From a virus, in the IMG/VR virus record IMGVR_UViG_3300033388_006813, positions 1 through 51,902 of that record: a stretch of 51,902 nt of DNA. One strand, written 5' to 3'. Below, in pieces: positions 1 through 51,902 of this stretch. Within the stretch, counting starts at the first letter, position 1. Each line of letters begins with the position of its first letter. The notes below the pieces were generated by a model. That model worked only from the letters and a program-made list of their open reading frames with translations. It had not been told where the DNA came from and made no database searches. Both the position numbers and the translations under genes were made by a program.

Positions 1-1
1 C

Positions 2-3000
2 GGAGATGCTATAGCTTGGGCAAGAGATGAATATAATAATGGAAACGCTGCTGTTCAGGCTGCAAAGGGTAATCCTCCTAGAACTCCGTTAAAAGATTAC
101 ACTAATGAAGATGGACCTGGAGGAGTTAATGAAGCTACATCTGGAAATATAGAAGAAACACAATATTCTTGGGATTGGGGCGTTATAAGATTTATTAATC
201 TTAACATATATGCTAATGTTGATAACACAGCTGATGATGACACCGATGATGGCAGAATTACTGCTGCTAATCTTGTATGGTTAGAAGCAGTATTACAGCA
301 AGCTGCAGAAGAAGGTAAGCAAATAATAGTGATGGCTCATGAACCAGCTTTTGACCCAGATTGGTCTCGTAAACCTGATAACTGTTTAGATAGAGATAGG
401 GCGACAAGAGATTTATTCTGTCAGATGATGGAAGATTATGGAGTATTAGCTTATTTTTACGGTCATACTCATGTGTTTAAAACTTTTTATCCTTCTGCTG
501 TTGTTGATGATACAGGAGATTTCGGACATGAACCAAAAGACGCTAATTTCCCACCAAACAAAACTCTTCACATAGATATAGGAAATATTGGTAATGATAC
601 AGGTCAAGGTGATAGCCCAGAGGATGGACCTTATTGGGAACACTCTTGGGGTAGAGGAGATGTTTATGATGATAGGATTGTATTAACTTTCAGGAGAAGT
701 GATGACATATTAGGAACACCACCTCTTTTCACTGATACATTTGATAATGAATATTCTAAACCATCTTATACTATTTATTTTAGTGATTTTGAAATTAATC
801 CATCTGTATTTGAGCCAAGCAGTAGCTCAAGTTCTGAAAGCAGTAGCTCAAGTTCTGAAAGTAGTAGCTCAAGTTCTCAAAGTAGTAGCTCAAGTTCTCA
901 AAGTAGTAGCTCAAGTTCTCAAAGTAGTAGCTCAAGTTCTTCAGAAAGTAGCAGTTCAAGTTCTGAAAGTAGTAGTATATCAAGTTCTTCAGAAAGTAGC
1001 AGTTCAAGTTCTGAAAGTAGTAGCTCAAGCTCTCAAAGTAGTAGCTCAAGCTCTCAAAGTAGTAGTTCAAGCTCTCAAAGTAGTAGCTCAAGCTCTCAAA
1101 GCAGTTCAAGCTCTCAAAGTAGTTCAAGCTCAGGTAGTTATATTATTATAAATAGTGGAGATACAGTGACTGTTTCTCAAGATAATATTTATTTATTTGA
1201 TTCTAATACAAATGATACAGCAACTATCATTGTAAATGGCACTAGTTTTACAATAAAAAATGAGGGGTGTTCTTTTGCATGGGATTATGATTCTATTACA
1301 GATAAAAAAGTATTTGTAACTGTTGGAGAGGAAGTAACGGTAACTATTGGAGATGTTATTTTTAAAGTTGTTTATGAGGGAACGGATGATCCTTTATTCT
1401 CAATAACTTTTATAGATCCTATTTCTAAAGATAATTTTATTTTTGTGTATAGGTTAAATGATTCTGATAGCTTAGCTCTTGCCGATTATTATGCATCTTA
1501 TTATAATATGTCTACTACTCTTGGAGATCCATCTGGCAATTCTGGAAATATTGGAGGAATAGATTGGGAAGTAAGAGGCCAGTTATTAGGAATAGATTGT
1601 ACGAATGTTGAAATATTATCATCTGAATCTGAATTTAATGATAATGTATTGACTCCAATAGAAGATGCGTTAAGTAATTCTGTTGATTTGTTATCGATGA
1701 CGATTTGGGGAATAATTTTAGGATTAAATGTTCCAGGTGGGTTTCGTAGTGGAGGAGTTGATATTGTTTCTTCTACTTCTAGGGTATCAAGAGTTAATAA
1801 AACATTTTCCAAGCAAATAGGAAATAAATTATATAACAAATCTATATTCAAGAGATTTGATGCTACGGATGCTGCTGATGCTCTGATTTGTTCCAGAATT
1901 GATGCTCCAACTTTAGCACTAGCTAAACAATATATTGACAATGCACAAGTTTTGAATAGACAACACTTTGTTAATGGAACTATTTATATAGATCCATATT
2001 CTGATCGTGCTGGTCCTACTGCTGATGCTTATAGAGATAGTATTTTAGATTTTTATAATAATTTAGCACCAACACTTAATCTAGATACATGGTCAACTTC
2101 CTTTATAGATCCATATATAGATGCTGCGATACCTTATGTAACAGATGATAGTTTTGTATGGTCTTGGTTCACAAGTAGAGGAAATAATTCTTTCTTTCAA
2201 AATTCTAATACTATAAGAGTTTTTTTCTATAATGCTGATTATGAGAGTGCTTCTACTGTAAGAAGAAGAGGATCTAAAACATGGTCATTATTATCTTTAA
2301 ATAATGGTTATATAGGAAATGCTGGTTCTATGTCTAATCCTACTTATGAGGGATTTTTAAATCCAATAGCATTTTTCAGAGCATTAAAAAATGGAAGCAC
2401 TATGGGAGAAGCATATTTGTTCAGTCTTCCTTTCTTAGATTGGACAGTGACTTTATTTGGAGATCCTCTTGTTGTAGTTGGATTTCCTATAGATCAGGAA
2501 GAAGATGAAGCTACAATAGAAGAAAATGAATCATGGGATAGAATGTCTAAAGAATTAGCAAGGGCAGCGGCTCATCTTAAGAAGAAAGATAGTGAATTAT
2601 ATAATGTTCTTACAGATGTTGTTGATTTAACTTCTATTAATAAATCTACAGAACTTGTTCTACTTAATTCTGCTAATACTTTATATGAACAAAATAATGA
2701 AATACAAAGGTTGTCAGAATTAACTTCTGTTACTGAAAGATTGTTTATGTATCCTCAAAAAAGATTTAATAGTATAAACAGTATAGATAGCTATTTAACA
2801 CAACAAGAATTTAAGGTGAGTAGGTTATTGAGAGATATAACAGGAGCAGGAATCATCACAGATGATAATCTATTAGATGAGGGATGGTGGAGATTTGAAT
2901 TTTTGGTAGCTGACGATGATACTAATTTTGTTCATTATCATTTCAAATTAAATGTTTATACCGATAGCACTTATGCTACTCTTGCTATACCATATGAGAT

Positions 3001-3250
3001 AAATAGTAGTTCAATGACTAGTTGGACTTATGAAAGAGAAAGAGATGTTTTCTATCCTATAATACCTAGTGGTGTTTCTTCTAGTTATATTGGTAGAAGA
3101 GTCAGATATGAAAGTAGATTAGATCCATTAATAAGTATTGATGAATATTTGATTAGTGGAGAAACTTACTATTTTGAAATTACTCAATATAATGTTGAAA
3201 CAGATACTGAATATTCTACAAGGCAATATTCTGATATTATATATACCTAA
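2..3250 (+). CDS. Appendage protein: metallophosphoesterase domain, Ser tract, TIGR03790-like domain (5' partial)
   Basis: The frame is already open at base 2, so the true start lies left of the window; 1082 residues are visible. Residues about 60-200 resemble a calcineurin-like metallophosphoesterase: VMAHEPAF (about 110-117) and the metal-binding GHTH (154-157). A serine tract with Gln and Glu punctuation follows (about 273-378), then a small beta domain containing VNGTSFTIKNEG that recurs in the frameshifted protein downstream. Residues about 480-830 match my memory of the TIGR03790 family: RLNDSDSLALADYY, SRIDAPTLALAKQYID, and GEAYLFSLPFLDW leading to FGDPLVV. The C-terminus has a helical stretch and a beta-rich end. 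Neighbouring genes suggest a virion surface or tail-appendage enzyme; the substrate is unknown. I am confident of the phosphoesterase motif and fairly confident of the TIGR03790 match. The virion location is inferred. Confidence 0.75.
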   Translation, partial: GDAIAWARDEYNNGNAAVQAAKGNPPRTPLKDYTNEDGPGGVNEATSGNIEETQYSWDWGVIRFINLNIYANVDNTADDDTDDGRITAANLVWLEAVLQQAAEEGKQIIVMAHEPAFDPDWSRKPDNCLDRDRATRDLFCQMMEDYGVLAYFYGHTHVFKTFYPSAVVDDTGDFGHEPKDANFPPNKTLHIDIGNIGNDTGQGDSPEDGPYWEHSWGRGDVYDDRIVLTFRRSDDILGTPPLFTDTFDNEYSKPSYTIYFSDFEINPSVFEPSSSSSSESSSSSSESSSSSSQSSSSSSQSSSSSSQSSSSSSSESSSSSSESSSISSSSESSSSSSESSSSSSQSSSSSSQSSSSSSQSSSSSSQSSSSSQSSSSSGSYIIINSGDTVTVSQDNIYLFDSNTNDTATIIVNGTSFTIKNEGCSFAWDYDSITDKKVFVTVGEEVTVTIGDVIFKVVYEGTDDPLFSITFIDPISKDNFIFVYRLNDSDSLALADYYASYYNMSTTLGDPSGNSGNIGGIDWEVRGQLLGIDCTNVEILSSESEFNDNVLTPIEDALSNSVDLLSMTIWGIILGLNVPGGFRSGGVDIVSSTSRVSRVNKTFSKQIGNKLYNKSIFKRFDATDAADALICSRIDAPTLALAKQYIDNAQVLNRQHFVNGTIYIDPYSDRAGPTADAYRDSILDFYNNLAPTLNLDTWSTSFIDPYIDAAIPYVTDDSFVWSWFTSRGNNSFFQNSNTIRVFFYNADYESASTVRRRGSKTWSLLSLNNGYIGNAGSMSNPTYEGFLNPIAFFRALKNGSTMGEAYLFSLPFLDWTVTLFGDPLVVVGFPIDQEEDEATIEENESWDRMSKELARAAAHLKKKDSELYNVLTDVVDLTSINKSTELVLLNSANTLYEQNNEIQRLSELTSVTERLFMYPQKRFNSINSIDSYLTQQEFKVSRLLRDITGAGIITDDNLLDEGWWRFEFLVADDDTNFVHYHFKLNVYTDSTYATLAIPYEINSSSMTSWTYERERDVFYPIIPSGVSSSYIGRRVRYESRLDPLISIDEYLISGETYYFEITQYNVETDTEYSTRQYSDIIYT
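818..1135 (+). repeat. Serine-tract low-complexity repeat (SSSSSSQ / SSSSSSE)
   Basis: About 106 codons are nearly all Ser, with one Gln or Glu about every seven residues. AGC, AGT, TCA, TCT and related codons alternate, so the DNA repeat is imperfect. It joins the phosphoesterase-containing part to the following beta domain. Similar Lys-punctuated tracts occur at 6441-6955 and 51357-51902. Confidence 0.9.
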
Positions 3251-3258
3251 AGAAAAAT

Positions 3259-6200
3259 ATGACTGAGTATAATCAATATCTAAACTTTTTTGATATGAGA
3301 TTTAGCGCAGCTGGGGGAGGTCCATTCCCGCTTGATTGTGCATTTGCTTTAGGCGGAAGGTCTGGATGGATTCCTAATTATAATCATTATGTTTATGTTA
3401 ATCCATCTCAGGCTACACAGAGTGAAATTGATTTTTATCTTTATAATTCATCTGTTGATTGGGGCGGTTCAATGCACCCTTATATTGGTGCATTTTTAAC
3501 ATGGGCAGAGATAGAAGATATAATGTTTAAATACTATGGAAGTACACTTGATATTCCTCCCTTGCCATCACGACCCAATAGAGTAACTTATGAACTTTTG
3601 CAATATGAAATAGTACAAAAAATACATGCAGATATGGTAGCAAATGTAGGTAATGAAGATGATCCATCTAAAGGTTATACTGGTTATCATTTAGATCCAA
3701 GTTTTTATAATCCATCAAATTTTACAGATCCTTCTAATCTTGATGATTCGTTATTTCCTTATGGAACAGAACTAGATTATGGATTAGATATTAATTGGAA
3801 TCCTGAGGATAAAACTATTGGAGAAAACACATATTCAATAGTTGGTGTAAAAAAAACTGATGAGGGTGGTTATTATATTGATACAAATCCTGTTAAAGAT
3901 TATCAAAGAGGGTTAACAGTATTTAGACCTGCTACAGGATATGTTAATGGTGCAGCTTTTAATTTTAATTCTCCAGCTGTTAGAGAATATTTTGTTCAGA
4001 TGTTAGTTGCGACAGGAACTTGGCCAGGAATTGACAATGGGAATAGAATATATATTGATAATGTTAATGTAGATTATAGTTATGTAAATTACAGAGGAAT
4101 AGAACATGAATATAATTATAAAAGAGACTGGACACAAACGCAAGAGGTTCAAAGAGCAAATACAGTAAGACATTTTGCTAGATTATGGGCATCTATCATA
4201 ATAGAAGCCCAAGAAAGATATTATACCATAAATAATGAGTATATGGATATTATGCAAAATGGATTATATTTTGACATTGACTCCCAATATAGAAATTATT
4301 TTCTTGAAGAACTATATGCTTATGCAGGAAGCTATTTAAATGGAGGAACTTGTGAATCAGCAATATTTTGTAATTTAATAGAGAAGCATATAAGTAGAAT
4401 TGATAATTTTGCTGAAAACGGCAGAAGGATGTGCTATCTGTATAATTTGGGAGACATTTCTGCAGATCCTCCGGACGGTCCAGGAGCTACTTATGATGAT
4501 CCTTATGTTTATCGAATGTTCTTATTTTTCAATTTAATAGCTCAGGATAATACTTATTTCTATATTGCACCAAATTATGAATCTTCAAGTTTTAATAGTA
4601 TTATTTTTGAATATCCAATGGGAAATCCTATTGATCCTGTTGCTTATTATGATGCTGATAGGGGGGTATGGAGAAGAGAGTATCAAAGAGCGACTATAGT
4701 ATTTGATGATTTAGGAGATACATCTCTTAATGTATTAACTGAAAATCATATTTGGCTTGAGTATGATAATCCATCAATAGATAATCCTTCAACAGAATGG
4801 CCTCCATCGTCTCCTAAACTAGGTTATTATGTAGCCACTGATGGAAGTGATGATTTTGGAGATGGAAGTTTTAGTTATCCATGGCTCACGATATCATATG
4901 CTCTTACTCAGTCTGGTCCAGGAGATATTATCTCTGTGAGAGGAGGAACATATAACGAAGGATTAAAAATCACTCAGGGAGAAGTTGGTCAAGAATATTT
5001 AACTGTACAGGCATATCCTGGTGAGACTCCTATTTTAATACCTAGAGCAGCATCTACTGGATGGGTTAATATTGGTGGGAACAAGTGGTCTAATTCTGTA
5101 TCTAAAGATGATAATTATGTATTTTTTGTTTCTTCGGATCTTATATTATGGTATCCATTTTTAGTAAGAGAAAATGTAGGAGGAATAAGTAGAGTTAATA
5201 CAATAGAAGAATTAGATTATCCGCTTATAGAAGGGGTAGATTCAGATCCGTCTTTTAATAGTACATATGATTTATTTTACTCTGAAGAAAACGGAAATGA
5301 CATTGATGTTTATTTGTACTTAGCTGATGGAACTAATCCAAATACTCAAACTGATATTCACATAGGAGGAACCTATGATAGAATTTTAATTGTATCTCCC
5401 AATGTAGAGGTTAATGGACTTATAATAAAATATAGTTATGATGGAATAAAAGTCACAACCGCTGGAGATGGAATAGGAAATAATTCAGCAGACAATGTAA
5501 GAATATTAAACAACACTATTAAATATATAAACTATCAAGGAATATTGGCAGGTAGAGATAATGGATATTACTATAACAATACAATTAGTTATTGCGGAAG
5601 ACCATTAAAGTATGATATTTTAACAGATCCTTCTGCTCCATTTTTTGAGAGAAACGATCAAGATCATTGTATCTATTTCACAGGAACAAATGGGATAATA
5701 GATGGTAATTTTTTAGAAAAGTCATATGGGCAAGAGATGCATCCGTGGTCTGGTTCTACAACAACGCTTCCCGCAAATACAATTATAAGAAATAATTTTA
5801 TAAAAGGGCAATTTGTTCTTTCTGGTGACGGAAATATTATACATAATAACATTGTTTTAGATGATACAGATAGTTTAACCACATGGGCTTCTTTCACTAC
5901 CTATGCTCCATATAATTGTCAAGTCTATAATAATTTATTTTTAGGGTATAGCGGAGTTCGTGCTCTTACAGAGAATGATGACAATGAGTATTTAGAATTT
6001 AGGAATAATATTGTTGTAGTTTTAAATAGTGACAATAGATCTGTTCTTTGGAATGGGAATAGTTCTACTAGTTATATTTTTAGCAATAACATTTATTATG
6101 GTTCCGAAAAATTTAAAGTAGATGGAACAGATTATACTGCTTTTGCGGATTATCTTTCATATATGAATGGCAATAGTTTAGAAGTAGGAACAATTAATGA

Positions 6201-6777
6201 TGAACCTTTATTCGTTAGTGATCAGGCTGATCCAAATAATTATTCTGCAACAGATTATATGCCAACTAGTAATTCTCCTGTTATTGAAGCAGGGTTTGTA
6301 GATGGAGGGGGAGATTTAACTCAAAGAAATCCTAGTGTTTTTTGGTATGATCCTTATGATACTGGAGAATTAGATTTAGGAGGGCAACCTAGAATAGCGG
6401 GAGATGTAGTAGATATTGGGCCATTTGAGTATCAAGGAACATCAAGCAGTAGTTCAAAAAGTTCAAGTTCTAGTAGTTCAAGATCTAGTAGTTCAAGTAA
6501 TCCAAGTAGTTCAAGTTCTTCAAAAAGTTCAAGCAGCTCAAGTTCAAGAAGTTCAAGTAGTTCAAAAAGTTCAAGCTCAAGTTCAAAAAATTCAAGCAGT
6601 TCAAAAATCTCAAGTTCAAGCTCAGCTTTCACTATACTTTTAAAAATAGATTTATGGAATTCTATTCTTGAAGCTTCATCTAGTAGTTCAAGTTCAAAGA
6701 GTTCTAGCAGCTCATCTAAGAGCGTTCAAAGAGTTCTAGCAGCTCAAGCTCTAAGAGTTCTAGCAGCTCAAGTTTAA
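3259..6777 (+). CDS. Glycoside-hydrolase-like and right-handed beta-helix appendage protein, frameshifted at C-terminus
   Basis: 1172 residues as read. Residues 1 to about 515 look like a TIM-barrel glycoside-hydrolase-like domain (IYIDNVNVDY, YFYIAPNYESS, GVWRREYQRATIVF). This is closest in feel to the putative GHL families, from memory only. Residues about 525-1055 begin with the classic parallel beta-helix opening: GYYVATDGSD, then YPWLTISYAL and GDIISVRGGTYNEG, followed by many Asn-rich turns (NNTI, NNFI, NNIV) as in pectate-lyase-like helices. A Ser/Lys tract starts near residue 1061. At about 6723 the frame leaves the Ser reading and ends in a short basic-hydrophobic tail; the Ser frame and a further domain continue in frame -1 (6720-7592). 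This is probably a tail spike or fibre that degrades host polysaccharide. The gene starts 8 nt after the previous stop, without a strong ribosome site. Confidence 0.7.
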   Translation: MTEYNQYLNFFDMRFSAAGGGPFPLDCAFALGGRSGWIPNYNHYVYVNPSQATQSEIDFYLYNSSVDWGGSMHPYIGAFLTWAEIEDIMFKYYGSTLDIPPLPSRPNRVTYELLQYEIVQKIHADMVANVGNEDDPSKGYTGYHLDPSFYNPSNFTDPSNLDDSLFPYGTELDYGLDINWNPEDKTIGENTYSIVGVKKTDEGGYYIDTNPVKDYQRGLTVFRPATGYVNGAAFNFNSPAVREYFVQMLVATGTWPGIDNGNRIYIDNVNVDYSYVNYRGIEHEYNYKRDWTQTQEVQRANTVRHFARLWASIIIEAQERYYTINNEYMDIMQNGLYFDIDSQYRNYFLEELYAYAGSYLNGGTCESAIFCNLIEKHISRIDNFAENGRRMCYLYNLGDISADPPDGPGATYDDPYVYRMFLFFNLIAQDNTYFYIAPNYESSSFNSIIFEYPMGNPIDPVAYYDADRGVWRREYQRATIVFDDLGDTSLNVLTENHIWLEYDNPSIDNPSTEWPPSSPKLGYYVATDGSDDFGDGSFSYPWLTISYALTQSGPGDIISVRGGTYNEGLKITQGEVGQEYLTVQAYPGETPILIPRAASTGWVNIGGNKWSNSVSKDDNYVFFVSSDLILWYPFLVRENVGGISRVNTIEELDYPLIEGVDSDPSFNSTYDLFYSEENGNDIDVYLYLADGTNPNTQTDIHIGGTYDRILIVSPNVEVNGLIIKYSYDGIKVTTAGDGIGNNSADNVRILNNTIKYINYQGILAGRDNGYYYNNTISYCGRPLKYDILTDPSAPFFERNDQDHCIYFTGTNGIIDGNFLEKSYGQEMHPWSGSTTTLPANTIIRNNFIKGQFVLSGDGNIIHNNIVLDDTDSLTTWASFTTYAPYNCQVYNNLFLGYSGVRALTENDDNEYLEFRNNIVVVLNSDNRSVLWNGNSSTSYIFSNNIYYGSEKFKVDGTDYTAFADYLSYMNGNSLEVGTINDEPLFVSDQADPNNYSATDYMPTSNSPVIEAGFVDGGGDLTQRNPSVFWYDPYDTGELDLGGQPRIAGDVVDIGPFEYQGTSSSSSKSSSSSSSRSSSSSNPSSSSSSKSSSSSSSRSSSSSKSSSSSSKNSSSSKISSSSSAFTILLKIDLWNSILEASSSSSSSKSSSSSSKSVQRVLAAQALRVLAAQV

Positions 6778-6955
6778 AAAGTTCAAGTAGTTCAAGTTCA
6801 AAAAGTTCAAGCAGTTCAAGTTCAAAAAGTTCAAGCAGTTCAAGTTCAAAAAGTTCAAGTTCAAGCTCTTCAAAGAGTTCTAGCAGCTCAATTAGTAGTA
6901 GCTCAAGCATTAGCAGCAGTAGCTCAAGCATTAGCAGTAGTAGCTCAAGTGTTGG
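6441..6955 (+). repeat. Serine/lysine tract crossing a frame change
   Basis: Imperfect repeats encode runs of five to seven Ser broken by Lys or Arg, later by Ile. The Ser reading is in frame 1 up to about 6722 and in frame 3 from 6720 to 6955. A short non-Ser island (FTILLKIDLWNSILEA, about 6628-6675) sits inside it. Repeats of this kind are prone to slippage. Confidence 0.85.
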
Positions 6956-7592
6956 TGAATGCCTTTATGTAACTCCTGGAAGTACAACATATGTTGCTGG
7001 AGATGCTTGTTATATTTTTGCTTCAGCAGCAGGAGATATAGCCACTATGGTTATAGATGGTGTTAGTTTTATAATAAAAAATGAAGGAGGGTTGTTCCTG
7101 TGGGATAATAACTCTTCTATAAATAAAAAGATATTTACAATTATTGGCGAATATATAACAAGAAGAGTAGGAAATCATTATATTAAGATAACATATGATG
7201 GGACTGGTAGCCTATTATTCTCTATAGAGTTTACAACTTTTTATGAAAGTGTTTCTGATTTAATCAGTACCTCTCAAGATAGGGGAGAAAATATATCTAC
7301 CGCTTTGTGTAATATGAAAAGAGATTTGGAAAATTCAGAGGTTATTAGTCAAAATATAGATAAACAGTGGCTATTTGAAGGAGTTAATGCAACTTATAAA
7401 AAAGCAGATTTGAAACATAATACTTATAGTAGAGTTGTTCTTGATTTTGTTTTTAGGCTGCAAATACATATAACTACTACATATGGATCTGTCGATAGTT
7501 ATTTGGAAGATAATAATATTCAAGTTCCGCAAACGTTTGCTATTATTTCTGAACTTATTGGATTTACTATAGGTGCTGCATATATTGAATAA
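6720..7592 (+). CDS. Frame -1 continuation: Ser/Lys tract, beta domain and unknown C-terminal domain
   Basis: The frame opens at 6720, just after TAA at 6717-6719. It has no convincing start before the Met at 7047, which lies inside a folded domain, so it is best read as the displaced C-terminus of the gene at 3259. It encodes the rest of the Ser/Lys tract, then a domain (about 6957-7230, including VIDGVSFIIKNEG and FLWDNNSSINKKIF). That domain is clearly related to the one after the Ser tract of the first gene. The last about 120 residues (ending IQVPQTFAIISELIG) are closely similar to the whole separate protein at 7615. Restoring one base near 6723 would give a single protein of about 1440 residues. 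It could be a real mutation, a slippage product or an assembly error. Confidence 0.65.
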   Translation, partial: ERSKSSSSSSSKSSSSSSLKSSSSSSSKSSSSSSSKSSSSSSSKSSSSSSSKSSSSSISSSSSISSSSSSISSSSSSVGECLYVTPGSTTYVAGDACYIFASAAGDIATMVIDGVSFIIKNEGGLFLWDNNSSINKKIFTIIGEYITRRVGNHYIKITYDGTGSLLFSIEFTTFYESVSDLISTSQDRGENISTALCNMKRDLENSEVISQNIDKQWLFEGVNATYKKADLKHNTYSRVVLDFVFRLQIHITTTYGSVDSYLEDNNIQVPQTFAIISELIGFTIGAAYIE

Positions 7593-7614
7593 TAAAATTT
7601 GAAAAAGGAAAAAT

Positions 7615-7986
7615 ATGAAAATAGAGTTTACAATCTTCTATGAAAGCGTTGCTGATTTAATTGCGTCTGCTCAAGATAGAGGAGTAGATATTTCTCTTGC
7701 CTTATGCAAGATGAGAAGAGACTTGGAAAATTCAGAAGTTATTAGTGCAGATATAGACAAAAAATGGTTGTTTGAAGGAATAGATGACACATATAAAGAT
7801 GCAGATCAAAAACATAATGATAGTAGTGATATTCTTCTGTTTGTTGCTGATCTGCAAGAACATGTAACAGAAGAATATGGATCTGTCGATAGTTACCTAG
7901 AAGATAATGGTATTCAAGTTCCGCAAACATTTGCTGATATTTCTGAAGCTGCTGGTTATTCAATAGATGCGGGAAATATTGAATAA
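7615..7986 (+). CDS. Small unknown protein, duplicate of the preceding C-terminal domain
   Basis: 123 acidic residues with no family I recognise. Almost the whole protein aligns with the C-terminus of the preceding frame. Shared pieces are FYESV, the DLI region with QDRG, RDLENSEVIS, KWLFEG or QWLFEG, GSVDSYLEDN and IQVPQTFA. It is therefore a tandem duplication in which one copy is fused to the Ser-tract protein and one stands alone. The start ATG follows AAGGAAAAAT closely. Such pairs can be a fibre tip with its free partner or chaperone, or a baseplate-attachment module; the function is not known. The terminase gene begins 27 nt downstream. Confidence 0.7.
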   Translation: MKIEFTIFYESVADLIASAQDRGVDISLALCKMRRDLENSEVISADIDKKWLFEGIDDTYKDADQKHNDSSDILLFVADLQEHVTEEYGSVDSYLEDNGIQVPQTFADISEAAGYSIDAGNIE

Positions 7987-8013
7987 TAAATTATATTAAA
8001 TTTTGAGGAAAAG

Positions 8014-9927
8014 ATGGCAAAAAAGAAATTAAATGTAGGAGATCTAATAGATGATTTCACTGATGATATAAGTATTGGAACATCAGAAAAAATAATACCA
8101 GATATTATGACTTTTGTTAATGATAAGGAATGGCTTGGATTGCCAACACATCCAACAAATCCTATTACATTATTCAATATGCAAAGAATTATGTTAAAAA
8201 CTTTTTATAGAGGCTCTTTGGGGAATGAAGATTTAACCCTAACAGAAGAAGAAATAAAAATGTGTGAAGATCTTGGATTAAGTGATGATAACAGAGGAGA
8301 TGTTGTCGGAAAATATAATAGTGGAGAATTGTTCAGAGAATTAGTTCTTGTGTGGGGAAGAAGATCAGGAAAAGATTTTATAGTTTCTATTATAGCTCTT
8401 TATGAAGCTATGAAGCTTTTAGAATGTCCTGGTGGAGATCCTTATGCTATGTATGAATTGTCTTCTGCTACTCCAATAAATATATTAACAGTAGCTAATG
8501 CTAAACCACAGGCAAAAATCGCTTTTGATGAGATAAAAGAAAAATTATTATATTCGGAGTATTTTAGAGATAAATTCACAAAAGATGGAATGACATCTAG
8601 TTCCATTTATTTATTAACTCCGCAAGATAAAAAATATAATAAAGAATTTAGAGAAAAAGGTTTGCCGCAGAAAAAAGGATCTATCGGAATAGTTGTTGGT
8701 CACAGTAACTCAGACTCTCTTTTGGGAATGGGTTGTATTGTTCTAATACTTGATGAGGTTGCTTCTTATAAAACATCTGGAGGATCTTCATCTGGAGATA
8801 GAATTTACACAGCTTTGACTCCTACTGTTTCAACTTACAACAGAAAAACATATCTTAAAGATGGAGATAATAATTTTGTTTATGATGAACATGGTCAAAA
8901 AATAGTTCAAAGTAGAGTTTATGATGGAAAAATAATAAGCATTTCATCTCCTAGAGCACAAGAGGGAATATTTTATGAGATGTTTAGAGATGCTCATCAA
9001 GTATCTCAAAGATTAGCTATGAGACTTCCCACTTGGGACGTTAACACTCAGCATACTAGAGAAGCATTAAGAAAAGAAAGTCCTTTAGGCGAAACTGATT
9101 TCAATATGGAATTTGGTGCAGAATTTAGCGGTATGGGTTTGGAAAGTTTTTTCACAGAAGATTTAGTTAATAGCTGTTTTAATGGGCATAATTTCAGAGA
9201 TACAGAAATAGGTTCGGCGGGAAATGTATATTTTATTCATATAGACCCAGCATCTTCTAGTCATAATTATGCATTAGTTGTTTTGCATAAAGAATATTTT
9301 ATGGATCCTACAACAAAAAAAGCACAATTCGCAATAGTAGTAGATCATATAAAGCATTGGTCTCCAGCTAAAGGTCCTATAAATCCAGAAGAAGTTACAG
9401 CTTATATTATTAGTTTGAAACGAAGATTTCGCATTGGTCTCTTAACGTATGATAGCTGGGCTTCTCAAGAGAGTATTAGATTAATGAGAAAAGCAGGTAT
9501 ACCTAATAAAGAAACTAAATTTACTGGAGTATATAAAATAAAAATTTATAGAGAGCTTGAGAGTTTAGTTATTAGTGGAAGAATTAAAATCCCATTGGTA
9601 GACTCTGATGGCACAACATTACTTAGAAGTGAAATGCTTGAGCTTCAAAGAAAATTTACTGCTAATGGTTTTAAAATTATGCCAAAAACTGATGGAGATG
9701 GAGTTAAGAGTGATGATATAGTAGATTGTGTAGCTGGCGCAGCATATATTGCTATTGAAAAACAGGTGAGTAGATTGCCTAATGTTATGGTGGTAGAATG
9801 TGGGAATCCTGGAGGAGGTGGTCAAGTATGGAAAAGAGGGAATAATATCGTAGGAATTGGAAACGGTACTAAGGTGGCTAGAGATATTGAGAGAAGAGAG
9901 AATATGTTGTGGTATGGTCGTAGATAA
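8014..9927 (+). CDS. terL: Terminase large subunit (DNA packaging ATPase and nuclease)
   Basis: 637 residues, a usual TerL length. The N-terminal ATPase has a Walker A-type GRRSGKDF (about residues 115-122), Walker B CIVLILDE with D247 and E248, and a coupling-type segment ISSPRAQEG. The C-terminal RNase-H-like nuclease shows the acidic residues expected: HIDPASS (D411), TYDSWAS (D480) and SDDIVD (D567/D568). The protein would pump DNA into the prohead through the portal and cut concatemers. The ATG follows GAGGAAAAG. No separate small terminase is recognisable nearby. No intein interrupts it, unlike the portal and the protease. Confidence 0.95.
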   Translation: MAKKKLNVGDLIDDFTDDISIGTSEKIIPDIMTFVNDKEWLGLPTHPTNPITLFNMQRIMLKTFYRGSLGNEDLTLTEEEIKMCEDLGLSDDNRGDVVGKYNSGELFRELVLVWGRRSGKDFIVSIIALYEAMKLLECPGGDPYAMYELSSATPINILTVANAKPQAKIAFDEIKEKLLYSEYFRDKFTKDGMTSSSIYLLTPQDKKYNKEFREKGLPQKKGSIGIVVGHSNSDSLLGMGCIVLILDEVASYKTSGGSSSGDRIYTALTPTVSTYNRKTYLKDGDNNFVYDEHGQKIVQSRVYDGKIISISSPRAQEGIFYEMFRDAHQVSQRLAMRLPTWDVNTQHTREALRKESPLGETDFNMEFGAEFSGMGLESFFTEDLVNSCFNGHNFRDTEIGSAGNVYFIHIDPASSSHNYALVVLHKEYFMDPTTKKAQFAIVVDHIKHWSPAKGPINPEEVTAYIISLKRRFRIGLLTYDSWASQESIRLMRKAGIPNKETKFTGVYKIKIYRELESLVISGRIKIPLVDSDGTTLLRSEMLELQRKFTANGFKIMPKTDGDGVKSDDIVDCVAGAAYIAIEKQVSRLPNVMVVECGNPGGGGQVWKRGNNIVGIGNGTKVARDIERRENMLWYGRR

Positions 9928-10000
9928 AAAATAAAAGGTTTTTTGCAGATAAAAAATAATATAATAATATTATACTGATATAATATTGAGGGGTCTCATA

Positions 10001-10642
10001 ATGACAAAAAAATATAATTTGAAAAAGAAGGCATCGGACACAGAGAGTATTACGGATAAGACTATTAAAAAAAATAGAAATGAAATGGATATCTCTAATG
10101 AAAAACTAGGAACAACAGAGAAGAATATCAATCTAAGTCTTCCGATAAAAAACAAAGATAATACTGTTCCATTTAATGTTCAATTAGATGCTGCAAGGAA
10201 GAACAAGATTGAGAGGCAGATTATAGAAGCTAAAATGGATGATAAAGAGGTTGCGTTTGGAACACAAAAAGATTCTATGATGGATATTAATGAAGAAACT
10301 AAAAAATATGTTGATAAAAAAGAAGCAGATTTTAAAGCAGCAGAGAAGGGTGCAAAATCAGATACTGCATTTTGGGATAAATATGTTGGAGTTAATTTAG
10401 AAGGTGAAAAAACAAAAGTAACTAAAAATATTCCAGATAGCGATACTCAATTACCTAACAAAGATGCAGCAGAAATAGAGGCAGTATTAAAAGATGCTGA
10501 TGCCATGATTTATCACATTTATGCTACAGCTCATTCTCAAGATAGAGATTTGAAAGATGAGGAAAAGCAACAGATCATAGATATAGAGAGTGGAAAAGCA
10601 AGATTTATGGCATCTAAGATGATTGAGCCAGTTAAAAGATAA
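10001..10642 (+). CDS. Unknown head-region protein with YNLKKKAS N-terminus
   Basis: 213 charged, mostly helical residues of no recognised family. I chose ATG 10001 rather than the TTG 15 nt upstream because GAGGGG at 9988-9993 is correctly placed for it. The N-terminus MTKKYNLKKKAS fits the short motif that recurs in this cluster (NWYKKAQ, FNLKKQAQ). Lys-rich and Glu-rich stretches and no membrane segment suggest an internal or scaffold-like head protein. It lies 73 nt after the terminase and 15 nt before the next start, probably in one transcript. Confidence 0.65.
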   Translation: MTKKYNLKKKASDTESITDKTIKKNRNEMDISNEKLGTTEKNINLSLPIKNKDNTVPFNVQLDAARKNKIERQIIEAKMDDKEVAFGTQKDSMMDINEETKKYVDKKEADFKAAEKGAKSDTAFWDKYVGVNLEGEKTKVTKNIPDSDTQLPNKDAAEIEAVLKDADAMIYHIYATAHSQDRDLKDEEKQQIIDIESGKARFMASKMIEPVKR

Positions 10643-10657
10643 TAAGGAGAAAGATTG

Positions 10658-10873
10658 ATGAATAATTGGTATAAAAAAGCACAAAGCATGTACAGAACGC
10701 ATGATAGATTTTTTTACAATATTAGTGTCGCCGTTTGGGTTCCAGAGGGTACAGGACAAGAAGAAGGATGGAATGTATTGAAAGAAAGATTGAAAAGGAT
10801 GTCTGGTCCATCAGAAATCGATACCCCAGGTATAAATGCTAATATTACTGTTGAAGGCATTGAGCAAGTCTAG
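10658..10873 (+). CDS. Small unknown protein starting MNNWYKKAQ
   Basis: 71 residues. ATG 10658 is preferred over the TTG one codon upstream because AAGGAGA (10643-10649) is correctly spaced for it. The N-terminus carries the recurrent NWYKKAQ motif. The rest (RFFYNISVAVWVPEGTG, WNVLKERLKRM) suggests a small alpha/beta fold, with no known family. The next gene starts 7 nt after the stop. Confidence 0.6.
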   Translation: MNNWYKKAQSMYRTHDRFFYNISVAVWVPEGTGQEEGWNVLKERLKRMSGPSEIDTPGINANITVEGIEQV

Positions 10874-10880
10874 GCGGATT

Positions 10881-11309
10881 ATGAATTGGTATAAAAAAAA
10901 TACTAAAATAGCATATACTCCAGGTGGAATGGAACCTGTCATGGACAAATATGACAAAGGTCATAAGCCACCTAGCACAAATCATAAAGAAGAATTTAAT
11001 GGCAAAGTAACTGCTAATCCATTTTTAGGAACTAATATAAGAGGAATAGATCATCACAGAGGTACTAGTCGATTAGAACCTGATGAAGATAAACAACAGA
11101 TTAGACAAATTCCTAGCGAACCAATATTGATGGATCAAGATCCTCCAACTGGAGAAGGTGTTAATAAGGAACAATTTGTTCCAGAAGAAGATAAAAAGCC
11201 AATGGGTGGAATTTCAAAAATGTTAGACAGAGGGGTATCACCTACTAGAAGAAATATTTATAAGAAGCTCAGGGAAGAGGCTTTATTTAGACCAATCAAT
11301 AGAATATAA
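10881..11309 (+). CDS. Unknown protein starting MNWYKKNTKIAY
   Basis: 142 residues, hydrophilic, Pro- and Gly-rich and probably largely disordered. ATG 10881 follows GGCGG closely; the longer possible reading begins inside the previous gene and is less likely. The N-terminus has NWYKK followed by KIAY, so both versions of the cluster motif are present. No catalytic signature is visible. It is probably a minor structural or internal protein. Confidence 0.6.
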   Translation: MNWYKKNTKIAYTPGGMEPVMDKYDKGHKPPSTNHKEEFNGKVTANPFLGTNIRGIDHHRGTSRLEPDEDKQQIRQIPSEPILMDQDPPTGEGVNKEQFVPEEDKKPMGGISKMLDRGVSPTRRNIYKKLREEALFRPINRI

Positions 11310-11382
11310 CCTTCCAATTTATAGATAATTACACAAAATGTCGATAGAAATGTAGATAATTAATTTTTTAAAGGAGAACATG

Positions 11383-12330
11383 ATGATTTTTAAAGTTCCG
11401 GATGATTTTAAAGGGAGTTTTGTATTAAGTTCGTTGCAGAAGGCGTTGTGGGCAAAGATGCAGATATCAATTACTGGGAATGATTTATATTCTTCAGATA
11501 TTAAGGCAGCTGTTAAAAGGGGTATTTTAGTTCCATTCATAGAAGGTGAATATGATGAGATGGAAGATATTCATAGTGAAGTTGTGATTATCAATAGAAC
11601 GGATAGAAGTTTAGTGCTTGATGATATTGTTATTAAGCCAGGAAAGTCTGCTATCGTAAGTAGAGATAAAGCAGAATCTGGTATAATTCAAGGAGCTGAA
11701 AGTGATGGACTTATTAGTATTATTACTGAATCTGCTGTTTTAGGTAATAAACCAGAGAAAAAAGCAAAAACAAAAAAAAAGGAATCTAAGAAAAAAGAAG
11801 CTGTTGAATATGTAGAACCAATTGAAGATCATATCGAAGAGCAGAAACCAGTTGCTAAAGTTTGGGACTTTCAAAAAGGGGAAACTGAAGATGCTGTGTT
11901 AGTTAATAAGGTTTCTGATATTGTGGAAGTAGAGACTGAGGAAGCTGAAGATGTTGATATGGTTGATGATAAGAAAAAATCTATTAAGAAGAAAGTGACA
12001 AAGAAAAAAGTTGCTAAGAAAAAAGCTGCCAAAAAGAAATTTACTAAGAAAAAAGCTTCAGCTAAGAAATCAGCAAAAAAAAAAGGGAAATCATCAAAAA
12101 GTAAGAAAGTAAAAGAAATAAAACCAGTCGGAGAAATTAAAGAGCCTTCAGATGTGGTTTTTCCTCTAGATAGTCGGGGAAATCCGCTAGGAGAAAAACC
12201 ATCTGATGTATTGGAGAGCTTGATTGATGAGCATACTCCAGATGATATTTCTTTTGCCGATGAAGAGCAAAAACAAGAAAGAAAACAGAAGAGAGAAATA
12301 TCAGATGATTGGGACTGGGAGGATTTATAA
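11383..12330 (+). CDS. Unknown protein with histone-H1-like lysine-rich tail
   Basis: 315 residues. ATG 11383 is 6 nt after AAGGAG; ATG 11380 is also possible. Residues 1 to about 115 form a compact domain (IFKVPDDFKGSFVLS, VVIINRTDRSLVLDDI, then IVIKPGKSAIVS) that looks beta-rich. Residues about 120-250 are an extremely basic array of KKKV, KKKA, KKKF units, like bacterial histone-H1-like proteins. The acidic C-terminus ends DDWDWEDL. The basic tail probably binds nucleic acid, either packaged DNA or as part of a packaging core. No family is recognised for the N-terminal domain. The end overlaps possible earlier starts of the next gene. Confidence 0.65.
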   Translation: MIFKVPDDFKGSFVLSSLQKALWAKMQISITGNDLYSSDIKAAVKRGILVPFIEGEYDEMEDIHSEVVIINRTDRSLVLDDIVIKPGKSAIVSRDKAESGIIQGAESDGLISIITESAVLGNKPEKKAKTKKKESKKKEAVEYVEPIEDHIEEQKPVAKVWDFQKGETEDAVLVNKVSDIVEVETEEAEDVDMVDDKKKSIKKKVTKKKVAKKKAAKKKFTKKKASAKKSAKKKGKSSKSKKVKEIKPVGEIKEPSDVVFPLDSRGNPLGEKPSDVLESLIDEHTPDDISFADEEQKQERKQKREISDDWDWEDL

Positions 12331-12346
12331 GAAACGAGAAAATTAT

Positions 12347-13114
12347 ATGGATACATGGTTATTATTAAAGAAAGAACTTAGCTATTACGGTGTCCGTTTA
12401 ATTAATGATAGAAAATGTGAAATATATAACGATACTGGACAATCCAAAAAACAAGGTATTATAAGAACAATAAGAGAACTCAATCAATCTATTAAGAAAC
12501 AAAAAATAGTTTTATTATCATTGTTGAAAGACGTTGTAGAAACTTTACAAATTGAAGAATGCAGCAGAAGACCAATAGATGATAGAATGGTTGATTTATT
12601 TATTTTTTCACTAAAAGATTTTTCAAAGTTTTTATTATGTTTTGAAGAATTCGATAAATCTGAATATCAAGAAGCAATAGATAATGCATTAAATCAAGAT
12701 ATAAAATCATTCACTAAAGAACAAATTTATACATTACCAGACTATAAAATATCTGTAGATTGGATACATAGATATATAAGTAGGTTGATGTACATTTCTA
12801 ATTTATTATCTTTCGCAGCTATTGGAAAAAAGAATATTTCCAAATATGATATAAAAGTTGCGAGAGGGATAGCAGGTCCATGGTCTAATCTCGACCTCCC
12901 TATGAAAGAAAGAATTTTCCCTTTTGGGCAAGAGGTGCAGAGAAGAGAAAAAGCTAAGAGAAGACAGAGAAGATATAGGAAAGGATTAGAGAATTATAAT
13001 GCTCCTGGAGTTGGAGAGGGACATTATTGGAGAGAGCTAAGGAATGAACCATTTGCTTGGAAAGATAGAAAATATGAAGATCCATATCCACACAGAGATT
13101 TATTGAATAGGTAA
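12347..13114 (+). CDS. Unknown phage protein with helical N-terminus and basic GPWSNLDLP tail
   Basis: 255 residues from MDTWLLLKKELSYYG. An in-frame ATG at 12305 would overlap the preceding gene by 26 nt, and neither start has a strong ribosome site. Residues 1 to about 190 are helical and Lys/Ile-rich. The last about 70 residues include RGIAGPWSNLDLPMKER and a strongly basic REKAKRRQRRYRKG, ending PYPHRDLLNR. I associate the GPW-NLDLPM-ER pattern with unnamed proteins of large phages near the terminase and portal, but no function is known. Confidence 0.6.
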   Translation: MDTWLLLKKELSYYGVRLINDRKCEIYNDTGQSKKQGIIRTIRELNQSIKKQKIVLLSLLKDVVETLQIEECSRRPIDDRMVDLFIFSLKDFSKFLLCFEEFDKSEYQEAIDNALNQDIKSFTKEQIYTLPDYKISVDWIHRYISRLMYISNLLSFAAIGKKNISKYDIKVARGIAGPWSNLDLPMKERIFPFGQEVQRREKAKRRQRRYRKGLENYNAPGVGEGHYWRELRNEPFAWKDRKYEDPYPHRDLLNR

Positions 13115-13237
13115 AAGTCTTAAAAAATGGCTCTAAATAGAGCAAAATAAAATAAAAATGACAAAAAATATGGATAAAAGTAAGAACAGGAGAATGCTCA
13201 ATTAATAAGGTGTATAAAGAATTAGAGTCAATAAGAT

Positions 13238-13348
13238 ATGCGAAAAGAAAATAGAAATTGTCATGGACATCTCCATCATTTAGAGAGAGAGATAGAAGGA
13301 TGGCAACTATCGGAAGAGTGTTTGAATAATAAAGAAATTTATAAATGA
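13238..13348 (+). CDS. Possible 36-residue micro-gene overlapping the next start
   Basis: An ATG ORF of 36 codons (MRKENRNCHGHLHHLEREI...) ends in TGA, which overlaps the ATG of the next gene as ATGA, a common arrangement for translational coupling. It is His-rich at the front. Support is weak: no clear ribosome site, and the 230-nt region around it otherwise holds only very short frames. It may instead be a decayed gene or leader. Confidence 0.35.
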   Translation: MRKENRNCHGHLHHLEREIEGWQLSEECLNNKEIYK

Positions 13349-13905
13349 AGATTATAGAAACAAAAAAATACATTAAGATTGCTGAGACTCAAAAAGAGAA
13401 GGAAGATTTCTTTCATAAAAGAACTAATGAACATATTGAGAGAGTCCAAAATGCTGCTAAAAAGATAGTAGATAAACATAGTGAATATAGTGATCTTTTA
13501 GAACAAGTTAAGAACCATGATGCTAGTAAATTTGAAGAGCCAGAAATGACTCCATATATTGAATTGACTTGGTTGAAAAAGCAGGATCAGGGTGAAGATG
13601 GTGGTAAGGATATTGAGGAGGCGACTCTTCACCATATAAAAAATAATAAGCATCATCCTGAGTATCACAATAAAGAAAAAGCGAATATAGACAACACTAA
13701 TAGAGACAAATCAATAGAATGCATTGATGCGGATGAGATGGATGATATAAGCGTTGCAGAAATGGTAGCAGATTGGCAAGCAATGTCAGAAGAATTAAAA
13801 ACAAATACCTCCAGAGAATGGTATAATGATGTGAAAGATGTTAGATGGAGTTTTTCTGAAGAGCAAGATAAATTGATTGATAAATTATTAAAAGTATTTG
13901 AATAG
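13345..13905 (+). CDS. DUF5662-like HD-type phage protein
   Basis: 186 residues. The N-terminus MKIIETKKYIKIAET carries the cluster motif. The body has the ordered His/Asp pattern I know from DUF5662: NEHIERVQ, then KNHDASKF (about 56-63), EPEMTPY, then HHIKNNKHHPEYH (about 92-104), and near the end MDDISVAEMVADWQAMS. This pattern resembles an HD-fold metal site; DUF5662 proteins are common in phages and their activity is unproven. The gene is coupled to the micro-ORF by ATGA. Its head-cluster position plus the tag-like N-terminus raise the possibility that it is packaged in the capsid. Confidence 0.65.
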   Translation: MKIIETKKYIKIAETQKEKEDFFHKRTNEHIERVQNAAKKIVDKHSEYSDLLEQVKNHDASKFEEPEMTPYIELTWLKKQDQGEDGGKDIEEATLHHIKNNKHHPEYHNKEKANIDNTNRDKSIECIDADEMDDISVAEMVADWQAMSEELKTNTSREWYNDVKDVRWSFSEEQDKLIDKLLKVFE

Positions 13906-13913
13906 AGAATAAA

Positions 13914-14156
13914 ATGAAAATAATTTTATCAGAAAATAGAAAAAAGAAAAATAAGATAATCGAAAAATTAGCGGAGCTAGAGCATGAGCAGTGGATGAAG
14001 TGGGCGAAAGATATTTTAAAAACAGAAAACATAACAGAAGAAAGAGTTAAAAGATGGAAAGAGGAAAGTTTTAAACCTTATAAGGATTTGACAGAAGAAC
14101 AAAAAGATATGGATAGAGAGTGGGCAGAGAAAGTTTATAATATAATGACGAGGTAA
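13914..14156 (+). CDS. Small RyR-like domain phage protein
   Basis: 80 residues. The pattern LAELEHEQWMKWAKDIL, then RVKRWKEESFKPY, then LTEEQKDMDREWAEK resembles the small phage proteins related to the RyR repeat, which keep a His-x-x-Trp near the start, a Trp-Lys/Arg helix and a Leu-x-x-x-x-Lys-x-x-Asp-Arg end. Such proteins are widespread in phages, and their ligand is unknown. The start is 8 nt after the previous stop. Confidence 0.55.
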   Translation: MKIILSENRKKKNKIIEKLAELEHEQWMKWAKDILKTENITEERVKRWKEESFKPYKDLTEEQKDMDREWAEKVYNIMTR

Positions 14157-14159
14157 ATT

Positions 14160-14276
14160 ATGAGTGAAATGGAAATGGTAATATCTGTTAGTCAAACAGT
14201 AGAAGAAGGAAGAAGAATGTTAATGGAAAATATGGAAAACGATATTAGAGGGGCTTTTGAATATGAAAATAATTGA
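14160..14276 (+). CDS. Possible 38-residue micro-gene
   Basis: ATG 14160 begins 4 nt after the previous stop and the frame runs 38 codons (MSEMEMVISVSQTVEEGRRM...), Met- and Glu-rich, ending inside the start of the next gene (overlap 14263-14276). Tight packing supports it; there is no homology to cite and no strong ribosome site. Confidence 0.4.
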   Translation: MSEMEMVISVSQTVEEGRRMLMENMENDIRGAFEYENN

Positions 14277-14697
14277 AACAGAAAAATTTAAAAAATTGTC
14301 ACAGTTTGGACCAAGATATCATAATCCTGAAAAATTAGAAGGTCCAGAAGCAGAGATAGCTGGCACTGATATACAAGGTGCAGTTAATTATGCATTTGTC
14401 AAAGCTATGGTTGGTATGAATTTAGATGAGTTTAGCGAGTTTGAATCAGAAAGAATAAATCAAATTCTTGAAGAATTTAAGAATGATTTAAGGAAAGGAC
14501 CAGCTGATCCTGGTGTTGCAGAACAGCATATCTCTCAAGCAGAGGCTTTAAGAGATGATCCTCAAGGTCTTATGGGCTTCTTCAAACACAATTCTCCGAT
14601 ACCTGGATCTCATAGTGAATATTTAAGACAAGAAGATGGTAAACAACATCTTATGGGTAGAAACAGAATTGCATCTGCATCTAATAAGAAAGGGTAA
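14263..14697 (+). CDS. Unknown head-cluster protein starting MKIIETEKFKKLSQ
   Basis: 144 residues. ATG 14263 is chosen because AGAGGGG (14246-14252) sits 10 nt before it; a TTG two codons upstream is less likely. The N-terminus matches the MKIIET family of starts found at 13345, 15506 and 27122. The middle is helical (INQILEEFKNDLRKG) and the end is polar. There is no known family. It is probably part of the same packaged or internal set as its neighbours. Confidence 0.6.
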   Translation: MKIIETEKFKKLSQFGPRYHNPEKLEGPEAEIAGTDIQGAVNYAFVKAMVGMNLDEFSEFESERINQILEEFKNDLRKGPADPGVAEQHISQAEALRDDPQGLMGFFKHNSPIPGSHSEYLRQEDGKQHLMGRNRIASASNKKG

Positions 14698-14699
14698 CA

Positions 14700-15095
14700 A
14701 TGAGAAAAAATGCACAATCAATTTATGAGAGACTGTTGGAAATTATGCCACAGTTAAGAGTTAATATTATTAAAGGCAAAGACTATGTTGAGCCATCTAT
14801 TGCTAATTCTTTATTTTCTGTGTGGAGAACGGGTAAGTCTGGTTCTAATAATTCAACTTTTAAGAGACCAGTATCATTAGCTCATGATGATATTCAAAAA
14901 ATGAAATCTGCTGGATTGATAAGAGCAATAGGTGAGAATATAGAAATAACTGAAAAAGGACAAAAGGTTATTAAGATAATGATTTTGGGAGATGAGAGAT
15001 CTTCATTTGAAAATAATGATCTTATTATAGATTATAATCAGGCTTTGGATAATACAAAAGGTGTTAAAACTGCTTCTAAAAAAATGACTAAATAA
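14700..15095 (+). CDS. Unknown protein with winged-helix-like C-terminal half
   Basis: 131 residues beginning MRKNAQSIYERLLEIM, with NAQS similar to the KAQS seen at other starts. Residues about 60-100 (HDDIQKMKSAGLIRAI, then IEITEKGQKVIK) look like the end of a winged helix: recognition helix, then a beta-hairpin wing with the common ITEKG turn. That would suggest DNA or protein binding; I could not name a family. It ends VKTASKKMTK, another K-T-A tag-like piece. The start lies 2 nt after the previous stop. Confidence 0.55.
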   Translation: MRKNAQSIYERLLEIMPQLRVNIIKGKDYVEPSIANSLFSVWRTGKSGSNNSTFKRPVSLAHDDIQKMKSAGLIRAIGENIEITEKGQKVIKIMILGDERSSFENNDLIIDYNQALDNTKGVKTASKKMTK

Positions 15096-15101
15096 GGAAT
15101 A

Positions 15102-15503
15102 ATGATGAACATAACAATTTCTTTTTCGACAAAAAATAAAAGTGCTAAAGAGAAAGTAGAAAAAACTTTACAATGGTATGATACTGTTCTAAAAAAAATG
15201 AATACTTATAAAGGTGGTAAATTAGAATTTAAATATCAAAAAGATAAAGAGTTAGAAAAATTAGGTTATGAAAATTCATATAGAATGATGCCACAAGTTG
15301 CCGATTTGGAAATAACAGTGTCAAAACAAAGCTCTAATGAGAAAAATGTTTTAAAGTGGTTTGATGATTTTCAAAATTATAGAAATAGTGATTCTGTTAT
15401 AATCTCTAAAGGTATAATGGGAATAGAATTTGATGTGCCAGATAATGAGGTAGAAGAGTTTATATATGAATGTGAGAGAAATAGTTTTAAGGTGAGAGTA
15501 TAA
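15102..15503 (+). CDS. Unknown small alpha/beta protein
   Basis: 133 residues (MMNITISFSTKNKSAKEKV), or 132 if the second of two adjacent ATGs is used; TAAGGA lies just upstream. Alternating strands and helices (ADLEITVSK, SVIISKGIMGIEFDV) suggest a ferredoxin-like fold. No family or active residues are recognised. It is one of the few genes here whose N-terminus lacks the cluster motif. Confidence 0.55.
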   Translation: MMNITISFSTKNKSAKEKVEKTLQWYDTVLKKMNTYKGGKLEFKYQKDKELEKLGYENSYRMMPQVADLEITVSKQSSNEKNVLKWFDDFQNYRNSDSVIISKGIMGIEFDVPDNEVEEFIYECERNSFKVRV

Positions 15504-15505
15504 AA

Positions 15506-15868
15506 ATGAAAATTATTAAAACATCAAAGTATGTAAAGATAGCAGGAATTAATCAACAGTCAATAGATACAGCAATTCTTGGAATATCTATGGCTGCTAA
15601 AAGAGCTTTTGATCAACAATTCCCAGCATTAGATAAAGTTGGTGATATGTCACATAGAAATGAAAAAATAGATTATGAAATGATTTTAAACGCCAATAGT
15701 GAAATAGAATATATAACTGATTTGCAAAAATCTCATATAGGAACATTTGGAGATGGGTATTATGAGTCTTTAGAAAAAATACCTGCTTGGTTAAATCAGA
15801 TACAAGATCAACAAGAACTTGATGATCAGTTCTTTCAAAAACCATATATGAAAGATGAAAATGTTTAA
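15506..15868 (+). CDS. Unknown protein starting MKIIKTSKYVKIAG
   Basis: 120 residues. The N-terminal 14 residues are nearly the same as those of the genes at 13345 and 27122, while the remainder (QQSIDTAILGISMAAKRAF, ESLEKIPAWLNQ) is unrelated, so the tag appears to be a module. There is no known family. The last 14 nt overlap the next gene. Confidence 0.6.
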   Translation: MKIIKTSKYVKIAGINQQSIDTAILGISMAAKRAFDQQFPALDKVGDMSHRNEKIDYEMILNANSEIEYITDLQKSHIGTFGDGYYESLEKIPAWLNQIQDQQELDDQFFQKPYMKDENV

Positions 15869-16223
15869 AAGAAATTTAAAAGTTGAAATAGCAGATACTC
15901 CCTCTAAGCATCAACAAGGTTTGATGTTCAGGGAGAAGTTGGGTGAAGATGATGGTATGTTATTTAGGTTCAAACATCCTCAAAATTTAAAGTTTTGGGG
16001 AGTTAATACTTACATACCATTGTCAATAGCTTTTGTTTCTAAAGATAATATAATTGAGAAAATAGAATATATAAGTCCAGGGGATGAGGCTGTAGTATGT
16101 AGTGATCATGATTGCGATAAGGCTATCGAAGCTAATTATAATTTTTTTGACAAAAATAAAATATGGATAGGTGATAAAATTTCTATTGTAGAAGAGGATG
16201 ATAGCACATTTGTAAAATTCTAG
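15855..16223 (+). CDS. DUF192 family protein
   Basis: 122 residues covering a full DUF192 domain: VEIADTPSKHQQGLMFRE, then GEDDGMLFRF, then FWGVNTYIPLSIAFV and IEKIEYISPG. The family is a small beta-barrel common in bacteria and archaea, also found in large phages, with no established biochemical role. No signal peptide is present, unlike many bacterial members. The start overlaps the previous gene by 14 nt, so the two are probably translated together. Confidence 0.8.
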   Translation: MKMFKRNLKVEIADTPSKHQQGLMFREKLGEDDGMLFRFKHPQNLKFWGVNTYIPLSIAFVSKDNIIEKIEYISPGDEAVVCSDHDCDKAIEANYNFFDKNKIWIGDKISIVEEDDSTFVKF

Positions 16224-16232
16224 GAGATGTAA

Positions 16233-16613
16233 ATGAAGTTTAAGTTGTCAGAAGTTAGATTATTAGGGGGAAGTTTAATAAAATTGACAGGCAAAGAGTT
16301 GCCAGTTAGAACAGCTTATAGAGTAGGTAAAGTTTTAAAAAAAGTTTCTGAAGAGTTATCTTATATTGAGAGATATAGAGTTCATCTTGTGAAAAAATAT
16401 TCTAATGGCAAAGATAAAACAGGTAATTTTGAAGTTTTAAAAGAAAAAGAAGAAGATTTTAGAAACGAATTCTCAGAGTTTTTATTAGAAGAAATAGAGT
16501 TTGATTGTAAACCTATATCTCTTTCTGAATTAGGGGATATTTCTTTGGACCCTGTTGATTTGATTCGACTTGATAAATTAATATATGAAGAAGAAGAAAA
16601 AATCAAGGATTAA
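16233..16613 (+). CDS. DUF1617-like small phage protein
   Basis: 126 residues, helical. The arrangement of a short beta start (KLSEVRLLGG), then LPVRTAYRVGKVLKKVSEEL, a basic YRVHLVKKY, and an acidic C-terminus resembles the small DUF1617-type phage proteins, which lie in structural gene clusters and have no assigned activity. The match is from memory of pattern only. The ATG follows GGAGATGTAA. Confidence 0.45.
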   Translation: MKFKLSEVRLLGGSLIKLTGKELPVRTAYRVGKVLKKVSEELSYIERYRVHLVKKYSNGKDKTGNFEVLKEKEEDFRNEFSEFLLEEIEFDCKPISLSELGDISLDPVDLIRLDKLIYEEEEKIKD

Positions 16614-16639
16614 ATACTTTTTTTCATAAATATAATATA

Positions 16640-18967
16640 ATGAAGAGAAGTTATATTAAAAATTGGTATAAAAGAGCACAAACTGTTTTCGATTATGATA
16701 AAGTAGATGCGTATGGGAATCCAGTTGCTGCTGATGTAGAGCAAATGTTGGCTGATTATAATGTTGAAGAAGATGAGGGAAGAATAACGCAGTATGAAGG
16801 AGTAGAGCAAGATAATCAGGAAACAGTTGAAAATTTAGAGCAGGAAAAAGATGATGCTCAATTTGAATTAGATGTTGATAGACCTTGGGAGCCACCAGAT
16901 ATAGATGAGAAAGCTCCTGACACAGGAAACAAAACAGAAGCATTAAAATATGCTATAGAGAATAGAAGAGTTTTAGAAATAATATATTCTCCTGCTGGGA
17001 GAATGAATAGAAAAATAAATTTTGGGAAAAGTATTAAAAGAGTTATTGAACCTCATAATATGTTCCAAGCTGGTAATGGGAATATTGTTGTGACAACATG
17101 GGACAGATCAGTAGGTAAGATAAGAGCTTTTATTGTTGATAGAATAATGAATATAATTTTCAGGAAGAAAGCTATAAGAAACCCATTTAAACAAAGACAA
17201 AGAGTTTTACCAAGTTATGAAAGAGGAAAAACCATGGCTAATAAAAATAATATGTTGACAAAAATATTGTCTAAAGAATCCGAAGATAGTGATAAGGGAT
17301 TTAATTTGAATAAAACAAAAAAGGCTGGAAATGGAAGTTACTCGTCTAAGAAAAGACAACAACAGGCGGTTGATAGATCCAGAGAACTTGGGAAGAGAAG
17401 ACAGAGATCGCAAGAAAATGAAAATAGATATCAGCATGCTAATCCTCCTGCTGAGACTCCTCCTGATGATTCTTCTTATAGCTTAGATAAAGCTCGTCAA
17501 CATGCGAGAGAGAGAGGAAGACAACTTATTGATAAAAGACAAAGAGCAGAAGAAAATGAGGAAAGATATCAACAACAAAATCCTAATAAATCTAGTGCAG
17601 ATAATTCATTAATAAAGATTGCATCAGAATTAGAAAGTAAAGGGTTGTCAAAAAGTTCTGAAGTCGTTAAAGAAGTTAATGATGTATTAAACCAAATAAA
17701 AGAATCACAGTATGTTGGATTTATGGGTCAGGCTATTAGGAATAGACGTTGTTGGGATAATTGCTATAGAAATAAAAGAACTTCTAAACCAGGAACATCT
17801 GCTCAGGAAGTGTGGTTTGAATGCTGGGGTGAATATCTTGAGTCTATGAAAGATTCTAAGAAATGGGATAAATATGCTTCTGTTGATGATATAGCAAAAG
17901 ATAAAAAATGGGATAAAAAATTTGCAGAAGAAGTTAATAATAAAATGAAGAAGGGAATGAGTCTTCCAGAATCTGTATATGATACATTCAATAAAGAAGC
18001 TGATAAATATGTGGACACTGTTATAGAGCAGGCTAGCAATTTAACAGAATTGGCAGTTGCTCTTAATAATAATGGGCAAAAAAAACTTGGAAAGAAAGTT
18101 GCAGCAGCTTCTAATGAGGTTCTAAAAGAGGCGCAGTTTTGGCAGGGAGTAGGTGATGCTGCAAGAGGTATTGGAGGAGATATAGCAAAAGGTTTTGGTA
18201 AGGCTAAAGATTGGGTAGGCAATAAGATGCAAGGATATAAAGAGCAAGGGAATGAAAGAAGAATAGACAAGATGATTGAGAATATTGCTAGCACTATTGA
18301 GCAGGCTAGAGGATTTATTGAGGGTCAATGGCAAGAGAATGTTACTAAGATTAATGGTCTAATGTCACAATTACAACAATACAGAGGTAATCCAAAAGTT
18401 GATAATGCTCTTCGAGCCTTGAGAACTTGGAATGCTAATATAAAAAGAGAAGCAATTGATACGGTATTAGCAGCATTAAGACAGGATTCTGATGGAGATG
18501 GTATTCCTGATGTTGCAGAAACTCCAGTGGCAGGAGATGTTGATGGAAGTGGCGTTGTAGAACAAGATGAAGCAGTAGGTGGAGGATTGCCAACAGCGCA
18601 TCAATCTCCAGATCAATCAGCCCCTATGACACCAGGAGCAGCACCAGCACCAGGAGCAGCGGACACTAATTTGCTTCTTCAGTATATTAGTGCAGATCCT
18701 AATTTGTCGAATATGATGAGTGCTCTTTCGGGAAAAGGAAGAACAAATCCAGCAGGGATAACTGCTTTGCAAAATGCTTTTCAACAGGCAGGAGTTGAGT
18801 TTAATGAAGCAAATAGAAAACAATTAATGTCAGATTATAGGAACTCTTTAAAGGGCCAACAGCCACAACAACAAGTGTATATGAGTCGAGATCCTAAAAG
18901 AGAGATATATGGTAAGTCCCTTCTCAGAAATATTTTGAATAAAAATAAAGGGATTTTAATAAATTAA
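16640..18967 (+). CDS. Large head-cluster protein with WYL-like domain and Ca-binding loop
   Basis: 775 residues. The N-terminus MKRSYIKNWYKRAQT carries the cluster motif. Residues about 100-178 resemble a WYL domain (ALKYAIENRRVLEIIYSP, RVIEPHNMFQAGNGN, AFIVDRIMNIIF). A second motif copy, FNLNKTKKAG, lies near residue 222. Two imperfect repeats follow: DRSRELGKRRQRSQENENR and ERGRQLIDKRQRAEENEER. Then come helical parts, DSDGDGIPD plus DVDGSG (calcium-loop like, about residue 618), and a Pro/Ala-rich linker. An in-frame ATG at 17234, just after the WYL-like part and preceded by AGAGGA, could make a shorter product of 577 residues. It may be a scaffold, core or packaged protein; the function is unproven. 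Confidence 0.6.
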   Translation: MKRSYIKNWYKRAQTVFDYDKVDAYGNPVAADVEQMLADYNVEEDEGRITQYEGVEQDNQETVENLEQEKDDAQFELDVDRPWEPPDIDEKAPDTGNKTEALKYAIENRRVLEIIYSPAGRMNRKINFGKSIKRVIEPHNMFQAGNGNIVVTTWDRSVGKIRAFIVDRIMNIIFRKKAIRNPFKQRQRVLPSYERGKTMANKNNMLTKILSKESEDSDKGFNLNKTKKAGNGSYSSKKRQQQAVDRSRELGKRRQRSQENENRYQHANPPAETPPDDSSYSLDKARQHARERGRQLIDKRQRAEENEERYQQQNPNKSSADNSLIKIASELESKGLSKSSEVVKEVNDVLNQIKESQYVGFMGQAIRNRRCWDNCYRNKRTSKPGTSAQEVWFECWGEYLESMKDSKKWDKYASVDDIAKDKKWDKKFAEEVNNKMKKGMSLPESVYDTFNKEADKYVDTVIEQASNLTELAVALNNNGQKKLGKKVAAASNEVLKEAQFWQGVGDAARGIGGDIAKGFGKAKDWVGNKMQGYKEQGNERRIDKMIENIASTIEQARGFIEGQWQENVTKINGLMSQLQQYRGNPKVDNALRALRTWNANIKREAIDTVLAALRQDSDGDGIPDVAETPVAGDVDGSGVVEQDEAVGGGLPTAHQSPDQSAPMTPGAAPAPGAADTNLLLQYISADPNLSNMMSALSGKGRTNPAGITALQNAFQQAGVEFNEANRKQLMSDYRNSLKGQQPQQQVYMSRDPKREIYGKSLLRNILNKNKGILIN

Positions 18968-19032
18968 GATGAATACTATTTAAATTAGTGTTTTTATATA
19001 AAAAGTTGATTTATTCAATAAGGAGAATAATA

Positions 19033-19875
19033 ATGAGGTTTGTAACTAATAGAATTTCAACAGGTAAAGCAAAGTCTTTTGAAGATATTATTAAAGAATA
19101 TCAAAAAAGCAAAGAAGTAAAAGTAGCATCTTCAACTGCGACTGTTAAAACAGCAGAACAAGATGAAGCTGATTCTAGCGGTCAGTTAGATGTTGAACCT
19201 TTGCATCAAGAAGGTGAATCTACAACTATGCCAAAAGCTGGTCCATCAGCTAAGAAGGATGATGGGGGAAAAGCGGCAGAGGCAGCGGCAGATACTGACC
19301 CTGAAAAAGAAGGTAAAGATTCAGGTCAACCAAAAGCGGAAGGTTCTGAGAAGTTTACAAATAACCCAGAAGTTCCTTCTAAGGAGGAAAAGGGTGGTTC
19401 CTCAGGTGCTAATGCTAAGGTTGCTCGTAATCAAGATGGTACTGGCCCTGAAGGAAAAGGTCCTAGAACTGGTAGGGGCTATGGCATATGTAACTCTGAC
19501 CCAGGAGAATACGAAGATGGAGAGAAATCTACACAAGAAAAAGGTAAGCTTCCAAAAGCTTTAGAAGAACATAAGTTCACTAAAAAAGAGGATAAAGATA
19601 AAAAAGATGAAGAGAAAAAAGAATCTGAAGTAAAAGATAAAGAAGATGAAGAGAAAAAAGAATCTGAAGTAAAAGATGAAGATGAAGAGAAGAAAGAGTC
19701 TGAAGTAAAAGATGAAGATAAAAAAGAAGAAGAAGATGAAGAGAAAAAAGAAGCTTCATCAGTTAAATTCGTAAAAATCGCTAACCTTAATGCTAAGAAC
19801 AAAGGTTTCCTTAGAGAGTATTGGACAAAGTTGTATGGCGAAGATTATGTTAGCGCATTGTTAGCTGATAAGTAA
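19033..19875 (+). CDS. Highly charged protein with DUF5320-like motif and KES repeats
   Basis: 280 residues, start at ATG 19033 after AGGAGAATAATA. It is largely disordered. A central segment, DGTGPEGKGPRTGRGYGIC, matches the signature opening I know from DUF5320 proteins. Next is a tandem repeat of acidic and Lys-rich units (EEKKESEVKDE, three to four copies, about 19600-19750). The end is a compact conserved-looking tail (FLREYWTKLYGEDYVSALL). VKVASSTATVKTAEQ and VKFVKIANLN are further K-x-A motif copies near each end. A linker or scaffold-type head protein is likely. Confidence 0.6.
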   Translation: MRFVTNRISTGKAKSFEDIIKEYQKSKEVKVASSTATVKTAEQDEADSSGQLDVEPLHQEGESTTMPKAGPSAKKDDGGKAAEAAADTDPEKEGKDSGQPKAEGSEKFTNNPEVPSKEEKGGSSGANAKVARNQDGTGPEGKGPRTGRGYGICNSDPGEYEDGEKSTQEKGKLPKALEEHKFTKKEDKDKKDEEKKESEVKDKEDEEKKESEVKDEDEEKKESEVKDEDKKEEEDEEKKEASSVKFVKIANLNAKNKGFLREYWTKLYGEDYVSALLADK

Positions 19876-19925
19876 TAGATTTCAAATTTACTTAATAACA
19901 TGATTATTAATACGGAGCTATCAAT

Positions 19926-20657
19926 ATGGCTATTGTCCCATCAGGAAAAATGCATATAATGAAGACTCAAAAGTTTGCCAACCCTTTATCACAAGGGTTT
20001 GGCGAACATGCGTCTATCGATCAGAATATCCCATCTTTTGAAACAGAAGAAGGCATGGATGAGGAAATCTCTCCAGAAATATCACCTGAATCTGTTGACG
20101 GATTAAAAGAAGAGCAAGATCAAATGGGCGGACCAGAAGATCCAATGGAGTCTGAGAGTAAAGGAAAAACTCTTACTGACTTTATTTTTAAGAAATTGGA
20201 GAGTTTTGGTTATCCAGGTAGAAGGTTGCAAGAATTTAAGTCTAAGTTTGTAAGAGAATCTGTTTCTCCAGAAGGTGTTAAGGATATCCAAGTTGAAATA
20301 CCTGATAAAAAATATCCTAACGAAATGGGGCAAACGGAGTCTATTGAAAATGAAGATCTTGGAGTTATCTCAAAAGAAATTAACCAAATGTTTGGTTTAA
20401 ATTTCAATGGAGCTGAAAGAACAGATGGGAAATGGACTATTAAGTTTACATCTGCTAAGATAACTAATCCTGATGCAGAAGGTGGAATGGTAAGAGATAA
20501 TTTAGATGAGGTCTATGGCAAACCAACGAAGCCAGGGAATCCAGGGAATCAGGAATCTAAGCCTATTGCAGCTCATACATTATTAGAGATGATTAAAGAG
20601 GGTAAGAATGGATTAGTAAGAGATTTAAGTAAATCTATGGGAGAGAAAAATGATTAG
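19926..20657 (+). CDS. Unknown head-cluster protein
   Basis: 243 residues. The N-terminal MKTQKFANPLSQG (after MAIVPSGKMHI) fits the cluster motif. An acidic linker is followed by a folded part (LTDFIFKKLESFGYPGRRL, then VQVEIP-like strands and GKWTIKFTSAKI) and a helical end. CGGAGC upstream is the ribosome site. No family is recognised. The last 8 nt overlap the next gene. Confidence 0.55.
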   Translation: MAIVPSGKMHIMKTQKFANPLSQGFGEHASIDQNIPSFETEEGMDEEISPEISPESVDGLKEEQDQMGGPEDPMESESKGKTLTDFIFKKLESFGYPGRRLQEFKSKFVRESVSPEGVKDIQVEIPDKKYPNEMGQTESIENEDLGVISKEINQMFGLNFNGAERTDGKWTIKFTSAKITNPDAEGGMVRDNLDEVYGKPTKPGNPGNQESKPIAAHTLLEMIKEGKNGLVRDLSKSMGEKND

Positions 20658-21312
20658 AAAAATGTCAGATGAACATAAAATTGATTTCTTAGAATTAAAA
20701 AAATCAATAGAAACAAAAAAAGCACCTTCAGCAACTAATAAACCAACATTGAGACAAATTGCAGAAGAGCAAAAAGCAAAGAAATTATCTAGTAAAGATG
20801 ATGGATTAATGACATCTCATCATATCAGTTCCGCTAGGACAGGCGATATCTCTAATGAGGGTGGTCCTACTAAATTTACAAAGTCCGAATCATCTAATAC
20901 TATTTTTGATACTAATAAAAGTGATAGGTTAGCACAAGAGATAAATAATAAAACCAGAGTACAAAATGAAAAAGAAGAGATAGCTTCTAACAAAAGGATA
21001 GCAGAAAATAAAAGAATGAGTCAGTTGGCTGAAGTTTTGAGTAAAACAGAGCAGGCTAATGACTCAACAGTTTCGCCAGTAAGTAGATATAGTGGTAGTA
21101 ACTATTATTCTCCTAAAAATAATATGAGTATTTTTGATACTCAAGAATTTGAGAGACTTGCTGATAAAACATCTGGTGAAATAGTTTCTGAAGAGACTAT
21201 TCAAAGGAATGCTCAAAAAGATGAATCCTGGAAGGGTAATGATAAAACATTTTCTTCTAAAGATGTCATTAATAATTTATTTGATAATCTTACTATTAAG
21301 AAAGAAGAGTAA
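20650..21312 (+). CDS. Unknown hydrophilic protein, probably coiled or disordered
   Basis: 220 residues, rich in Lys, Glu, Ser and Asn. The phrases SNTIFDTNKSDRLAQEI and NMSIFDTQEFERLADKT are an imperfect internal repeat about 75 residues apart (IFDT, then RLA or ERLAD). No domain is known. It is overlapped by the previous gene, and its TAA shares an A with the next gene's ATG (TAATG), so translation is probably coupled. Confidence 0.55.
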   Translation: MIRKMSDEHKIDFLELKKSIETKKAPSATNKPTLRQIAEEQKAKKLSSKDDGLMTSHHISSARTGDISNEGGPTKFTKSESSNTIFDTNKSDRLAQEINNKTRVQNEKEEIASNKRIAENKRMSQLAEVLSKTEQANDSTVSPVSRYSGSNYYSPKNNMSIFDTQEFERLADKTSGEIVSEETIQRNAQKDESWKGNDKTFSSKDVINNLFDNLTIKKEE

Positions 21313-22583
21313 TGGCTTTTAATTTTAAAAAAAGAGCACAATTTAGAAATGCTGATTTTTTGAATCAAATGACTCAGGGGACTTATGGTCTTCCTGCTAA
21401 CGTTGATGCTATTAAAGCTCAGTATTTATGGAACAATGTTTATCAAAATAATTTAAGATTTAATAGTATACAGGAGATGGCTAGCGTGTTAGAGGCAGAT
21501 GGGATTGATAGAGAGTATGCGAATATGTCAAACCCTGAAGTAGTAGACAATGTTAAACAGCCAGCTGTAAATATTCAGAATGTTACTGATCAGTTGGAAG
21601 ATGTTTTAACTAGTACTAAATCATTTAATCTTAAAAAACAAGCACAGATTCCAATGCAACAAATGGCTCCACCACCACCGCAATTCCCAGATCCAGCTGA
21701 TTATCAGGCAGAGCAAATGGATCAGAGAAATCAGCAGATGGATCAATTACAACAGGTGTATCAACCATTACAATTCAATTTTGCTGATCATAATGAATTA
21801 AAAAATTATCTTGATCAGAAAGGGGAAAGAGGGAAAAGGGGTTTTAAAGAAGTGATACAAGATTTAAGTTATAATAAGGTTCCTGATTTAAAAGAAGCTA
21901 TAGAATATTATTATAAAATAAAAAAAGATGCTAAAAAAGGAGCTGCTACTCCTGAAGATCTTTTGGACTATGTTAATTCAGATATTTATAAATTATTGCC
22001 AGATAACTTGACAAGTGGAGGTGTTGTGTTGAGAAAGAATAGATCAGAGGTTCTAGATGCTATTAAAAAATTGGCTGAAAAGAACACTAAAAAGAAAGAA
22101 GTAAAATCTTTTAATATGAGTAAAACAGCACAACATAAAACACAAGAAAATGTTATTATGTATGGACCAGAGGAAGTTCGTAAAGTCGATCCATTCTTAA
22201 GACAACCAGTTTCTGATTGGCATATAGTAGAAAGAAATAAGGGTTTTGGTCTTGTAGTTGATGATGTGTGGAATATTGATTATGAAACAATTTGGCGTGA
22301 AAATATTATGGATAAGTATTATCGTCCATATAAAGATAAAGAAGGTAATTGGGTTGGTGGATATATTCAAAAAAGATTTGAAGTTGATAAAAATATTCCA
22401 GCTTCAAGTAATTTACAACTAAAACCAGGTCAGACGAGGAGACCAATTTTATCTGAATATGGAAATACAGAATCCAGGCTTCAAGCTGCAAGAGCAGCAG
22501 GAGATATAGCAGGAGCTAATGATATTTCAAAACCTTTTAATTGGAAAGAAGCTTCATCTAAAAAAAAAAGTTTGATAAAGTAG
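21312..22583 (+). CDS. Head-cluster protein with four FN-x-K-x-A motif copies; ends at an A10 run
   Basis: 423 residues. The motif occurs at the start (FNFKKRAQF), near residue 103 (SFNLKKQAQI), near residue 270 (SFNMSKTAQH) and near the end (PFNWKEASS), each at an apparent boundary between regions. This looks like processing sites or repeated tags. The last region (about 285-400, VSDWHIVERNKGFGLVVDDV) looks folded. The gene stops 12 nt after ten consecutive A at 22560-22569. A -1 shift on this run would continue into the zinc-ribbon frame at 22562-23083 through KKFDKVAYQPARD, which itself carries a motif copy. Zero-frame ends LIK. Confidence 0.65.
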   Translation: MAFNFKKRAQFRNADFLNQMTQGTYGLPANVDAIKAQYLWNNVYQNNLRFNSIQEMASVLEADGIDREYANMSNPEVVDNVKQPAVNIQNVTDQLEDVLTSTKSFNLKKQAQIPMQQMAPPPPQFPDPADYQAEQMDQRNQQMDQLQQVYQPLQFNFADHNELKNYLDQKGERGKRGFKEVIQDLSYNKVPDLKEAIEYYYKIKKDAKKGAATPEDLLDYVNSDIYKLLPDNLTSGGVVLRKNRSEVLDAIKKLAEKNTKKKEVKSFNMSKTAQHKTQENVIMYGPEEVRKVDPFLRQPVSDWHIVERNKGFGLVVDDVWNIDYETIWRENIMDKYYRPYKDKEGNWVGGYIQKRFEVDKNIPASSNLQLKPGQTRRPILSEYGNTESRLQAARAAGDIAGANDISKPFNWKEASSKKKSLIK

Positions 22584-23083
22584 CATATCAACCTGCTAGA
22601 GATATGCTTGATCCAGAATCAAATAATAATTCGAATTTTGTAAAGGATCCCTTTCAATTAGGGGATCCTTTTTCTAATTCTAAACCAATGACACCAAATG
22701 ATGACGAGTTGCATTGTAGTATTTGTGGTGGGACATTAAAAAATACTTTTCGATCAGGTGTAGATACATGTCCTAATTGTGGAACACCTAATTGTCAAAC
22801 ATATTCAAAAGGTCTTAAGCCTCATTGTAAGGATGAAAAAAATCCAAATAAAGGACCTAATCCAACATTCATACCTAAGACTGTTTTAAATGCTTCTTAT
22901 AATGCAAAAGAGGCTATGAAAAAAAATATACATATGGAGGGTGATGAAGATGTTTATACAACTGAATTCGATGCCTGTACAATGGAAAATGGGATAGATG
23001 ATGAAAGTAAAAAAACATTAAATGTCGATGATAGAAAAGATGAGGTTATGAAATCTTGTCTTGATTTAGAAATTGATGGTTAA
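22562..23083 (+). CDS. Zinc-ribbon protein or -1 frameshift extension of the preceding gene
   Basis: The frame opens at 22562 inside an A10 run; the first Met is at 22604 (159 residues from there) and has no good ribosome site. Residues after that Met include a four-Cys zinc ribbon: CSICG, then CPNCG 19 residues on. The segment before the Met (KKFDKVAYQPARD) reads like real protein and contains the cluster motif. I therefore favour expression as a fusion by -1 slippage on A AAA AAA, or a homopolymer error in the sequence. The zinc ribbon may be structural. Next comes the portal gene, 16 nt downstream. Confidence 0.6.
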   Translation, partial: KKKFDKVAYQPARDMLDPESNNNSNFVKDPFQLGDPFSNSKPMTPNDDELHCSICGGTLKNTFRSGVDTCPNCGTPNCQTYSKGLKPHCKDEKNPNKGPNPTFIPKTVLNASYNAKEAMKKNIHMEGDEDVYTTEFDACTMENGIDDESKKTLNVDDRKDEVMKSCLDLEIDG

Positions 23084-23099
23084 GTAGGAAGGAAATAAT

Positions 23100-26000
23100 A
23101 TGGCTATTAAAATGAAAATTTCAGATGACTCACCAGAAAATAAAAGAAGAATGGTAGCAGCATCTGGAGCTTATACGGTTGAAGATCAAAAGATGTATAA
23201 AGGATTAGGATATCAAAATAGATTTTATGCTGGTGCGCAATCAGTAAGTATGCCTATCACAAAGAATGCACAATATGCTGGGTCTGGGGCAAATGTAGCA
23301 ATGACTCAACCTATGTTTTTCTCACCACTGCATACTCCTCAAAACTGGCAGATAGCTAGTAGAAGAAGAGAGATAATGCAATGGGCAAGATTTTATTACA
23401 TGAATGAGCCTAAGGTCGCGGCGGGCGTAGATTTTTATGCTAATTTTTCTATGAATGGATTTAAGTTAGAATGTAAAAATAAAAAAGTTTTAAAGTTTTA
23501 TGAAAAATTAGTTAAAGATATAGATATTGTTGAGAAATTAAATAGTATTAGTCATGAGTATTTTTTGTTGGGAGATGTTTTTCCTTTCTTAGAAATAACA
23601 TGCCCTCATTGCCAAAATAAAGGTTTTACTTCTGATGGAAAAATTTGTAATCATCCAGATGGTAATTTTAAATCTATTAAAGTTATGAATCCAGATTATA
23701 TCGAAGTTAAAGACAATCCTATTGCTAGCAACCCAGAATATTATTTAATTCCGGATGAAGAATTAAAATTAATTATTCAAAGAAGAGAACCAAGAAAGAT
23801 ATATGAAAGTCTTCCACAAAGATTTATAGATTTAGTTTCATCGGGACAGCCAATTCCATTATCTAGTAGAAGCATAAGTCATTTAAAACATAATGCTAGT
23901 GATTATGGTACATATGGAATCTCTATGCTTCAAAGATTATTTACTATTTTGGCATATAAAACTAAAATCATGACAGCCAATTGGATTATAGCTGAGAGAT
24001 TAATTCTTCCTATTCGTGTTGTAAAGGTAGGAGATAAAGACAGACCAGCTACAGAAGCTGATTTGCAAGATGTTGTTACTCAATTATCGGCAGTAGCTAA
24101 TGATCCTAATTTAACTGTTGTAACTCACCACGCATTTGACTATGAATGGCATGGAGCTAGTGGAAAAATTCATAATATAACACAAGAGTTAGAAGAAATT
24201 GGGAAAGAAATTTTAGATGGTTTAATGTTGAATCAAGCTATTCTTAATGGCGAAATGGCTGGATATTGTATGAGTGAAGATACTCTCACTCTTACCGATT
24301 CTGGTTTTAAGCATTATTGGGAGATAGATGAAACAAAAGATAAAATTGCTTGTTACAATGACCAAACTAAAAAAATAGAATATCATCTTCCTTATGAGAA
24401 AGTCGTTTATGATTATGAAGGAGAGATGATTCATTTTAATACTGATAAGATTGATATCTTAGTATCTCCTAATCATAGGATGTGGAGTGCTAAGAGAGGT
24501 TCTGATAAGTTTGAAATTATAAGAGCAGAGGACGTTAAGTCAAGAGCAAAATTTGTAGGTGCTGTTGATGGGTATGAGGGAGAATATTGCCCTTATGTTC
24601 AAATAGGAGCAGAACAATATAATATTTATGATTTTTGTAAATTAGCTGGGTATTATGTTTCTGAAGGATGGGTTAGAGAAGAAAAGAGAAAAATTAGGGC
24701 AAATAGATTTACGACTGTTGGCATAAGTCAATCAAAAGATGGTAAAGCCAGAGAAGATATTGAAAATATTTTTGACAATATGTTTAATACACATTGGAAG
24801 GAAGAAAACCAAGTATGTGTTCATAAGCCAGAATTAGCAGATTATTTGAGGAATAATTTTGGTAGAGGTTGTGTTAACAAAAAACTTTCACCTTTTGTAA
24901 AAAATCTTTCTACAGAATGTTTAGAAATAGTTTTAGACGCTATGGTAAATGGAGATGGTTGTGATAGAGAATATTTAGGAAGAAAGAATGGGAATAAATC
25001 TTATTATACTTCTAGCTATCAGTTAGCACAAGATTTTGCAGAGATAGCATTCAAATGTGGTTATGTTGTAAAGATTAGAGAATATAATAAAAAAGAATCA
25101 AAAGATAAAGTTTATTTTAACAAAAGAGGACATCAATATAAAACTAATCATCAACAATATGTTGTATATATTTCTAAGGGATTTAAGGGAAGAACTCCTA
25201 CTCTTTGTTCTAAATCTAAAAAATATGCAGGGAAAGAAATAATAAGAGAATCTTACGATGGCAAGATTTATTGTTTTTCTGTTCCTTATGAAAAATTTGT
25301 AACTATGAGAAATGGTATAGTTACTATTCAAGGAAATACATCGGCTCAGGTTGGTATTGAAGTTCTGATTAGAAGATTGGATAACTGGAGAAATAAATTA
25401 AAAGATTGGGTGGAGAAAAATATATTTGAACCAGTTGCTATGATGCAAGGTTTTGTTGATGAACAAGAAACTGAGGAGATGGGATATACTGTTTATTTAT
25501 ATCCTCAACTTATATGGAATGATTTACAGTTAAGAGATAAGACAAATAGGATACAAACTCTTATGCAGATGTATGATAAACAATTAGTATCTGCTCAGAC
25601 AGTATTAGAAGAACTTGATTTGGATTATGATTCAGAAGTCGAGAAAATAAGAAGTGAACAAGTGATGGCAACCGCTCAGGGTCAACTTGGCGGACCAATG
25701 GGGGGAGCAGGAAATCTAGGGACAATGGGAATGGGTGGGCCTATGCCTCCTCCAGGTGGCGGTCCTCCTGATGTAGCTGGTGAAGGGATGGGTGCTCCAG
25801 GAATGGGTGCTCCAGCTCCAGGTGGAGGAATGGGTGCTCCAGCTCCAGGTGGAGGAATGGGCGCTCCAGCTCCAGGTGGAGGAATGGGTGCTGCTGCTGG
25901 TGGAATGCCTATAATAGGGAAGAGAGGATCTAAATCAGTAGCTGAACAGCAAGAAGAGGAAACTCCACCACCTCAAATGATAAAACTTACAAAGTTAGAA

Positions 26001-26486
26001 CAAAAAATGTATAAAACATTATTGTCTATGAAAATACCTTATGCATTATTTGGGCAATATTCTGTTAATTTACCGGGAGAAGAAAGGCCATTTTCTTTAG
26101 ATTTTGCTTATCCAAAGGTAGGTGTTGGAATTGAAGTTGATGGAGCTATCTGGCATCAAAGAGAAGATTTTCAACAGAGAGATATGAACAGAGATCAAAA
26201 GTTGGCTAATGTTGGATGGAGAATATTAAGATTTAGAGAAGATGCTGTTGAAGAACAAATAGATGCTGTGAGAGATGTTATTTATAAAAATCTTATTGAA
26301 GCAGAAAAAACTACGAAAAAATCTGCTGAAGATGATAGTATCATAAAATATGCTTCTACTGATATCAGTAGAAACTTTACACATGATTTTATAATAAATA
26401 ACGGTGAAGGTATCGGGTGTAATAGAAAAAATATTTCTAATAGTATTCAAGTTCTTTATATAGGGAATATCGAAAATGGAGATTAA
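23100..26486 (+). CDS. Portal protein with intein and C-terminal DUF559/Vsr-like nuclease domain
   Basis: 1128 residues, 771 after removal of the intein at residues 390-746. The portal part has the usual features of large-phage portals: REIMQWARFYYMNEPKVAAGVDFY, KVMNPDYIEV, DYGTYGISMLQRLF, and a long helical section after the intein (VLIRRLDNWRNKLKDWV). The portal forms the ring at the capsid vertex through which the terminase pumps DNA. After Gly/Ala/Pro/Met repeats (about 880-935), residues about 960-1062 look like a DUF559/Vsr-type PD-(D/E)XK nuclease: SLDFAYP with D1001, GIEVDGAIWH with E1012 and D1014, RDQKLANVGWRILRF. N-terminal ITKNAQYAG resembles the cluster motif. Ribosome site AGGAAGGAAA. 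The fusion of a portal with this domain is very unusual to me. Confidence 0.85.
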   Translation: MAIKMKISDDSPENKRRMVAASGAYTVEDQKMYKGLGYQNRFYAGAQSVSMPITKNAQYAGSGANVAMTQPMFFSPLHTPQNWQIASRRREIMQWARFYYMNEPKVAAGVDFYANFSMNGFKLECKNKKVLKFYEKLVKDIDIVEKLNSISHEYFLLGDVFPFLEITCPHCQNKGFTSDGKICNHPDGNFKSIKVMNPDYIEVKDNPIASNPEYYLIPDEELKLIIQRREPRKIYESLPQRFIDLVSSGQPIPLSSRSISHLKHNASDYGTYGISMLQRLFTILAYKTKIMTANWIIAERLILPIRVVKVGDKDRPATEADLQDVVTQLSAVANDPNLTVVTHHAFDYEWHGASGKIHNITQELEEIGKEILDGLMLNQAILNGEMAGYCMSEDTLTLTDSGFKHYWEIDETKDKIACYNDQTKKIEYHLPYEKVVYDYEGEMIHFNTDKIDILVSPNHRMWSAKRGSDKFEIIRAEDVKSRAKFVGAVDGYEGEYCPYVQIGAEQYNIYDFCKLAGYYVSEGWVREEKRKIRANRFTTVGISQSKDGKAREDIENIFDNMFNTHWKEENQVCVHKPELADYLRNNFGRGCVNKKLSPFVKNLSTECLEIVLDAMVNGDGCDREYLGRKNGNKSYYTSSYQLAQDFAEIAFKCGYVVKIREYNKKESKDKVYFNKRGHQYKTNHQQYVVYISKGFKGRTPTLCSKSKKYAGKEIIRESYDGKIYCFSVPYEKFVTMRNGIVTIQGNTSAQVGIEVLIRRLDNWRNKLKDWVEKNIFEPVAMMQGFVDEQETEEMGYTVYLYPQLIWNDLQLRDKTNRIQTLMQMYDKQLVSAQTVLEELDLDYDSEVEKIRSEQVMATAQGQLGGPMGGAGNLGTMGMGGPMPPPGGGPPDVAGEGMGAPGMGAPAPGGGMGAPAPGGGMGAPAPGGGMGAAAGGMPIIGKRGSKSVAEQQEEETPPPQMIKLTKLEQKMYKTLLSMKIPYALFGQYSVNLPGEERPFSLDFAYPKVGVGIEVDGAIWHQREDFQQRDMNRDQKLANVGWRILRFREDAVEEQIDAVRDVIYKNLIEAEKTTKKSAEDDSIIKYASTDISRNFTHDFIINNGEGIGCNRKNISNSIQVLYIGNIENGD
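24267..25337 (+). mobile_element. Intein with LAGLIDADG endonuclease, in portal
   Basis: 357 residues. Block A starts at Cys (CMSEDTLTLTDSGFK). A block B-like ILVSPNHRMWS follows. The endonuclease part has two LAGLIDADG helices (KLAGYYVSEGW and LDAMVNGDGC). Blocks F and G are IYCFSVPYEKFVTMRNG and VTIQGN, with Thr as the first residue of the C-extein. The penultimate residue is Gly rather than the usual His. Joined exteins read GEMAGY to TSAQVG. Splicing is inferred. Confidence 0.9.
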
Positions 26487-26886
26487 AACAGCAGGTAGAA
26501 AAAGAATTAAAGATCGAGGAATAAAATGGGAACAAAGATTCCATGAAAGATCTGAGAAATTAAGAGAACGTTTTAATAAAACAATAGGACCTTTGGCTTA
26601 TATAAGATGGGAAGGTCATGATTATACAACTGATTCTGATTATTTTATTATAGTTGGGCCATCTCTTACTAAAGAAATGAAGAAAAGATTTTTTGCGGGA
26701 ATTAAAAAATTACCAGATGATCCAAAAGCTAAAGTTTATGCTCCTGCTGGAGAATATTTTTTTAGCTCAGTAGCCGCTCTCAGTCATGCTGTTGAGAAGT
26801 GGGGAATAAAGTTTCCAAGAGGTGCTCCTAATTATACCCTAGACGATTTGGCTGATGTTGAAATACCTAGGCACGTAAAGGGTTAA
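26476..26886 (+). CDS. Unknown protein after portal
   Basis: 136 residues, overlapping the portal end by 11 nt. It starts MEIKTAGRKRIKDRG (basic, with a K-T-A piece). A compact alpha/beta middle follows (YTTDSDYFIIVGPSLTKEMK, VYAPAGEYFFSSVAALSHAV). The pattern of a small DNA-end or head-completion protein is possible by position, but I recognise no family. Confidence 0.55.
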   Translation: MEIKTAGRKRIKDRGIKWEQRFHERSEKLRERFNKTIGPLAYIRWEGHDYTTDSDYFIIVGPSLTKEMKKRFFAGIKKLPDDPKAKVYAPAGEYFFSSVAALSHAVEKWGIKFPRGAPNYTLDDLADVEIPRHVKG

Positions 26887-26891
26887 ATATA

Positions 26892-26915
26892 AATAGAGGA
26901 TTTTTTATCCCTATT
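26892..26915 (+). other. Intergenic hairpin
   Basis: AATAG and GGAT pair with ATCC and CTATT around a T-rich loop, with one bulged A. It lies just after the stop at 26886. No following T-run, so it may be an RNA processing or stability element rather than a terminator. Confidence 0.35.
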
Positions 26916-26951
26916 CTGAATATAAAAAGATAGTGTTTTTGGAGATATATC

Positions 26952-27122
26952 ATGATACTTAAATGTGGACAAAAAGATAATAAAAATTATACTTTTGGTG
27001 TGAGAACTGAGCAAGTAAAAGAAGCTATTAAAGATATAAAAACAGCTTTTTGTCCTTGCTGCGGAAAAATGATTGTTATTGGAAATTCCAAATACTGCTC
27101 TCGCTGTGGGGAGGAATTATAG
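26952..27122 (+). CDS. Small double zinc-knuckle (zinc ribbon) protein
   Basis: 56 residues, ATG after GGAG with 7-nt spacing. Two CxxC pairs (CPCCG and CSRCG) in the second half form a complete zinc ribbon; another Cys is near the N-terminus (KCGQKD). Small zinc ribbons of this kind are common in large phages and are often nucleic-acid or protein binders. The stop TAG overlaps the GTG start of the next gene by one base. Confidence 0.7.
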   Translation: MILKCGQKDNKNYTFGVRTEQVKEAIKDIKTAFCPCCGKMIVIGNSKYCSRCGEEL

Positions 27123-27469
27123 TGAAAATTATAAGAACAGCAAAATATGCTAATACATTTGAAGGATATGATCCTTATACCGTTGATTTTACTAAAGAAA
27201 GAGCAAAAGCAAAAGTAACAGATACAGATTCTTTGTTTAATGCTTTAAGTGATGCTATTGAAGCTATTAAAACCCCTAGTGCTAATGAGGGAAAATATTA
27301 CGACCAAGCATCTGTTTATAGAGCAGAATTAACTAGAAGAGGATATTCTCCCGAAGAGCAAGATAAAAGATTAGAAAAAATTCCAAGTCTCCATACAAAA
27401 CCAATGAGAGATTCTACGCCTACCACAGATTATCCTGAACTTGGAGATGCTACACTTGGAGCTTTTTAA
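27122..27469 (+). CDS. Unknown protein starting (V)KIIRTAKYAN
   Basis: 115 residues from GTG 27122, chosen because GGGGAGG (27108-27114) lies 7 nt before it; the longer reading would begin inside the zinc-ribbon gene. The N-terminus KIIRTAKYANTFEGYD again fits the shared tag, followed by an unrelated body that is helical (DSLFNALSDAIEAI, YRAELTRRGY). No family is known. It sits directly before the protease gene. Confidence 0.6.
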   Translation: MKIIRTAKYANTFEGYDPYTVDFTKERAKAKVTDTDSLFNALSDAIEAIKTPSANEGKYYDQASVYRAELTRRGYSPEEQDKRLEKIPSLHTKPMRDSTPTTDYPELGDATLGAF

Positions 27470-27493
27470 AAATAATTTGATAAGGAAAATAAA

Positions 27494-30400
27494 ATGGCAA
27501 TACATAAAATAGCAACATTTTCATATCGATGCTCAGTAGAAGCTTTAAATAAGCCGAAAGGTTGGGAAATCTATAATCTACCTAACAAAATTAAAACAGC
27601 ATCTAAAACTTCTAATAGTGAAGACTTAGGTGGATTTGATTTAAAAGAAGCTACATCTAAACACCCAGATCATTTGTATATAAAAATCTTTGCAATTAAG
27701 AAAGATGAGCCAAATGATAATGGAGATGCATTTGATGCGACTCAATTAAAGAAAGCTGCTCCTACCTTTGTTGGAGTACCACTCTTTACTAATCACCAAA
27801 ATGATGATGTTGAAAAATCAAGAGGGGAGTGTGTCCATTCTTGGTATGATAAAGAAGAAGGTGGTATCTATATTATCGGTAGAGTAGATAAAGTAGCTTA
27901 TCCAAAATTGGCAAGAGGAATAGAAGAGGGATATATATCAGGAACTAGTATGGGGTGTTTTTTGGGGCATAATAGGGTCTTAATGGCAGATTCTAGTTAT
28001 AAGTATATATACGATATTAAAAAAGGTGATGAAGTTATAACTCATAAGGGCAGAGTGAGAAAAGTTAAAAATCTTCAAAGACATGAAGACAAAACTAATG
28101 ATTTGATTTATAAAATAAAAGTTGAAGGTTTGTCTAATGAGATTTGTGCTACAAAAGAACATCCATTTTATGTCCTACAAGAACAAACTAAATGTTATAT
28201 TACAGGACAAGATATCGGTGTTCCTAAGTCTATGAGAAATAGATATAGAAGAAGGACTAAGGGAGGAGTTTACCAACAAGAAGAATATAAAATTGCTTTA
28301 AAAAATGGTGAATTAGATCAGTTCGATTTTGAATGGAAAAAATCAGAAGACCTCAAAGAAGGAGATATGGTTTCTTTTCCCATTTCTAAAGAAATTGTTG
28401 AAGATTCCGATGCTACATCTGACAAAGCGAGGTTAATAGGTTATTTTTTAGCAGAAGGTAGTTATCTTAAATATAAGGGTAATAGAGTTGCTGTAGAATT
28501 TAATTTTTGTTTATCAAAAGAAAAAGATACTTTAGGAAAAGAAGTTATAGGTTTATTAAGAAAAGTCTTTGATGGGACATTAGAACCAAAAATACAAGAA
28601 AGACCCGATAGAGATATTCTTATGATCCGTTTATATGGTAGAGATGTCGCTCAGTGGTTCTTTAATTATTGTGGGGAATATTCTCATACAAAAACATTAA
28701 ATAAAAAATGTTTATTTTGGGATCCAGAAATTCAAAAACATATTTTAGCTGCGTGGATAAATGGAGATGGAACTTGTAGAAATATTTATGCTCAGAATGG
28801 AAAATTATATCAAAATATTAGTGGGACAACTTGTTCTGAGACCCTACATAATCAAATGAAATTTATTACATCTAGATTAGGGATATATTCGACGACTGAA
28901 TATATAAAAGAAAGAGCGATAAAAAATGGGAAAAAACCATATTGGATTTTAGTTTTTGGGTGTAAGGAATCTCAAAAATTAAACGAAGTATTAGGTATTG
29001 ATAGAATAGTAGAGGGAGAATATAGAGATTCTTGGTTTAGGCAAGCAGATGATTATATTGTAATGCCTATTAAAAAAATTGAGAAAGAATATAATACAGA
29101 ACCTGTTTACAATATAGAAGTAGAGGAAGATCATTCTTATATCGTAGAAGGTGTTGTTGTAAAAAATTGTTCTGTAGAATATAGCCTCTGTTCAGTTTGT
29201 CACAATATGGCAAATACATCAGATGAGTATTGTACTCACGTTTCTAATAGAAAAAATAGAAAATATAATGGCAGTATAAACTGTTCTTATCATCAGAGCA
29301 AAACAGATACAGATGAAAAATGCCCATTGTGTGGATGTGAGAAAGAAGAAAGTAAAAGTATAAAACATGCAGAACAGATGATTTATGAACATAATTATGG
29401 ATTGAAATTTATTGAAAATTCATTTGTTGTCAACCCAGCATGTCATGAGTGCGGGGTTACTTGTGTTCTTCATGTTCCAGAGCTTCAGAAAAAGGTTGCT
29501 GAGTTTTCTAAAGTTATAAATAGATTAGTTAAAGACGCTAGTAGCGAATTTACTAAAGAATCAGCAACTGCTAAAGCTATTGAGAAATTAGGAGGGGTTA
29601 ATGAAATTAACTCTCTTAAGAGTAGCATGAATGAGATGGAAATGGTTGTTAAAAGTATGTTGAAACAAAAAGATAATGTTTCAATGGAATATGTTTCTGA
29701 TCTAGTTAAGGCTATGGCAGATGTTCAGGGAATTTTAGATGAGCTTGTTGAGATGGGCTATGCAGCGTTGCCATCTCCACCAGTAACGGCAGGTGAAGAG
29801 ACTGAAGTGCCAGCACCATTCCCAGAACCAGTACAAACCCCTGAGCCGCAAATGGTTGCTCCAGGAGGTGGATCTAGCTCCCAAGAGGACCTTGGAGGGC
29901 TAGGAAATGTAACTCTTCCTCAGAAATCTTCAAATAAAAAAGAGGATTTTTCTAAAATAAGTGAAAATGTAAGTAATAAGGTATCGTCTTTGAAGCAAAG
30001 AGTGCATAAAATACAAGAAAAACAAAATAATAATGAAATAGGAGCAATTATGGCTACTGATAAAACCACAAAAACAGCAGCGGGAACTGAAAATCTAGAA
30101 GTGATTACGGAGAAGCAATTGGAGAAGAAACAGGAAAATCTTCACCCCAGAACAGAAACCGTTTATGAAAGTATTACTGAAAGTAAAGAACAGATTGGCG
30201 GAACAGAGCAATCTAACGATACTACTAGTGATAGTCCTCAAGTTCGACTTGGAACATATGAGACAACTACCGAAGATCAACTTAAATCAGAAAGTGCTCT
30301 GGGTAGTGCTATAACTCATTTTGTTGAATACCCAGATGTTATTACAGAAAAACAATGGGATGATTTTAGCCGAGATATTGCTGGTGATTTGCCAGAAGAT

Positions 30401-33400
30401 TATACTGAATCTATAACTCAAGCTCAAATAAGAGACCTTCTTAGTAAACATAAATTTATTGGTAATGTTGAAACTATTACTGAAGATCAACTTAGAAATA
30501 TGACTATGACTGATGGACTTAAGAGATGGGCTAGTTCAGATTATTCCGTATCTCTTATGAAAACAGCAATTAATACAATTGTTGATGCTGTTGTTAAATA
30601 TAAAAAATCTCCTAATGAGATAGTGAAGGCAGCTACTATTATTAATGACGATAGTGCTACAAAAGATAAAGCAGCTTTTTTGGCTGTTGTTAATTCTCTT
30701 CCTCAAAAGGCAGATGACAAAGAAGCGTTAACTCAAAATATAGCTTATTTCTGCAAGACAGCAGCTACTCATAATAAAATCTCAGGAATAGATGCTCTTA
30801 TATTGGCAGCTTCTGACAATGGTCAGTTTGCCATGAGAGCAGAAGATCTTTTTGATTCTATTTATCATGCTACAAATAACAAAACAGCATATAAGAAAGT
30901 ACAAGAAAAAGTTGCTAAAAGAATGGAAGATGATAGTACTAAAACTATTATGTCTAAAGCAGATGGTTTTGATAAAGCTCTTAAAATAATGGATAGACCA
31001 GAAGATGGCAAATATCAGATCAGAGCATCTGTAAGTGATGTTGATGCCCCTATTACAGATAAAGTTGCTTTCTTAGCAGGAGTTAAAAAACTCGCACAAG
31101 AAATGATTGACGATGACGGTGTAGACGCTTCTGCTATTATTAAGATAGAAGTTGGTGATGGTGGAGAACTGCTTATTGATATCCAAGAAGGAGCAGAAGA
31201 AACTGTTTGTCCTGATGATATAGGAGATATTATTGAAGGACCAGTTGAAGATATCGAAGCTGATAATAACGGTGAAGAAACAAATGATATGAAACCTATG
31301 GAAGGTGGAGATCAAGCAGGAATGGGAATGGGTCAAGGACAAGATCAGAATAGACCTTCAATGAACCCTATAGCAGCAGCAAAGTCTGAGATTAAACAAG
31401 CTCAAATGATGGGTGGAGAAATGGGTGGTCAAGGTGGAGCAGCACAAGCACCTGGAGCAGGAGCAGCATTACCAGGATCGCCTGGAGCAGAAGTTCCTCC
31501 AATGGAGAATTTCACAGAAGATCCAATGGCGGATGAAGAGGGTGGCTTCGATGAAGAAAATCTTGAGGCAAAACCTCCAGGATCTATTTGCCCAGTTTGT
31601 GGAAGTGATGATGTTGATATCATTTCTGGAAAAGGAAAATGTAATAACTGTGGTTCAGAAATGACATATAAAGTTGAAGTTAATGTTACTAAGTGGGAAG
31701 GTGTAACTCCTACTGGTGATGAGGCTGAAGAGCTTGGTGGACTTGGAGAGGGAGAAGGTTTTGAAATGCCTACTGAAGAGCCAGAGCTTGGAGCAGAAGA
31801 GCCAGGTATGGGTGGAGGAATGGCAGGAGAAGCTGGAATGCCAGCTATGGCTGCTTATACTCGTTTACTTCCAGAAGCACTTAAGAAAATTGGAAGTCAA
31901 AATATTATACTTGGATCAGTCAGTCCAATAACTGGAACTATAAATACTCTTAAAATGGATGATGAGCAGTATGTATGTTTAGACACTGGTACAAAATATA
32001 AAGTTTCTTGCATTGTTTCTAAAGATGGCAACAAGGCCTATGCACAGTGGGAATGGAAACCAAAAGTCGCTGGAGTAGAATGCCCATCTTGTTCGAGAGC
32101 AAAACAAAGATTTATTAAAGCTCTTTCTTCTGTAGAACTTACAGAAGCTAAATTTAATGAGTTAGAGCTTAAAGATAAAGTTGATATTATTGTAAAAATG
32201 AATAAGTCTGGAGCACTGATGAAAGTTGCTGCTAAAGAAGGTTCAGTAGTAGAAGATTATAAACTTGCTTATGGCAACTATGGAGATAAATTCCCAGTCG
32301 AATCTTGTATTGAGAAATTAGCACGTAGATTTGGAAAAGATGCTATCTGTTTGAGCGGACCAGATGAAGGTGAAAATCTTGCTGAGTCTGTATGTAATAG
32401 ACTTAAAAAGGCTGATGTTTATACTACTAAATTAGCAACAAAAGTTGCTTCGATTTGGTCAGATTGTGATGGAGATGAAGAGTGTATTACAGATCAAGTT
32501 AGAAATGGTTATTCATTAAGAGAATCAGCAGTAATTTGTACAACATTGAAATCTGCCATGGTTCAATCTGATTATATTTTTGCAGATCAACTTAGTGTTA
32601 CATCACAGATTATTGATGAAGAGCAAGATTCTATGGGAGAACCTGTTGATGATATAGGAATGGGAGAAGAAGAAGATCCATTCGAAAATATTGATGAAGG
32701 CATTGATGGTGGTACTGTAACAATCGAGCTTCCATCAGATGTTGCTGAACAACTTGGTTCTGCAGTGGATGAAGCAACGGGTGGAATCGGAGAAGAAGGA
32801 ATAGATGAAGGCGGAATAGGTGATGAAGGCGGAATAGGTGATGAAGGCGGAATAAGTGATGAAGCTCCAATAGAAGAAGTTGCGCCAGGTGATTTAGATG
32901 GTGGAGATATGAATTCTATGGAAGGTGGAGAAGTGCCTGTGGAAGGCGAAGAAGCCCCTATAGAAGAAGGTAAAGATATGACAATGTTTGATAGCGAAAC
33001 ACCAGAAGGCATGGGCGGTATTGGAGAGCCTTGTGATGATTCTTATGGCGGGGGCGGATCTGTTAAGATTACAGTTAATGGAGAACCAACAGGTGGCGGA
33101 TCAGCTTTTGCAGAAAAAAAAGAGGATTTTGAAAAAGAAGCTGGAAATGTAAATGATAATGATGGTATGGATTATAAGGAAGCCTTAATTATGAGTGGAG
33201 CAATTGGACAAGTTGGAAAGCCTCAAATGGATCTTTCTTCTGTTATCGCAGCTATTAATAAAACTGCGGGAGAAAAAGAAATTTCACAAGAGAAAGCACA
33301 AGACAGTCCCGATATAGGAACTTATACAGCTGGTGAAGGTGGAAGTGAAATGGGTCATGAAAGTGAAACCATTAGAACTCCACAAAAACCAAGTGTACCA

Positions 33401-34279
33401 AGAGACAATGCTACAATGGGTCAAGAACCAAGTGATCTTAATCCACAAGATAAACCTCTTCCAGTTGTTCCTTCTGATGATGCTACAATGGGTCATGAGA
33501 AAGAAGTTGGATTGGGTGGTGGAGATAATAGATTTACTGGTGGAACCGATGGACAAGGTAAAACAGAGTTGGCTTCAACAGATGATGATCTTTATCATAT
33601 GAAGGGTTTTGGAACCTCTAAAGACAGTTTATCTGCTCTTGCAGATAGAATTGCTAAAAAAATGGAACCAAAGAAGCCTGTAGCGGATGATCCAGATATT
33701 CAGCCAATTGATGCTGGAGATGGAAGCACAATAGGAAAAGAAGATAAGTTCACTGCTGACGAACCTAATAGTGTAGAAGGCGGAGCAACTGAGTCACTTA
33801 TCGGACATGAAAGTGAGACAGTTGGTTCAGCTCCAAAAGAGCCAGCAGATCAACCAGAAGTGTTCACAGGTAATGCCCAAATGGGTAAAGAAGAATTAGA
33901 TTCAGAAAAAACAACAAAAGATAAAGGTACAGTAATCGCAAATAGCGATTCTGAGTCCGAAGCTTATAGGGTAGCTGGAAAAATGATAGCAGCTAATAAA
34001 ATAGATGCATCAGAGCTACAGAGTAAAGTTAATGAACTCAAAACTTATAAGCCTGCTCAAATAAGAGATTTTGAAAAAGCGATTTTCGCTGGTCAAAAAG
34101 GACTTGACACTGTTTCAGACGGTATATCTCAAGCCGTGCAAATAAATGAGAATAGTAGCATGAGAAATGCTAATGAAGAGTTGTCAGATAAGTTGCAAGG
34201 ATTATTTACTCTTGAAAAACAGAATAAAATAGCAAGTGATGATACTACAACTCAATTAAGAAAAGTTTTTAGTAAATAA
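27494..34279 (+). CDS. Prohead protease fused to very long scaffold-like region, with intein
   Basis: 2261 residues, 1857 after intein removal (155-558). The N-terminal part resembles phage prohead proteases of the herpes-protease fold: VGVPLFTNHQND (candidate catalytic His), GGIYIIGRVDKVAYPKLA, GYISGTSMG then, after the intein, CSVEYSLCSVCHN (candidate Ser in GTS). A Cys-rich segment and a helical region follow. Next are five or six degenerate ITEKQL-type repeats (residues about 870-1000), a four-Cys zinc ribbon (CPVCG, CNNCG), and long Gly/Glu/Met-rich acidic linkers. MGHE or MGKE tags occur near the end. Such length suggests protease plus scaffold, as in phages where the two are encoded together. 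An internal ATG at 30050 with AGGAG may give the scaffold alone. Confidence 0.8.
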   Translation: MAIHKIATFSYRCSVEALNKPKGWEIYNLPNKIKTASKTSNSEDLGGFDLKEATSKHPDHLYIKIFAIKKDEPNDNGDAFDATQLKKAAPTFVGVPLFTNHQNDDVEKSRGECVHSWYDKEEGGIYIIGRVDKVAYPKLARGIEEGYISGTSMGCFLGHNRVLMADSSYKYIYDIKKGDEVITHKGRVRKVKNLQRHEDKTNDLIYKIKVEGLSNEICATKEHPFYVLQEQTKCYITGQDIGVPKSMRNRYRRRTKGGVYQQEEYKIALKNGELDQFDFEWKKSEDLKEGDMVSFPISKEIVEDSDATSDKARLIGYFLAEGSYLKYKGNRVAVEFNFCLSKEKDTLGKEVIGLLRKVFDGTLEPKIQERPDRDILMIRLYGRDVAQWFFNYCGEYSHTKTLNKKCLFWDPEIQKHILAAWINGDGTCRNIYAQNGKLYQNISGTTCSETLHNQMKFITSRLGIYSTTEYIKERAIKNGKKPYWILVFGCKESQKLNEVLGIDRIVEGEYRDSWFRQADDYIVMPIKKIEKEYNTEPVYNIEVEEDHSYIVEGVVVKNCSVEYSLCSVCHNMANTSDEYCTHVSNRKNRKYNGSINCSYHQSKTDTDEKCPLCGCEKEESKSIKHAEQMIYEHNYGLKFIENSFVVNPACHECGVTCVLHVPELQKKVAEFSKVINRLVKDASSEFTKESATAKAIEKLGGVNEINSLKSSMNEMEMVVKSMLKQKDNVSMEYVSDLVKAMADVQGILDELVEMGYAALPSPPVTAGEETEVPAPFPEPVQTPEPQMVAPGGGSSSQEDLGGLGNVTLPQKSSNKKEDFSKISENVSNKVSSLKQRVHKIQEKQNNNEIGAIMATDKTTKTAAGTENLEVITEKQLEKKQENLHPRTETVYESITESKEQIGGTEQSNDTTSDSPQVRLGTYETTTEDQLKSESALGSAITHFVEYPDVITEKQWDDFSRDIAGDLPEDYTESITQAQIRDLLSKHKFIGNVETITEDQLRNMTMTDGLKRWASSDYSVSLMKTAINTIVDAVVKYKKSPNEIVKAATIINDDSATKDKAAFLAVVNSLPQKADDKEALTQNIAYFCKTAATHNKISGIDALILAASDNGQFAMRAEDLFDSIYHATNNKTAYKKVQEKVAKRMEDDSTKTIMSKADGFDKALKIMDRPEDGKYQIRASVSDVDAPITDKVAFLAGVKKLAQEMIDDDGVDASAIIKIEVGDGGELLIDIQEGAEETVCPDDIGDIIEGPVEDIEADNNGEETNDMKPMEGGDQAGMGMGQGQDQNRPSMNPIAAAKSEIKQAQMMGGEMGGQGGAAQAPGAGAALPGSPGAEVPPMENFTEDPMADEEGGFDEENLEAKPPGSICPVCGSDDVDIISGKGKCNNCGSEMTYKVEVNVTKWEGVTPTGDEAEELGGLGEGEGFEMPTEEPELGAEEPGMGGGMAGEAGMPAMAAYTRLLPEALKKIGSQNIILGSVSPITGTINTLKMDDEQYVCLDTGTKYKVSCIVSKDGNKAYAQWEWKPKVAGVECPSCSRAKQRFIKALSSVELTEAKFNELELKDKVDIIVKMNKSGALMKVAAKEGSVVEDYKLAYGNYGDKFPVESCIEKLARRFGKDAICLSGPDEGENLAESVCNRLKKADVYTTKLATKVASIWSDCDGDEECITDQVRNGYSLRESAVICTTLKSAMVQSDYIFADQLSVTSQIIDEEQDSMGEPVDDIGMGEEEDPFENIDEGIDGGTVTIELPSDVAEQLGSAVDEATGGIGEEGIDEGGIGDEGGIGDEGGISDEAPIEEVAPGDLDGGDMNSMEGGEVPVEGEEAPIEEGKDMTMFDSETPEGMGGIGEPCDDSYGGGGSVKITVNGEPTGGGSAFAEKKEDFEKEAGNVNDNDGMDYKEALIMSGAIGQVGKPQMDLSSVIAAINKTAGEKEISQEKAQDSPDIGTYTAGEGGSEMGHESETIRTPQKPSVPRDNATMGQEPSDLNPQDKPLPVVPSDDATMGHEKEVGLGGGDNRFTGGTDGQGKTELASTDDDLYHMKGFGTSKDSLSALADRIAKKMEPKKPVADDPDIQPIDAGDGSTIGKEDKFTADEPNSVEGGATESLIGHESETVGSAPKEPADQPEVFTGNAQMGKEELDSEKTTKDKGTVIANSDSESEAYRVAGKMIAANKIDASELQSKVNELKTYKPAQIRDFEKAIFAGQKGLDTVSDGISQAVQINENSSMRNANEELSDKLQGLFTLEKQNKIASDDTTTQLRKVFSK
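27956..29167 (+). mobile_element. Intein with LAGLIDADG endonuclease, in prohead protease
   Basis: 404 residues. It begins at Cys (CFLGHNRVLMADSS). Block B is NEICATKEHPFYVL with the T-x-x-H pattern. LAGLIDADG helices are RLIGYFLAEGSYL and ILAAWINGDGTC. The end is PVYNIEVEEDHSYIVEG then VVVKN, with Cys as first C-extein residue; Lys replaces the usual penultimate His. It is inserted immediately after GTSMG, beside the presumed catalytic Ser. Confidence 0.92.
30050..34279 (+). CDS. Nested in-frame scaffold-type product from an internal start (candidate)
   Basis: ATG 30050 lies in the reading frame of the protease gene and is preceded by AGGAG (30040-30044) at a normal distance. The product would be 1409 residues starting MATDKTTKTAAGTENLEV, exactly where the ITEKQL repeat region begins. 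Protease and scaffold sharing one frame with an internal start is the lambda C/Nu3 arrangement. The shorter product would lack the protease and the intein. Expression is inferred from the ribosome site and domain boundary only. Confidence 0.5.
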   Translation: MATDKTTKTAAGTENLEVITEKQLEKKQENLHPRTETVYESITESKEQIGGTEQSNDTTSDSPQVRLGTYETTTEDQLKSESALGSAITHFVEYPDVITEKQWDDFSRDIAGDLPEDYTESITQAQIRDLLSKHKFIGNVETITEDQLRNMTMTDGLKRWASSDYSVSLMKTAINTIVDAVVKYKKSPNEIVKAATIINDDSATKDKAAFLAVVNSLPQKADDKEALTQNIAYFCKTAATHNKISGIDALILAASDNGQFAMRAEDLFDSIYHATNNKTAYKKVQEKVAKRMEDDSTKTIMSKADGFDKALKIMDRPEDGKYQIRASVSDVDAPITDKVAFLAGVKKLAQEMIDDDGVDASAIIKIEVGDGGELLIDIQEGAEETVCPDDIGDIIEGPVEDIEADNNGEETNDMKPMEGGDQAGMGMGQGQDQNRPSMNPIAAAKSEIKQAQMMGGEMGGQGGAAQAPGAGAALPGSPGAEVPPMENFTEDPMADEEGGFDEENLEAKPPGSICPVCGSDDVDIISGKGKCNNCGSEMTYKVEVNVTKWEGVTPTGDEAEELGGLGEGEGFEMPTEEPELGAEEPGMGGGMAGEAGMPAMAAYTRLLPEALKKIGSQNIILGSVSPITGTINTLKMDDEQYVCLDTGTKYKVSCIVSKDGNKAYAQWEWKPKVAGVECPSCSRAKQRFIKALSSVELTEAKFNELELKDKVDIIVKMNKSGALMKVAAKEGSVVEDYKLAYGNYGDKFPVESCIEKLARRFGKDAICLSGPDEGENLAESVCNRLKKADVYTTKLATKVASIWSDCDGDEECITDQVRNGYSLRESAVICTTLKSAMVQSDYIFADQLSVTSQIIDEEQDSMGEPVDDIGMGEEEDPFENIDEGIDGGTVTIELPSDVAEQLGSAVDEATGGIGEEGIDEGGIGDEGGIGDEGGISDEAPIEEVAPGDLDGGDMNSMEGGEVPVEGEEAPIEEGKDMTMFDSETPEGMGGIGEPCDDSYGGGGSVKITVNGEPTGGGSAFAEKKEDFEKEAGNVNDNDGMDYKEALIMSGAIGQVGKPQMDLSSVIAAINKTAGEKEISQEKAQDSPDIGTYTAGEGGSEMGHESETIRTPQKPSVPRDNATMGQEPSDLNPQDKPLPVVPSDDATMGHEKEVGLGGGDNRFTGGTDGQGKTELASTDDDLYHMKGFGTSKDSLSALADRIAKKMEPKKPVADDPDIQPIDAGDGSTIGKEDKFTADEPNSVEGGATESLIGHESETVGSAPKEPADQPEVFTGNAQMGKEELDSEKTTKDKGTVIANSDSESEAYRVAGKMIAANKIDASELQSKVNELKTYKPAQIRDFEKAIFAGQKGLDTVSDGISQAVQINENSSMRNANEELSDKLQGLFTLEKQNKIASDDTTTQLRKVFSK

Positions 34280-34299
34280 TTAAAAAATAGGAGATTATT

Positions 34300-34842
34300 A
34301 TGGCTATTATAGTTGAACAGCATGTAGTTGCTGATCATTATCCAGTAGGTGGAACATCTATCACAGCTGGTATGTGCGTGGAATTTGCAGCAGGATTAGT
34401 TGTCCCAGCTGTAACTACAAGCGAAGCTGCTATCGGTATTGCCGGTGATTCTTTTCTCTCAGCTGAAGGTCAAACAACAGCTTACTCAGCACAGGTTGTA
34501 ATTGGTGCTAATGGTGCAGCAAATCGTTGGACAGAGAATAGAGTTAGTGACTTTTACAATGAGACAGCAGCATCACAGAGAATTACAGTTTACACTGGTG
34601 GCGGAAAATTCTGGGTCAGTACTGACTTGTTCGATGCCCCAGCTGGTGTTACTGCTGGTAATTTGATGCAGGCTGGTACAGGTGTTGGTTACTGGGCAGG
34701 TTCTGCTGGTAACAATGCTAACGATTTTATTGCTATCGCAGCAAGTTCTACCACAGCATATCCAAGTGGAGTTCCTGGAACAGATACTACTGATGGTAGT
34801 ATTACTCTTGGTAATTACATTTCACTCATTTTGAGAATGTAA
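34300..34842 (+). CDS. Probable head decoration or capsid-stabilising protein
   Basis: 180 residues, rich in Ala, Gly, Thr and Val with few Lys. The beta pattern (YPVGGTSITAGMCVEF, AAIGIAGDSFLS, RITVYTGGGKFWVS) resembles small beta-barrel decoration or capsid-fibre proteins. The position between protease/scaffold and major capsid protein is the classic place for this class. C-rich and GGT codons are more frequent than in the neighbours, as in highly expressed genes. The ATG follows AGGAGATTATT. Confidence 0.65.
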   Translation: MAIIVEQHVVADHYPVGGTSITAGMCVEFAAGLVVPAVTTSEAAIGIAGDSFLSAEGQTTAYSAQVVIGANGAANRWTENRVSDFYNETAASQRITVYTGGGKFWVSTDLFDAPAGVTAGNLMQAGTGVGYWAGSAGNNANDFIAIAASSTTAYPSGVPGTDTTDGSITLGNYISLILRM

Positions 34843-34873
34843 TATTAGTTAAAAAAATATTAACAAAGCTATA

Positions 34874-34900
34874 TTTTAGGATTTTAAGAGATACCTAAAA
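34874..34900 (+). other. 5'-UTR hairpin upstream of the capsid gene
   Basis: TTTTAGG and CCTAAAA can pair around a 13-nt loop, 12 nt before the strong ribosome site AAGGAG of the major capsid gene. It could stabilise the mRNA or tune translation. No T-run follows. Confidence 0.35.
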
Positions 34901-34920
34901 ATAGAAATAAGGAGAATATT

Positions 34921-35793
34921 ATGGCTCTTAATAAAACAGGTCTTTCAGATCAAGATAAAGAAATGATAATCGCGCAAGCTCTTGAAACAGACGAAGGTCG
35001 TACTGCCCTTGCTCAGGCAATGGTAGAGCCAATTCGTAGGTCACTTGAGTATCAGGCAGTAGGAAGAAAGCTTCTCATGGTTGATGAGTTACCTCAAGGT
35101 GCTCTTGCTCGTTACGAGAGAGATGTTGCAGCAATTGCTTGGATCATTTCTCGTCGTGGCGCTGTACCTGATCAAATTCAGGAAGGGGAGGAAGTGTTGG
35201 TTCCTACTTTTGAAATCGCAGCAAATCCAACAGTACGTCTTAGTGAGATCAAGGCTCGTAGATTCTACATTGTAGACAGAGCACAGATCAAAGCTAAAGA
35301 AGCTATCCAGAAAGAGGAAGATAGTAATATTTTTAATGCTCTTTTGACAGCTTGTCAATCAGCACAAACAATTACTAACTATGGAACTCTTACAGTCCAG
35401 GCTCTTAATGAAGCATTTAAGCAGATTGAGCAACATGATCTAGTTACAGCTAAGATCGTTACTCATGCTTTCCAGTATGCTAGCATTAGAACTTTTGGTA
35501 AGGATTTCTTCGATGAGGCAACTCAGAGAGAAATCATCACAACTGGTCTTTATGGTCATCTTTGGACAGCTGACATACATGTTAGCTCAAGAATGACCAG
35601 CACTGTAGTCCTTCTTGTTTCTTCGCCTGAGACAGTGGGTGCTTTCCCAATCAGACAGGACATAACAGTTCTTCCAGCTGATGATCCTAAGAAACTTAGA
35701 TTAGGATGGGTAATATATGAAGAGGTAGGAATTGTCGTTATTAACGATTATGCTATCTCTCGTATTAATATGGAAGATGCTAACGCCTCTTAA
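34921..35793 (+). CDS. Major capsid protein (HK97-fold-like)
   Basis: 290 residues. Segments typical of phage major capsid proteins include VEPIRRSLEYQAVGRKLL, DVAAIAWIISRRGAVPDQ, EGEEVLVPTFEIAANPTV, IDRAQIK-like VDRAQIKAKEAIQ, and a C-terminal beta domain with RLGWVIYEEVGIVVINDYAI. The place after protease and decoration gene and before a terminator supports this call. Codon choice differs from its neighbours (more CTT, CGT, GCT and ATC), as expected for the most expressed gene. AAGGAG with 8-nt spacing is the ribosome site. No long N-terminal propeptide is evident. Confidence 0.85.
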   Translation: MALNKTGLSDQDKEMIIAQALETDEGRTALAQAMVEPIRRSLEYQAVGRKLLMVDELPQGALARYERDVAAIAWIISRRGAVPDQIQEGEEVLVPTFEIAANPTVRLSEIKARRFYIVDRAQIKAKEAIQKEEDSNIFNALLTACQSAQTITNYGTLTVQALNEAFKQIEQHDLVTAKIVTHAFQYASIRTFGKDFFDEATQREIITTGLYGHLWTADIHVSSRMTSTVVLLVSSPETVGAFPIRQDITVLPADDPKKLRLGWVIYEEVGIVVINDYAISRINMEDANAS

Positions 35794-35823
35794 ACAAAGG
35801 GGTTATAGCAGTAGTATAAAATT

Positions 35824-35856
35824 AAAGGTGAGCCAAGAAATTGGTTCACCTTTTTT
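35824..35856 (+). terminator. Rho-independent terminator after capsid gene
   Basis: AAAGGTGAGCCA and TGGTTCACCTTT pair (one G-T wobble) around a 6-nt loop, followed by six T. It ends the head-gene transcript. Confidence 0.85.
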
Positions 35857-35860
35857 GTTA

Positions 35861-36113
35861 TAAAATAGTTGTATATACTTTTTTTGTATATACGTTTAAA
35901 AAAGCATAACAACTTTTAGTTAAAGTTGTATATATGTTTTATAATTTTTCATAATAGATTTTATATTTATTTATAAAATAGTTGAAAAGTGAAAGATAAT
36001 ATTATAAAATGTATATATTATTTTTTTATTAAATGTGAAAAAATAAAAAAGGAGTTTAGGTCATGTAGAAGGAATATTATAATAGAGCTTATATTTGTTC
36101 AGGAGATTTTAAT
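35861..36113 (+). promoter_or_regulatory. AT-rich control region with promoter (TTGAAA, 17 nt, TAAAAT)
   Basis: The -35-like TTGAAA lies at 35982-35987 and the -10-like TAAAAT at 36005-36010. The 36 nt from 35982 are repeated with four differences at 37121, in front of the methyltransferase. Upstream, TTGTATATA elements occur at about 35868, 35888 and 35926, possibly regulator sites. A ribosome site CAGGAG precedes the endonuclease ATG. No gene is visible in this stretch. Confidence 0.6.
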
Positions 36114-37124
36114 ATGAGAGAAGAGCCACATTACACTAATCTGTTAACAAAAGAATTTTTTGAAGAATATTATATTAACCAAAAAATGTCTTATCCTAAA
36201 ATAAGAAAAATGTTATTAGAGCAAGGATACAATATTCATAATGGGACTTTGCATAAGTATGCTGAAAGATTAGGAATTGGAAGAGATCGTTCAGAAGCAA
36301 GAAGAAATTTATTTCCATGTTCTTTAGATTATAAAGTAAATTATATACAAGATGATATGATAGAATTTATTGATGGTTTCTTATTAGGAGATGGGGGAAT
36401 AAATTTTGATAAAAGAAGTATAAATAATCTTATAGCCAGATTCCGTTGTGGTGTAGAATATGAAGAATTTTGTAGTTATTTAATGGAACCTTTTAAGAAA
36501 TTGAGTTCAAGTGTAAAAAAACATAAGGCAAAAAGTATGAAGCAAGGATTTATGTTTAGCGGTAGTACTAGTAATCATCCAGATATTTATAAACAATATT
36601 TAAGATGGTATCCAGAAAATAAAAATGGGCAAAGAATTAAACAGCCTCCAGAAGATGTAAGAATAACTAAAAATTCTGTTCTTATGTGGTATCTTGGTGA
36701 TGGATCTGTGGTCGTAAAAAATAATACGATTGCTACTCGATTATCTACAGACGGGTTTTCAAAGGTTAAGGTTGAGATGTTAGTAGATAAATTACAACAA
36801 ATTGGTATCAAATGCTATAGGAATAATGAGAATCGTATTAGAATTAATTCAAGGGGTATTCCTGCCTTCTATAATCTTATTGGGGAAAAAAGTCCTATCA
36901 AATGTTATAATTATAAATTTGATAAAATACCATTTTGGAGATTTGAGAGCAAGAGGATGAAAGAAGTCGCAGAAGAATTAGATATAAATTATCAAAAATT
37001 AGCATATATGGTTAAAATAGGCAAAATACCTTGTTTTAGATTGAGTGAGAAGGGTAGACCTAGATTTTTACCAAACCATATTGTTAAGATTAAAAAAATG
37101 GTAGAATCTGGAAAACTTTCTTGA
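36114..37124 (+). CDS. Free-standing LAGLIDADG homing endonuclease with HTH domains
   Basis: 336 residues. Two LAGLIDADG-type helices are visible: IEFIDGFLLGDGGIN (about residues 82-96) and VLMWYLGDGSVVV (about 196-208), the pattern of a monomeric enzyme. The N-terminus looks like a small HTH (SYPKIRKMLLEQGYN, TLHKYAERLGIG). The C-terminus looks like an excisionase or MerR-type HTH (MKEVAEELDINYQKLAYMV, RPRFLPNHIVKIKK). It would cut a specific site in related phages lacking it and so spread by repair. It is flanked by two copies of a promoter-like repeat, consistent with insertion between the capsid gene and the methyltransferase. Confidence 0.85.
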   Translation: MREEPHYTNLLTKEFFEEYYINQKMSYPKIRKMLLEQGYNIHNGTLHKYAERLGIGRDRSEARRNLFPCSLDYKVNYIQDDMIEFIDGFLLGDGGINFDKRSINNLIARFRCGVEYEEFCSYLMEPFKKLSSSVKKHKAKSMKQGFMFSGSTSNHPDIYKQYLRWYPENKNGQRIKQPPEDVRITKNSVLMWYLGDGSVVVKNNTIATRLSTDGFSKVKVEMLVDKLQQIGIKCYRNNENRIRINSRGIPAFYNLIGEKSPIKCYNYKFDKIPFWRFESKRMKEVAEELDINYQKLAYMVKIGKIPCFRLSEKGRPRFLPNHIVKIKKMVESGKLS

Positions 37125-37149
37125 AAAGTGAAAATAAATATTATAAAAT
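37121..37149 (+). promoter_or_regulatory. Promoter of the methyltransferase gene (TTGAAA, 17 nt, TAAAAT)
   Basis: TTGAAA at 37121-37126 overlaps the endonuclease stop; TAAAAT is at 37144-37149 with a 17-nt spacer. The 36-nt block 37121-37156 is nearly the same as 35982-36017. The start codon at 37180 follows with TAAGGA. Confidence 0.6.
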
Positions 37150-37179
37150 ATATATACGTTTAATATAAGGAATATTTAG

Positions 37180-38373
37180 ATGCCAAAAATAAAAAAAACA
37201 GATAACATTATTTTGCGGGTAACATCTTCTGATCATAATTCAATTCGAATTAAATCGAAGTTATTTGGTAAGAGCAAAAGTAATTATATTCGTCATTGTG
37301 TTTTTTCTCATTGGGAAAATCTTGAAAGTACTTCTCATTTTAAGGAATTACTGAGAATGTACAAAGAGGGGGATAAAGAAATAAAAGATGAAGTTGTGGA
37401 ACTTTTATTTCATTATTATAGGGAGAATGGATTTCCTCATAATAAATTAAATGATATTCAAAAAGAAAATAGATTGAAGAGAGTAATAAATAGTAAAAAT
37501 GTATTATTAGAAGACAATCATTTACAGATGAATCCTCAAGGAATAGATTTGGCGAATCATTTTCATCCTCATATGATGGAAGCATATTATAGTATTGGAA
37601 CAAATTCTCCTTTTGAGACTTTTAATGATGATGAAAAGTTGAAAGATTGTATAAATAGGTGGTTAGAGTTGGAAAAAGTTCCTAATCATGCGGGGATGAG
37701 AAGAATTTTAAAAACGAGGAATGGAACTAAAGGTGTAGTTAATTACAAACCCACGATAGCTAAATTTATTTATGATAGATATTGTCCAGAGAATGGTAAG
37801 GTTTTAGATCCTTGTGCTGGATATGGTGGTAGATTAGTTGGTTGTATCGCATCTAATAAGAATATATTTTATCATGGAATAGATCCTGTTGGAGAAACGG
37901 CTGTAGGGAACTCCAGGATAGCTTCATTTTTTTCAAAACAATATGATGTGTTTATGGGTCGAGTTTATAATTATCGCTTTAGATTCGATCAGGAGTGTGC
38001 TGAGGAGGTTATGCCTAATATAAAAGAGAGGTATGATTTAGTGTTTACGAGTCCTCCGTATCATTCTCAGGAAATATATTCAGATAATATTTCTCAAAGT
38101 TCTAGTAAGCACAAAGAGTATGAGAATTGGTTGAGGAATTTTTTATATGTTATAGTTGATGAGAGTAAAAGAATTTTAAAAGATGATGGAAAATTAGTAT
38201 TGAATGTAAAGAATTTACAGAAGAAAAAGATAGCAGATGATTTGTGTAAGTATTGTGAAAAGGATTGGGAGTTAGAAACTACATATCATATGAGATTAAG
38301 TAATAATGAATTTAATCGTAAGGGTGATAAGATGTTTCATACTGAACCAATATTTGTGTGGAAGAAGAAATGA
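37180..38373 (+). CDS. DNA methyltransferase (N4-cytosine/N6-adenine type) with N-terminal RHH-like part
   Basis: 397 residues. Motif I is DPCAGYGGRLVG (about 208-219), the S-adenosylmethionine site; motif IV is TSPPY (about 291-295). TSPPY is more usual for N4-cytosine enzymes, but related N6-adenine enzymes also use it. The end (ESKRILKDDGKLVLNV) fits the Rossmann methylase core. The first about 45 residues (ILRVTSSDHNSIRIKSKLFG, SNYIRHCVF) resemble a ribbon-helix-helix unit as in MobC-like proteins. No partner nuclease is next to it, so protection of phage DNA or regulation is likelier than a restriction pair. It is followed by a strong terminator. Confidence 0.85.
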   Translation: MPKIKKTDNIILRVTSSDHNSIRIKSKLFGKSKSNYIRHCVFSHWENLESTSHFKELLRMYKEGDKEIKDEVVELLFHYYRENGFPHNKLNDIQKENRLKRVINSKNVLLEDNHLQMNPQGIDLANHFHPHMMEAYYSIGTNSPFETFNDDEKLKDCINRWLELEKVPNHAGMRRILKTRNGTKGVVNYKPTIAKFIYDRYCPENGKVLDPCAGYGGRLVGCIASNKNIFYHGIDPVGETAVGNSRIASFFSKQYDVFMGRVYNYRFRFDQECAEEVMPNIKERYDLVFTSPPYHSQEIYSDNISQSSSKHKEYENWLRNFLYVIVDESKRILKDDGKLVLNVKNLQKKKIADDLCKYCEKDWELETTYHMRLSNNEFNRKGDKMFHTEPIFVWKKK

Positions 38374-38423
38374 TTTTATTGAATCATATTAATTATTATG
38401 TCACAGATGTTGTAAAATAGCAA

Positions 38424-38473
38424 AAAAGCGGGTTAATAGGCTAAGAAGCGGGTTTAACGACCCGCTTTTTTTA
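38424..38473 (+). terminator. Strong rho-independent terminator
   Basis: AAGCGGGT (38446-38453) pairs with ACCCGCTT (38460-38467) around six nt, followed by a seven-T run. A second AAAAAAGCGGGT just upstream (38424) could pair with the same arm, giving an alternative, longer hairpin. Confidence 0.88.
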
Positions 38474-38552
38474 TTTAATGGGAGAAAAAAATTTCTAACT
38501 GGGTATAGGTAGCATTTTTATTTATCAAAAAAAATAATATTTAAAAAAGGTT

Positions 38553-38581
38553 TTGACTTTTGTTGTGGGATATGATATAAT
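38553..38581 (+). promoter_or_regulatory. Sigma70-type promoter of the cas operon
   Basis: TTGACT (38553-38558), a 17-nt spacer, and TATAAT (38576-38581) preceded by TG, an extended -10. The leader runs about 58 nt to the cas5 ATG, with GGAGG at 38635-38639. It is the best consensus promoter in the window. Confidence 0.8.
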
Positions 38582-38645
38582 ATCTTCTATAGTGAACTGC
38601 AAAATACTACAGAGATATTAAAATTTTATTTATTGGAGGCATAAA

Positions 38646-39311
38646 ATGAAGTCAGAAGAAATTATTAAGTTATTAGGTAGTAGGGTTCATTATTCTATTT
38701 CGATGGAAATATCAGGTCCATTTGCAATGTTTGCTAGACCTGATACTGGGAGCGAGAAGACGAGTTATCCTTTCCCAACTTTTTCAGCAGCAAAAGGTAT
38801 ATTTGAATCTATATTATATATGCCTAATGCTATTGTTGTTCCTGTAAAAGTTCAAATTTGTAATCCAATAAGATATCAGTCTTATGCATTTAATTATAGA
38901 GGGGAACTTCGTAAATCAGAATTAATTAAGAAAAATAATACTTGTCAAATAAAAAGTACAATTCTTGTAAATCCTTGTTATAGGCTTTTTGCAAAAGTAA
39001 TAAAGGCGGATGAGATTGTTTCAACCCCTAAAAGATATAAAGGTATTAATCATGCCCATGCATATCAGGCACAATTCAATCGTCGTCTAAAAAATAGTAG
39101 AAATTATAGAACACCATGTTTAGGTTTGTCTGAATTTTTAGCTTCTTATGTCGGCATATTCAGAGAAGATACAAAAGTTCAAGAGCATATTAATTTTATT
39201 ATAGCCTCAATGACACTATGTTGTTTTGATTCTCTTAACAGAGGTGAGTACAATCCCTCATCAGTTCAAAATGTGAAAATCGAAAATGGAGAATTATGTT
39301 ATGTTAAATGA
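38646..39311 (+). CDS. cas5: Cas5, type I-C-like (Cas5d)
   Basis: 221 residues. GPFAMFARPDTGSEKTSY, then FPTFSAAKGIFESILY, then ICNPIRYQSYAFNYRG match the order of Cas5d motifs; later QFNRRLKNSRNYRTPCLGLSEF matches the Cas5d pattern of FxRRL, PYLG and EF. Cas5d binds the crRNA 5' handle and, in type I-C, cuts the precursor RNA in place of Cas6. The conserved Tyr after Glu-x-x-Ser is present (Y41). The Lys-His pair I recall before FxRR appears as Ala-Tyr, with two His just upstream (INHAHAYQ), so the catalytic set may differ. The next gene starts inside its 3' end. No cas6 is in the window. Confidence 0.85.
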   Translation: MKSEEIIKLLGSRVHYSISMEISGPFAMFARPDTGSEKTSYPFPTFSAAKGIFESILYMPNAIVVPVKVQICNPIRYQSYAFNYRGELRKSELIKKNNTCQIKSTILVNPCYRLFAKVIKADEIVSTPKRYKGINHAHAYQAQFNRRLKNSRNYRTPCLGLSEFLASYVGIFREDTKVQEHINFIIASMTLCCFDSLNRGEYNPSSVQNVKIENGELCYVK

Positions 39312-41244
39312 AATGAAATTAATTGCAGATAAAATGGAAGAATTAGGCATAGGTGAGGTTCAGATGCATTCTATGATATCGCCTAGTCCAAGATCACCAA
39401 AGACTCCTAAGTTTAAAGTGTGTATTGGTGCTGATGGAAATATTAGTTCGGTAAATCTCGTTGCCCCAGAAGTTTGGAATACTTATTCATATATCTACAA
39501 GGATGCACATAATCAGTACCCAATTATTAAAATAAAAAATATTTTAGGTGATGATGGTACAATAAAAGAAAAGGATGTTGTAAAATTTATTGGCAAATTT
39601 AATAGAATGGATACAATGTTGCAAGAATTGTTAACTAGAGATAGTGAAACTGAATCACTTTTTTTGCTTTCAGAGAGAATTAATGAAGTAGAAAATCATG
39701 AAAAATTCTTAAAAGAAATTATAGAGAAATCATTAGAGATTCTACCAGATGAGTCAGAAGATAGTAAAAAATTTACCAAGAAGGATGCTCTTAATGAAAT
39801 GTATATCACTTTAGAGATTACAGAATACAGTGATCTTAATATACATCCTGTGAATAGTACTGAAATTATAACAATTATTAGTGATGCTTTGAATCAAATA
39901 GAAGAAGATGTAGTATCTGAGAGTGGCTCAGGAGATAAAACGGATATTTTTGGTAATAGTTTTTCAGAATCTACATCTCTTCCGCAGTTAAGTTTAGACA
40001 GAACTAAATTTTACTCGTATAGTAGGAATCCATTTTCTAAGTGTTATAGAAGTTACAATGTTGCTGGGAATGATGCCTGTCCAATTTCTCCAGCTTCAAA
40101 AGCATTTATTTTTGGAAAGATGCAATATCTAACTAAAGGTAAGAATAAGGGGTTATATTGGGATTCACATTCTAATAAGGATGGTACTAGAACAGCAACA
40201 ATTGTTTTTGCTCCTATAAAAGAAACAATTTTATCTGATTTGCAGGAGTTGTTAGAGATTGGTGGAACTCAAGAAAGGGTTAACAAAGAAATTGATGAAA
40301 AGGTTAAGGAGAAATCTTCTGGCATCATATCTAATATTAGAGGTAGTAGTGCTTATGCTAATAATGAAAAAGTTCATATTCTAATTTTTAGAGTGCCATC
40401 AAATGGACCTTCGAGCTTGGTTTTATCAGATATGATCAATATTAAAGATTTGGTAACTTTTTCTAAACGATGGATAGAGGGATGGGATAATTATGATGAT
40501 GGTGAATATACTGGCATCTATGTTAAAAAAGGTGTTAAGAAAAATTTGTATTCAAAGATAAGCATTGAAAGTATGCGTAGAATTACCAACAAAAGATGGA
40601 ATAGAAGTGCATCTTGTGATGCTGGTAAAGAATTGGTTCGTGATTTTATCAATACAGAAAATATAGTGAGAATGTTTATGGGTGATAAGAATGAAACTAA
40701 AAAAATTGCTCATGTTTTCGGGAAATATCAAATAAATTTATTGATTGATATAACAAATAGAATTATGAATAGGAAGTTGTATAATTTAAAGAGTTCTCGT
40801 TTAGATATCTTTGGTTTACCCGTAGCATTTGGAGAAGTTCTGTATCAACTTGGTATTTATAAGGAAGATTATGAAAAAAATGTTCCTTATATGGTTGGTC
40901 AAATGTTGGCATGTATTAGCAAAGTACAGAGAAGTGTTTTAAAATCTGAAGGAAGAGATGACAAAAATATGCCTACTGAGCTTACAGGTACAAAACATAT
41001 TTATTTAGCCTTATCTAATCCTGAGAGAGCTATGAATTTGGCTCTTACTAATGCTAGAATATATTTAGCAAAAGCAAAAGCGAAGAGAGTGGCTGAATAT
41101 CGTCTTTCTGGAAAATCTAAGAGTCATTATCATTATTATTTATTTGCACAAGCATCTAGAGTTATTTTAGATAATGAGTTTTCTGATTATTGGAGTGATA
41201 CCGATAGGATGTTAATTGCATTAGGATATTTTCAAAATAAGTAA
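39301..41244 (+). CDS. cas8: Cas8, divergent type I-C-like large subunit (Csd1-like)
   Basis: 647 residues from ATG 39301, which has GGAG 9 nt before it; ATG 39286 is an alternative. It overlaps cas5. FKVCIGADGNISSVNLV near the start and a Cys-containing NVAGNDACPIS segment with KAFIFGKMQYL fit the Csd1 layout. The C-terminal helical region VGQMLACISKVQRSVL (about 532-547) through LALSNPERAMNLAL to LGYFQNK corresponds to the part that makes the small subunit in type I-C. The protein would recognise the PAM and hold the Cascade complex. Similarity is pattern-level, and the family is assigned mainly from neighbours. Confidence 0.75.
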   Translation: MLNEMKLIADKMEELGIGEVQMHSMISPSPRSPKTPKFKVCIGADGNISSVNLVAPEVWNTYSYIYKDAHNQYPIIKIKNILGDDGTIKEKDVVKFIGKFNRMDTMLQELLTRDSETESLFLLSERINEVENHEKFLKEIIEKSLEILPDESEDSKKFTKKDALNEMYITLEITEYSDLNIHPVNSTEIITIISDALNQIEEDVVSESGSGDKTDIFGNSFSESTSLPQLSLDRTKFYSYSRNPFSKCYRSYNVAGNDACPISPASKAFIFGKMQYLTKGKNKGLYWDSHSNKDGTRTATIVFAPIKETILSDLQELLEIGGTQERVNKEIDEKVKEKSSGIISNIRGSSAYANNEKVHILIFRVPSNGPSSLVLSDMINIKDLVTFSKRWIEGWDNYDDGEYTGIYVKKGVKKNLYSKISIESMRRITNKRWNRSASCDAGKELVRDFINTENIVRMFMGDKNETKKIAHVFGKYQINLLIDITNRIMNRKLYNLKSSRLDIFGLPVAFGEVLYQLGIYKEDYEKNVPYMVGQMLACISKVQRSVLKSEGRDDKNMPTELTGTKHIYLALSNPERAMNLALTNARIYLAKAKAKRVAEYRLSGKSKSHYHYYLFAQASRVILDNEFSDYWSDTDRMLIALGYFQNK

Positions 41245-41273
41245 AAGTTATTATAATATAGAAAGAGGTTATT

Positions 41274-41651
41274 ATGTTTGATAAAGAATTTTGTGGAAAA
41301 ATTGGACAGTTATTAAAAAAGGCTGATAATATGCAAATGTATTATTATGAGTCACACAATAAACTTAATGATATTCCTAAAGAATTAATTGGGGGAAAGT
41401 CATTATCTATGGTATTAAATAGACCCAAAGATGGTATATTATTTTTACAAAAATTAGCAGATCCATTTGCTCGTTTTTGTGATGCCAAAAGAAAAAAACG
41501 AAGTAATGATTGGAGAATTGCTTATGGTAGAATGATGTTGTTTACAAAACTTCTTAATGACGTTCTCGAAAGAGTGGATAGTGAAGAAGATTGCTGTGTT
41601 AGCACTTCTTCTAAAAATATAATTATTTTAGAATATTTAATGGAGATTTAA
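41274..41651 (+). CDS. cas11: Stand-alone Cas11-like small subunit, duplicate of the Cas8 C-terminus
   Basis: 125 residues, helical. It aligns to the Cas8 C-terminal region just upstream: IGQLLKKADNMQ with VGQMLACISKVQ, IPKELIGGKSLS with MPTELTGTKHIY, LNRPKDGILFL with LSNPERAMNLA, then a basic DAKRKKR with KAKAKR. In type I-C the small subunit Cas11 is normally made from an internal start inside cas8. Here a separate gene with its own ribosome site (AAGAGG) follows cas8 by 29 nt and precedes cas7 by 1 nt. It would line the Cascade belly. The function is inferred from the duplication and position. Confidence 0.7.
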   Translation: MFDKEFCGKIGQLLKKADNMQMYYYESHNKLNDIPKELIGGKSLSMVLNRPKDGILFLQKLADPFARFCDAKRKKRSNDWRIAYGRMMLFTKLLNDVLERVDSEEDCCVSTSSKNIIILEYLMEI

Positions 41652-41652
41652 A

Positions 41653-42576
41653 ATGAAGAAAAGTAAAAAATTAGCCAAACGAGCATTTGGTATCGTAGCA
41701 GTTGAAGTAGTTTTGTCTAATCCTAATGGTAATCCCGATGAGGATGATATGCCTCGTCTTACCAATGATGAGTGTGGTCTTATTACACCAGTTTGTTTTA
41801 AGCATCGTACAAGGGAATTGTTGGAGGATCATGAGGGAGTTACCTGGGAATATTTGCAAGGCAAGTTGGGTCTTGACGATGATAGTTTCCATATCTGGGA
41901 ATCTGCTTGTAAAGGATACGATGTTAATTCGCCAATAGAGGCTAAAGAACATTGGTCTAAGATGGTTAAGGAAGAGGGAGAAGAATCTCTTTTGAAGCGT
42001 TTTTGGGATATGAGGGTATTTGGTACTACTGCTCTTGAAACAAAAGGCAAAGATTCTTTAAACTTTAAGAGGACAGGTTGTGTTTCTGTTTCTCCTCTTG
42101 TATCTTTACTTCCGATTGAGGTTATTAATCAGACAATCACAAAGGGGAATCCTCTTGAATCAAAGCTTATGGCTCAAGGTCAAGGGACAATAGCTCCTTT
42201 TGGATATAAGGTTGTAAGGCATGGGCTGTACATAGGTGTATATGTTATTAATCCTTCGAAAGCTCATTATACTGGTACAACTGAACAGGATATTGATGTC
42301 TTCAAGGAATTAATCAAGCATTCATTCAGTAATTCTACGGCTGCATCAAGGTCCGGAGTGAGAGTAGTTCAGATTGTACATGCTGAACATGATAATCCTC
42401 TTGGTTCATTTAATGAGTCAACATTATTTGAGTTTTGTAAACCTTCAACGGATCTTACACTTCCATCAATCTCTATGGATGATTATAACTTGAAATCTTT
42501 AGATGATATTAAGAAAGCTTTTCCAGATATTAAGGTAGAGATGTTAAGCAATACTTATTCGGAGGCATTAGTATAA
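41653..42576 (+). CDS. cas7: Cas7 (Csd2-like) Cascade backbone subunit
   Basis: 307 residues. Classic Cas7 signatures: EVVLSNPNGNPDEDDMPR (about 18-35), then GLITPVCFKHRTRELL, then RFWDMRVFGTTAL, and GYKVVRHGLYIGVYV. Cas7 polymerises along the crRNA spacer. The start follows GGAGATTTAAA. The stop TAA overlaps the cas3 ATG by one base (TAATG). The length is close to usual type I-C Cas7. Confidence 0.92.
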   Translation: MKKSKKLAKRAFGIVAVEVVLSNPNGNPDEDDMPRLTNDECGLITPVCFKHRTRELLEDHEGVTWEYLQGKLGLDDDSFHIWESACKGYDVNSPIEAKEHWSKMVKEEGEESLLKRFWDMRVFGTTALETKGKDSLNFKRTGCVSVSPLVSLLPIEVINQTITKGNPLESKLMAQGQGTIAPFGYKVVRHGLYIGVYVINPSKAHYTGTTEQDIDVFKELIKHSFSNSTAASRSGVRVVQIVHAEHDNPLGSFNESTLFEFCKPSTDLTLPSISMDDYNLKSLDDIKKAFPDIKVEMLSNTYSEALV

Positions 42577-45089
42577 TGTCAGAACATATTAATAACAACA
42601 GCGTGTCCTCTTCGGAGGACACGTTGTTTGATTATGTTGCTCATTCAGACGATCCAGAGAATGGGATTAATTTTACTCAGTCTTATTATTCACATGCTAG
42701 CGAAGTGAGAGACAGAGCTTTGCGATGTTTTGATGAAATGGTAAAATATATGTCATTGGATAGTAGCGTTATATCTGCAGCGAGGGAAGTATTAGAAATA
42801 GCAGCGGAATATCATGATCTTGGTAAATTGGATTTAGTATCTCAAGAAATTATAAAGAAGAGGCATCATAATGAGAATGGTAGTAAAATAAGTATGCTTA
42901 ATCATGTTGATGCTGGTTCTGCTTTTCTTCTTCAAAAATATAGTGAGATAAAAAAATCAGGTCTTAGTCTTGCTCTTCGGATTAATTATCTTATTGCAGC
43001 TGTATTGATTGATGCACATCATATTGGGATATTGAATAAAATTTTAAATGAGAACAGAGAAGAACGAGATGCGAAATTATATCCATCATTGGGTAGTATT
43101 GTTGCTAATATTGATATTCTCAGAAGCGATGTCAAAATGTTAAAAAAATATCCATATTATAAGCATGTTGTAGATGATAAAAACAAAACAGTAAAAGAGT
43201 ATGTAGATGAAACATTATCTGAATTATTAGAAAGACATTATAAATGTTTTGAAAACAGTAAAAAAAGTATAGAATCATTATACATTCCAATACTTGATCA
43301 TTCTATGCTTTTAAGATTTATGTTATCGTGTTTAGTAGAGGGCGATCATGGGGATACCTCTCGTCATTATGGTGGGATTGCTCCTAATGTAATAACATTT
43401 CCATTAAGAGCAGACGAAAGATTAACACATCATATGATGATGTACGATAATTTTCCTTTGGCTGAGACAGAAAAAGAAAGAGAAAAAAATAGAGTAAGAA
43501 GCCTTATACACAAAGATTGTGAAGAAGTAAGTTTGGGTCACAATTTTTATGGAATTTATGCTTTTCCAGGTTATGGAAAAAATCATTCTGGTGATTATTT
43601 AGCTTTAAGACTATGTAGAGAGCATGGTTTAAGAGGAGTTGTGAAGATGGCTCCATACAATGATATTTTAACACAAAATATAAGAGAGAGCAAAGATTTT
43701 TTAATGTTGCCTGGAGAAAAAAGTGGAGAAGTTATAGGGGAACATTACCAAGACGCTAGACATTGGGAAAGGTCTCAAAAGGAAGGTATTAATTATAAGT
43801 TGTTAAAGCATTACAGTACTTTATGGAATTGTCCTTTTGAAGTTGTATCGGTTGTCCAGTTTTTTGAGACTATGGCTAGTAATTATCCATCTAAAATAAG
43901 AAAACTTCATCAACTTACTGGTAGAGTTATTATTATTGATGAGTTTCATATTGCTGTTCCTATAAAAATGTTACGTCAAACTTTGAGGTGGTTGAAATAT
44001 TTGGTAGATAACTGTGGATGTAAAGTTATTCTTATGTCTGGATCTTCTGTAAAATTTTGGGAAATAGAGCAACTAAAATCATGCGAAATTGAAGTAAAAG
44101 AAGTTTTATCTTGTGAGTCTAATCATGTTATGAACGAGTTAGAGGTTGGTAGGGTTAGTTATTCAAGAATAGAGGAACAGTTTAATAGTTTTCAACAATT
44201 AGCAGAAGTAGTAATGAGTAGACCTGGACCAAGAGTTGTAGTATTTAATACTGTTTTATCGGCAGCTATTTTTGCTAATTATATAAGGTTACAATATGGA
44301 AGAGAAAAAGTAGAACATATATCTACCGCTCTTACACCGAAAAATAGAAAGACAAAATATAAAGTTATTAAAAATAGACTTAAAGATAGAACTGATGATG
44401 ACTGGGTTTTAGTATCTACATCATGTATTGAAACTGGAGTTAATTTTTCATTCAGAACTGGTTTTAGAGAAAATAATTGTCATTTAAGTTTATTGCAACT
44501 TGGTGGTCGAGTGAATCGTGGAAATGAATACATTGAATGTTGCGATGTGTTTGTATTTAATATGGATCATGAAGCAATGGGCACTACTAATAATCCTGCA
44601 TTTAATGCTTCTATTAAAGTACATAATGATCTTTTCGATGTTGATCGTATTGGGTACGGATATTGTACTGAATCTATTAGAAGAGAGATAGTAGAACGTA
44701 ATAAAGATCTAGAGTATTTTACAGAGATAGAATTTGAAGAAGAACAACTTTGTTTTGGCTCAGTCGCTGATTTATATAAAATTATTCCTCGTTCATATAA
44801 ATCAATTGTAGTTGATCCAGAAGTGATAGCTAAGATTGACAATGAAGATATAGTTAGATATCGTGAGTTGACAGAGAATAGTATTCAGATGTTTTTTACT
44901 AAGTTAGATAGAGCTGATTACCAGGATAATATTGATTTTGTGAATGAAGATAGAATTCCTAATGATAAGTATAAAGAAGCAAAAATAAAGGCTCCTAAAG
45001 AATTTAATGTTTGGACAGGAGAATATGATCCTGATTTCTTAGGATATATGAAAGAAATATTAATCAGAATGGGGCATAGTGTCGAGTAA
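42576..45089 (+). CDS. cas3: Cas3 HD nuclease-helicase
   Basis: 837 residues. The HD nuclease has AAEYHDLGKLD (H80, D81), a following HVDAGSAF, then DAHHIG and GDHGDTSRH. The helicase has Walker B DEFH (455-458), motif III LMSGSS in place of the usual SAT, motif V VSTSCIETGVNFS and motif VI LGGRVNRGNE. Walker A is unusual: FPGYGKNHSG, with Asn after K335 where Thr or Ser is expected. Cas3 is recruited to Cascade-bound DNA and degrades it. The gene is the last of the operon and is coupled to cas7. Confidence 0.9.
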   Translation: MSEHINNNSVSSSEDTLFDYVAHSDDPENGINFTQSYYSHASEVRDRALRCFDEMVKYMSLDSSVISAAREVLEIAAEYHDLGKLDLVSQEIIKKRHHNENGSKISMLNHVDAGSAFLLQKYSEIKKSGLSLALRINYLIAAVLIDAHHIGILNKILNENREERDAKLYPSLGSIVANIDILRSDVKMLKKYPYYKHVVDDKNKTVKEYVDETLSELLERHYKCFENSKKSIESLYIPILDHSMLLRFMLSCLVEGDHGDTSRHYGGIAPNVITFPLRADERLTHHMMMYDNFPLAETEKEREKNRVRSLIHKDCEEVSLGHNFYGIYAFPGYGKNHSGDYLALRLCREHGLRGVVKMAPYNDILTQNIRESKDFLMLPGEKSGEVIGEHYQDARHWERSQKEGINYKLLKHYSTLWNCPFEVVSVVQFFETMASNYPSKIRKLHQLTGRVIIIDEFHIAVPIKMLRQTLRWLKYLVDNCGCKVILMSGSSVKFWEIEQLKSCEIEVKEVLSCESNHVMNELEVGRVSYSRIEEQFNSFQQLAEVVMSRPGPRVVVFNTVLSAAIFANYIRLQYGREKVEHISTALTPKNRKTKYKVIKNRLKDRTDDDWVLVSTSCIETGVNFSFRTGFRENNCHLSLLQLGGRVNRGNEYIECCDVFVFNMDHEAMGTTNNPAFNASIKVHNDLFDVDRIGYGYCTESIRREIVERNKDLEYFTEIEFEEEQLCFGSVADLYKIIPRSYKSIVVDPEVIAKIDNEDIVRYRELTENSIQMFFTKLDRADYQDNIDFVNEDRIPNDKYKEAKIKAPKEFNVWTGEYDPDFLGYMKEILIRMGHSVE

Positions 45090-45219
45090 TATAGTGAGTT
45101 CTTTTATAATTAAATATAGAAAAATGGAAGTACAGGGGAGTTTAATGTGCAGAAATAAGCATTTTTTAATTGATATTTTTAATATAAACATCTGTAGATA
45201 ATATAGTTATGAATCTACA
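45090..45219 (+). promoter_or_regulatory. CRISPR leader with inverted repeat at the leader-repeat junction
   Basis: 130 nt AT-rich, between cas3 and the first repeat. ACATCTGTAGAT (45188-45199) and ATCTACAGATGT (45213-45224) are a perfect 12-nt inverted repeat around 13 nt. Its right arm includes the first five bases of repeat 1. An 18-codon ORF at 45145 behind AGGGGAG is also present. The leader may act in transcription of the array; no integrase genes for adaptation are nearby. Confidence 0.65.
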
Positions 45220-46903
45220 GATGTCTCTCATAGTAATATGAGAGTGGATTACAACGAACTCTTTCCAGGTCATGTTATATTCTATTGATGTCTCTCATAG
45301 TAATATGAGAGTGGATTACAACCATAGTTTGTTCCTGCTGTTCTTATACTTTGATGTCTCTCATAGTAATATGAGAGTGGATTACAACCCTGCTCGCCTT
45401 TTTCACCTTTGTCACCTTGATGTCTCTCATAGTAATATGAGAGTGGATTACAACAAGGAGAACTGGCTATGTGTCAAAATATTTGATGTCTCTCATAGTA
45501 ATATGAGAGTGGATTACAACGGACAGCAGGACAGATACTTTACTATAAACGATGTCTCTCATAGTAATATGAGAGTGGATTACAACAGATATTAGGGGAT
45601 GGAATATATAGCTTTAGATGTCTCTCATAGTAATATGAGAGTGGATTACAACTAACATTATTACGTCAAGATTTATTTCAATGATGTCTCTCATAGTAAT
45701 ATGAGAGTGGATTACAACATAGGAAGTTTGTGGTTCCTCACCCATCGAGATGTCTCTCATAGTAATATGAGAGTGGATTACAACACAAGTCATTATCTGT
45801 CTCTCTCTTGTTTTGATGTCTCTCATAGTAATATGAGAGTGGATTACAACTTGTCTATCCTTATAAGGTCATCACACGATGATGTCTCTCATAGTAATAT
45901 GAGAGTGGATTACAACTGCAAAGATCAGGGCAAGATGTTGATGAAGATGTCTCTCATAGTAATATGAGAGTGGATTACAACTTGGTAGATACAGTCGATT
46001 TATGAAACAAGATGTCTCTCATAGTAATATGAGAGTGGATTACAACACAACTCTTCGCTGATATTCACTCAAGCCGGATGTCTCTCATAGTAATATGAGA
46101 GTGGATTACAACTACCCTAGATCTTCCACTAAACAGACCAGGATGTCTCTCATAGTAATATGAGAGTGGATTACAACAAAGACGTGCAGGACACTCTCGC
46201 TATATTTGATGTCTCTCATAGTAATATGAGAGTGGATTACAACTGACGACCACGAACCAAGTCTACAAGCGGAGATGTCTCTCATAGTAATATGAGAGTG
46301 GATTACAACGGGAACTGTCAAAGACCCCGACTCTGGGCAGATGTCTCTCATAGTAATATGAGAGTGGATTACAACAAAGCATTTAACATAGTGGCCATAG
46401 CAATAGATGTCTCTCATAGTAATATGAGAGTGGATTACAACCCTCACTCCCGATGCGACAAGCATCAATATTGATGTCTCTCATATAGTAATATGAGAGT
46501 GGATTACAACAGCAGTAAGACAGATAAATGGGCAACCCCTGATGTCTCTCATAGTAATATGAGAGTGGATTACAACATAATAATGAGTCTGTCCGTTACT
46601 AATGCTGATGTCTCTCATAGTAATATGAGAGTGGATTACAACAGAAGATTCCCTACACTAAAACAAAAGTATGATGTCTCTCATAGTAATATGAGAGTGG
46701 ATTACAACAACAAAATCTATTGCTGCCTGATAGGCTGATGTCTTTCATAGTAATATGAGAGTGGATTACAACCAATAATTGCCAGAGACTGCAAATCTGA
46801 TGGATGTCTCTCATAGTAATATGAGAGTGGATTACAACGTAGTTTTATGTAGTTTAGGTAATTCTGTTGATTCTCTTATAGCGATATGAGAGTGGATTAT
46901 AAT
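45220..46903 (+). CRISPR. CRISPR array: 26 repeats (36 nt), 25 spacers (28-31 nt)
   Basis: The repeat is GATGTCTCTCATAGTAATAT followed by GAGAGTGGATTACAAC. Starts: 45220, 45287, 45353, 45419, 45485, 45551, 45617, 45683, 45749, 45815, 45881, 45946, 46011, 46077, 46142, 46208, 46274, 46340, 46406, 46473, 46541, 46607, 46673, 46737, 46803, 46869. Repeat 20 (46473-46510) has a 2-nt insertion in its loop, repeat 24 has one C to T change, and repeat 26 is degenerate, marking the trailer end. Spacers are mostly 30 nt. Within each repeat CTCTCATA and TATGAGAG pair around GTAA, leaving an 11-nt 3' part (TGGATTACAAC), the type I-C handle length. The orientation is + strand, the same as the cas genes. 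Confidence 0.98.
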
Positions 46904-47056
46904 GAAGAATCTGATGTTCCTGATCTTCCTCGTAGCGGAAGACCAAGTTCAAGTAGATGTTCAGGAGGTAGAGGAAATAGACAGTCGTTTAAGATCCGGT
47001 GGGCGCGACCACGAATAAATTTTTATACTTTTATACTTTTATATAAACCCTGTTTT

Positions 47057-47093
47057 TGCACAGTAACATTAACATTGTTACTGTGCATTTTTT
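47057..47093 (+). terminator. Terminator of the CRISPR array transcript
   Basis: TGCACAGTAACA and TGTTACTGTGCA form a perfect 12-bp stem around seven nt, followed by six T. It lies 154 nt after the last repeat. Confidence 0.9.
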
Positions 47094-47412
47094 ATGTTAG
47101 AATGCTCTCATATAATCATTTTTTAATATAAGGTGTCAGTGCCCATAAATACGGAGTTAATTGAAATGGGGGCTGTAGAGGGTGTAAAAAAAGCCAACAC
47201 AGCAACGAACTATGTTGGCTAAAGAAAGGAGTAAGATTATATATGCTTTTTTTATACCATATTCATAATCACTTTTCAAACATTTTTTCAAAAATAAAAA
47301 AGGATTGTTTTGGGTAAAGTCGAATATTTATAAGGATGAAAAGGTTAACAATTTTAAAGCCTTTGAACGAGGTAATATAAGAAAAAAATATAATGAGCCT
47401 TTTCATCTATTT

Positions 47413-47440
47413 AACCGTCACTCATAGTGGCGGTTTTTTT
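47413..47440 (+). terminator. Rho-independent terminator before the fibre genes
   Basis: AACCGTCACT and AGTGGCGGTT pair (one G-T) around CAT, followed by a run of T. It isolates the downstream fibre genes from upstream transcription, or ends a small RNA. Confidence 0.85.
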
Positions 47441-47536
47441 ATTGTCATTTCTTTAATAAAACAAGGATTTTTTGTTTTTTTAACGAAAATAAATACCAGT
47501 GCATAAAGAAGAATTAATAATATAAGAGAGTAGCTC

Positions 47537-50263
47537 ATGGCAGATTTTCAATCAGTAAGAGATTCTTGGAAAATAACTTGTATCGTAAATCCTCCTCCTG
47601 GAGGATTAGTTATTAGTGATATACCTAATCAAGTTATATTCACTGCTAATGGTCAAGAGATTGATGTTCTTCTTCCAGCTACTTATCCTAATAATACATC
47701 TTCTCATATCTCTGCTTCTGCGATTATAAGAGGATATGTAGTAAATCAGCAAATTGTATTAGGAGAATATTTACATACTCATGATGAGTTAGCGGATTCT
47801 ATTCATACTCATACTGGATTGAGTACTTTAACAGCAGGAGCAACTTCTGATGCTGATCTTTTACATACTCATAACAATTTAGCAAAATTATCCGACTTGA
47901 ATGGTTTAGGTGGGTTATGGGGAGGCAAAGTAGATTTAAGTGATTACGTGACTAAGAGTGGTAACGTATCTCAATTAAATGATATAACATCGGCGGGAAG
48001 TGCAATAGAATCTGCTGTTTCTGCATCTCATGCTCAAGATCATACTATCTTAGAACATTTAGATGGTGTATATCCATTTACTATGACTAATTATAAAAAA
48101 TTAGTTAATGGTAGTAATGCTGATTGTTGTCATACTCATTCTGGTAGTGGGGAGCATAATGATTTAAAAGGTTTGAATGAGGGAGATTATCTTCATCTTA
48201 CTGCTGCTGAATATACTGCTTTAGGGAGTGTTTCAAGTTCGCATAATGATTTAAGTGGTTTGAATGTGGGAGATTATTTACATTTAACTGCTGTTGAGTA
48301 TGCTGCTTTACATGCTGAATCACATACAATAGTAAGCCACAGTGATACTACTGCTACAGGTGCTGAATTAAATACTCTTACAGATGGTGCTACTAGTAAT
48401 GCAGATTTATTACATGGTCATGACGCTGATAATATTGATATATTAGATGCTGGTAGTTATTATACTGGTACAGAAACAGAAGCTGCTCTGCAAGAGATTG
48501 GTCTTACTCTTTCTTCTCTTGCTCCACCGACTCCATCGTTTTTAGGAGATAGGGGAGCAAGCACAGGTATAGATAGAATAACTACATCAGGTAGAACGGC
48601 TATGCTTACTTGGGAAAGTGATGATTTTTTACCATATGTTGATGTAGATGGGATTGGTGCTTGGGTTCAGGTCAGTGATGCAGAAGGAATTGATGATTCA
48701 TTTTCAGAGTCTGGTGATCGTGGAGGAGTTATAAATGACTCTACTAATTTTACTGGTAAATTAAATGAAGATGTTGTGGCTGATACGGGATCTCCTACTC
48801 CTGCTTATGTAGCAAATTCTTTTGCTGAAGGGAGTACATCTGGAACAAATATTCTTATTTTAGAAGTAAATGGTGTTGAATTTGATGGAGGTGGAGCAAC
48901 TAATGATTCTACAATAGATTTAACCAATATTTCTGATCAAGATACCACAACTAGTACAAATAGTGGGCTTAATATAGGGGCTCAACAGCAAATTAAATTT
49001 CCTAATGGTGATAATTTTGCTTCTTATTACCGTACAGGAACATGGAAGGTAGATTCTAGTGATATGAACAATGGTTGGAATTATGTAAGGGTTATTCACA
49101 GAATACAAGGAGAGTCTGACTTAACAACTAATTATGTTTCATGGGTGGTTGACGATGATACTACTGATACTGTTTACTCTACTCCAGTGCTAGATAGTTT
49201 GAGTTTGACTGGTGATCAATATTTATCAGGAGTTCGTTATTATACAGGTGGAACAGCTGCTTATGCTGTAGATATAGATAATGCCTTTAAAAATACATAT
49301 CAAGATGGAAATGTAATAACTTTTAATTGTACTAATGGATCAATACCTAATGCAGATTTAGGCAATAGCGGAGGGGACCAAACACTTCGAGTAGCAGTAA
49401 CGAATGCTGTTTTTACAATTAGTAGTGGTAGGAAACTTGATGCCACTATAGATGTTAAAACTAGTGTAGCTAGAACATTTGATGCTAATGAAGGTAATGA
49501 TGACGGAGCAACTTCTTTTGCCTCTATCGTTGGGTTATTGATAGACGATCAGATAGCATCTCCAAGTAATGAGGGAGATACCGAAGAAGGTTTTAATGCA
49601 GAGGGATATAGGATGCATACAGGAATAGTTTTGACAAATACAAATTATGGTAGCGGAACAAATGCCAGTGACTATGATTGGGATAGCACACAGAGTTTGC
49701 TTCCAACAAATAATAATTACGATGATGGACTTTTACAATATGGTGGCAAATTATCATATCCAAAGAGTACTCCTGATAGTGGTGTAACAAATGGAGATTT
49801 TAGCAAAGCAGGGACAGGATATGAAGAAGGATATGCTGGCAATCCTAATTACAGCACAGCATCAGGAGATAGGGTATATTTGAGATATTTTTATGTAGGT
49901 GCATCGAAATCTAATTTTGTATTTACTATTAGTGGAGCTAATGCTACTGGATTTACTGATGTAGGAACTGGTGCAAATGGGCAGGATCTTACATTAGAGT
50001 TATTAGCTCCTAATACTACTAGTGATGCTACTGGATCGCCTCCTTCTGGCAATATAGAATTTAAAGATTGTTATACAAGTCATACTGCTATTGAGGATGA
50101 TGGTTGTTATACTCTTGGAACAAGAGATATAGATACGACCGATTGGGCATGTACTTTAGGGACAAGATCAACAGCAGATAGTGGCAATGCTATAGTTATA
50201 AGAATAACAGCGTCAGATGCATGGACGGGTTATATAGAATCTATTTCAGTGGTGGCTTCATAA
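47537..50263 (+). CDS. Tail fibre or appendage protein with His-x-His motifs
   Basis: 908 residues. The N-terminal part (ITCIVNPPPGGLVISDIPNQ) looks like an attachment domain. Residues about 75-300 have repeated His pairs (LHTHDE, IHTHTG, LHTHNN, CHTHSG, LHGHDA), which in fibres can bind metal ions in a trimer. Two repeats follow the HNDL-x-GLN-x-GDYLHLTA-x-EY pattern, typical of phage fibres. The C-terminal half is beta-rich and Thr/Asp/Gly-rich, probably receptor binding. The stop TAA overlaps the next ATG. No ribosome site is clear beyond GAGAGTAGCTC. Confidence 0.8.
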   Translation: MADFQSVRDSWKITCIVNPPPGGLVISDIPNQVIFTANGQEIDVLLPATYPNNTSSHISASAIIRGYVVNQQIVLGEYLHTHDELADSIHTHTGLSTLTAGATSDADLLHTHNNLAKLSDLNGLGGLWGGKVDLSDYVTKSGNVSQLNDITSAGSAIESAVSASHAQDHTILEHLDGVYPFTMTNYKKLVNGSNADCCHTHSGSGEHNDLKGLNEGDYLHLTAAEYTALGSVSSSHNDLSGLNVGDYLHLTAVEYAALHAESHTIVSHSDTTATGAELNTLTDGATSNADLLHGHDADNIDILDAGSYYTGTETEAALQEIGLTLSSLAPPTPSFLGDRGASTGIDRITTSGRTAMLTWESDDFLPYVDVDGIGAWVQVSDAEGIDDSFSESGDRGGVINDSTNFTGKLNEDVVADTGSPTPAYVANSFAEGSTSGTNILILEVNGVEFDGGGATNDSTIDLTNISDQDTTTSTNSGLNIGAQQQIKFPNGDNFASYYRTGTWKVDSSDMNNGWNYVRVIHRIQGESDLTTNYVSWVVDDDTTDTVYSTPVLDSLSLTGDQYLSGVRYYTGGTAAYAVDIDNAFKNTYQDGNVITFNCTNGSIPNADLGNSGGDQTLRVAVTNAVFTISSGRKLDATIDVKTSVARTFDANEGNDDGATSFASIVGLLIDDQIASPSNEGDTEEGFNAEGYRMHTGIVLTNTNYGSGTNASDYDWDSTQSLLPTNNNYDDGLLQYGGKLSYPKSTPDSGVTNGDFSKAGTGYEEGYAGNPNYSTASGDRVYLRYFYVGASKSNFVFTISGANATGFTDVGTGANGQDLTLELLAPNTTSDATGSPPSGNIEFKDCYTSHTAIEDDGCYTLGTRDIDTTDWACTLGTRSTADSGNAIVIRITASDAWTGYIESISVVAS

Positions 50264-51246
50264 TGGCTTTTTCAAATGAGAGTTTAACACAAGCAGCTTT
50301 TAAGAAACTTTTTGGTTTAGCTCATACCGAAGTAAAGGATTTTCCATTAGGTAATGAAGCTAATGCTTCTCAAATTACTATTGTAGCATCTGATGTTTAT
50401 ACGGAGAGCATACCATCTACTGCACAGGCTATTGAGGGTATAATAATAGATTGTACTAACGAAAATCCAAGCCATAGTGACAGTCTTCTTAAAGTGTCTC
50501 AAAATCTTACTTTAGCTCCTGATTCAGTAGGAGAGGGTCATCCATATTTAGTTACTATTCCAGTAGGGCACGGATTAATTGGACAGGTTAATCCTTATAC
50601 AGGGGGGAGATATGCAGAGGGAGATATAGTTAATACTATTATTCCTAAAAAGTTTGGGACAACTTGGAGACCTAAATTATATGGCAATAATAACGGACCA
50701 GTTGAGATACCACCTTTGTCTGGTCAGGATTGGATTATAGATGAAAGGGGATTCATTGTTATAGTAGATGATACTCAAGATACTGGAGCAGCTACTCCTA
50801 CTTATACACCTACTTCGTTGGGTTGTTATGTTTATGTCGGAGAAACTCTTAAAGATCATGTAGATTATGTTATTGTTAGAAAGGCTTATTGTGCAGAAAA
50901 TGCTCCAGAAGGTAGTATAATACAATGTAATTTAGATACGATAGGAGGAACTCTAATTAATGTTGTATGTCAAATAGCTGGTCAAAATTTAGTTTATGAT
51001 CCTTCTGCTGGCAATCCTTCTATAATACCAGATGAAGATTTAAACTCGGCAGTGCCTAGATTAGAAGAAGGCGATGAAATATATGTTTTTAATGATGGAG
51101 TAAATTGGAATTGTACCAGTTTATTTCAGTTATCGCAAGATGTTCTTAATCTAGGAGATTTGACTGATGTCCAAATTAGTAATCCTACTAATGGGCAATC
51201 CCTTAAATATAATGGGAGCATAGGTAAGTGGACTAATCAATCATAA
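50263..51246 (+). CDS. Tail-fibre-associated protein
   Basis: 327 residues from ATG 50263, with GGTGG before it; an in-frame ATG upstream would read inside the fibre gene. The middle is a beta-rich body (YLVTIPVGHGLIGQVNPYTG, CYVYVGETLKDHVDY). The end LGDLTDVQISNPTNGQSL, then KYNGSIGKWTNQS, is the well-known phage fibre pattern of DLxDV, PxNGQxLxYN and GKW. It is translationally coupled to the fibre gene, so probably another structural part of the same appendage. Confidence 0.75.
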   Translation: MAFSNESLTQAAFKKLFGLAHTEVKDFPLGNEANASQITIVASDVYTESIPSTAQAIEGIIIDCTNENPSHSDSLLKVSQNLTLAPDSVGEGHPYLVTIPVGHGLIGQVNPYTGGRYAEGDIVNTIIPKKFGTTWRPKLYGNNNGPVEIPPLSGQDWIIDERGFIVIVDDTQDTGAATPTYTPTSLGCYVYVGETLKDHVDYVIVRKAYCAENAPEGSIIQCNLDTIGGTLINVVCQIAGQNLVYDPSAGNPSIIPDEDLNSAVPRLEEGDEIYVFNDGVNWNCTSLFQLSQDVLNLGDLTDVQISNPTNGQSLKYNGSIGKWTNQS

Positions 51247-51269
51247 TTGTAATCGAGTGTAGATAGATA

Positions 51270-51902
51270 ATGAAGATATACTTTTTAAATGGAAGGGTTC
51301 TTACCATTGATAATGGAGGAGTAAAGGTTCTTACTACTCCGTTAGAAATAATTTTAGTAAGTTCAAGTTCGTCGAAGAGTAGCAGTTCAAGTTCGTCAAA
51401 TAGTAGTTCAAGCTCTAAGAGTTCAAGTTCAAGCTCTTCTAAGAGCAGTAGTTCTAGTAGTTCTAAGAGTTCTAAGAGTTCAAGTTCAAGCTCAAAGAGT
51501 AGTTCAAGTTCCAAGAGTTCAAGTTCAAGTTCTTCAAAGAGCAGCTCATCAAGCAGTTCTAAGAGTAGTTCTAGTTCTAAGAGTTCAAGTTCAAGTTCTT
51601 CAAAGAGCAGCTCATCAAGTAGTTCTAAGAGTTCAAGTTCAAGTTCTTCAAAGAGTAGTTCTTCAAGTTCTTCAAAGAGTTCTAGTAGCTCCAAGAGTTC
51701 AAGTTCAAGTTCTTCAAAGAGCAGTTCATCAAGTAGCTCTAAGAGTTCAAGTAGTTCGAGTTCTAAGAGTTCTAGCAGCTCAAGTTCTAAAAGCTCAAGC
51801 AGTTCAAAGAGTTCCAGTTCAAGTTCTTCAAAGAGCAGTTCTTCAAGTAGCTCCAAGAGTAGCAGTTCAAGTTCTAAGAGTTCAAGTTCTAAGAGTTCAA
51901 GT
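51270..51902 (+). CDS. Fibre-like protein with long Ser/Lys tract (3' partial)
   Basis: ATG 51270 begins MKIYFLNGRVLTIDNGG, then VKVLTTPLEIILV, and the frame then runs into Ser/Lys repeats that continue off the right edge (211 codons visible). By analogy with the genes at 2 and 3259, the tract probably links to a beta domain beyond the window. The first about 30 residues form a short beta unit, probably an anchor to the fibre. There is no stop in the window. Confidence 0.6.
   Translation, partial: MKIYFLNGRVLTIDNGGVKVLTTPLEIILVSSSSSKSSSSSSSNSSSSSKSSSSSSSKSSSSSSSKSSKSSSSSSKSSSSSKSSSSSSSKSSSSSSSKSSSSSKSSSSSSSKSSSSSSSKSSSSSSSKSSSSSSSKSSSSSKSSSSSSSKSSSSSSSKSSSSSSSKSSSSSSSKSSSSSKSSSSSSSKSSSSSSSKSSSSSSKSSSSKSSS
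51357..51902 (+). repeat. Ser/Lys tract (SSSSSSK type)
   Basis: About 180 codons nearly all Ser, with a Lys (once Asn) about every five to eight residues; it continues past the window edge. It is the same design as at 6441-6955. The DNA is made of imperfect AAGAGTTCAAGT-like units. Confidence 0.9.

What the first reader, a model, noticed from the sequence alone, without database searches (positions are those of the whole stretch)
10001..30100. Short KKA/KIA motif shared by many unrelated head-cluster proteins
YNLKKKAS, NWYKKAQS, NWYKKNTKIAY, KYIKIAET, KFKKLSQ, KYVKIAG, NWYKRAQT, FNLNKTKKAG, FNFKKRAQ, SFNLKKQAQ, SFNMSKTAQ, PFNWKEAS, KFDKVAYQ, KYANTFEG and KIATFS occur in at least ten genes between the terminase and the protease. 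Most are within the first 15 residues, but some are at internal domain borders, and the rest of each protein is unrelated. This is what a capsid-targeting tag or a recognition site of the prohead protease encoded next door would look like, and it could mark a set of proteins packaged into the head.
Basis: partly seen in the sequence, partly recalled or inferred. Interest (0 to 1): 0.82.

Follow-up and report, generated by a model that had tools for sequence, protein, structure and literature searches.

The report
Capsid address tag of huge phages
A short sequence at the start of many otherwise unrelated proteins of a group of very large bacterial viruses looks like an address label that sends them into the virus head, is cut off by the head protease, and so marks the proteins the virus probably injects into its host.

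Summary
Between terminase and protease, 13 of 23 genes carry hydrophobic-K-x-[AS] in residues 2-20 (shuffles 3.8); the bodies are mutually unrelated. Internal sites number 19 (shuffles 3.8), with none in the window's other 16 genes. In relatives the core ends a tag that varies by lineage: MNWYKKAQ here, MWYKxA in G002/G004, MKRLIKK[AS] in Bacillus phage G (23 N-terminal, 1 internal). Exact MNWYKKAQ occurs in 7 contigs of 2.9 million; all 7 carry this group's capsid protein. The protease has a T4 gp21/herpes assemblin fold. Its disordered prodomain keeps K-x-A near residue 7 and an invariant A38 in K-T-A-S; the portal has matching sites. Tagged proteins include ADP-ribosyltransferases, polynucleotide kinases, acetyltransferases and HicA, but none of 46 surveyed phage G replication/nucleotide/NAD genes. 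Best reading: a capsid-targeting sequence working like that of T4, cleaved after K-x-A, marking head-packaged, probably injected proteins. It is not a sequence relative of the T4 signal. Packaging and cleavage are inferred, not shown.

The parts
10013..10036 (+). N-terminal tag YNLKKKAS of gene 10001-10642
   Evidence: G001 orthologue begins MEKFNLSKKAS
10664..10684 (+). N-terminal tag NWYKKAQ of gene 10658-10873
10884..10916 (+). N-terminal tag NWYKKNTKIAY of gene 10881-11309 (start corrected from 10836)
13345..13383 (+). N-terminal tag MKIIETKKYIKIA of gene 13345-13905; a relative, L214, has MKIIKTAKYIKIS on the same protein
14263..14304 (+). N-terminal tag MKIIETEKFKKLSQ
14700..14720 (+). 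short N-terminal tag MRKNAQS
15506..15547 (+). N-terminal tag MKIIKTSKYVKIAG
16661..16681 (+). N-terminal tag NWYKRAQ of a 775-aa WYL-domain protein (16640-18967)
17609..17626 (+). internal site LIKIAS where homology to G002/G004 proteins begins
21318..21341 (+). N-terminal tag FNFKKRAQ of a 423-aa core/scaffold-like protein
21621..21647 (+). internal site SFNLKKQAQ
22110..22133 (+). internal site FNMSKTAQ; conserved as FNLTKTAQ/FNLKKIAQ in L046 and L053
22542..22556 (+). C-terminal site WKEAS
23256..23273 (+). portal N-terminal site ITKNAQ, conserved just before the portal core; K-M-A-S at the like place in phage G
26340..26357 (+). portal C-terminal site IIKYAS
26482..26496 (+). N-terminal tag IKTAG of gene 26476-26886; orthologues begin with FNLSKQAG, YNLNKVAG, FNLLKFAS
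27122..27166 (+). N-terminal tag (M)KIIRTAKYANTFEG, GTG start
27494..27517 (+). protease prodomain site 1, MAIHKIAT (MxxxKxA in orthologues)
27590..27604 (+). protease prodomain site 2, IKTAS (its A is invariant in 38 orthologues including phage G gp19)
27494..34279 (+). head maturation protease (assemblin/T4 gp21 fold) fused to a long C-terminal region; interrupted by an intein at about 27956-29167
34921..35793 (+). major capsid protein that defines the phage group (54% identity to phage G gp27); its MALNKTG start resembles the tag only weakly

Best explanation
The motif is a capsid-targeting propeptide plus cleavage signal, the functional counterpart of the T4 capsid-targeting sequence in phage-G-type huge phages. 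The N-terminal 8-14 residues hold an aromatic or hydrophobic, basic, lineage-specific address (NWYKKA.., MKIIxTxKYxKIA.., KRLIKKA..), which would bind the prohead core and bring the protein into the head. The address ends in K-x-[AS], after which the assemblin-type prohead protease would cut (most likely after the A or S, with S, Q, T or G following). The same K-x-A-[SQ] sites, used internally, would release the protease from its own prodomain, trim the portal, and chop the core/scaffold proteins. Tagged proteins made elsewhere in the genome are thus cargo: matured, left in the head, and probably injected with the DNA as early host-takeover or anti-defence effectors. Shown by sequence: the tag's N-terminal placement, modularity and clade restriction, the shared core, its conservation in the protease and portal, and the protease fold. 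Inferred: cleavage, packaging and injection.
For: Cluster enrichment and unrelated bodies. Phage G tag 23 N-terminal vs 1 internal, p=5e-25, pattern written after inspection. Untargeted motif search finds [KS]RLxK[K][AS] as the top N-terminal motif of phage G (LL 192 vs 107-111 in shuffles) and WYK[LK]A[QN] as the top one in G002 and G004 (for G004 at width 7, LL 125 vs 104-111). Exact MNWYKKAQ: 9 matches in 7 contigs of 2.9 million, all 7 with this capsid protein. Protease prodomain: K-x-[AS] in the first 12 residues in 55/66 unique orthologues (shuffled 18, max 25); [KR]-x-A before the domain in 63/66 (shuffled 13, max 22); A38 invariant. Both sites lie in stretches of pLDDT<50, outside the folded domain. 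T4 gp21 is the top PDB match, then herpesvirus proteases. Internal sites: G001 head 5.0x rest, G004 8.4x, phage G 3.4x. Tag added onto or swapped between homologues: G001|163 MNWYKQAKN vs G002|224 MKTIKTSSFEKLTEKD, homology starting after the tag; phage G 338 tagged vs paralogues 537 and 566 untagged. Seven of 11 ART-like phage G genes are tagged (p=6e-8), while the KptA-like RNA-repair ART is not. Nine neighbouring unrelated genes in L067 begin with or near NWYK[KR]A.
Against: No proteomic or N-terminal data could be consulted; the phage G virion mass spectrometry paper is not held. K-x-A alone is weak and common. In the 548-kb relative G001 the untargeted search ranked paralogue families above the tag, though W[YFL]K.[AS] was 9 N-terminal vs 0.2 expected. 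Depletion in replication genes is only marginal (p=0.057). Several phage G tagged ARTs are paralogues (phrog_13493), so they are not independent events. The Foldseek match is moderate (E 1.2e-3, TM 0.26/0.48). Not all head genes carry a clear tag.
Confidence: 0.76

Rival explanations
1. Cleavage site only: K-x-A is the prohead protease recognition sequence, and the proteins reach the head through other parts of their structure. The upstream W/Y/RL residues are just subsite preferences.
For: The most conserved shared part is K-x-A itself. It recurs internally in the protease, portal and core proteins, where no targeting is needed.
Against: The upstream residues are fixed within a lineage and placed at the N-terminus of scattered genes (NWYKKAQ, MKRLIKK), more than internal sites need. 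Phage G's N-terminal RLxKK differs from its own internal KIAS/KTAA sites. Small enzymes with no other shared part carry the tag.
Confidence: 0.13
2. Targeting only: the tag docks proteins on the core or the portal and is not cut.
For: In SPN3US most head proteins are not cleaved (PMC10052503).
Against: The tag core coincides with the conserved sites at the protease prodomain border (A38 invariant) and the portal border.
Confidence: 0.05
3. An N-terminal address to another place, such as the membrane, a phage nucleus or the host nucleoid.
For: Short basic-aromatic N-termini can be such signals in general (own knowledge).
Against: Only 1 of 67 tagged proteins has a hydrophobic stretch in residues 6-45 (untagged: 162 of 2228). 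The tag is concentrated at head genes next to the protease (phage G 5/20, p=0.001), and the core recurs inside head proteins.
Confidence: 0.04
4. Chance: lysine-rich starts of AT-rich phage genes read as a motif.
For: Phage N-termini are K-rich, and K-x-[AS] alone is expected in about 7 of 23 genes.
Against: Composition-preserving shuffles and the clade-restricted exact match in 2.9 million contigs.
Confidence: 0.02

Closest known systems
T4 capsid-targeting sequence (IPI, IPII, IPIII, Alt) with prohead protease gp21
   Same: Short N-terminal element shared by proteins with unrelated bodies; encoded with an assemblin-fold protease; cargo includes ADP-ribosyltransferases; address and cleavage parts in one decapeptide (in IPIII, targeting mainly at residues 4 and 7, processing at 8 and 10; PMC9026906).
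   Different: Cleavage core K-x-[AS] in place of a T4-type site ending in E; no detectable sequence relation; tag varies by lineage; dozens of tagged genes scattered over 330-550 kb genomes.
phiKZ/SPN3US head propeptides (prohead protease gp245, A-x-E)
   Same: Giant phage; portal, protease and internal proteins cut at repeated short motifs; propeptides proposed to act like the T4 signal; gp53 and gp54 share an identical 15-residue N-terminus (PMC5694885, PMC10052503).
   Different: Those propeptides are mostly over 100 residues and cut after (S/A)-x-E; here they are 8-14 residues with K-x-A.
P1 DarB N-terminal packaging signal
   Same: The N-terminal 30 residues suffice to package a reporter (PMC9024508).
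   Different: No consensus shared by the Dar proteins; no K-x-A core reported.
Polyvalent proteins and head-packaged ARTs of phages
   Same: Overlapping predicted effector domains (ART, ParB-like, peptidoglycan enzymes); phage G was already noted to encode at least 10 ARTs (PMC9503650, PMC5512222).
   Different: Packaging there was inferred from gene fusion or neighbourhood; here it is read from a tag on stand-alone proteins.

Membership tests
T4-type capsid-targeting sequence system | Short (about 10-20 aa) N-terminal element shared by otherwise unrelated proteins | tested here: met
T4-type capsid-targeting sequence system | Assemblin/gp21-fold prohead protease encoded with the head genes | tested here: met
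T4-type capsid-targeting sequence system | Sequence of the T4 signal and cleavage after a motif ending in E | tested here: not met
   Consensus is K-x-[AS], no E at the cut position
T4-type capsid-targeting sequence system | Propeptide removed by the prohead protease in the head | not testable with these tools
   Only indirect: K-x-A at the protease prodomain and portal borders
T4-type capsid-targeting sequence system | Tagged proteins are inside virions and ejected | not testable with these tools
   Phage G virion proteomics paper not held
phiKZ/SPN3US propeptide system | Long propeptides cut after (S/A)-x-E | tested here: not met
   motif from PMC10052503
Secretory signal peptide or membrane anchor | Hydrophobic stretch after a basic N-terminus | tested here: not met
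   1 of 67 tagged vs 162 of 2228 untagged

The most novel reading that the evidence does not exclude
Phage-G-type huge phages use an assemblin protease of K-x-A specificity with a lineage-specific N-terminal address. Any gene that acquires the 8-14 residue tag becomes virion cargo. Reading the tag therefore lists, genome by genome, the set of proteins injected at the start of infection (ADP-ribosyltransferases, 2H-like proteins, polynucleotide kinases, acetyltransferases, HicA-like toxins and many unknowns), and different lineages keep different, mutually foreign addresses.
Probability: 0.58. Interest if true: 0.8.

Novelty: new variant of a known kind. Interest (0 to 1): 0.68.

Why it matters
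Most proteins of huge phages have no known function, and which of them enter the host with the DNA is unknown. A tag readable from sequence gives a testable list of injected proteins in phage G and its uncultured relatives. It separates likely early effectors (tagged ARTs) from housekeeping ones (untagged KptA), gives a predicted cleavage specificity for a new branch of assemblin proteases, and suggests a short tag for loading proteins into very large heads. Papers found here describe the T4, SPN3US and P1 signals and note the many ARTs of phage G; none of those read mentions this tag.

Tried and rejected
Untargeted motif search on G001 and G005 ranked zinc-finger CxxC and large paralogue families (QTPDYIP, DDYQGxS) first, so it is not independent support there. 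A pattern for the MKIIxTxKY tag gave no excess over shuffles outside the window phage; that tag is used by only some relatives (L012, L015, L031, L033, L214). The capsid protein start (MALNKTG, MAIDKRA) was considered as a further site and left open: K5 is conserved but what follows varies. MKRLIKK as a pattern in all viral contigs also picks up plain signal peptides (MKRLIKKAAIGMVAFFVVAASGPVFA), so it is not specific by itself. The two papers most likely to mention such a tag (jumbo-phage overview, polyvalent proteins) were searched for it without result.
Full report
WHAT THE WINDOW IS. The window is a 51.9-kb fragment of a huge phage. Its capsid protein (34921-35793) is 54% identical to that of Bacillus phage G and 93% identical to that of a 548-kb uncultured relative, here called G001. 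The order is terminase, about 20 small genes, portal (with an intein-like LAGLIDADG insert and a nuclease-like tail), prohead protease (2261 aa with an intein), decoration-like protein, capsid protein, then a CRISPR-Cas type I locus and tail genes.

CHECK OF THE OBSERVATION. All quoted peptides exist. With hand-checked starts, 13 of 23 cluster genes have hydrophobic-K-x-[AS] in residues 2-20 against 3.8 expected from shuffling the same residues, and 2 of 16 genes elsewhere. After removal of the first 22 residues no two cluster proteins are similar. Internal hydrophobic-K-x-A-[SQG] sites number 19 in the cluster (3.8 expected, max 9 in 300 shuffles) and 0 in the other 16 genes.

WHOLE GENOMES. 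I read further contigs of the group in full (G001 548 kb, G002 494 kb, G005 476 kb, G004 334 kb) and phage G (497.5 kb). In phage G the tag is [KS]RLxK[K][AS], typically MKRLIKKAS: 23 N-terminal against 1 internal match (p=5e-25; the pattern was written after seeing it). An untargeted search finds the same motif as the top N-terminal motif of phage G. In G002 and G004 the untargeted search returns WYK[LK]A[NQ] first. In G001, W[YFL]K.[AS] occurs 9 times at N-termini where 0.2 is expected, but paralogue families outrank it in the untargeted search.

CLADE RESTRICTION. Scanning 2.9 million viral contigs for every codon spelling of MNWYKKAQ gave 9 matches in 7 contigs, and all 7 contigs carry this group's capsid protein. 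The looser MNWYKK pattern gave 22 contigs, 13 with the capsid protein; several of the rest are tiny open frames (MNWYKKAMQIV-stop) or fragments.

MODULARITY. In homologous pairs, similarity often starts just after the tag. G001|163 (MNWYKQAKN-LPGGLADKK) and G002|224 (MKTIKTSSFEKLTEKDLI-PGGLADNK) are homologues with different tags. Phage G gene 338 (MRRLIKKSNASFFHGT) has paralogues 537 and 566 that start directly at the domain. L067 holds a row of nine neighbouring genes with NWYK[KR]A at or near the start and unrelated bodies.

WHAT IS TAGGED. Pfam on 63 tagged proteins gives acetyltransferases (4), AAA_33 kinases (3), UvrD helicases (2), ART-PolyVal, HicA toxin, ParB-N, a SLOG protein, nucleoside deoxyribosyltransferase-like, WYL and SLT transglycosylase. 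A length-matched untagged sample gives mainly nucleotide metabolism, replication and endonucleases. By motif, tagged proteins also include ART-like (YHGT, HHTS) and 2H-like (HHMTI, HVTVIYG) proteins (motif reading, not a domain search). In phage G, 7 of 11 ART-like genes are tagged (p=6e-8), but they are partly paralogues, and the annotated KptA RNA-repair gene is not tagged. Of 46 annotated replication, nucleotide, RNA-repair or NAD genes in 200 kb of phage G, none is tagged; of the other 226 genes, 15 are (p=0.057).

THE PROTEASE. Its domain is found in 14 of 14 records tested, including phage G gp19. The predicted structure of the G001 protein (37 orthologues, mean pLDDT 75.5) matches T4 gp21 first (E 1.2e-3, probability 1.00) and then herpesvirus assemblins. 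H103 and S154 are invariant, as expected for catalytic residues (assignment inferred). The first about 43 residues are predicted disordered (pLDDT<50 at 1-22 and 28-43) and hold two conserved sites in an otherwise variable stretch: MxxxKxA at the start and K-T-A-S with invariant A38, just before the folded domain. This is the pattern of a self-cleaved prodomain. The portal has a conserved [IL]TK-x-AQ just before its core (RKMAS at the like place in phage G) and IKYAS near its C-terminus. Internal sites of this kind are 5.0, 8.4 and 3.4 times denser in the head clusters of G001, G004 and phage G than in the rest of each genome (overlapping matches could be counted twice there, unique counts for the window are).

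MECHANISM. Published work on T4: internal proteins and Alt have 10-20 residue N-terminal capsid-targeting sequences that bind the prohead core and are cut off by gp21 (PMC7411985, PMC5694885). In IPIII targeting lies mainly at residues 4 and 7 and processing at 8 and 10 (PMC9026906). Foreign proteins carrying the signal are packaged and delivered into cells. The tag found here has the same anatomy: an upstream aromatic or basic part, fixed within a lineage, followed by the K-x-[AS] core that also occurs at protease, portal and core-protein borders. I therefore propose an address plus cleavage signal, with cutting after A or S. Cargo would stay in the head and be injected. Cleavage, packaging and injection are inferences; no proteomic data were available.

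KNOWN OR NEW. It works like the T4 signal but fails one membership feature that could be tested, the sequence and the E-ending cleavage site, so it is filed as a variant of a known kind and not as a member of the T4 family. It also differs from the long (S/A)-x-E propeptides of phiKZ-type phages (PMC5694885, PMC10052503). Head packaging of phage ARTs was predicted from context, and phage G was noted for its many ARTs (PMC9503650), but no tag was found mentioned in the papers read.

LIMITS. Gene starts were called by a simple script and some are wrong. The tag patterns were written after inspection, although untargeted searches recover them in three genomes. K-x-A alone is too weak to predict a cut. 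Tags in G005 and in the more distant LR745208, Tunturi_5 and Rctr197k were not worked out.

Noticed in passing
window 22550-22604: A run of ten A's lies between the core-like gene 21312-22583 and the next ORF. The frame after it reads KKKFDKVAYQPARDM with no start codon, which suggests a programmed frameshift or transcriptional slippage, or an assembly error; in G001 the two parts are also separate genes.
   Followed up: partly
window 38646-47131: A type I CRISPR-Cas gene set (Cas5/Cas8/Cas7/Cas3-like by eye) with a large repeat array (DVSHSNMRVDYN when read in frame) lies between the capsid gene and the tail genes of the phage.
   Followed up: no
window 23100-26486 and 27494-34279: Both the portal and the prohead protease carry inserts with LAGLIDADG domains (inteins), the protease one at SMG-C next to the probable catalytic serine; G001 lacks the protease intein.
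   Followed up: partly
L067, minus strand, about residues 1500-2750 of the reverse frames: A row of nine neighbouring unrelated genes with NWYK[KR]A at or near the start looks like a cargo cassette: polynucleotide kinase, ParB-like, ART-like and unknown proteins.
   Followed up: partly
G005 (476-kb relative), about 202-236 kb and 290-300 kb: About 16 paralogous proteins begin KIFDDYQGxSIKINGxCYKxxGET and continue into serine-rich stretches (SSSSES); similar serine-rich repeats occur in the window at 329-6777.
   Followed up: no
G001 (548-kb relative), 126-133 kb and 278-280 kb: A family of seven paralogues starting with AYLVQTPDYIPDYVKxLEDMGRDVYI, function unknown.
   Followed up: no
phage G NC_023719 81748-82587 and 163172-163849: Two tagged ART-like proteins also end in tag-like peptides (KKIKRLKKFNK, SSRLRRVKRG); T4 Alt is likewise cut at both ends (PMC9026906).
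   Followed up: no

Follow-up and report, generated by a model that had tools for sequence, protein, structure and literature searches.

A phage portal protein with a C-terminal DUF559/Vsr-type nuclease domain, fixed in two clades of mostly giant, uncultured phages

Portal proteins are viewed as passive channels that also sense pressure and serve as docking rings. The window analyzed here, an IMG/VR virus record of 51.9 kb taken over its whole length of 51,902 nt, raises the question whether a portal can also carry a nuclease and what such a domain might do at the packaging vertex. The original prediction was a portal protein with a C-terminal DUF559/Vsr-like nuclease.

Architecture and context of the portal-nuclease gene

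The predicted fusion was confirmed. Portal, linker and DUF559 domain follow each other in one frame, and the Gly/Ala/Pro/Met linker expected ahead of the nuclease is present in the window (Table 1). The fusion lies far above chance because it is found throughout the relatives described below. The portal part is homologous to the phrog_16240 portals and to portal gp14 of Bacillus phage G, with which it shares about 33% identity, and solved portals in the PDB align to residues 77-496 of the whole-portal model treated below. A portal of the second clade also matches Portal_Mu (PF06074, 3e-10). The coordinates of the intein were read from the sequence, with the junction Y^C...GN^T. It is missing from L010 and other relatives, where the portal sequence is uninterrupted. 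As the intein lies within the portal gene, its predicted splicing would leave a mature portal of about 771 aa. In the L010 homologue, the linker (residues 494-594) is modelled with low pLDDT, and its composition over 106 relatives is 25% G, 10% P, 10% A and 8% M.

Table 1. Features of the portal-nuclease gene and of the head genes in the window.
Feature	Position	Strand	Basis or remark
Large terminase TerL	8014..9927	+	phrog_2, 3e-24
Portal-nuclease ORF	23100..26486	+	single open frame, 1128 aa including the intein
Portal N-extein, aa 1-389	23100..24266	+	phrog_16240 portal, 4e-40; homologous to intein-free L005, L010 and L011
Intein with LAGLIDADG endonuclease, C390-N746	24267..25337	+	LAGLIDADG_3 match
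Portal C-extein, end of wing and crown region	25338..25670	+	portal profile match spans the intein
Gly/Pro/Ala/Met low-complexity linker, predicted disordered	25671..25991	+	sequence; L010 homologue
DUF559/Vsr-type (EDxHD-like) nuclease domain	25992..26333	+	Pfam, AlphaFold, structural matches
Variable C-terminal tail, about 50 aa	26334..26483	+	poorly conserved among relatives
Conserved 136-aa gene, outside the fusion	26476..26886	+	directly 3' of the portal in nearly all window-type relatives
Major capsid protein (MCP)	34921-35793		phrog_2522, 8e-62

The ORF occupies the place of a tailed-phage portal in the order TerL-portal-protease-MCP. In the window, TerL (from 8014) and the portal (from 23100) are followed by a protease/scaffold-like ORF and the MCP (from 34921), and this matches the gene order of the phage G head cassette gp1-gp14-gp27. 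The phage G group also shares a disordered Gly/Pro-rich C-terminal tail on its homologous portals. In contrast to the window, these portals carry no nuclease domain, and no DUF559 match was found anywhere in the whole genome of phage G and three relatives, four records in all.

Several other genes of the window were annotated. The 136-aa gene behind the portal has no Pfam or PHROG match. The protease/scaffold-like ORF (27494-34279) encodes 2261 aa with a protease-like N-terminal part and long low-complexity stretches, and contains an intein of its own with a LAGLIDADG domain at about aa 155-560. At 36114-38373, a LAGLIDADG endonuclease gene with a MerR-like HTH adjoins an N6/N4 methylase ORF, which is possibly interrupted and matches its profile only at positions 2-102 of 221. 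A large ORF at 42576-45089 has a Cas3-like/helicase match at its C-terminus (PF22590, 8e-10).

Fold and active site of the nuclease domain

The domain matches DUF559 (PF04480) at aa 1000-1065 (26097-26294) with an E-value of 7.1e-10 and 39.2 bits, nearly twice the curated cut-off of 20.6 bits. Matches above this cut-off were also obtained for L010, L029, L113 and L130. The motifs named in the original prediction, SLDFAYP, GIEVDGAIWH and RDQKLANVGWRILRF, were all found in the window ORF. The key residues are encoded at 25998 (E), 26100 (D), 26133 (E), 26139 (D), 26154 (H) and at 26181 and 26193 (both D).

For structure prediction of the C-terminal domain, which had been proposed as a check, an AlphaFold model was built from an alignment of 41 family members, whose residue numbering is used here. 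It has a mean pLDDT of 86.6, is structured over about 25992-26333 and shows the Vsr/EDxHD-type fold in the order helix, three strands, helix with the DG-H motif, helix, strand and helices. The best structural match is 3hrl (Z 13.4, rmsd 1.8 over 93), followed by the catalytic domain of I-Bth0305I (3r3p; Z 12.7 over 96 residues) and E. coli Vsr (1cw0; Z 10.8 over 101 residues). TnsA and the RAP domain of FASTKD4 are among the fold matches as well. No portal is named among the matches listed from a viral structure library, which comprise DUF559 proteins, homing endonucleases and further nuclease-like or unnamed proteins.

These relatives differ from the portal domain in their setting. I-Bth0305I, with which the domain shares the fold and an equivalent ExDG/N-G motif, acts in intron homing and has additional, extended regions for DNA binding (PMC3943268), whereas the portal domain is fixed to a virion protein and lacks extended DNA-binding modules. 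Vsr is a mismatch nickase and a standalone repair enzyme; the portal domain has the same fold, and nothing in the analysis pointed to mismatch specificity.

The original prediction had described the key acidic residues as intact. This holds far beyond the window, as E14, D48, E59, H66, D75, R78 and D79 are invariant in all 95 unique domains and, apart from R78, form a conserved acidic/His catalytic set. G62, L82, G86, W87 and R91 are likewise invariant in these 95 domains, and position 61 is D in 92 of them. Judged from these residues, the domain has an intact active site and is probably enzymatically active.

Distribution, co-inheritance and selection

The original prediction had proposed a search for the same fusion in related phages. 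The first portal query returned 52 loci in viral contigs, and wherever the portal C-terminus was contained in the contig, the nuclease was present. When viral contigs were searched with the nuclease profile, 80 loci were kept, all of them portal C-termini except L098, a contig fragment cut ahead of the portal part. A portal-profile scan raised the total to 201 nuclease-bearing portal ORFs (redundant), with 9 further ORFs truncated at contig ends; a nuclease in frame was missing only from phage G and L193. Removal of redundancy at 97% left 95 portals from IMG/VR relatives: 84 with the nuclease, L193, 5 truncated at contig ends and 5 of the phage G group. The fusion is therefore in frame in 84 of the 85 complete non-redundant ingroup portals. 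A stop separating the domain in relatives, named beforehand as a refutation, was seen once. L193 has a single in-frame TGA (7414-7416) within the disordered linker, beyond which the nuclease frame continues intact; it could reflect an error, recoding of the stop or a true separation.

The fusion-bearing phages form two large and deep clades of mostly giant, uncultured phages with records of up to 548 kb. Portals of the second clade are intein-free, about 780-800 aa long, have linkers of about 160-195 residues and come from contigs of up to 358 kb. The domain is also present in L187, the deepest branch of the ingroup. In 13 of 13 records exactly one DUF559 match was found, that of the portal. 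The portal profile also matches two more distant proteins, the portals of Virus Rctr197k and of a cluster C mycobacteriophage, in neither of which a nuclease match was seen. A search of 84,980 bacterial and archaeal genomes detected relatives of neither the portal nor the nuclease and so gave no clue to a host. No isolate phage with the fusion was found: in no record was 80% of either portal query covered at a single place. Searches with the nuclease only returned homing, helicase-linked, methylase-linked or hypothetical genes. A phage G-like portal ORF of 1016 aa (L241:4995-8043) carries an unrelated C-terminal extension of about 350 aa.

The nuclease domains have diverged to about 30% identity with an unchanged active site. 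In close pairs, dN/dS of the nuclease is about 0.02-0.1, similar to that of the portal, and dN of the linker is higher than that of the nuclease and the portal in nearly all pairs. Patristic distances of portal and nuclease are correlated (Mantel r = 0.74, n = 83), a value which was reached in 0 of 999 permutations. These data show that the nuclease domain has become fixed in the portals of two large clades and is under strong purifying selection.

Inteins favour conserved motifs of essential proteins. In L023, L039, L049 and L051 an intein lies directly after the catalytic Glu59 of ExDG, at the same codon in all four, and by coordinates also after Glu59 in L172, L190 and probably L202. As these inteins sit inside the nuclease active site, the protein must splice to restore the nuclease.

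The original prediction stated that no described portal carries such a fusion. None was found in the open-access literature searched, including jumbo-phage reviews. Portals and DUF559 domains are both of known kinds, and their fixed combination across large clades appears to be undescribed. The fusion has been kept in two deep clades and is absent in phage G and the cluster C mycobacteriophage, which suggests a packaging or infection problem specific to the fusion-bearing phages. A nuclease retained over divergence to about 30% identity makes it possible to test whether the portal vertex takes part in catalysis.

Position in the head and possible role

The whole-portal model was built from the intein-free L010. 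It is of low confidence (pLDDT 59) and was used for gross alignment only. Its residues 77-496 align to many solved portals, including SPP1 gp6 and residues 74-515 of T4 gp20 (342 aligned, Z 7.8). In the T4 portal, the C-terminal residues 451-524 form the crown, which is the most internal part (PMC4493910). By homology, twelve portal subunits would form a ring whose C-terminal crown lies inside the head. Linker and nuclease would then project into the head, so that the nuclease domains are probably located in the capsid lumen.

We consider DNA processing during packaging or head maturation to be the most likely role, with a probability somewhat short of even. The domain would go back to a single domestication in a common ancestor, with a phage DUF559 gene or a homing-endonuclease-like gene as the probable source. 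Each portal ring would carry twelve nuclease copies, attached to the crown at the head-interior side by flexible linkers of about 70-200 residues, and these tethered nucleases could process ends, flaps, nicks and mismatched or damaged sites in the DNA at the portal. They would act alongside the nuclease of TerL, much as packaging in T4 is assisted by gp4 and by the portal-bound resolvase gp49. Because nuclease and genome would share one compartment, end or structure specificity, regulation or a modified phage DNA would be required. The intact packaged duplex might be spared through such structure or end specificity, or through inactivity of the nuclease until it is triggered.

T4 provides precedents for this role. 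Endonuclease VII (gp49) bound to the portal gp20 is a nuclease of the packaging vertex (PMC9958956), and gp4 is a virion-associated head nuclease of the REase fold which is needed for packaging (PMC7824862). Like the portal domain, gp49 is a DNA-processing nuclease physically present at the portal during packaging, but it is bound non-covalently, has an unrelated fold and resolves Holliday junctions. The TnsA-like gp4 shares the REase superfamily, and TnsA is among the fold matches of the portal nuclease; it differs as a separate protein of another REase family (PF08722, phrog_218) which is not fused to the portal. The window portal protein matches neither PF08722 nor phrog_218. A gp4-type nuclease was not matched in 16 records, which is weak evidence as the search had no control match.

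The presence of an intact nuclease domain on 84 of 85 portals suggests a nuclease within the packaging gate itself. It is conceivable, as a more tentative proposal, that the portal acts as an enzyme in its own right, adding a third catalytic component to packaging besides the ATPase and nuclease of TerL, and that its twelve tethered lumenal nucleases are required for infectious virions. Some findings count against a role in packaging. Phage G has the same gene order and manages without the domain. TerL retains its three acidic nuclease motifs (RNase H-type) in the window and in relatives of clades 1 and 2, so there is no obvious need for another nuclease. The same motifs rule out that the portal domain replaces a lost nuclease of TerL. 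Debranching as the sole role is weakened by the likely lumenal position, since lumenal domains would be out of reach of branches stalled at TerL outside the head. Searches for resolvases gave a mixed picture: RuvC and Hjc in 0 of 13 records each, in favour of a packaging role, but RusA-like resolvases in 4 of 13 and an endonuclease VII domain in 1 of 13, which count against it.

The main rival is a virion-carried nuclease, which we regard as less likely. Twelve copies would be loaded per head and act on ejection of the DNA into the next cell, either tethered or after cleavage of the linker by the prohead protease, on targets such as host, plasmid or competitor DNA, while the phage DNA would be protected by modification. 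The predicted lumenal position, the long disordered linker open to proteolysis and a maturation-protease-like gene downstream of the window portal (phrog_18299) are consistent with this role. N6/N4 methylases were found in 9 of 13 records, and standalone DUF559 genes of other phages adjoin DNA methylases. A coupling to N6/N4 methylases is nevertheless not universal, as 4 of the 13 records, two of them larger than 340 kb, have no such match, with other modifications being possible. Virion-carried effectors, moreover, usually diversify or get lost, whereas the portal domain is invariant and almost universal.

An activity in the infected cell prior to assembly is improbable. The portal is made in the cytoplasm, and with its intact active site a free portal could degrade host DNA or help to start packaging. 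Fusion to the portal would not be required for this, and no second, standalone copy of DUF559 occurs in any of the 13 records. It is very unlikely that the domain is a non-catalytic DNA-binding or structural module. Catalytic folds are often reused as binding domains, and the FASTKD4 RAP domain matches the fold, but the presumed metal-binding and catalytic positions do not vary over 95 unique sequences, down to about 30% identity.

A homing endonuclease which happens to sit on the portal gene, also raised in the original prediction, is contradicted and extremely unlikely: I-Bth0305I, a homing endonuclease catalytic domain, is the nearest solved relative by sequence and homing endonucleases are among the viral fold relatives, but in place of the mobile, sporadic distribution of an EDxHD, I-Bth0305I-type enzyme we found a single-copy domain without DNA-targeting modules, vertically inherited with the portal and strongly constrained by purifying selection, and no empty sites among close relatives (84 of 85 with the domain). 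Its fixation, selection and co-inheritance indicate a domesticated nuclease. The mobile elements of the portal gene are separate LAGLIDADG inteins and not the nuclease domain. Portal genes of relatives (e.g., L022, L048 and L051) carry several intein-like insertions each, with ORFs reaching 2400 aa, and these insertions recur at portal-profile positions of about 20-25, 255-260 and 295-305. TerL genes of relatives are apparently interrupted by intein-like insertions as well, in L223 (record G009) and L219-L222, where the ORFs are about 1000-1400 aa long.

Follow-up and report, generated by a model that had tools for sequence, protein, structure and literature searches.

The small subunit Cas11 of a phage-borne type I-C-like CRISPR-Cas system is, to judge from its sequence, now encoded by a separate gene after the internal start was lost from cas8, and this is a new finding. 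The window analysed here is the whole of IMG/VR record IMGVR_UViG_3300033388_006813 (51,902 nt, classed as linear), and the phage genome was seen only as far as this record extends. The locus is a variant of type I-C and not a plain member. It possesses the Cas8c signature, Cas5c/d, Cas7c and a Cas3c with HD and helicase domains, and no Cas6 match appears on the record; it departs from the type in having a small-subunit gene, in having no adaptation genes in the locus (within the 52-kb record) and in the incomplete helicase motifs of Cas3. Its features are:

38443..38470, + strand: terminator-like hairpin, marking the locus off from the methyltransferase gene 5' of it (consensus match only)
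38553..38581, + strand: sigma-70-like promoter, TTGACT-17-TATAAT with TG ahead of the second hexamer (11/12 match, consensus only)
38646..39311, + strand: cas5, Cas5c/d, the expected crRNA-processing subunit (PADLOC Cas5c, 6.4e-24)
39286..41244, + strand: cas8, Cas8c large subunit, whose residues ~528-652 form a C-terminal Cas11-like domain (PADLOC PDLC01562, 4.5e-46)
40861..40875, + strand: lost internal Cas11c start in cas8 (codon 530 is GAA, Glu, against ATG in 56/56 relatives)
41274..41651, + strand: cas11, small subunit (125 aa) as a gene by itself, preceded by its own SD-like AAAGAGG (41262-41268)
41653..42576, + strand: cas7, Cas7c backbone (Pfam PF05107, 3.4e-37; PADLOC Cas7b/c, 3.5e-39)
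42576..45089, + strand: cas3, HD nuclease and SF2 helicase, with T336N and D623N (PADLOC Cas3c, 7.4e-75)
42597..42628, + strand: strong hairpin, UUCG loop, within the opening codons of cas3 (z -4.24 for 42560-42660)
45090..45219, + strand: leader, 130 nt from cas3 to the first repeat
45220..46903, + strand: CRISPR array, 26 repeats of 36 nt and 25 spacers
47057..47087, + strand: terminator-like hairpin 3' of the array (consensus match only)

The five ORFs, in the order cas5-cas8-cas11-cas7-cas3 ahead of the array, are intact and closely spaced, and lie where an earlier note on this DNA had placed them. Its proposal of type I-C-like interference genes with a 25-spacer array on a phage was borne out by the Cas profile matches, the repeats and spacers counted above and the phage structural genes. 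Classification with Cas profile models, the check it had suggested, gave Cas5c, Cas8c, Cas7b/c and Cas3c, and the 125-aa protein matched the C-terminus of the Cas8c profile (5e-8). The Cas5c match lies below the NCBIfam cut-off, those to Cas7c and Cas3c below several such cut-offs, and Cas8 against Pfam Csd1 (E 0.02) is likewise below cut-off. The near-consensus promoter of the earlier note was recovered, but promoter-like sites overall are hardly commoner than in shuffled sequence (59 found, 50.3 expected). That note had overlooked both the separate Cas11 following internal-start loss and the two changed conserved helicase residues of Cas3.

Terminase, portal and major head protein are encoded on the record, which is a fragment of a probably very large (huge) phage genome; the capsid protein shows 93% identity to that of a 548-kb record. 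The locus is flanked by a methyltransferase gene on one side and a tail-fibre gene on the other, with phage structural genes around. Matches to these same two flanking genes lie 149 nt apart in L013 and 842 nt apart in L012. Another IMG/VR record shows 100% identity across window positions 29286-51241 and looks like the same phage; the separate cas11 is known from one natural sequence only. The GC content of the operon is 0.318 against 0.334 for the rest. A chimeric assembly was judged unlikely on the grounds of similar GC and GC3, the identical second record and the presence of the flanking phage genes in relatives. Rfam gave no matches across 36000-48000.

Type I-C systems are described, in those parts of PMC13199841 and PMC7684278 that were available, as having no standalone cas11 gene, Cas11c being made from an internal start in cas8. 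An in-frame ATG is present within cas8 in 56/56 relatives of the phage system, with an SD-like match of at least 4 nt in 52 and of at least 5 nt in 44 of the 56; at 459 other internal ATGs, taken as a control, the figures are 18% and 2.8%. None of the 56 relatives has a separate cas11 ORF between cas8 and cas7, the gaps being 42 nt or less. In the phage cas8 an SD-like AAGGAA is still present at the lost-start site, and the only ATG at suitable spacing (40871) is out of frame and reaches a dead end after 23 codons. Because the internal start is gone, Cas11 would be supplied by its own gene.

Over its full length the phage Cas11 aligns with residues 528-652 of Cas8. An HMM of the 56 relatives' Cas11c domains, the phage Cas11 not included, recognised both the Cas8 C-terminal domain (1.1e-10) and cas11 (6.7e-9). 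Among ORFs of <300 aa, L088 and the genome loci gave no further hit at E<0.1, and 23 viral loci gave nothing convincing, one 53-aa frame (E 0.085) being seen in L175 and L176. Identity to the relatives' Cas11c is 13-24%. The AF2 model (pLDDT 93.7) was built from an alignment containing Cas8 domains; in VIA it matched Cas11c structures best, the top nine rows all being type I-C Cascade. Their Z of 8.9-11.0 is modest given a helical bundle, and a Foldseek search with this model returned no significant E (best 0.49). A tree comparison did not separate an origin of cas11 in a duplication of this cas8 from its acquisition from a different I-C system (p-AU 0.307, both branches very long). The idea that the free Cas11 keeps conserved residues lost by the Cas8 domain did not hold in a by-eye sequence comparison.

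In the Cas5 subclade to which the locus belongs, 62 species-genome loci are mostly ordered cas5-cas8-cas7-cas3-cas4-cas1-cas2-array. With these bacterial systems (L103, L106, L112, L114, L121, L152 and others) the phage shares 38-55% identity in Cas5 (the 55% being a partial match), the order cas5-8-7-3 and the type of Cas3 motif III. The relatives differ in that most carry cas4-1-2 before the array, where the phage has none, and in their internal cas8 ATG, their spacers of 33-36 nt and their lack of a cas11 gene. Among loci assessable for it (at least 4 kb of sequence beyond cas3; row L099 was dropped, its cas3 match being upstream of cas5), 22/27 carry cas1.

Of the 26 repeats in the array, 23 share one identical 36-nt sequence; a 2-nt insertion marks repeat 20 and a single change repeat 24. 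The last repeat (46868-46903) is degenerate and distal to cas3, which places the leader on the cas3 side. A 12-bp inverted repeat (45188-45199/45213-45224) spans the leader end and extends into repeat 1. The 25 spacers are all different and of 28-33 nt, mostly 30; the repeat-spacer unit of type I-C systems is ~66 nt, as in this array. Both dimensions had been thought unusual. The 36-nt repeat proved ordinary for the subclade, in which 27 arrays have repeats of 32-37 nt, and only the spacers are short (modes 33-36). Exact matches to the repeat numbered zero in genome_contigs (one genome per species, 84,980 species), and host assignment by repeat identity was therefore abandoned; in viral_contigs the near-identical second record alone matched.

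The most likely targets of the spacers are competing phages, or else other mobile elements, that share the cell. A full-match protospacer was not found in the window, 50 whole records, GenBank phages, plasmids or two single-spacer IMG/VR scans, so the use of the array is unproven. The best match in the window and the capsid-relative loci (the near-identical record left out) was 15 nt, and in the 50 whole records the best E outside the phage itself was 0.096. Against plasmids 24/25 spacers (spacer 3 left out) gave one 21-nt match (E 10), and the IMG/VR scans, with two of the 25 spacers (spacer 3, and 22 nt of the 31-nt spacer 1), returned the phage's own record only. In GenBank phages only spacer 3 matched, with 28/30 nt, and the gene concerned is one for a tail fibre in a Vibrio phage (E 0.02). 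The sequence of this spacer is similar to collagen-like tail-fibre DNA, and a convincing target was not found.

Profiles for Cas1, Cas2, Cas4 and Cas6 (Pfam models only) gave no matches in the 52-kb record, the Cas6 model being a weak test that matches in only 2/14 control genomes. Cas1 was likewise found in 0/50 capsid-relative records and, in another count, in 0/16 records. The earlier claim that adaptation genes are missing thus stands for the record; since this is a fragment, the analogy with those records, and only that, suggests an interference-only state for the whole phage.

In Cas3 the Walker-A motif (motif I) carries T336N, where Thr is found in 54/54 other Cas3s, and motif V carries D623N, where Asp is found in all 52 others with a residue there (2 gaps). 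The HD residues are unchanged, as are the Lys of Walker A and motifs II and VI. Overall the protein departs from the subclade at 16/89 near-invariant columns, 14 besides these two. Other phage Cas3s keep the conserved residues: L056, a phage relative, and L162 have both, and L191 has the motif I Thr, its motif V not being found by the search pattern. A grouping of the window and L056 Cas3s as sisters (support 99/99) was not accepted: it joins two long branches with just 27% identity between them, and L056 has no more rare residues in common with the window than with L091.

We consider it likely that a huge phage acquired the effector module and array of the bacterial I-C subclade without the adaptation cassette, and kept them as separately promoted cargo. 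This unit would lie between the methyltransferase and tail-fibre genes under its own promoter. Cas5 would cut the pre-crRNA at the repeat hairpin; Cas7, Cas5, Cas8 and Cas11, the last supplied by its own gene, would assemble Cascade around the crRNA; and Cascade would locate matching DNA and then recruit Cas3.

It is improbable that the 125-aa protein is no subunit of the phage Cascade and serves as a decoy blocking a host type I-C Cascade, or is an unrelated helical protein. A phage protein that mimics part of Cas8, AcrIF3, is described in a portion of PMC11656645, and the phage Cas11 has diverged as noted; yet its gene is part of a cas operon, and of the only one in which cas8 has lost the internal start, I-C Cascade is reported to require Cas11c, and the HMM that detected it was built without it. 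Somewhat less doubtful, though still rather unlikely, is that the acquired cargo can gain spacers, by way of cas1-cas2 elsewhere in the genome or a host I-C adaptation complex in trans. The fragmentary record leaves room for such genes, the 25 different spacers and degenerate distal repeat suggest past growth, and plasmid type IV-A uses host adaptation in trans (same portion of PMC11656645). The Cas1 counts speak against it, as do the absence of the phage repeat from genome_contigs and a repeat core that differs from those of the subclade relatives.

The changes in Cas3 may mean that DNA shredding is weakened. One tentative reading is that the system silences or nicks, the intact HD nuclease being joined to an altered helicase that translocates poorly, so that Cascade and Cas3 would block or nick targets with little destruction of DNA in a shared cell. 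Both substitutions, the unchanged HD residues and the intact motifs of other phage Cas3s agree with this, whereas the retention of motifs II and VI and of the Walker-A Lys does not, and the 14 further departures could reflect generally fast divergence. Since Cas7 too departs from the subclade, at 20/62 near-invariant columns, reduced activity or decay is possible. We regard a decaying remnant as very unlikely: the altered helicase residues, degenerate last repeat and lack of targets in the sets searched would fit, but the five ORFs are intact and closely spaced, most repeats are identical, Cas5 is nearly unchanged (1/25 near-invariant columns) and a second record has the identical locus. A more speculative proposal, to which we give only a minor chance, is an I-C effector remodelled by the phage, in which Cas11 is freed from cas8, the small and the large subunit being dosed and evolving separately, and in which an array of short spacers (30 nt), together with a Cas3 of live nuclease and weak motor, makes a pre-programmed, non-shredding silencing or nicking weapon against rival phages.

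With the type I-C system of Desulfovibrio (Nitratidesulfovibrio) vulgaris the locus shares Cas5c, Cas8c, Cas7c, Cas3c, the lack of Cas6 and a hairpin repeat with a similar 3' end. The order there is cas3-5-8-7-4-1-2 and, from the part of PMC7684278 available, Cas11c is translated from a start within cas8c, whereas the phage has a cas11 gene and lacks cas4-1-2. An interference-only I-C variant of huge phages has already been published (Al-Shayeb et al. 2020, PMC7162821); in the accessible text it too has a Cas5d-like protein instead of Cas6 and no Cas1-Cas2, but another helicase takes the place of Cas3, which here has HD and helicase domains. The 527-kb viral record IMGVR_UViG_3300005613_000001 (L162) has the same kind of effector (Cas7 35%) and no Cas1 match, and differs in its order cas5-8-7-array-cas3, its intact Cas3 motifs I and V and its lack of a cas11 gene, an in-frame ATG with SD-like AAAGG being retained in the Cas11 start region. 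The Cas12-Cas3 hybrids of Altae-Tran et al. 2023 (PMC10910872, in part) share a type I-C-like Cas3, and differ in having Cas12 where the window has a multi-subunit Cascade. Type I-C-like Cas3 is also seen in the capsid relatives L056 and G044.

Adaptation-less CRISPR carried by phages was already known, and the Cas11 step is the new part. The locus is a natural exception to the rule that type I-C makes Cas11c only inside cas8, so that the requirement for internal translation, as well as the Cas8:Cas11 ratio, could be tested on a natural sequence. It is, besides, a natural source of a Cas3 in which the HD site is intact and the helicase motifs are altered. The passage from a gene within a gene to a separate gene would be a concrete case of a phage rewiring a borrowed immune complex.

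The window record comprises 51,902 bases, is classed as linear and is complete as an IMG/VR entry. PHROG matches revealed genes for the terminase (3e-24), portal (4e-40) and major head protein (8e-62). A protein search of IMG/VR returned 96 capsid relatives, of which 80 were kept; apart from a near-identical record (100% identity over window positions 29286–51241), the best capsid match (93% identity) comes from a 548-kb record, with further ones in records of 494, 476, 371 and 334 kb. Since capsid relatives occur in records of 334–548 kb, the window phage is likely a huge phage. Its CRISPR-Cas locus consists of cas5, cas8, a gene for a 125 amino acid protein, cas7, cas3 and a 26-repeat array, between methyltransferase and fibre genes:

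37180–38373, DNA methyltransferase gene, upstream flank of the locus
38646–45089, cas5 to cas3
45220–46903, repeat array
47537–50263, fibre gene, downstream flank, assigned by its place and by the earlier note, with no profile match

The methyltransferase–fibre spacing differs among relatives, being 149 nt in locus L013 (measured between the two gene matches), 842 nt in L012, 4.6 kb in L007 and 9.2 kb in the window. The base composition of the cas genes is like the phage's own (0.318 versus 0.334). Consensus matching placed a promoter-like site (11/12 matches) ahead of cas5, and terminator-like hairpins upstream of that site and after the array.

Poly-serine-like repeats close the window, and one also occurs in its first gene. 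The near-identical record is 72 bases shorter, and the alignment of L002 with the window is not gap-free, probably through a length difference within such a repeat. Between the terminase and protease-scaffold genes (13345–27469) several small genes start with similar tags, MKIIxTxKYxKIA or NWYKKAQ, presumably reminiscent of T4 capsid-targeting sequences. The portal frame (23100–26486) appears to carry an intein and a nuclease-like terminal domain; its PHROG matches include a thymidylate synthase family at residues 387–527 and phrog_503 at the end. By eye, the protease-scaffold frame (27494–34279) also looks intein-bearing.

The system is type I-C by its Cas8c, Cas5c, Cas7c and Cas3c, the presence of all four bearing out the type I-C-like assignment of the earlier note. 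Searching with an alignment of the window Cas5 and one relative gave 62 loci of the same subclade in species genomes of many phyla, usually ordered cas5-cas8-cas7-cas3-cas4-cas1-cas2-array, unlike plasmid loci L091–L093, where cas3 comes first. The phage shares the cas order but lacks cas4-cas1-cas2, its array beginning just 130 nt after cas3. The proposed lack of adaptation genes holds for the window record, profiles of Cas1, Cas2, Cas4 and Cas6 having no match within its 52 kb. Nor was Cas1 found in 50 capsid-relative records, the near-identical one included, or in a set of 16 records (15 with I-C-type Cas7 matches and again the 548-kb record), any of which may be fragments. Among relatives' loci with at least 4 kb examined beyond cas3, cas1 was present in 22 of 27, a count made by hand without L099, whose cas3 match is upstream of cas5. 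In the other five, L124, L137, L138, L143 and L147, of the same subclade and mostly from gut Bacillota, cas1 and likewise an array were absent from the 4 kb beyond cas3; in L138 the cas3 region is followed by apparent housekeeping genes. Adaptation-less CRISPR systems of huge phages have been reported, including a variant of type I-C that has a Cas5d-like protein (PMC7162821), and adaptation-less phage systems are also described in PMC11656645 and PMC13037316.

The array has 36-nt repeats and spacers of 28–33 nt, mostly 30. The earlier note considered both dimensions unusual; because relatives' arrays (n=27) have repeats of 32–37 nt and spacer modes of 33–36 (L112 lacking a mode), the repeat length is ordinary and short size is confined to the spacers. 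The predicted fold of the repeat is an 8-bp hairpin (z −2.1), and a 12-bp leader inverted repeat (45188–45224) extends into repeat 1; the segment joining the end of the leader to that repeat folds with z −5.66. Searches with the spacers gave no full protospacer. Spacer 3 resembles tail-fibre genes of several phages (best match 28/30 nt, E 0.02), and one frame of its reverse strand reads GDKGEKGEQ, a collagen-like repeat; since collagen-like codons recur by chance, this match is no more than a hint of tail-fibre DNA as a possible target.

Two capsid relatives carry a different arrangement. In L056 (IMGVR_UViG_3300019487_000022, 123.8 kb, a probable huge phage), positions 11818–18616, downstream of the capsid gene, hold an array of 36-nt repeats, a 1137 amino acid Cas12-like protein (PADLOC Cas12h, 1e-15; PDB Cas12j19/Cas12X, 1e-11) and an overlapping gene for a type I-C-like Cas3 (4.5e-84), making a Cas12-Cas3 pair. 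At positions 6915–14726 of L191 (from the 476-kb record G044), with 26 array repeats, a 1119 amino acid Cas12-like protein (Cas12j19/Cas12X in PDB, 3e-15) overlaps by 4 nt with Cas3 (Cas3c, 5e-65). The two Cas12-like proteins align well over only about 150 residues (27%). Cas12m together with an I-C-like Cas3 has been reported (PMC10910872).

In the window Cas3 the HD nuclease residues are unchanged. Helicase motif I reads GKN versus GKT in 54/54 others, and motif V GVN versus Asp in 52/52 others, with two gaps. These substitutions may simply belong to a broader divergence, since the phage proteins depart from near-invariant columns at 16/89 positions in all in Cas3, 20/62 in Cas7, 6/21 in Cas8 and 1/25 in Cas5. 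The L056 Cas3 is more diverged (22/89), yet keeps both helicase residues; a weakened motor in the window Cas3 is plausible. A hairpin with a UUCG loop in the first cas3 codons (42597–42628; z −4.24 for 42560–42660) might lower the output of Cas3 compared with that of Cascade.

Type I-C systems are reported to have no small-subunit gene, Cas11c being translated within cas8c (PMC7684278, PMC13199841). All 56 relatives having cas8 and cas7 (55 species-genome loci and L088, a scaffold from human gut that is filed as phage) possess an in-frame internal ATG at one cas8 alignment column, with a Shine-Dalgarno match of at least 4 nt in 52 and at least 5 nt in 44; for 459 other internal ATGs the corresponding shares are 18% and 2.8%. 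None has a separate cas11 gene, the cas8-cas7 gap being at most 42 nt or overlapping as read. At this column phage cas8 has GAA (Glu530), not ATG; the Shine-Dalgarno-like AAGGAA is retained, and the ATG following it is out of frame and meets a stop after 23 codons. The 125 amino acid protein, whose gene has its own Shine-Dalgarno-like sequence, aligns over its whole length with residues 528–652 of Cas8 and matches an HMM of relatives' Cas11c domains (6.7e-9), as does the C-terminal domain still present in phage Cas8 (1.1e-10). It is modelled as a helical bundle (pLDDT 93.7) whose best nine structural matches are all type I-C Cascade chains (Z 8.9–11.0; the next, unrelated, 8.0); Foldseek alone gave nothing significant. 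The data are compatible with both duplication and capture as its origin. No published case of a free-standing type I-C cas11 was found in the openly accessible literature searched, nor in the available text of the 2025 classification (PMC12669027), so the novelty of the phage gene is provisional. Since I-C Cascade reportedly does not form without Cas11c (PMC11899642), the separate gene most likely stands in for internal translation; this externalised Cas11, the lack of adaptation genes on the record and the altered Cas3 helicase motifs are the departures of the phage system from type I-C.
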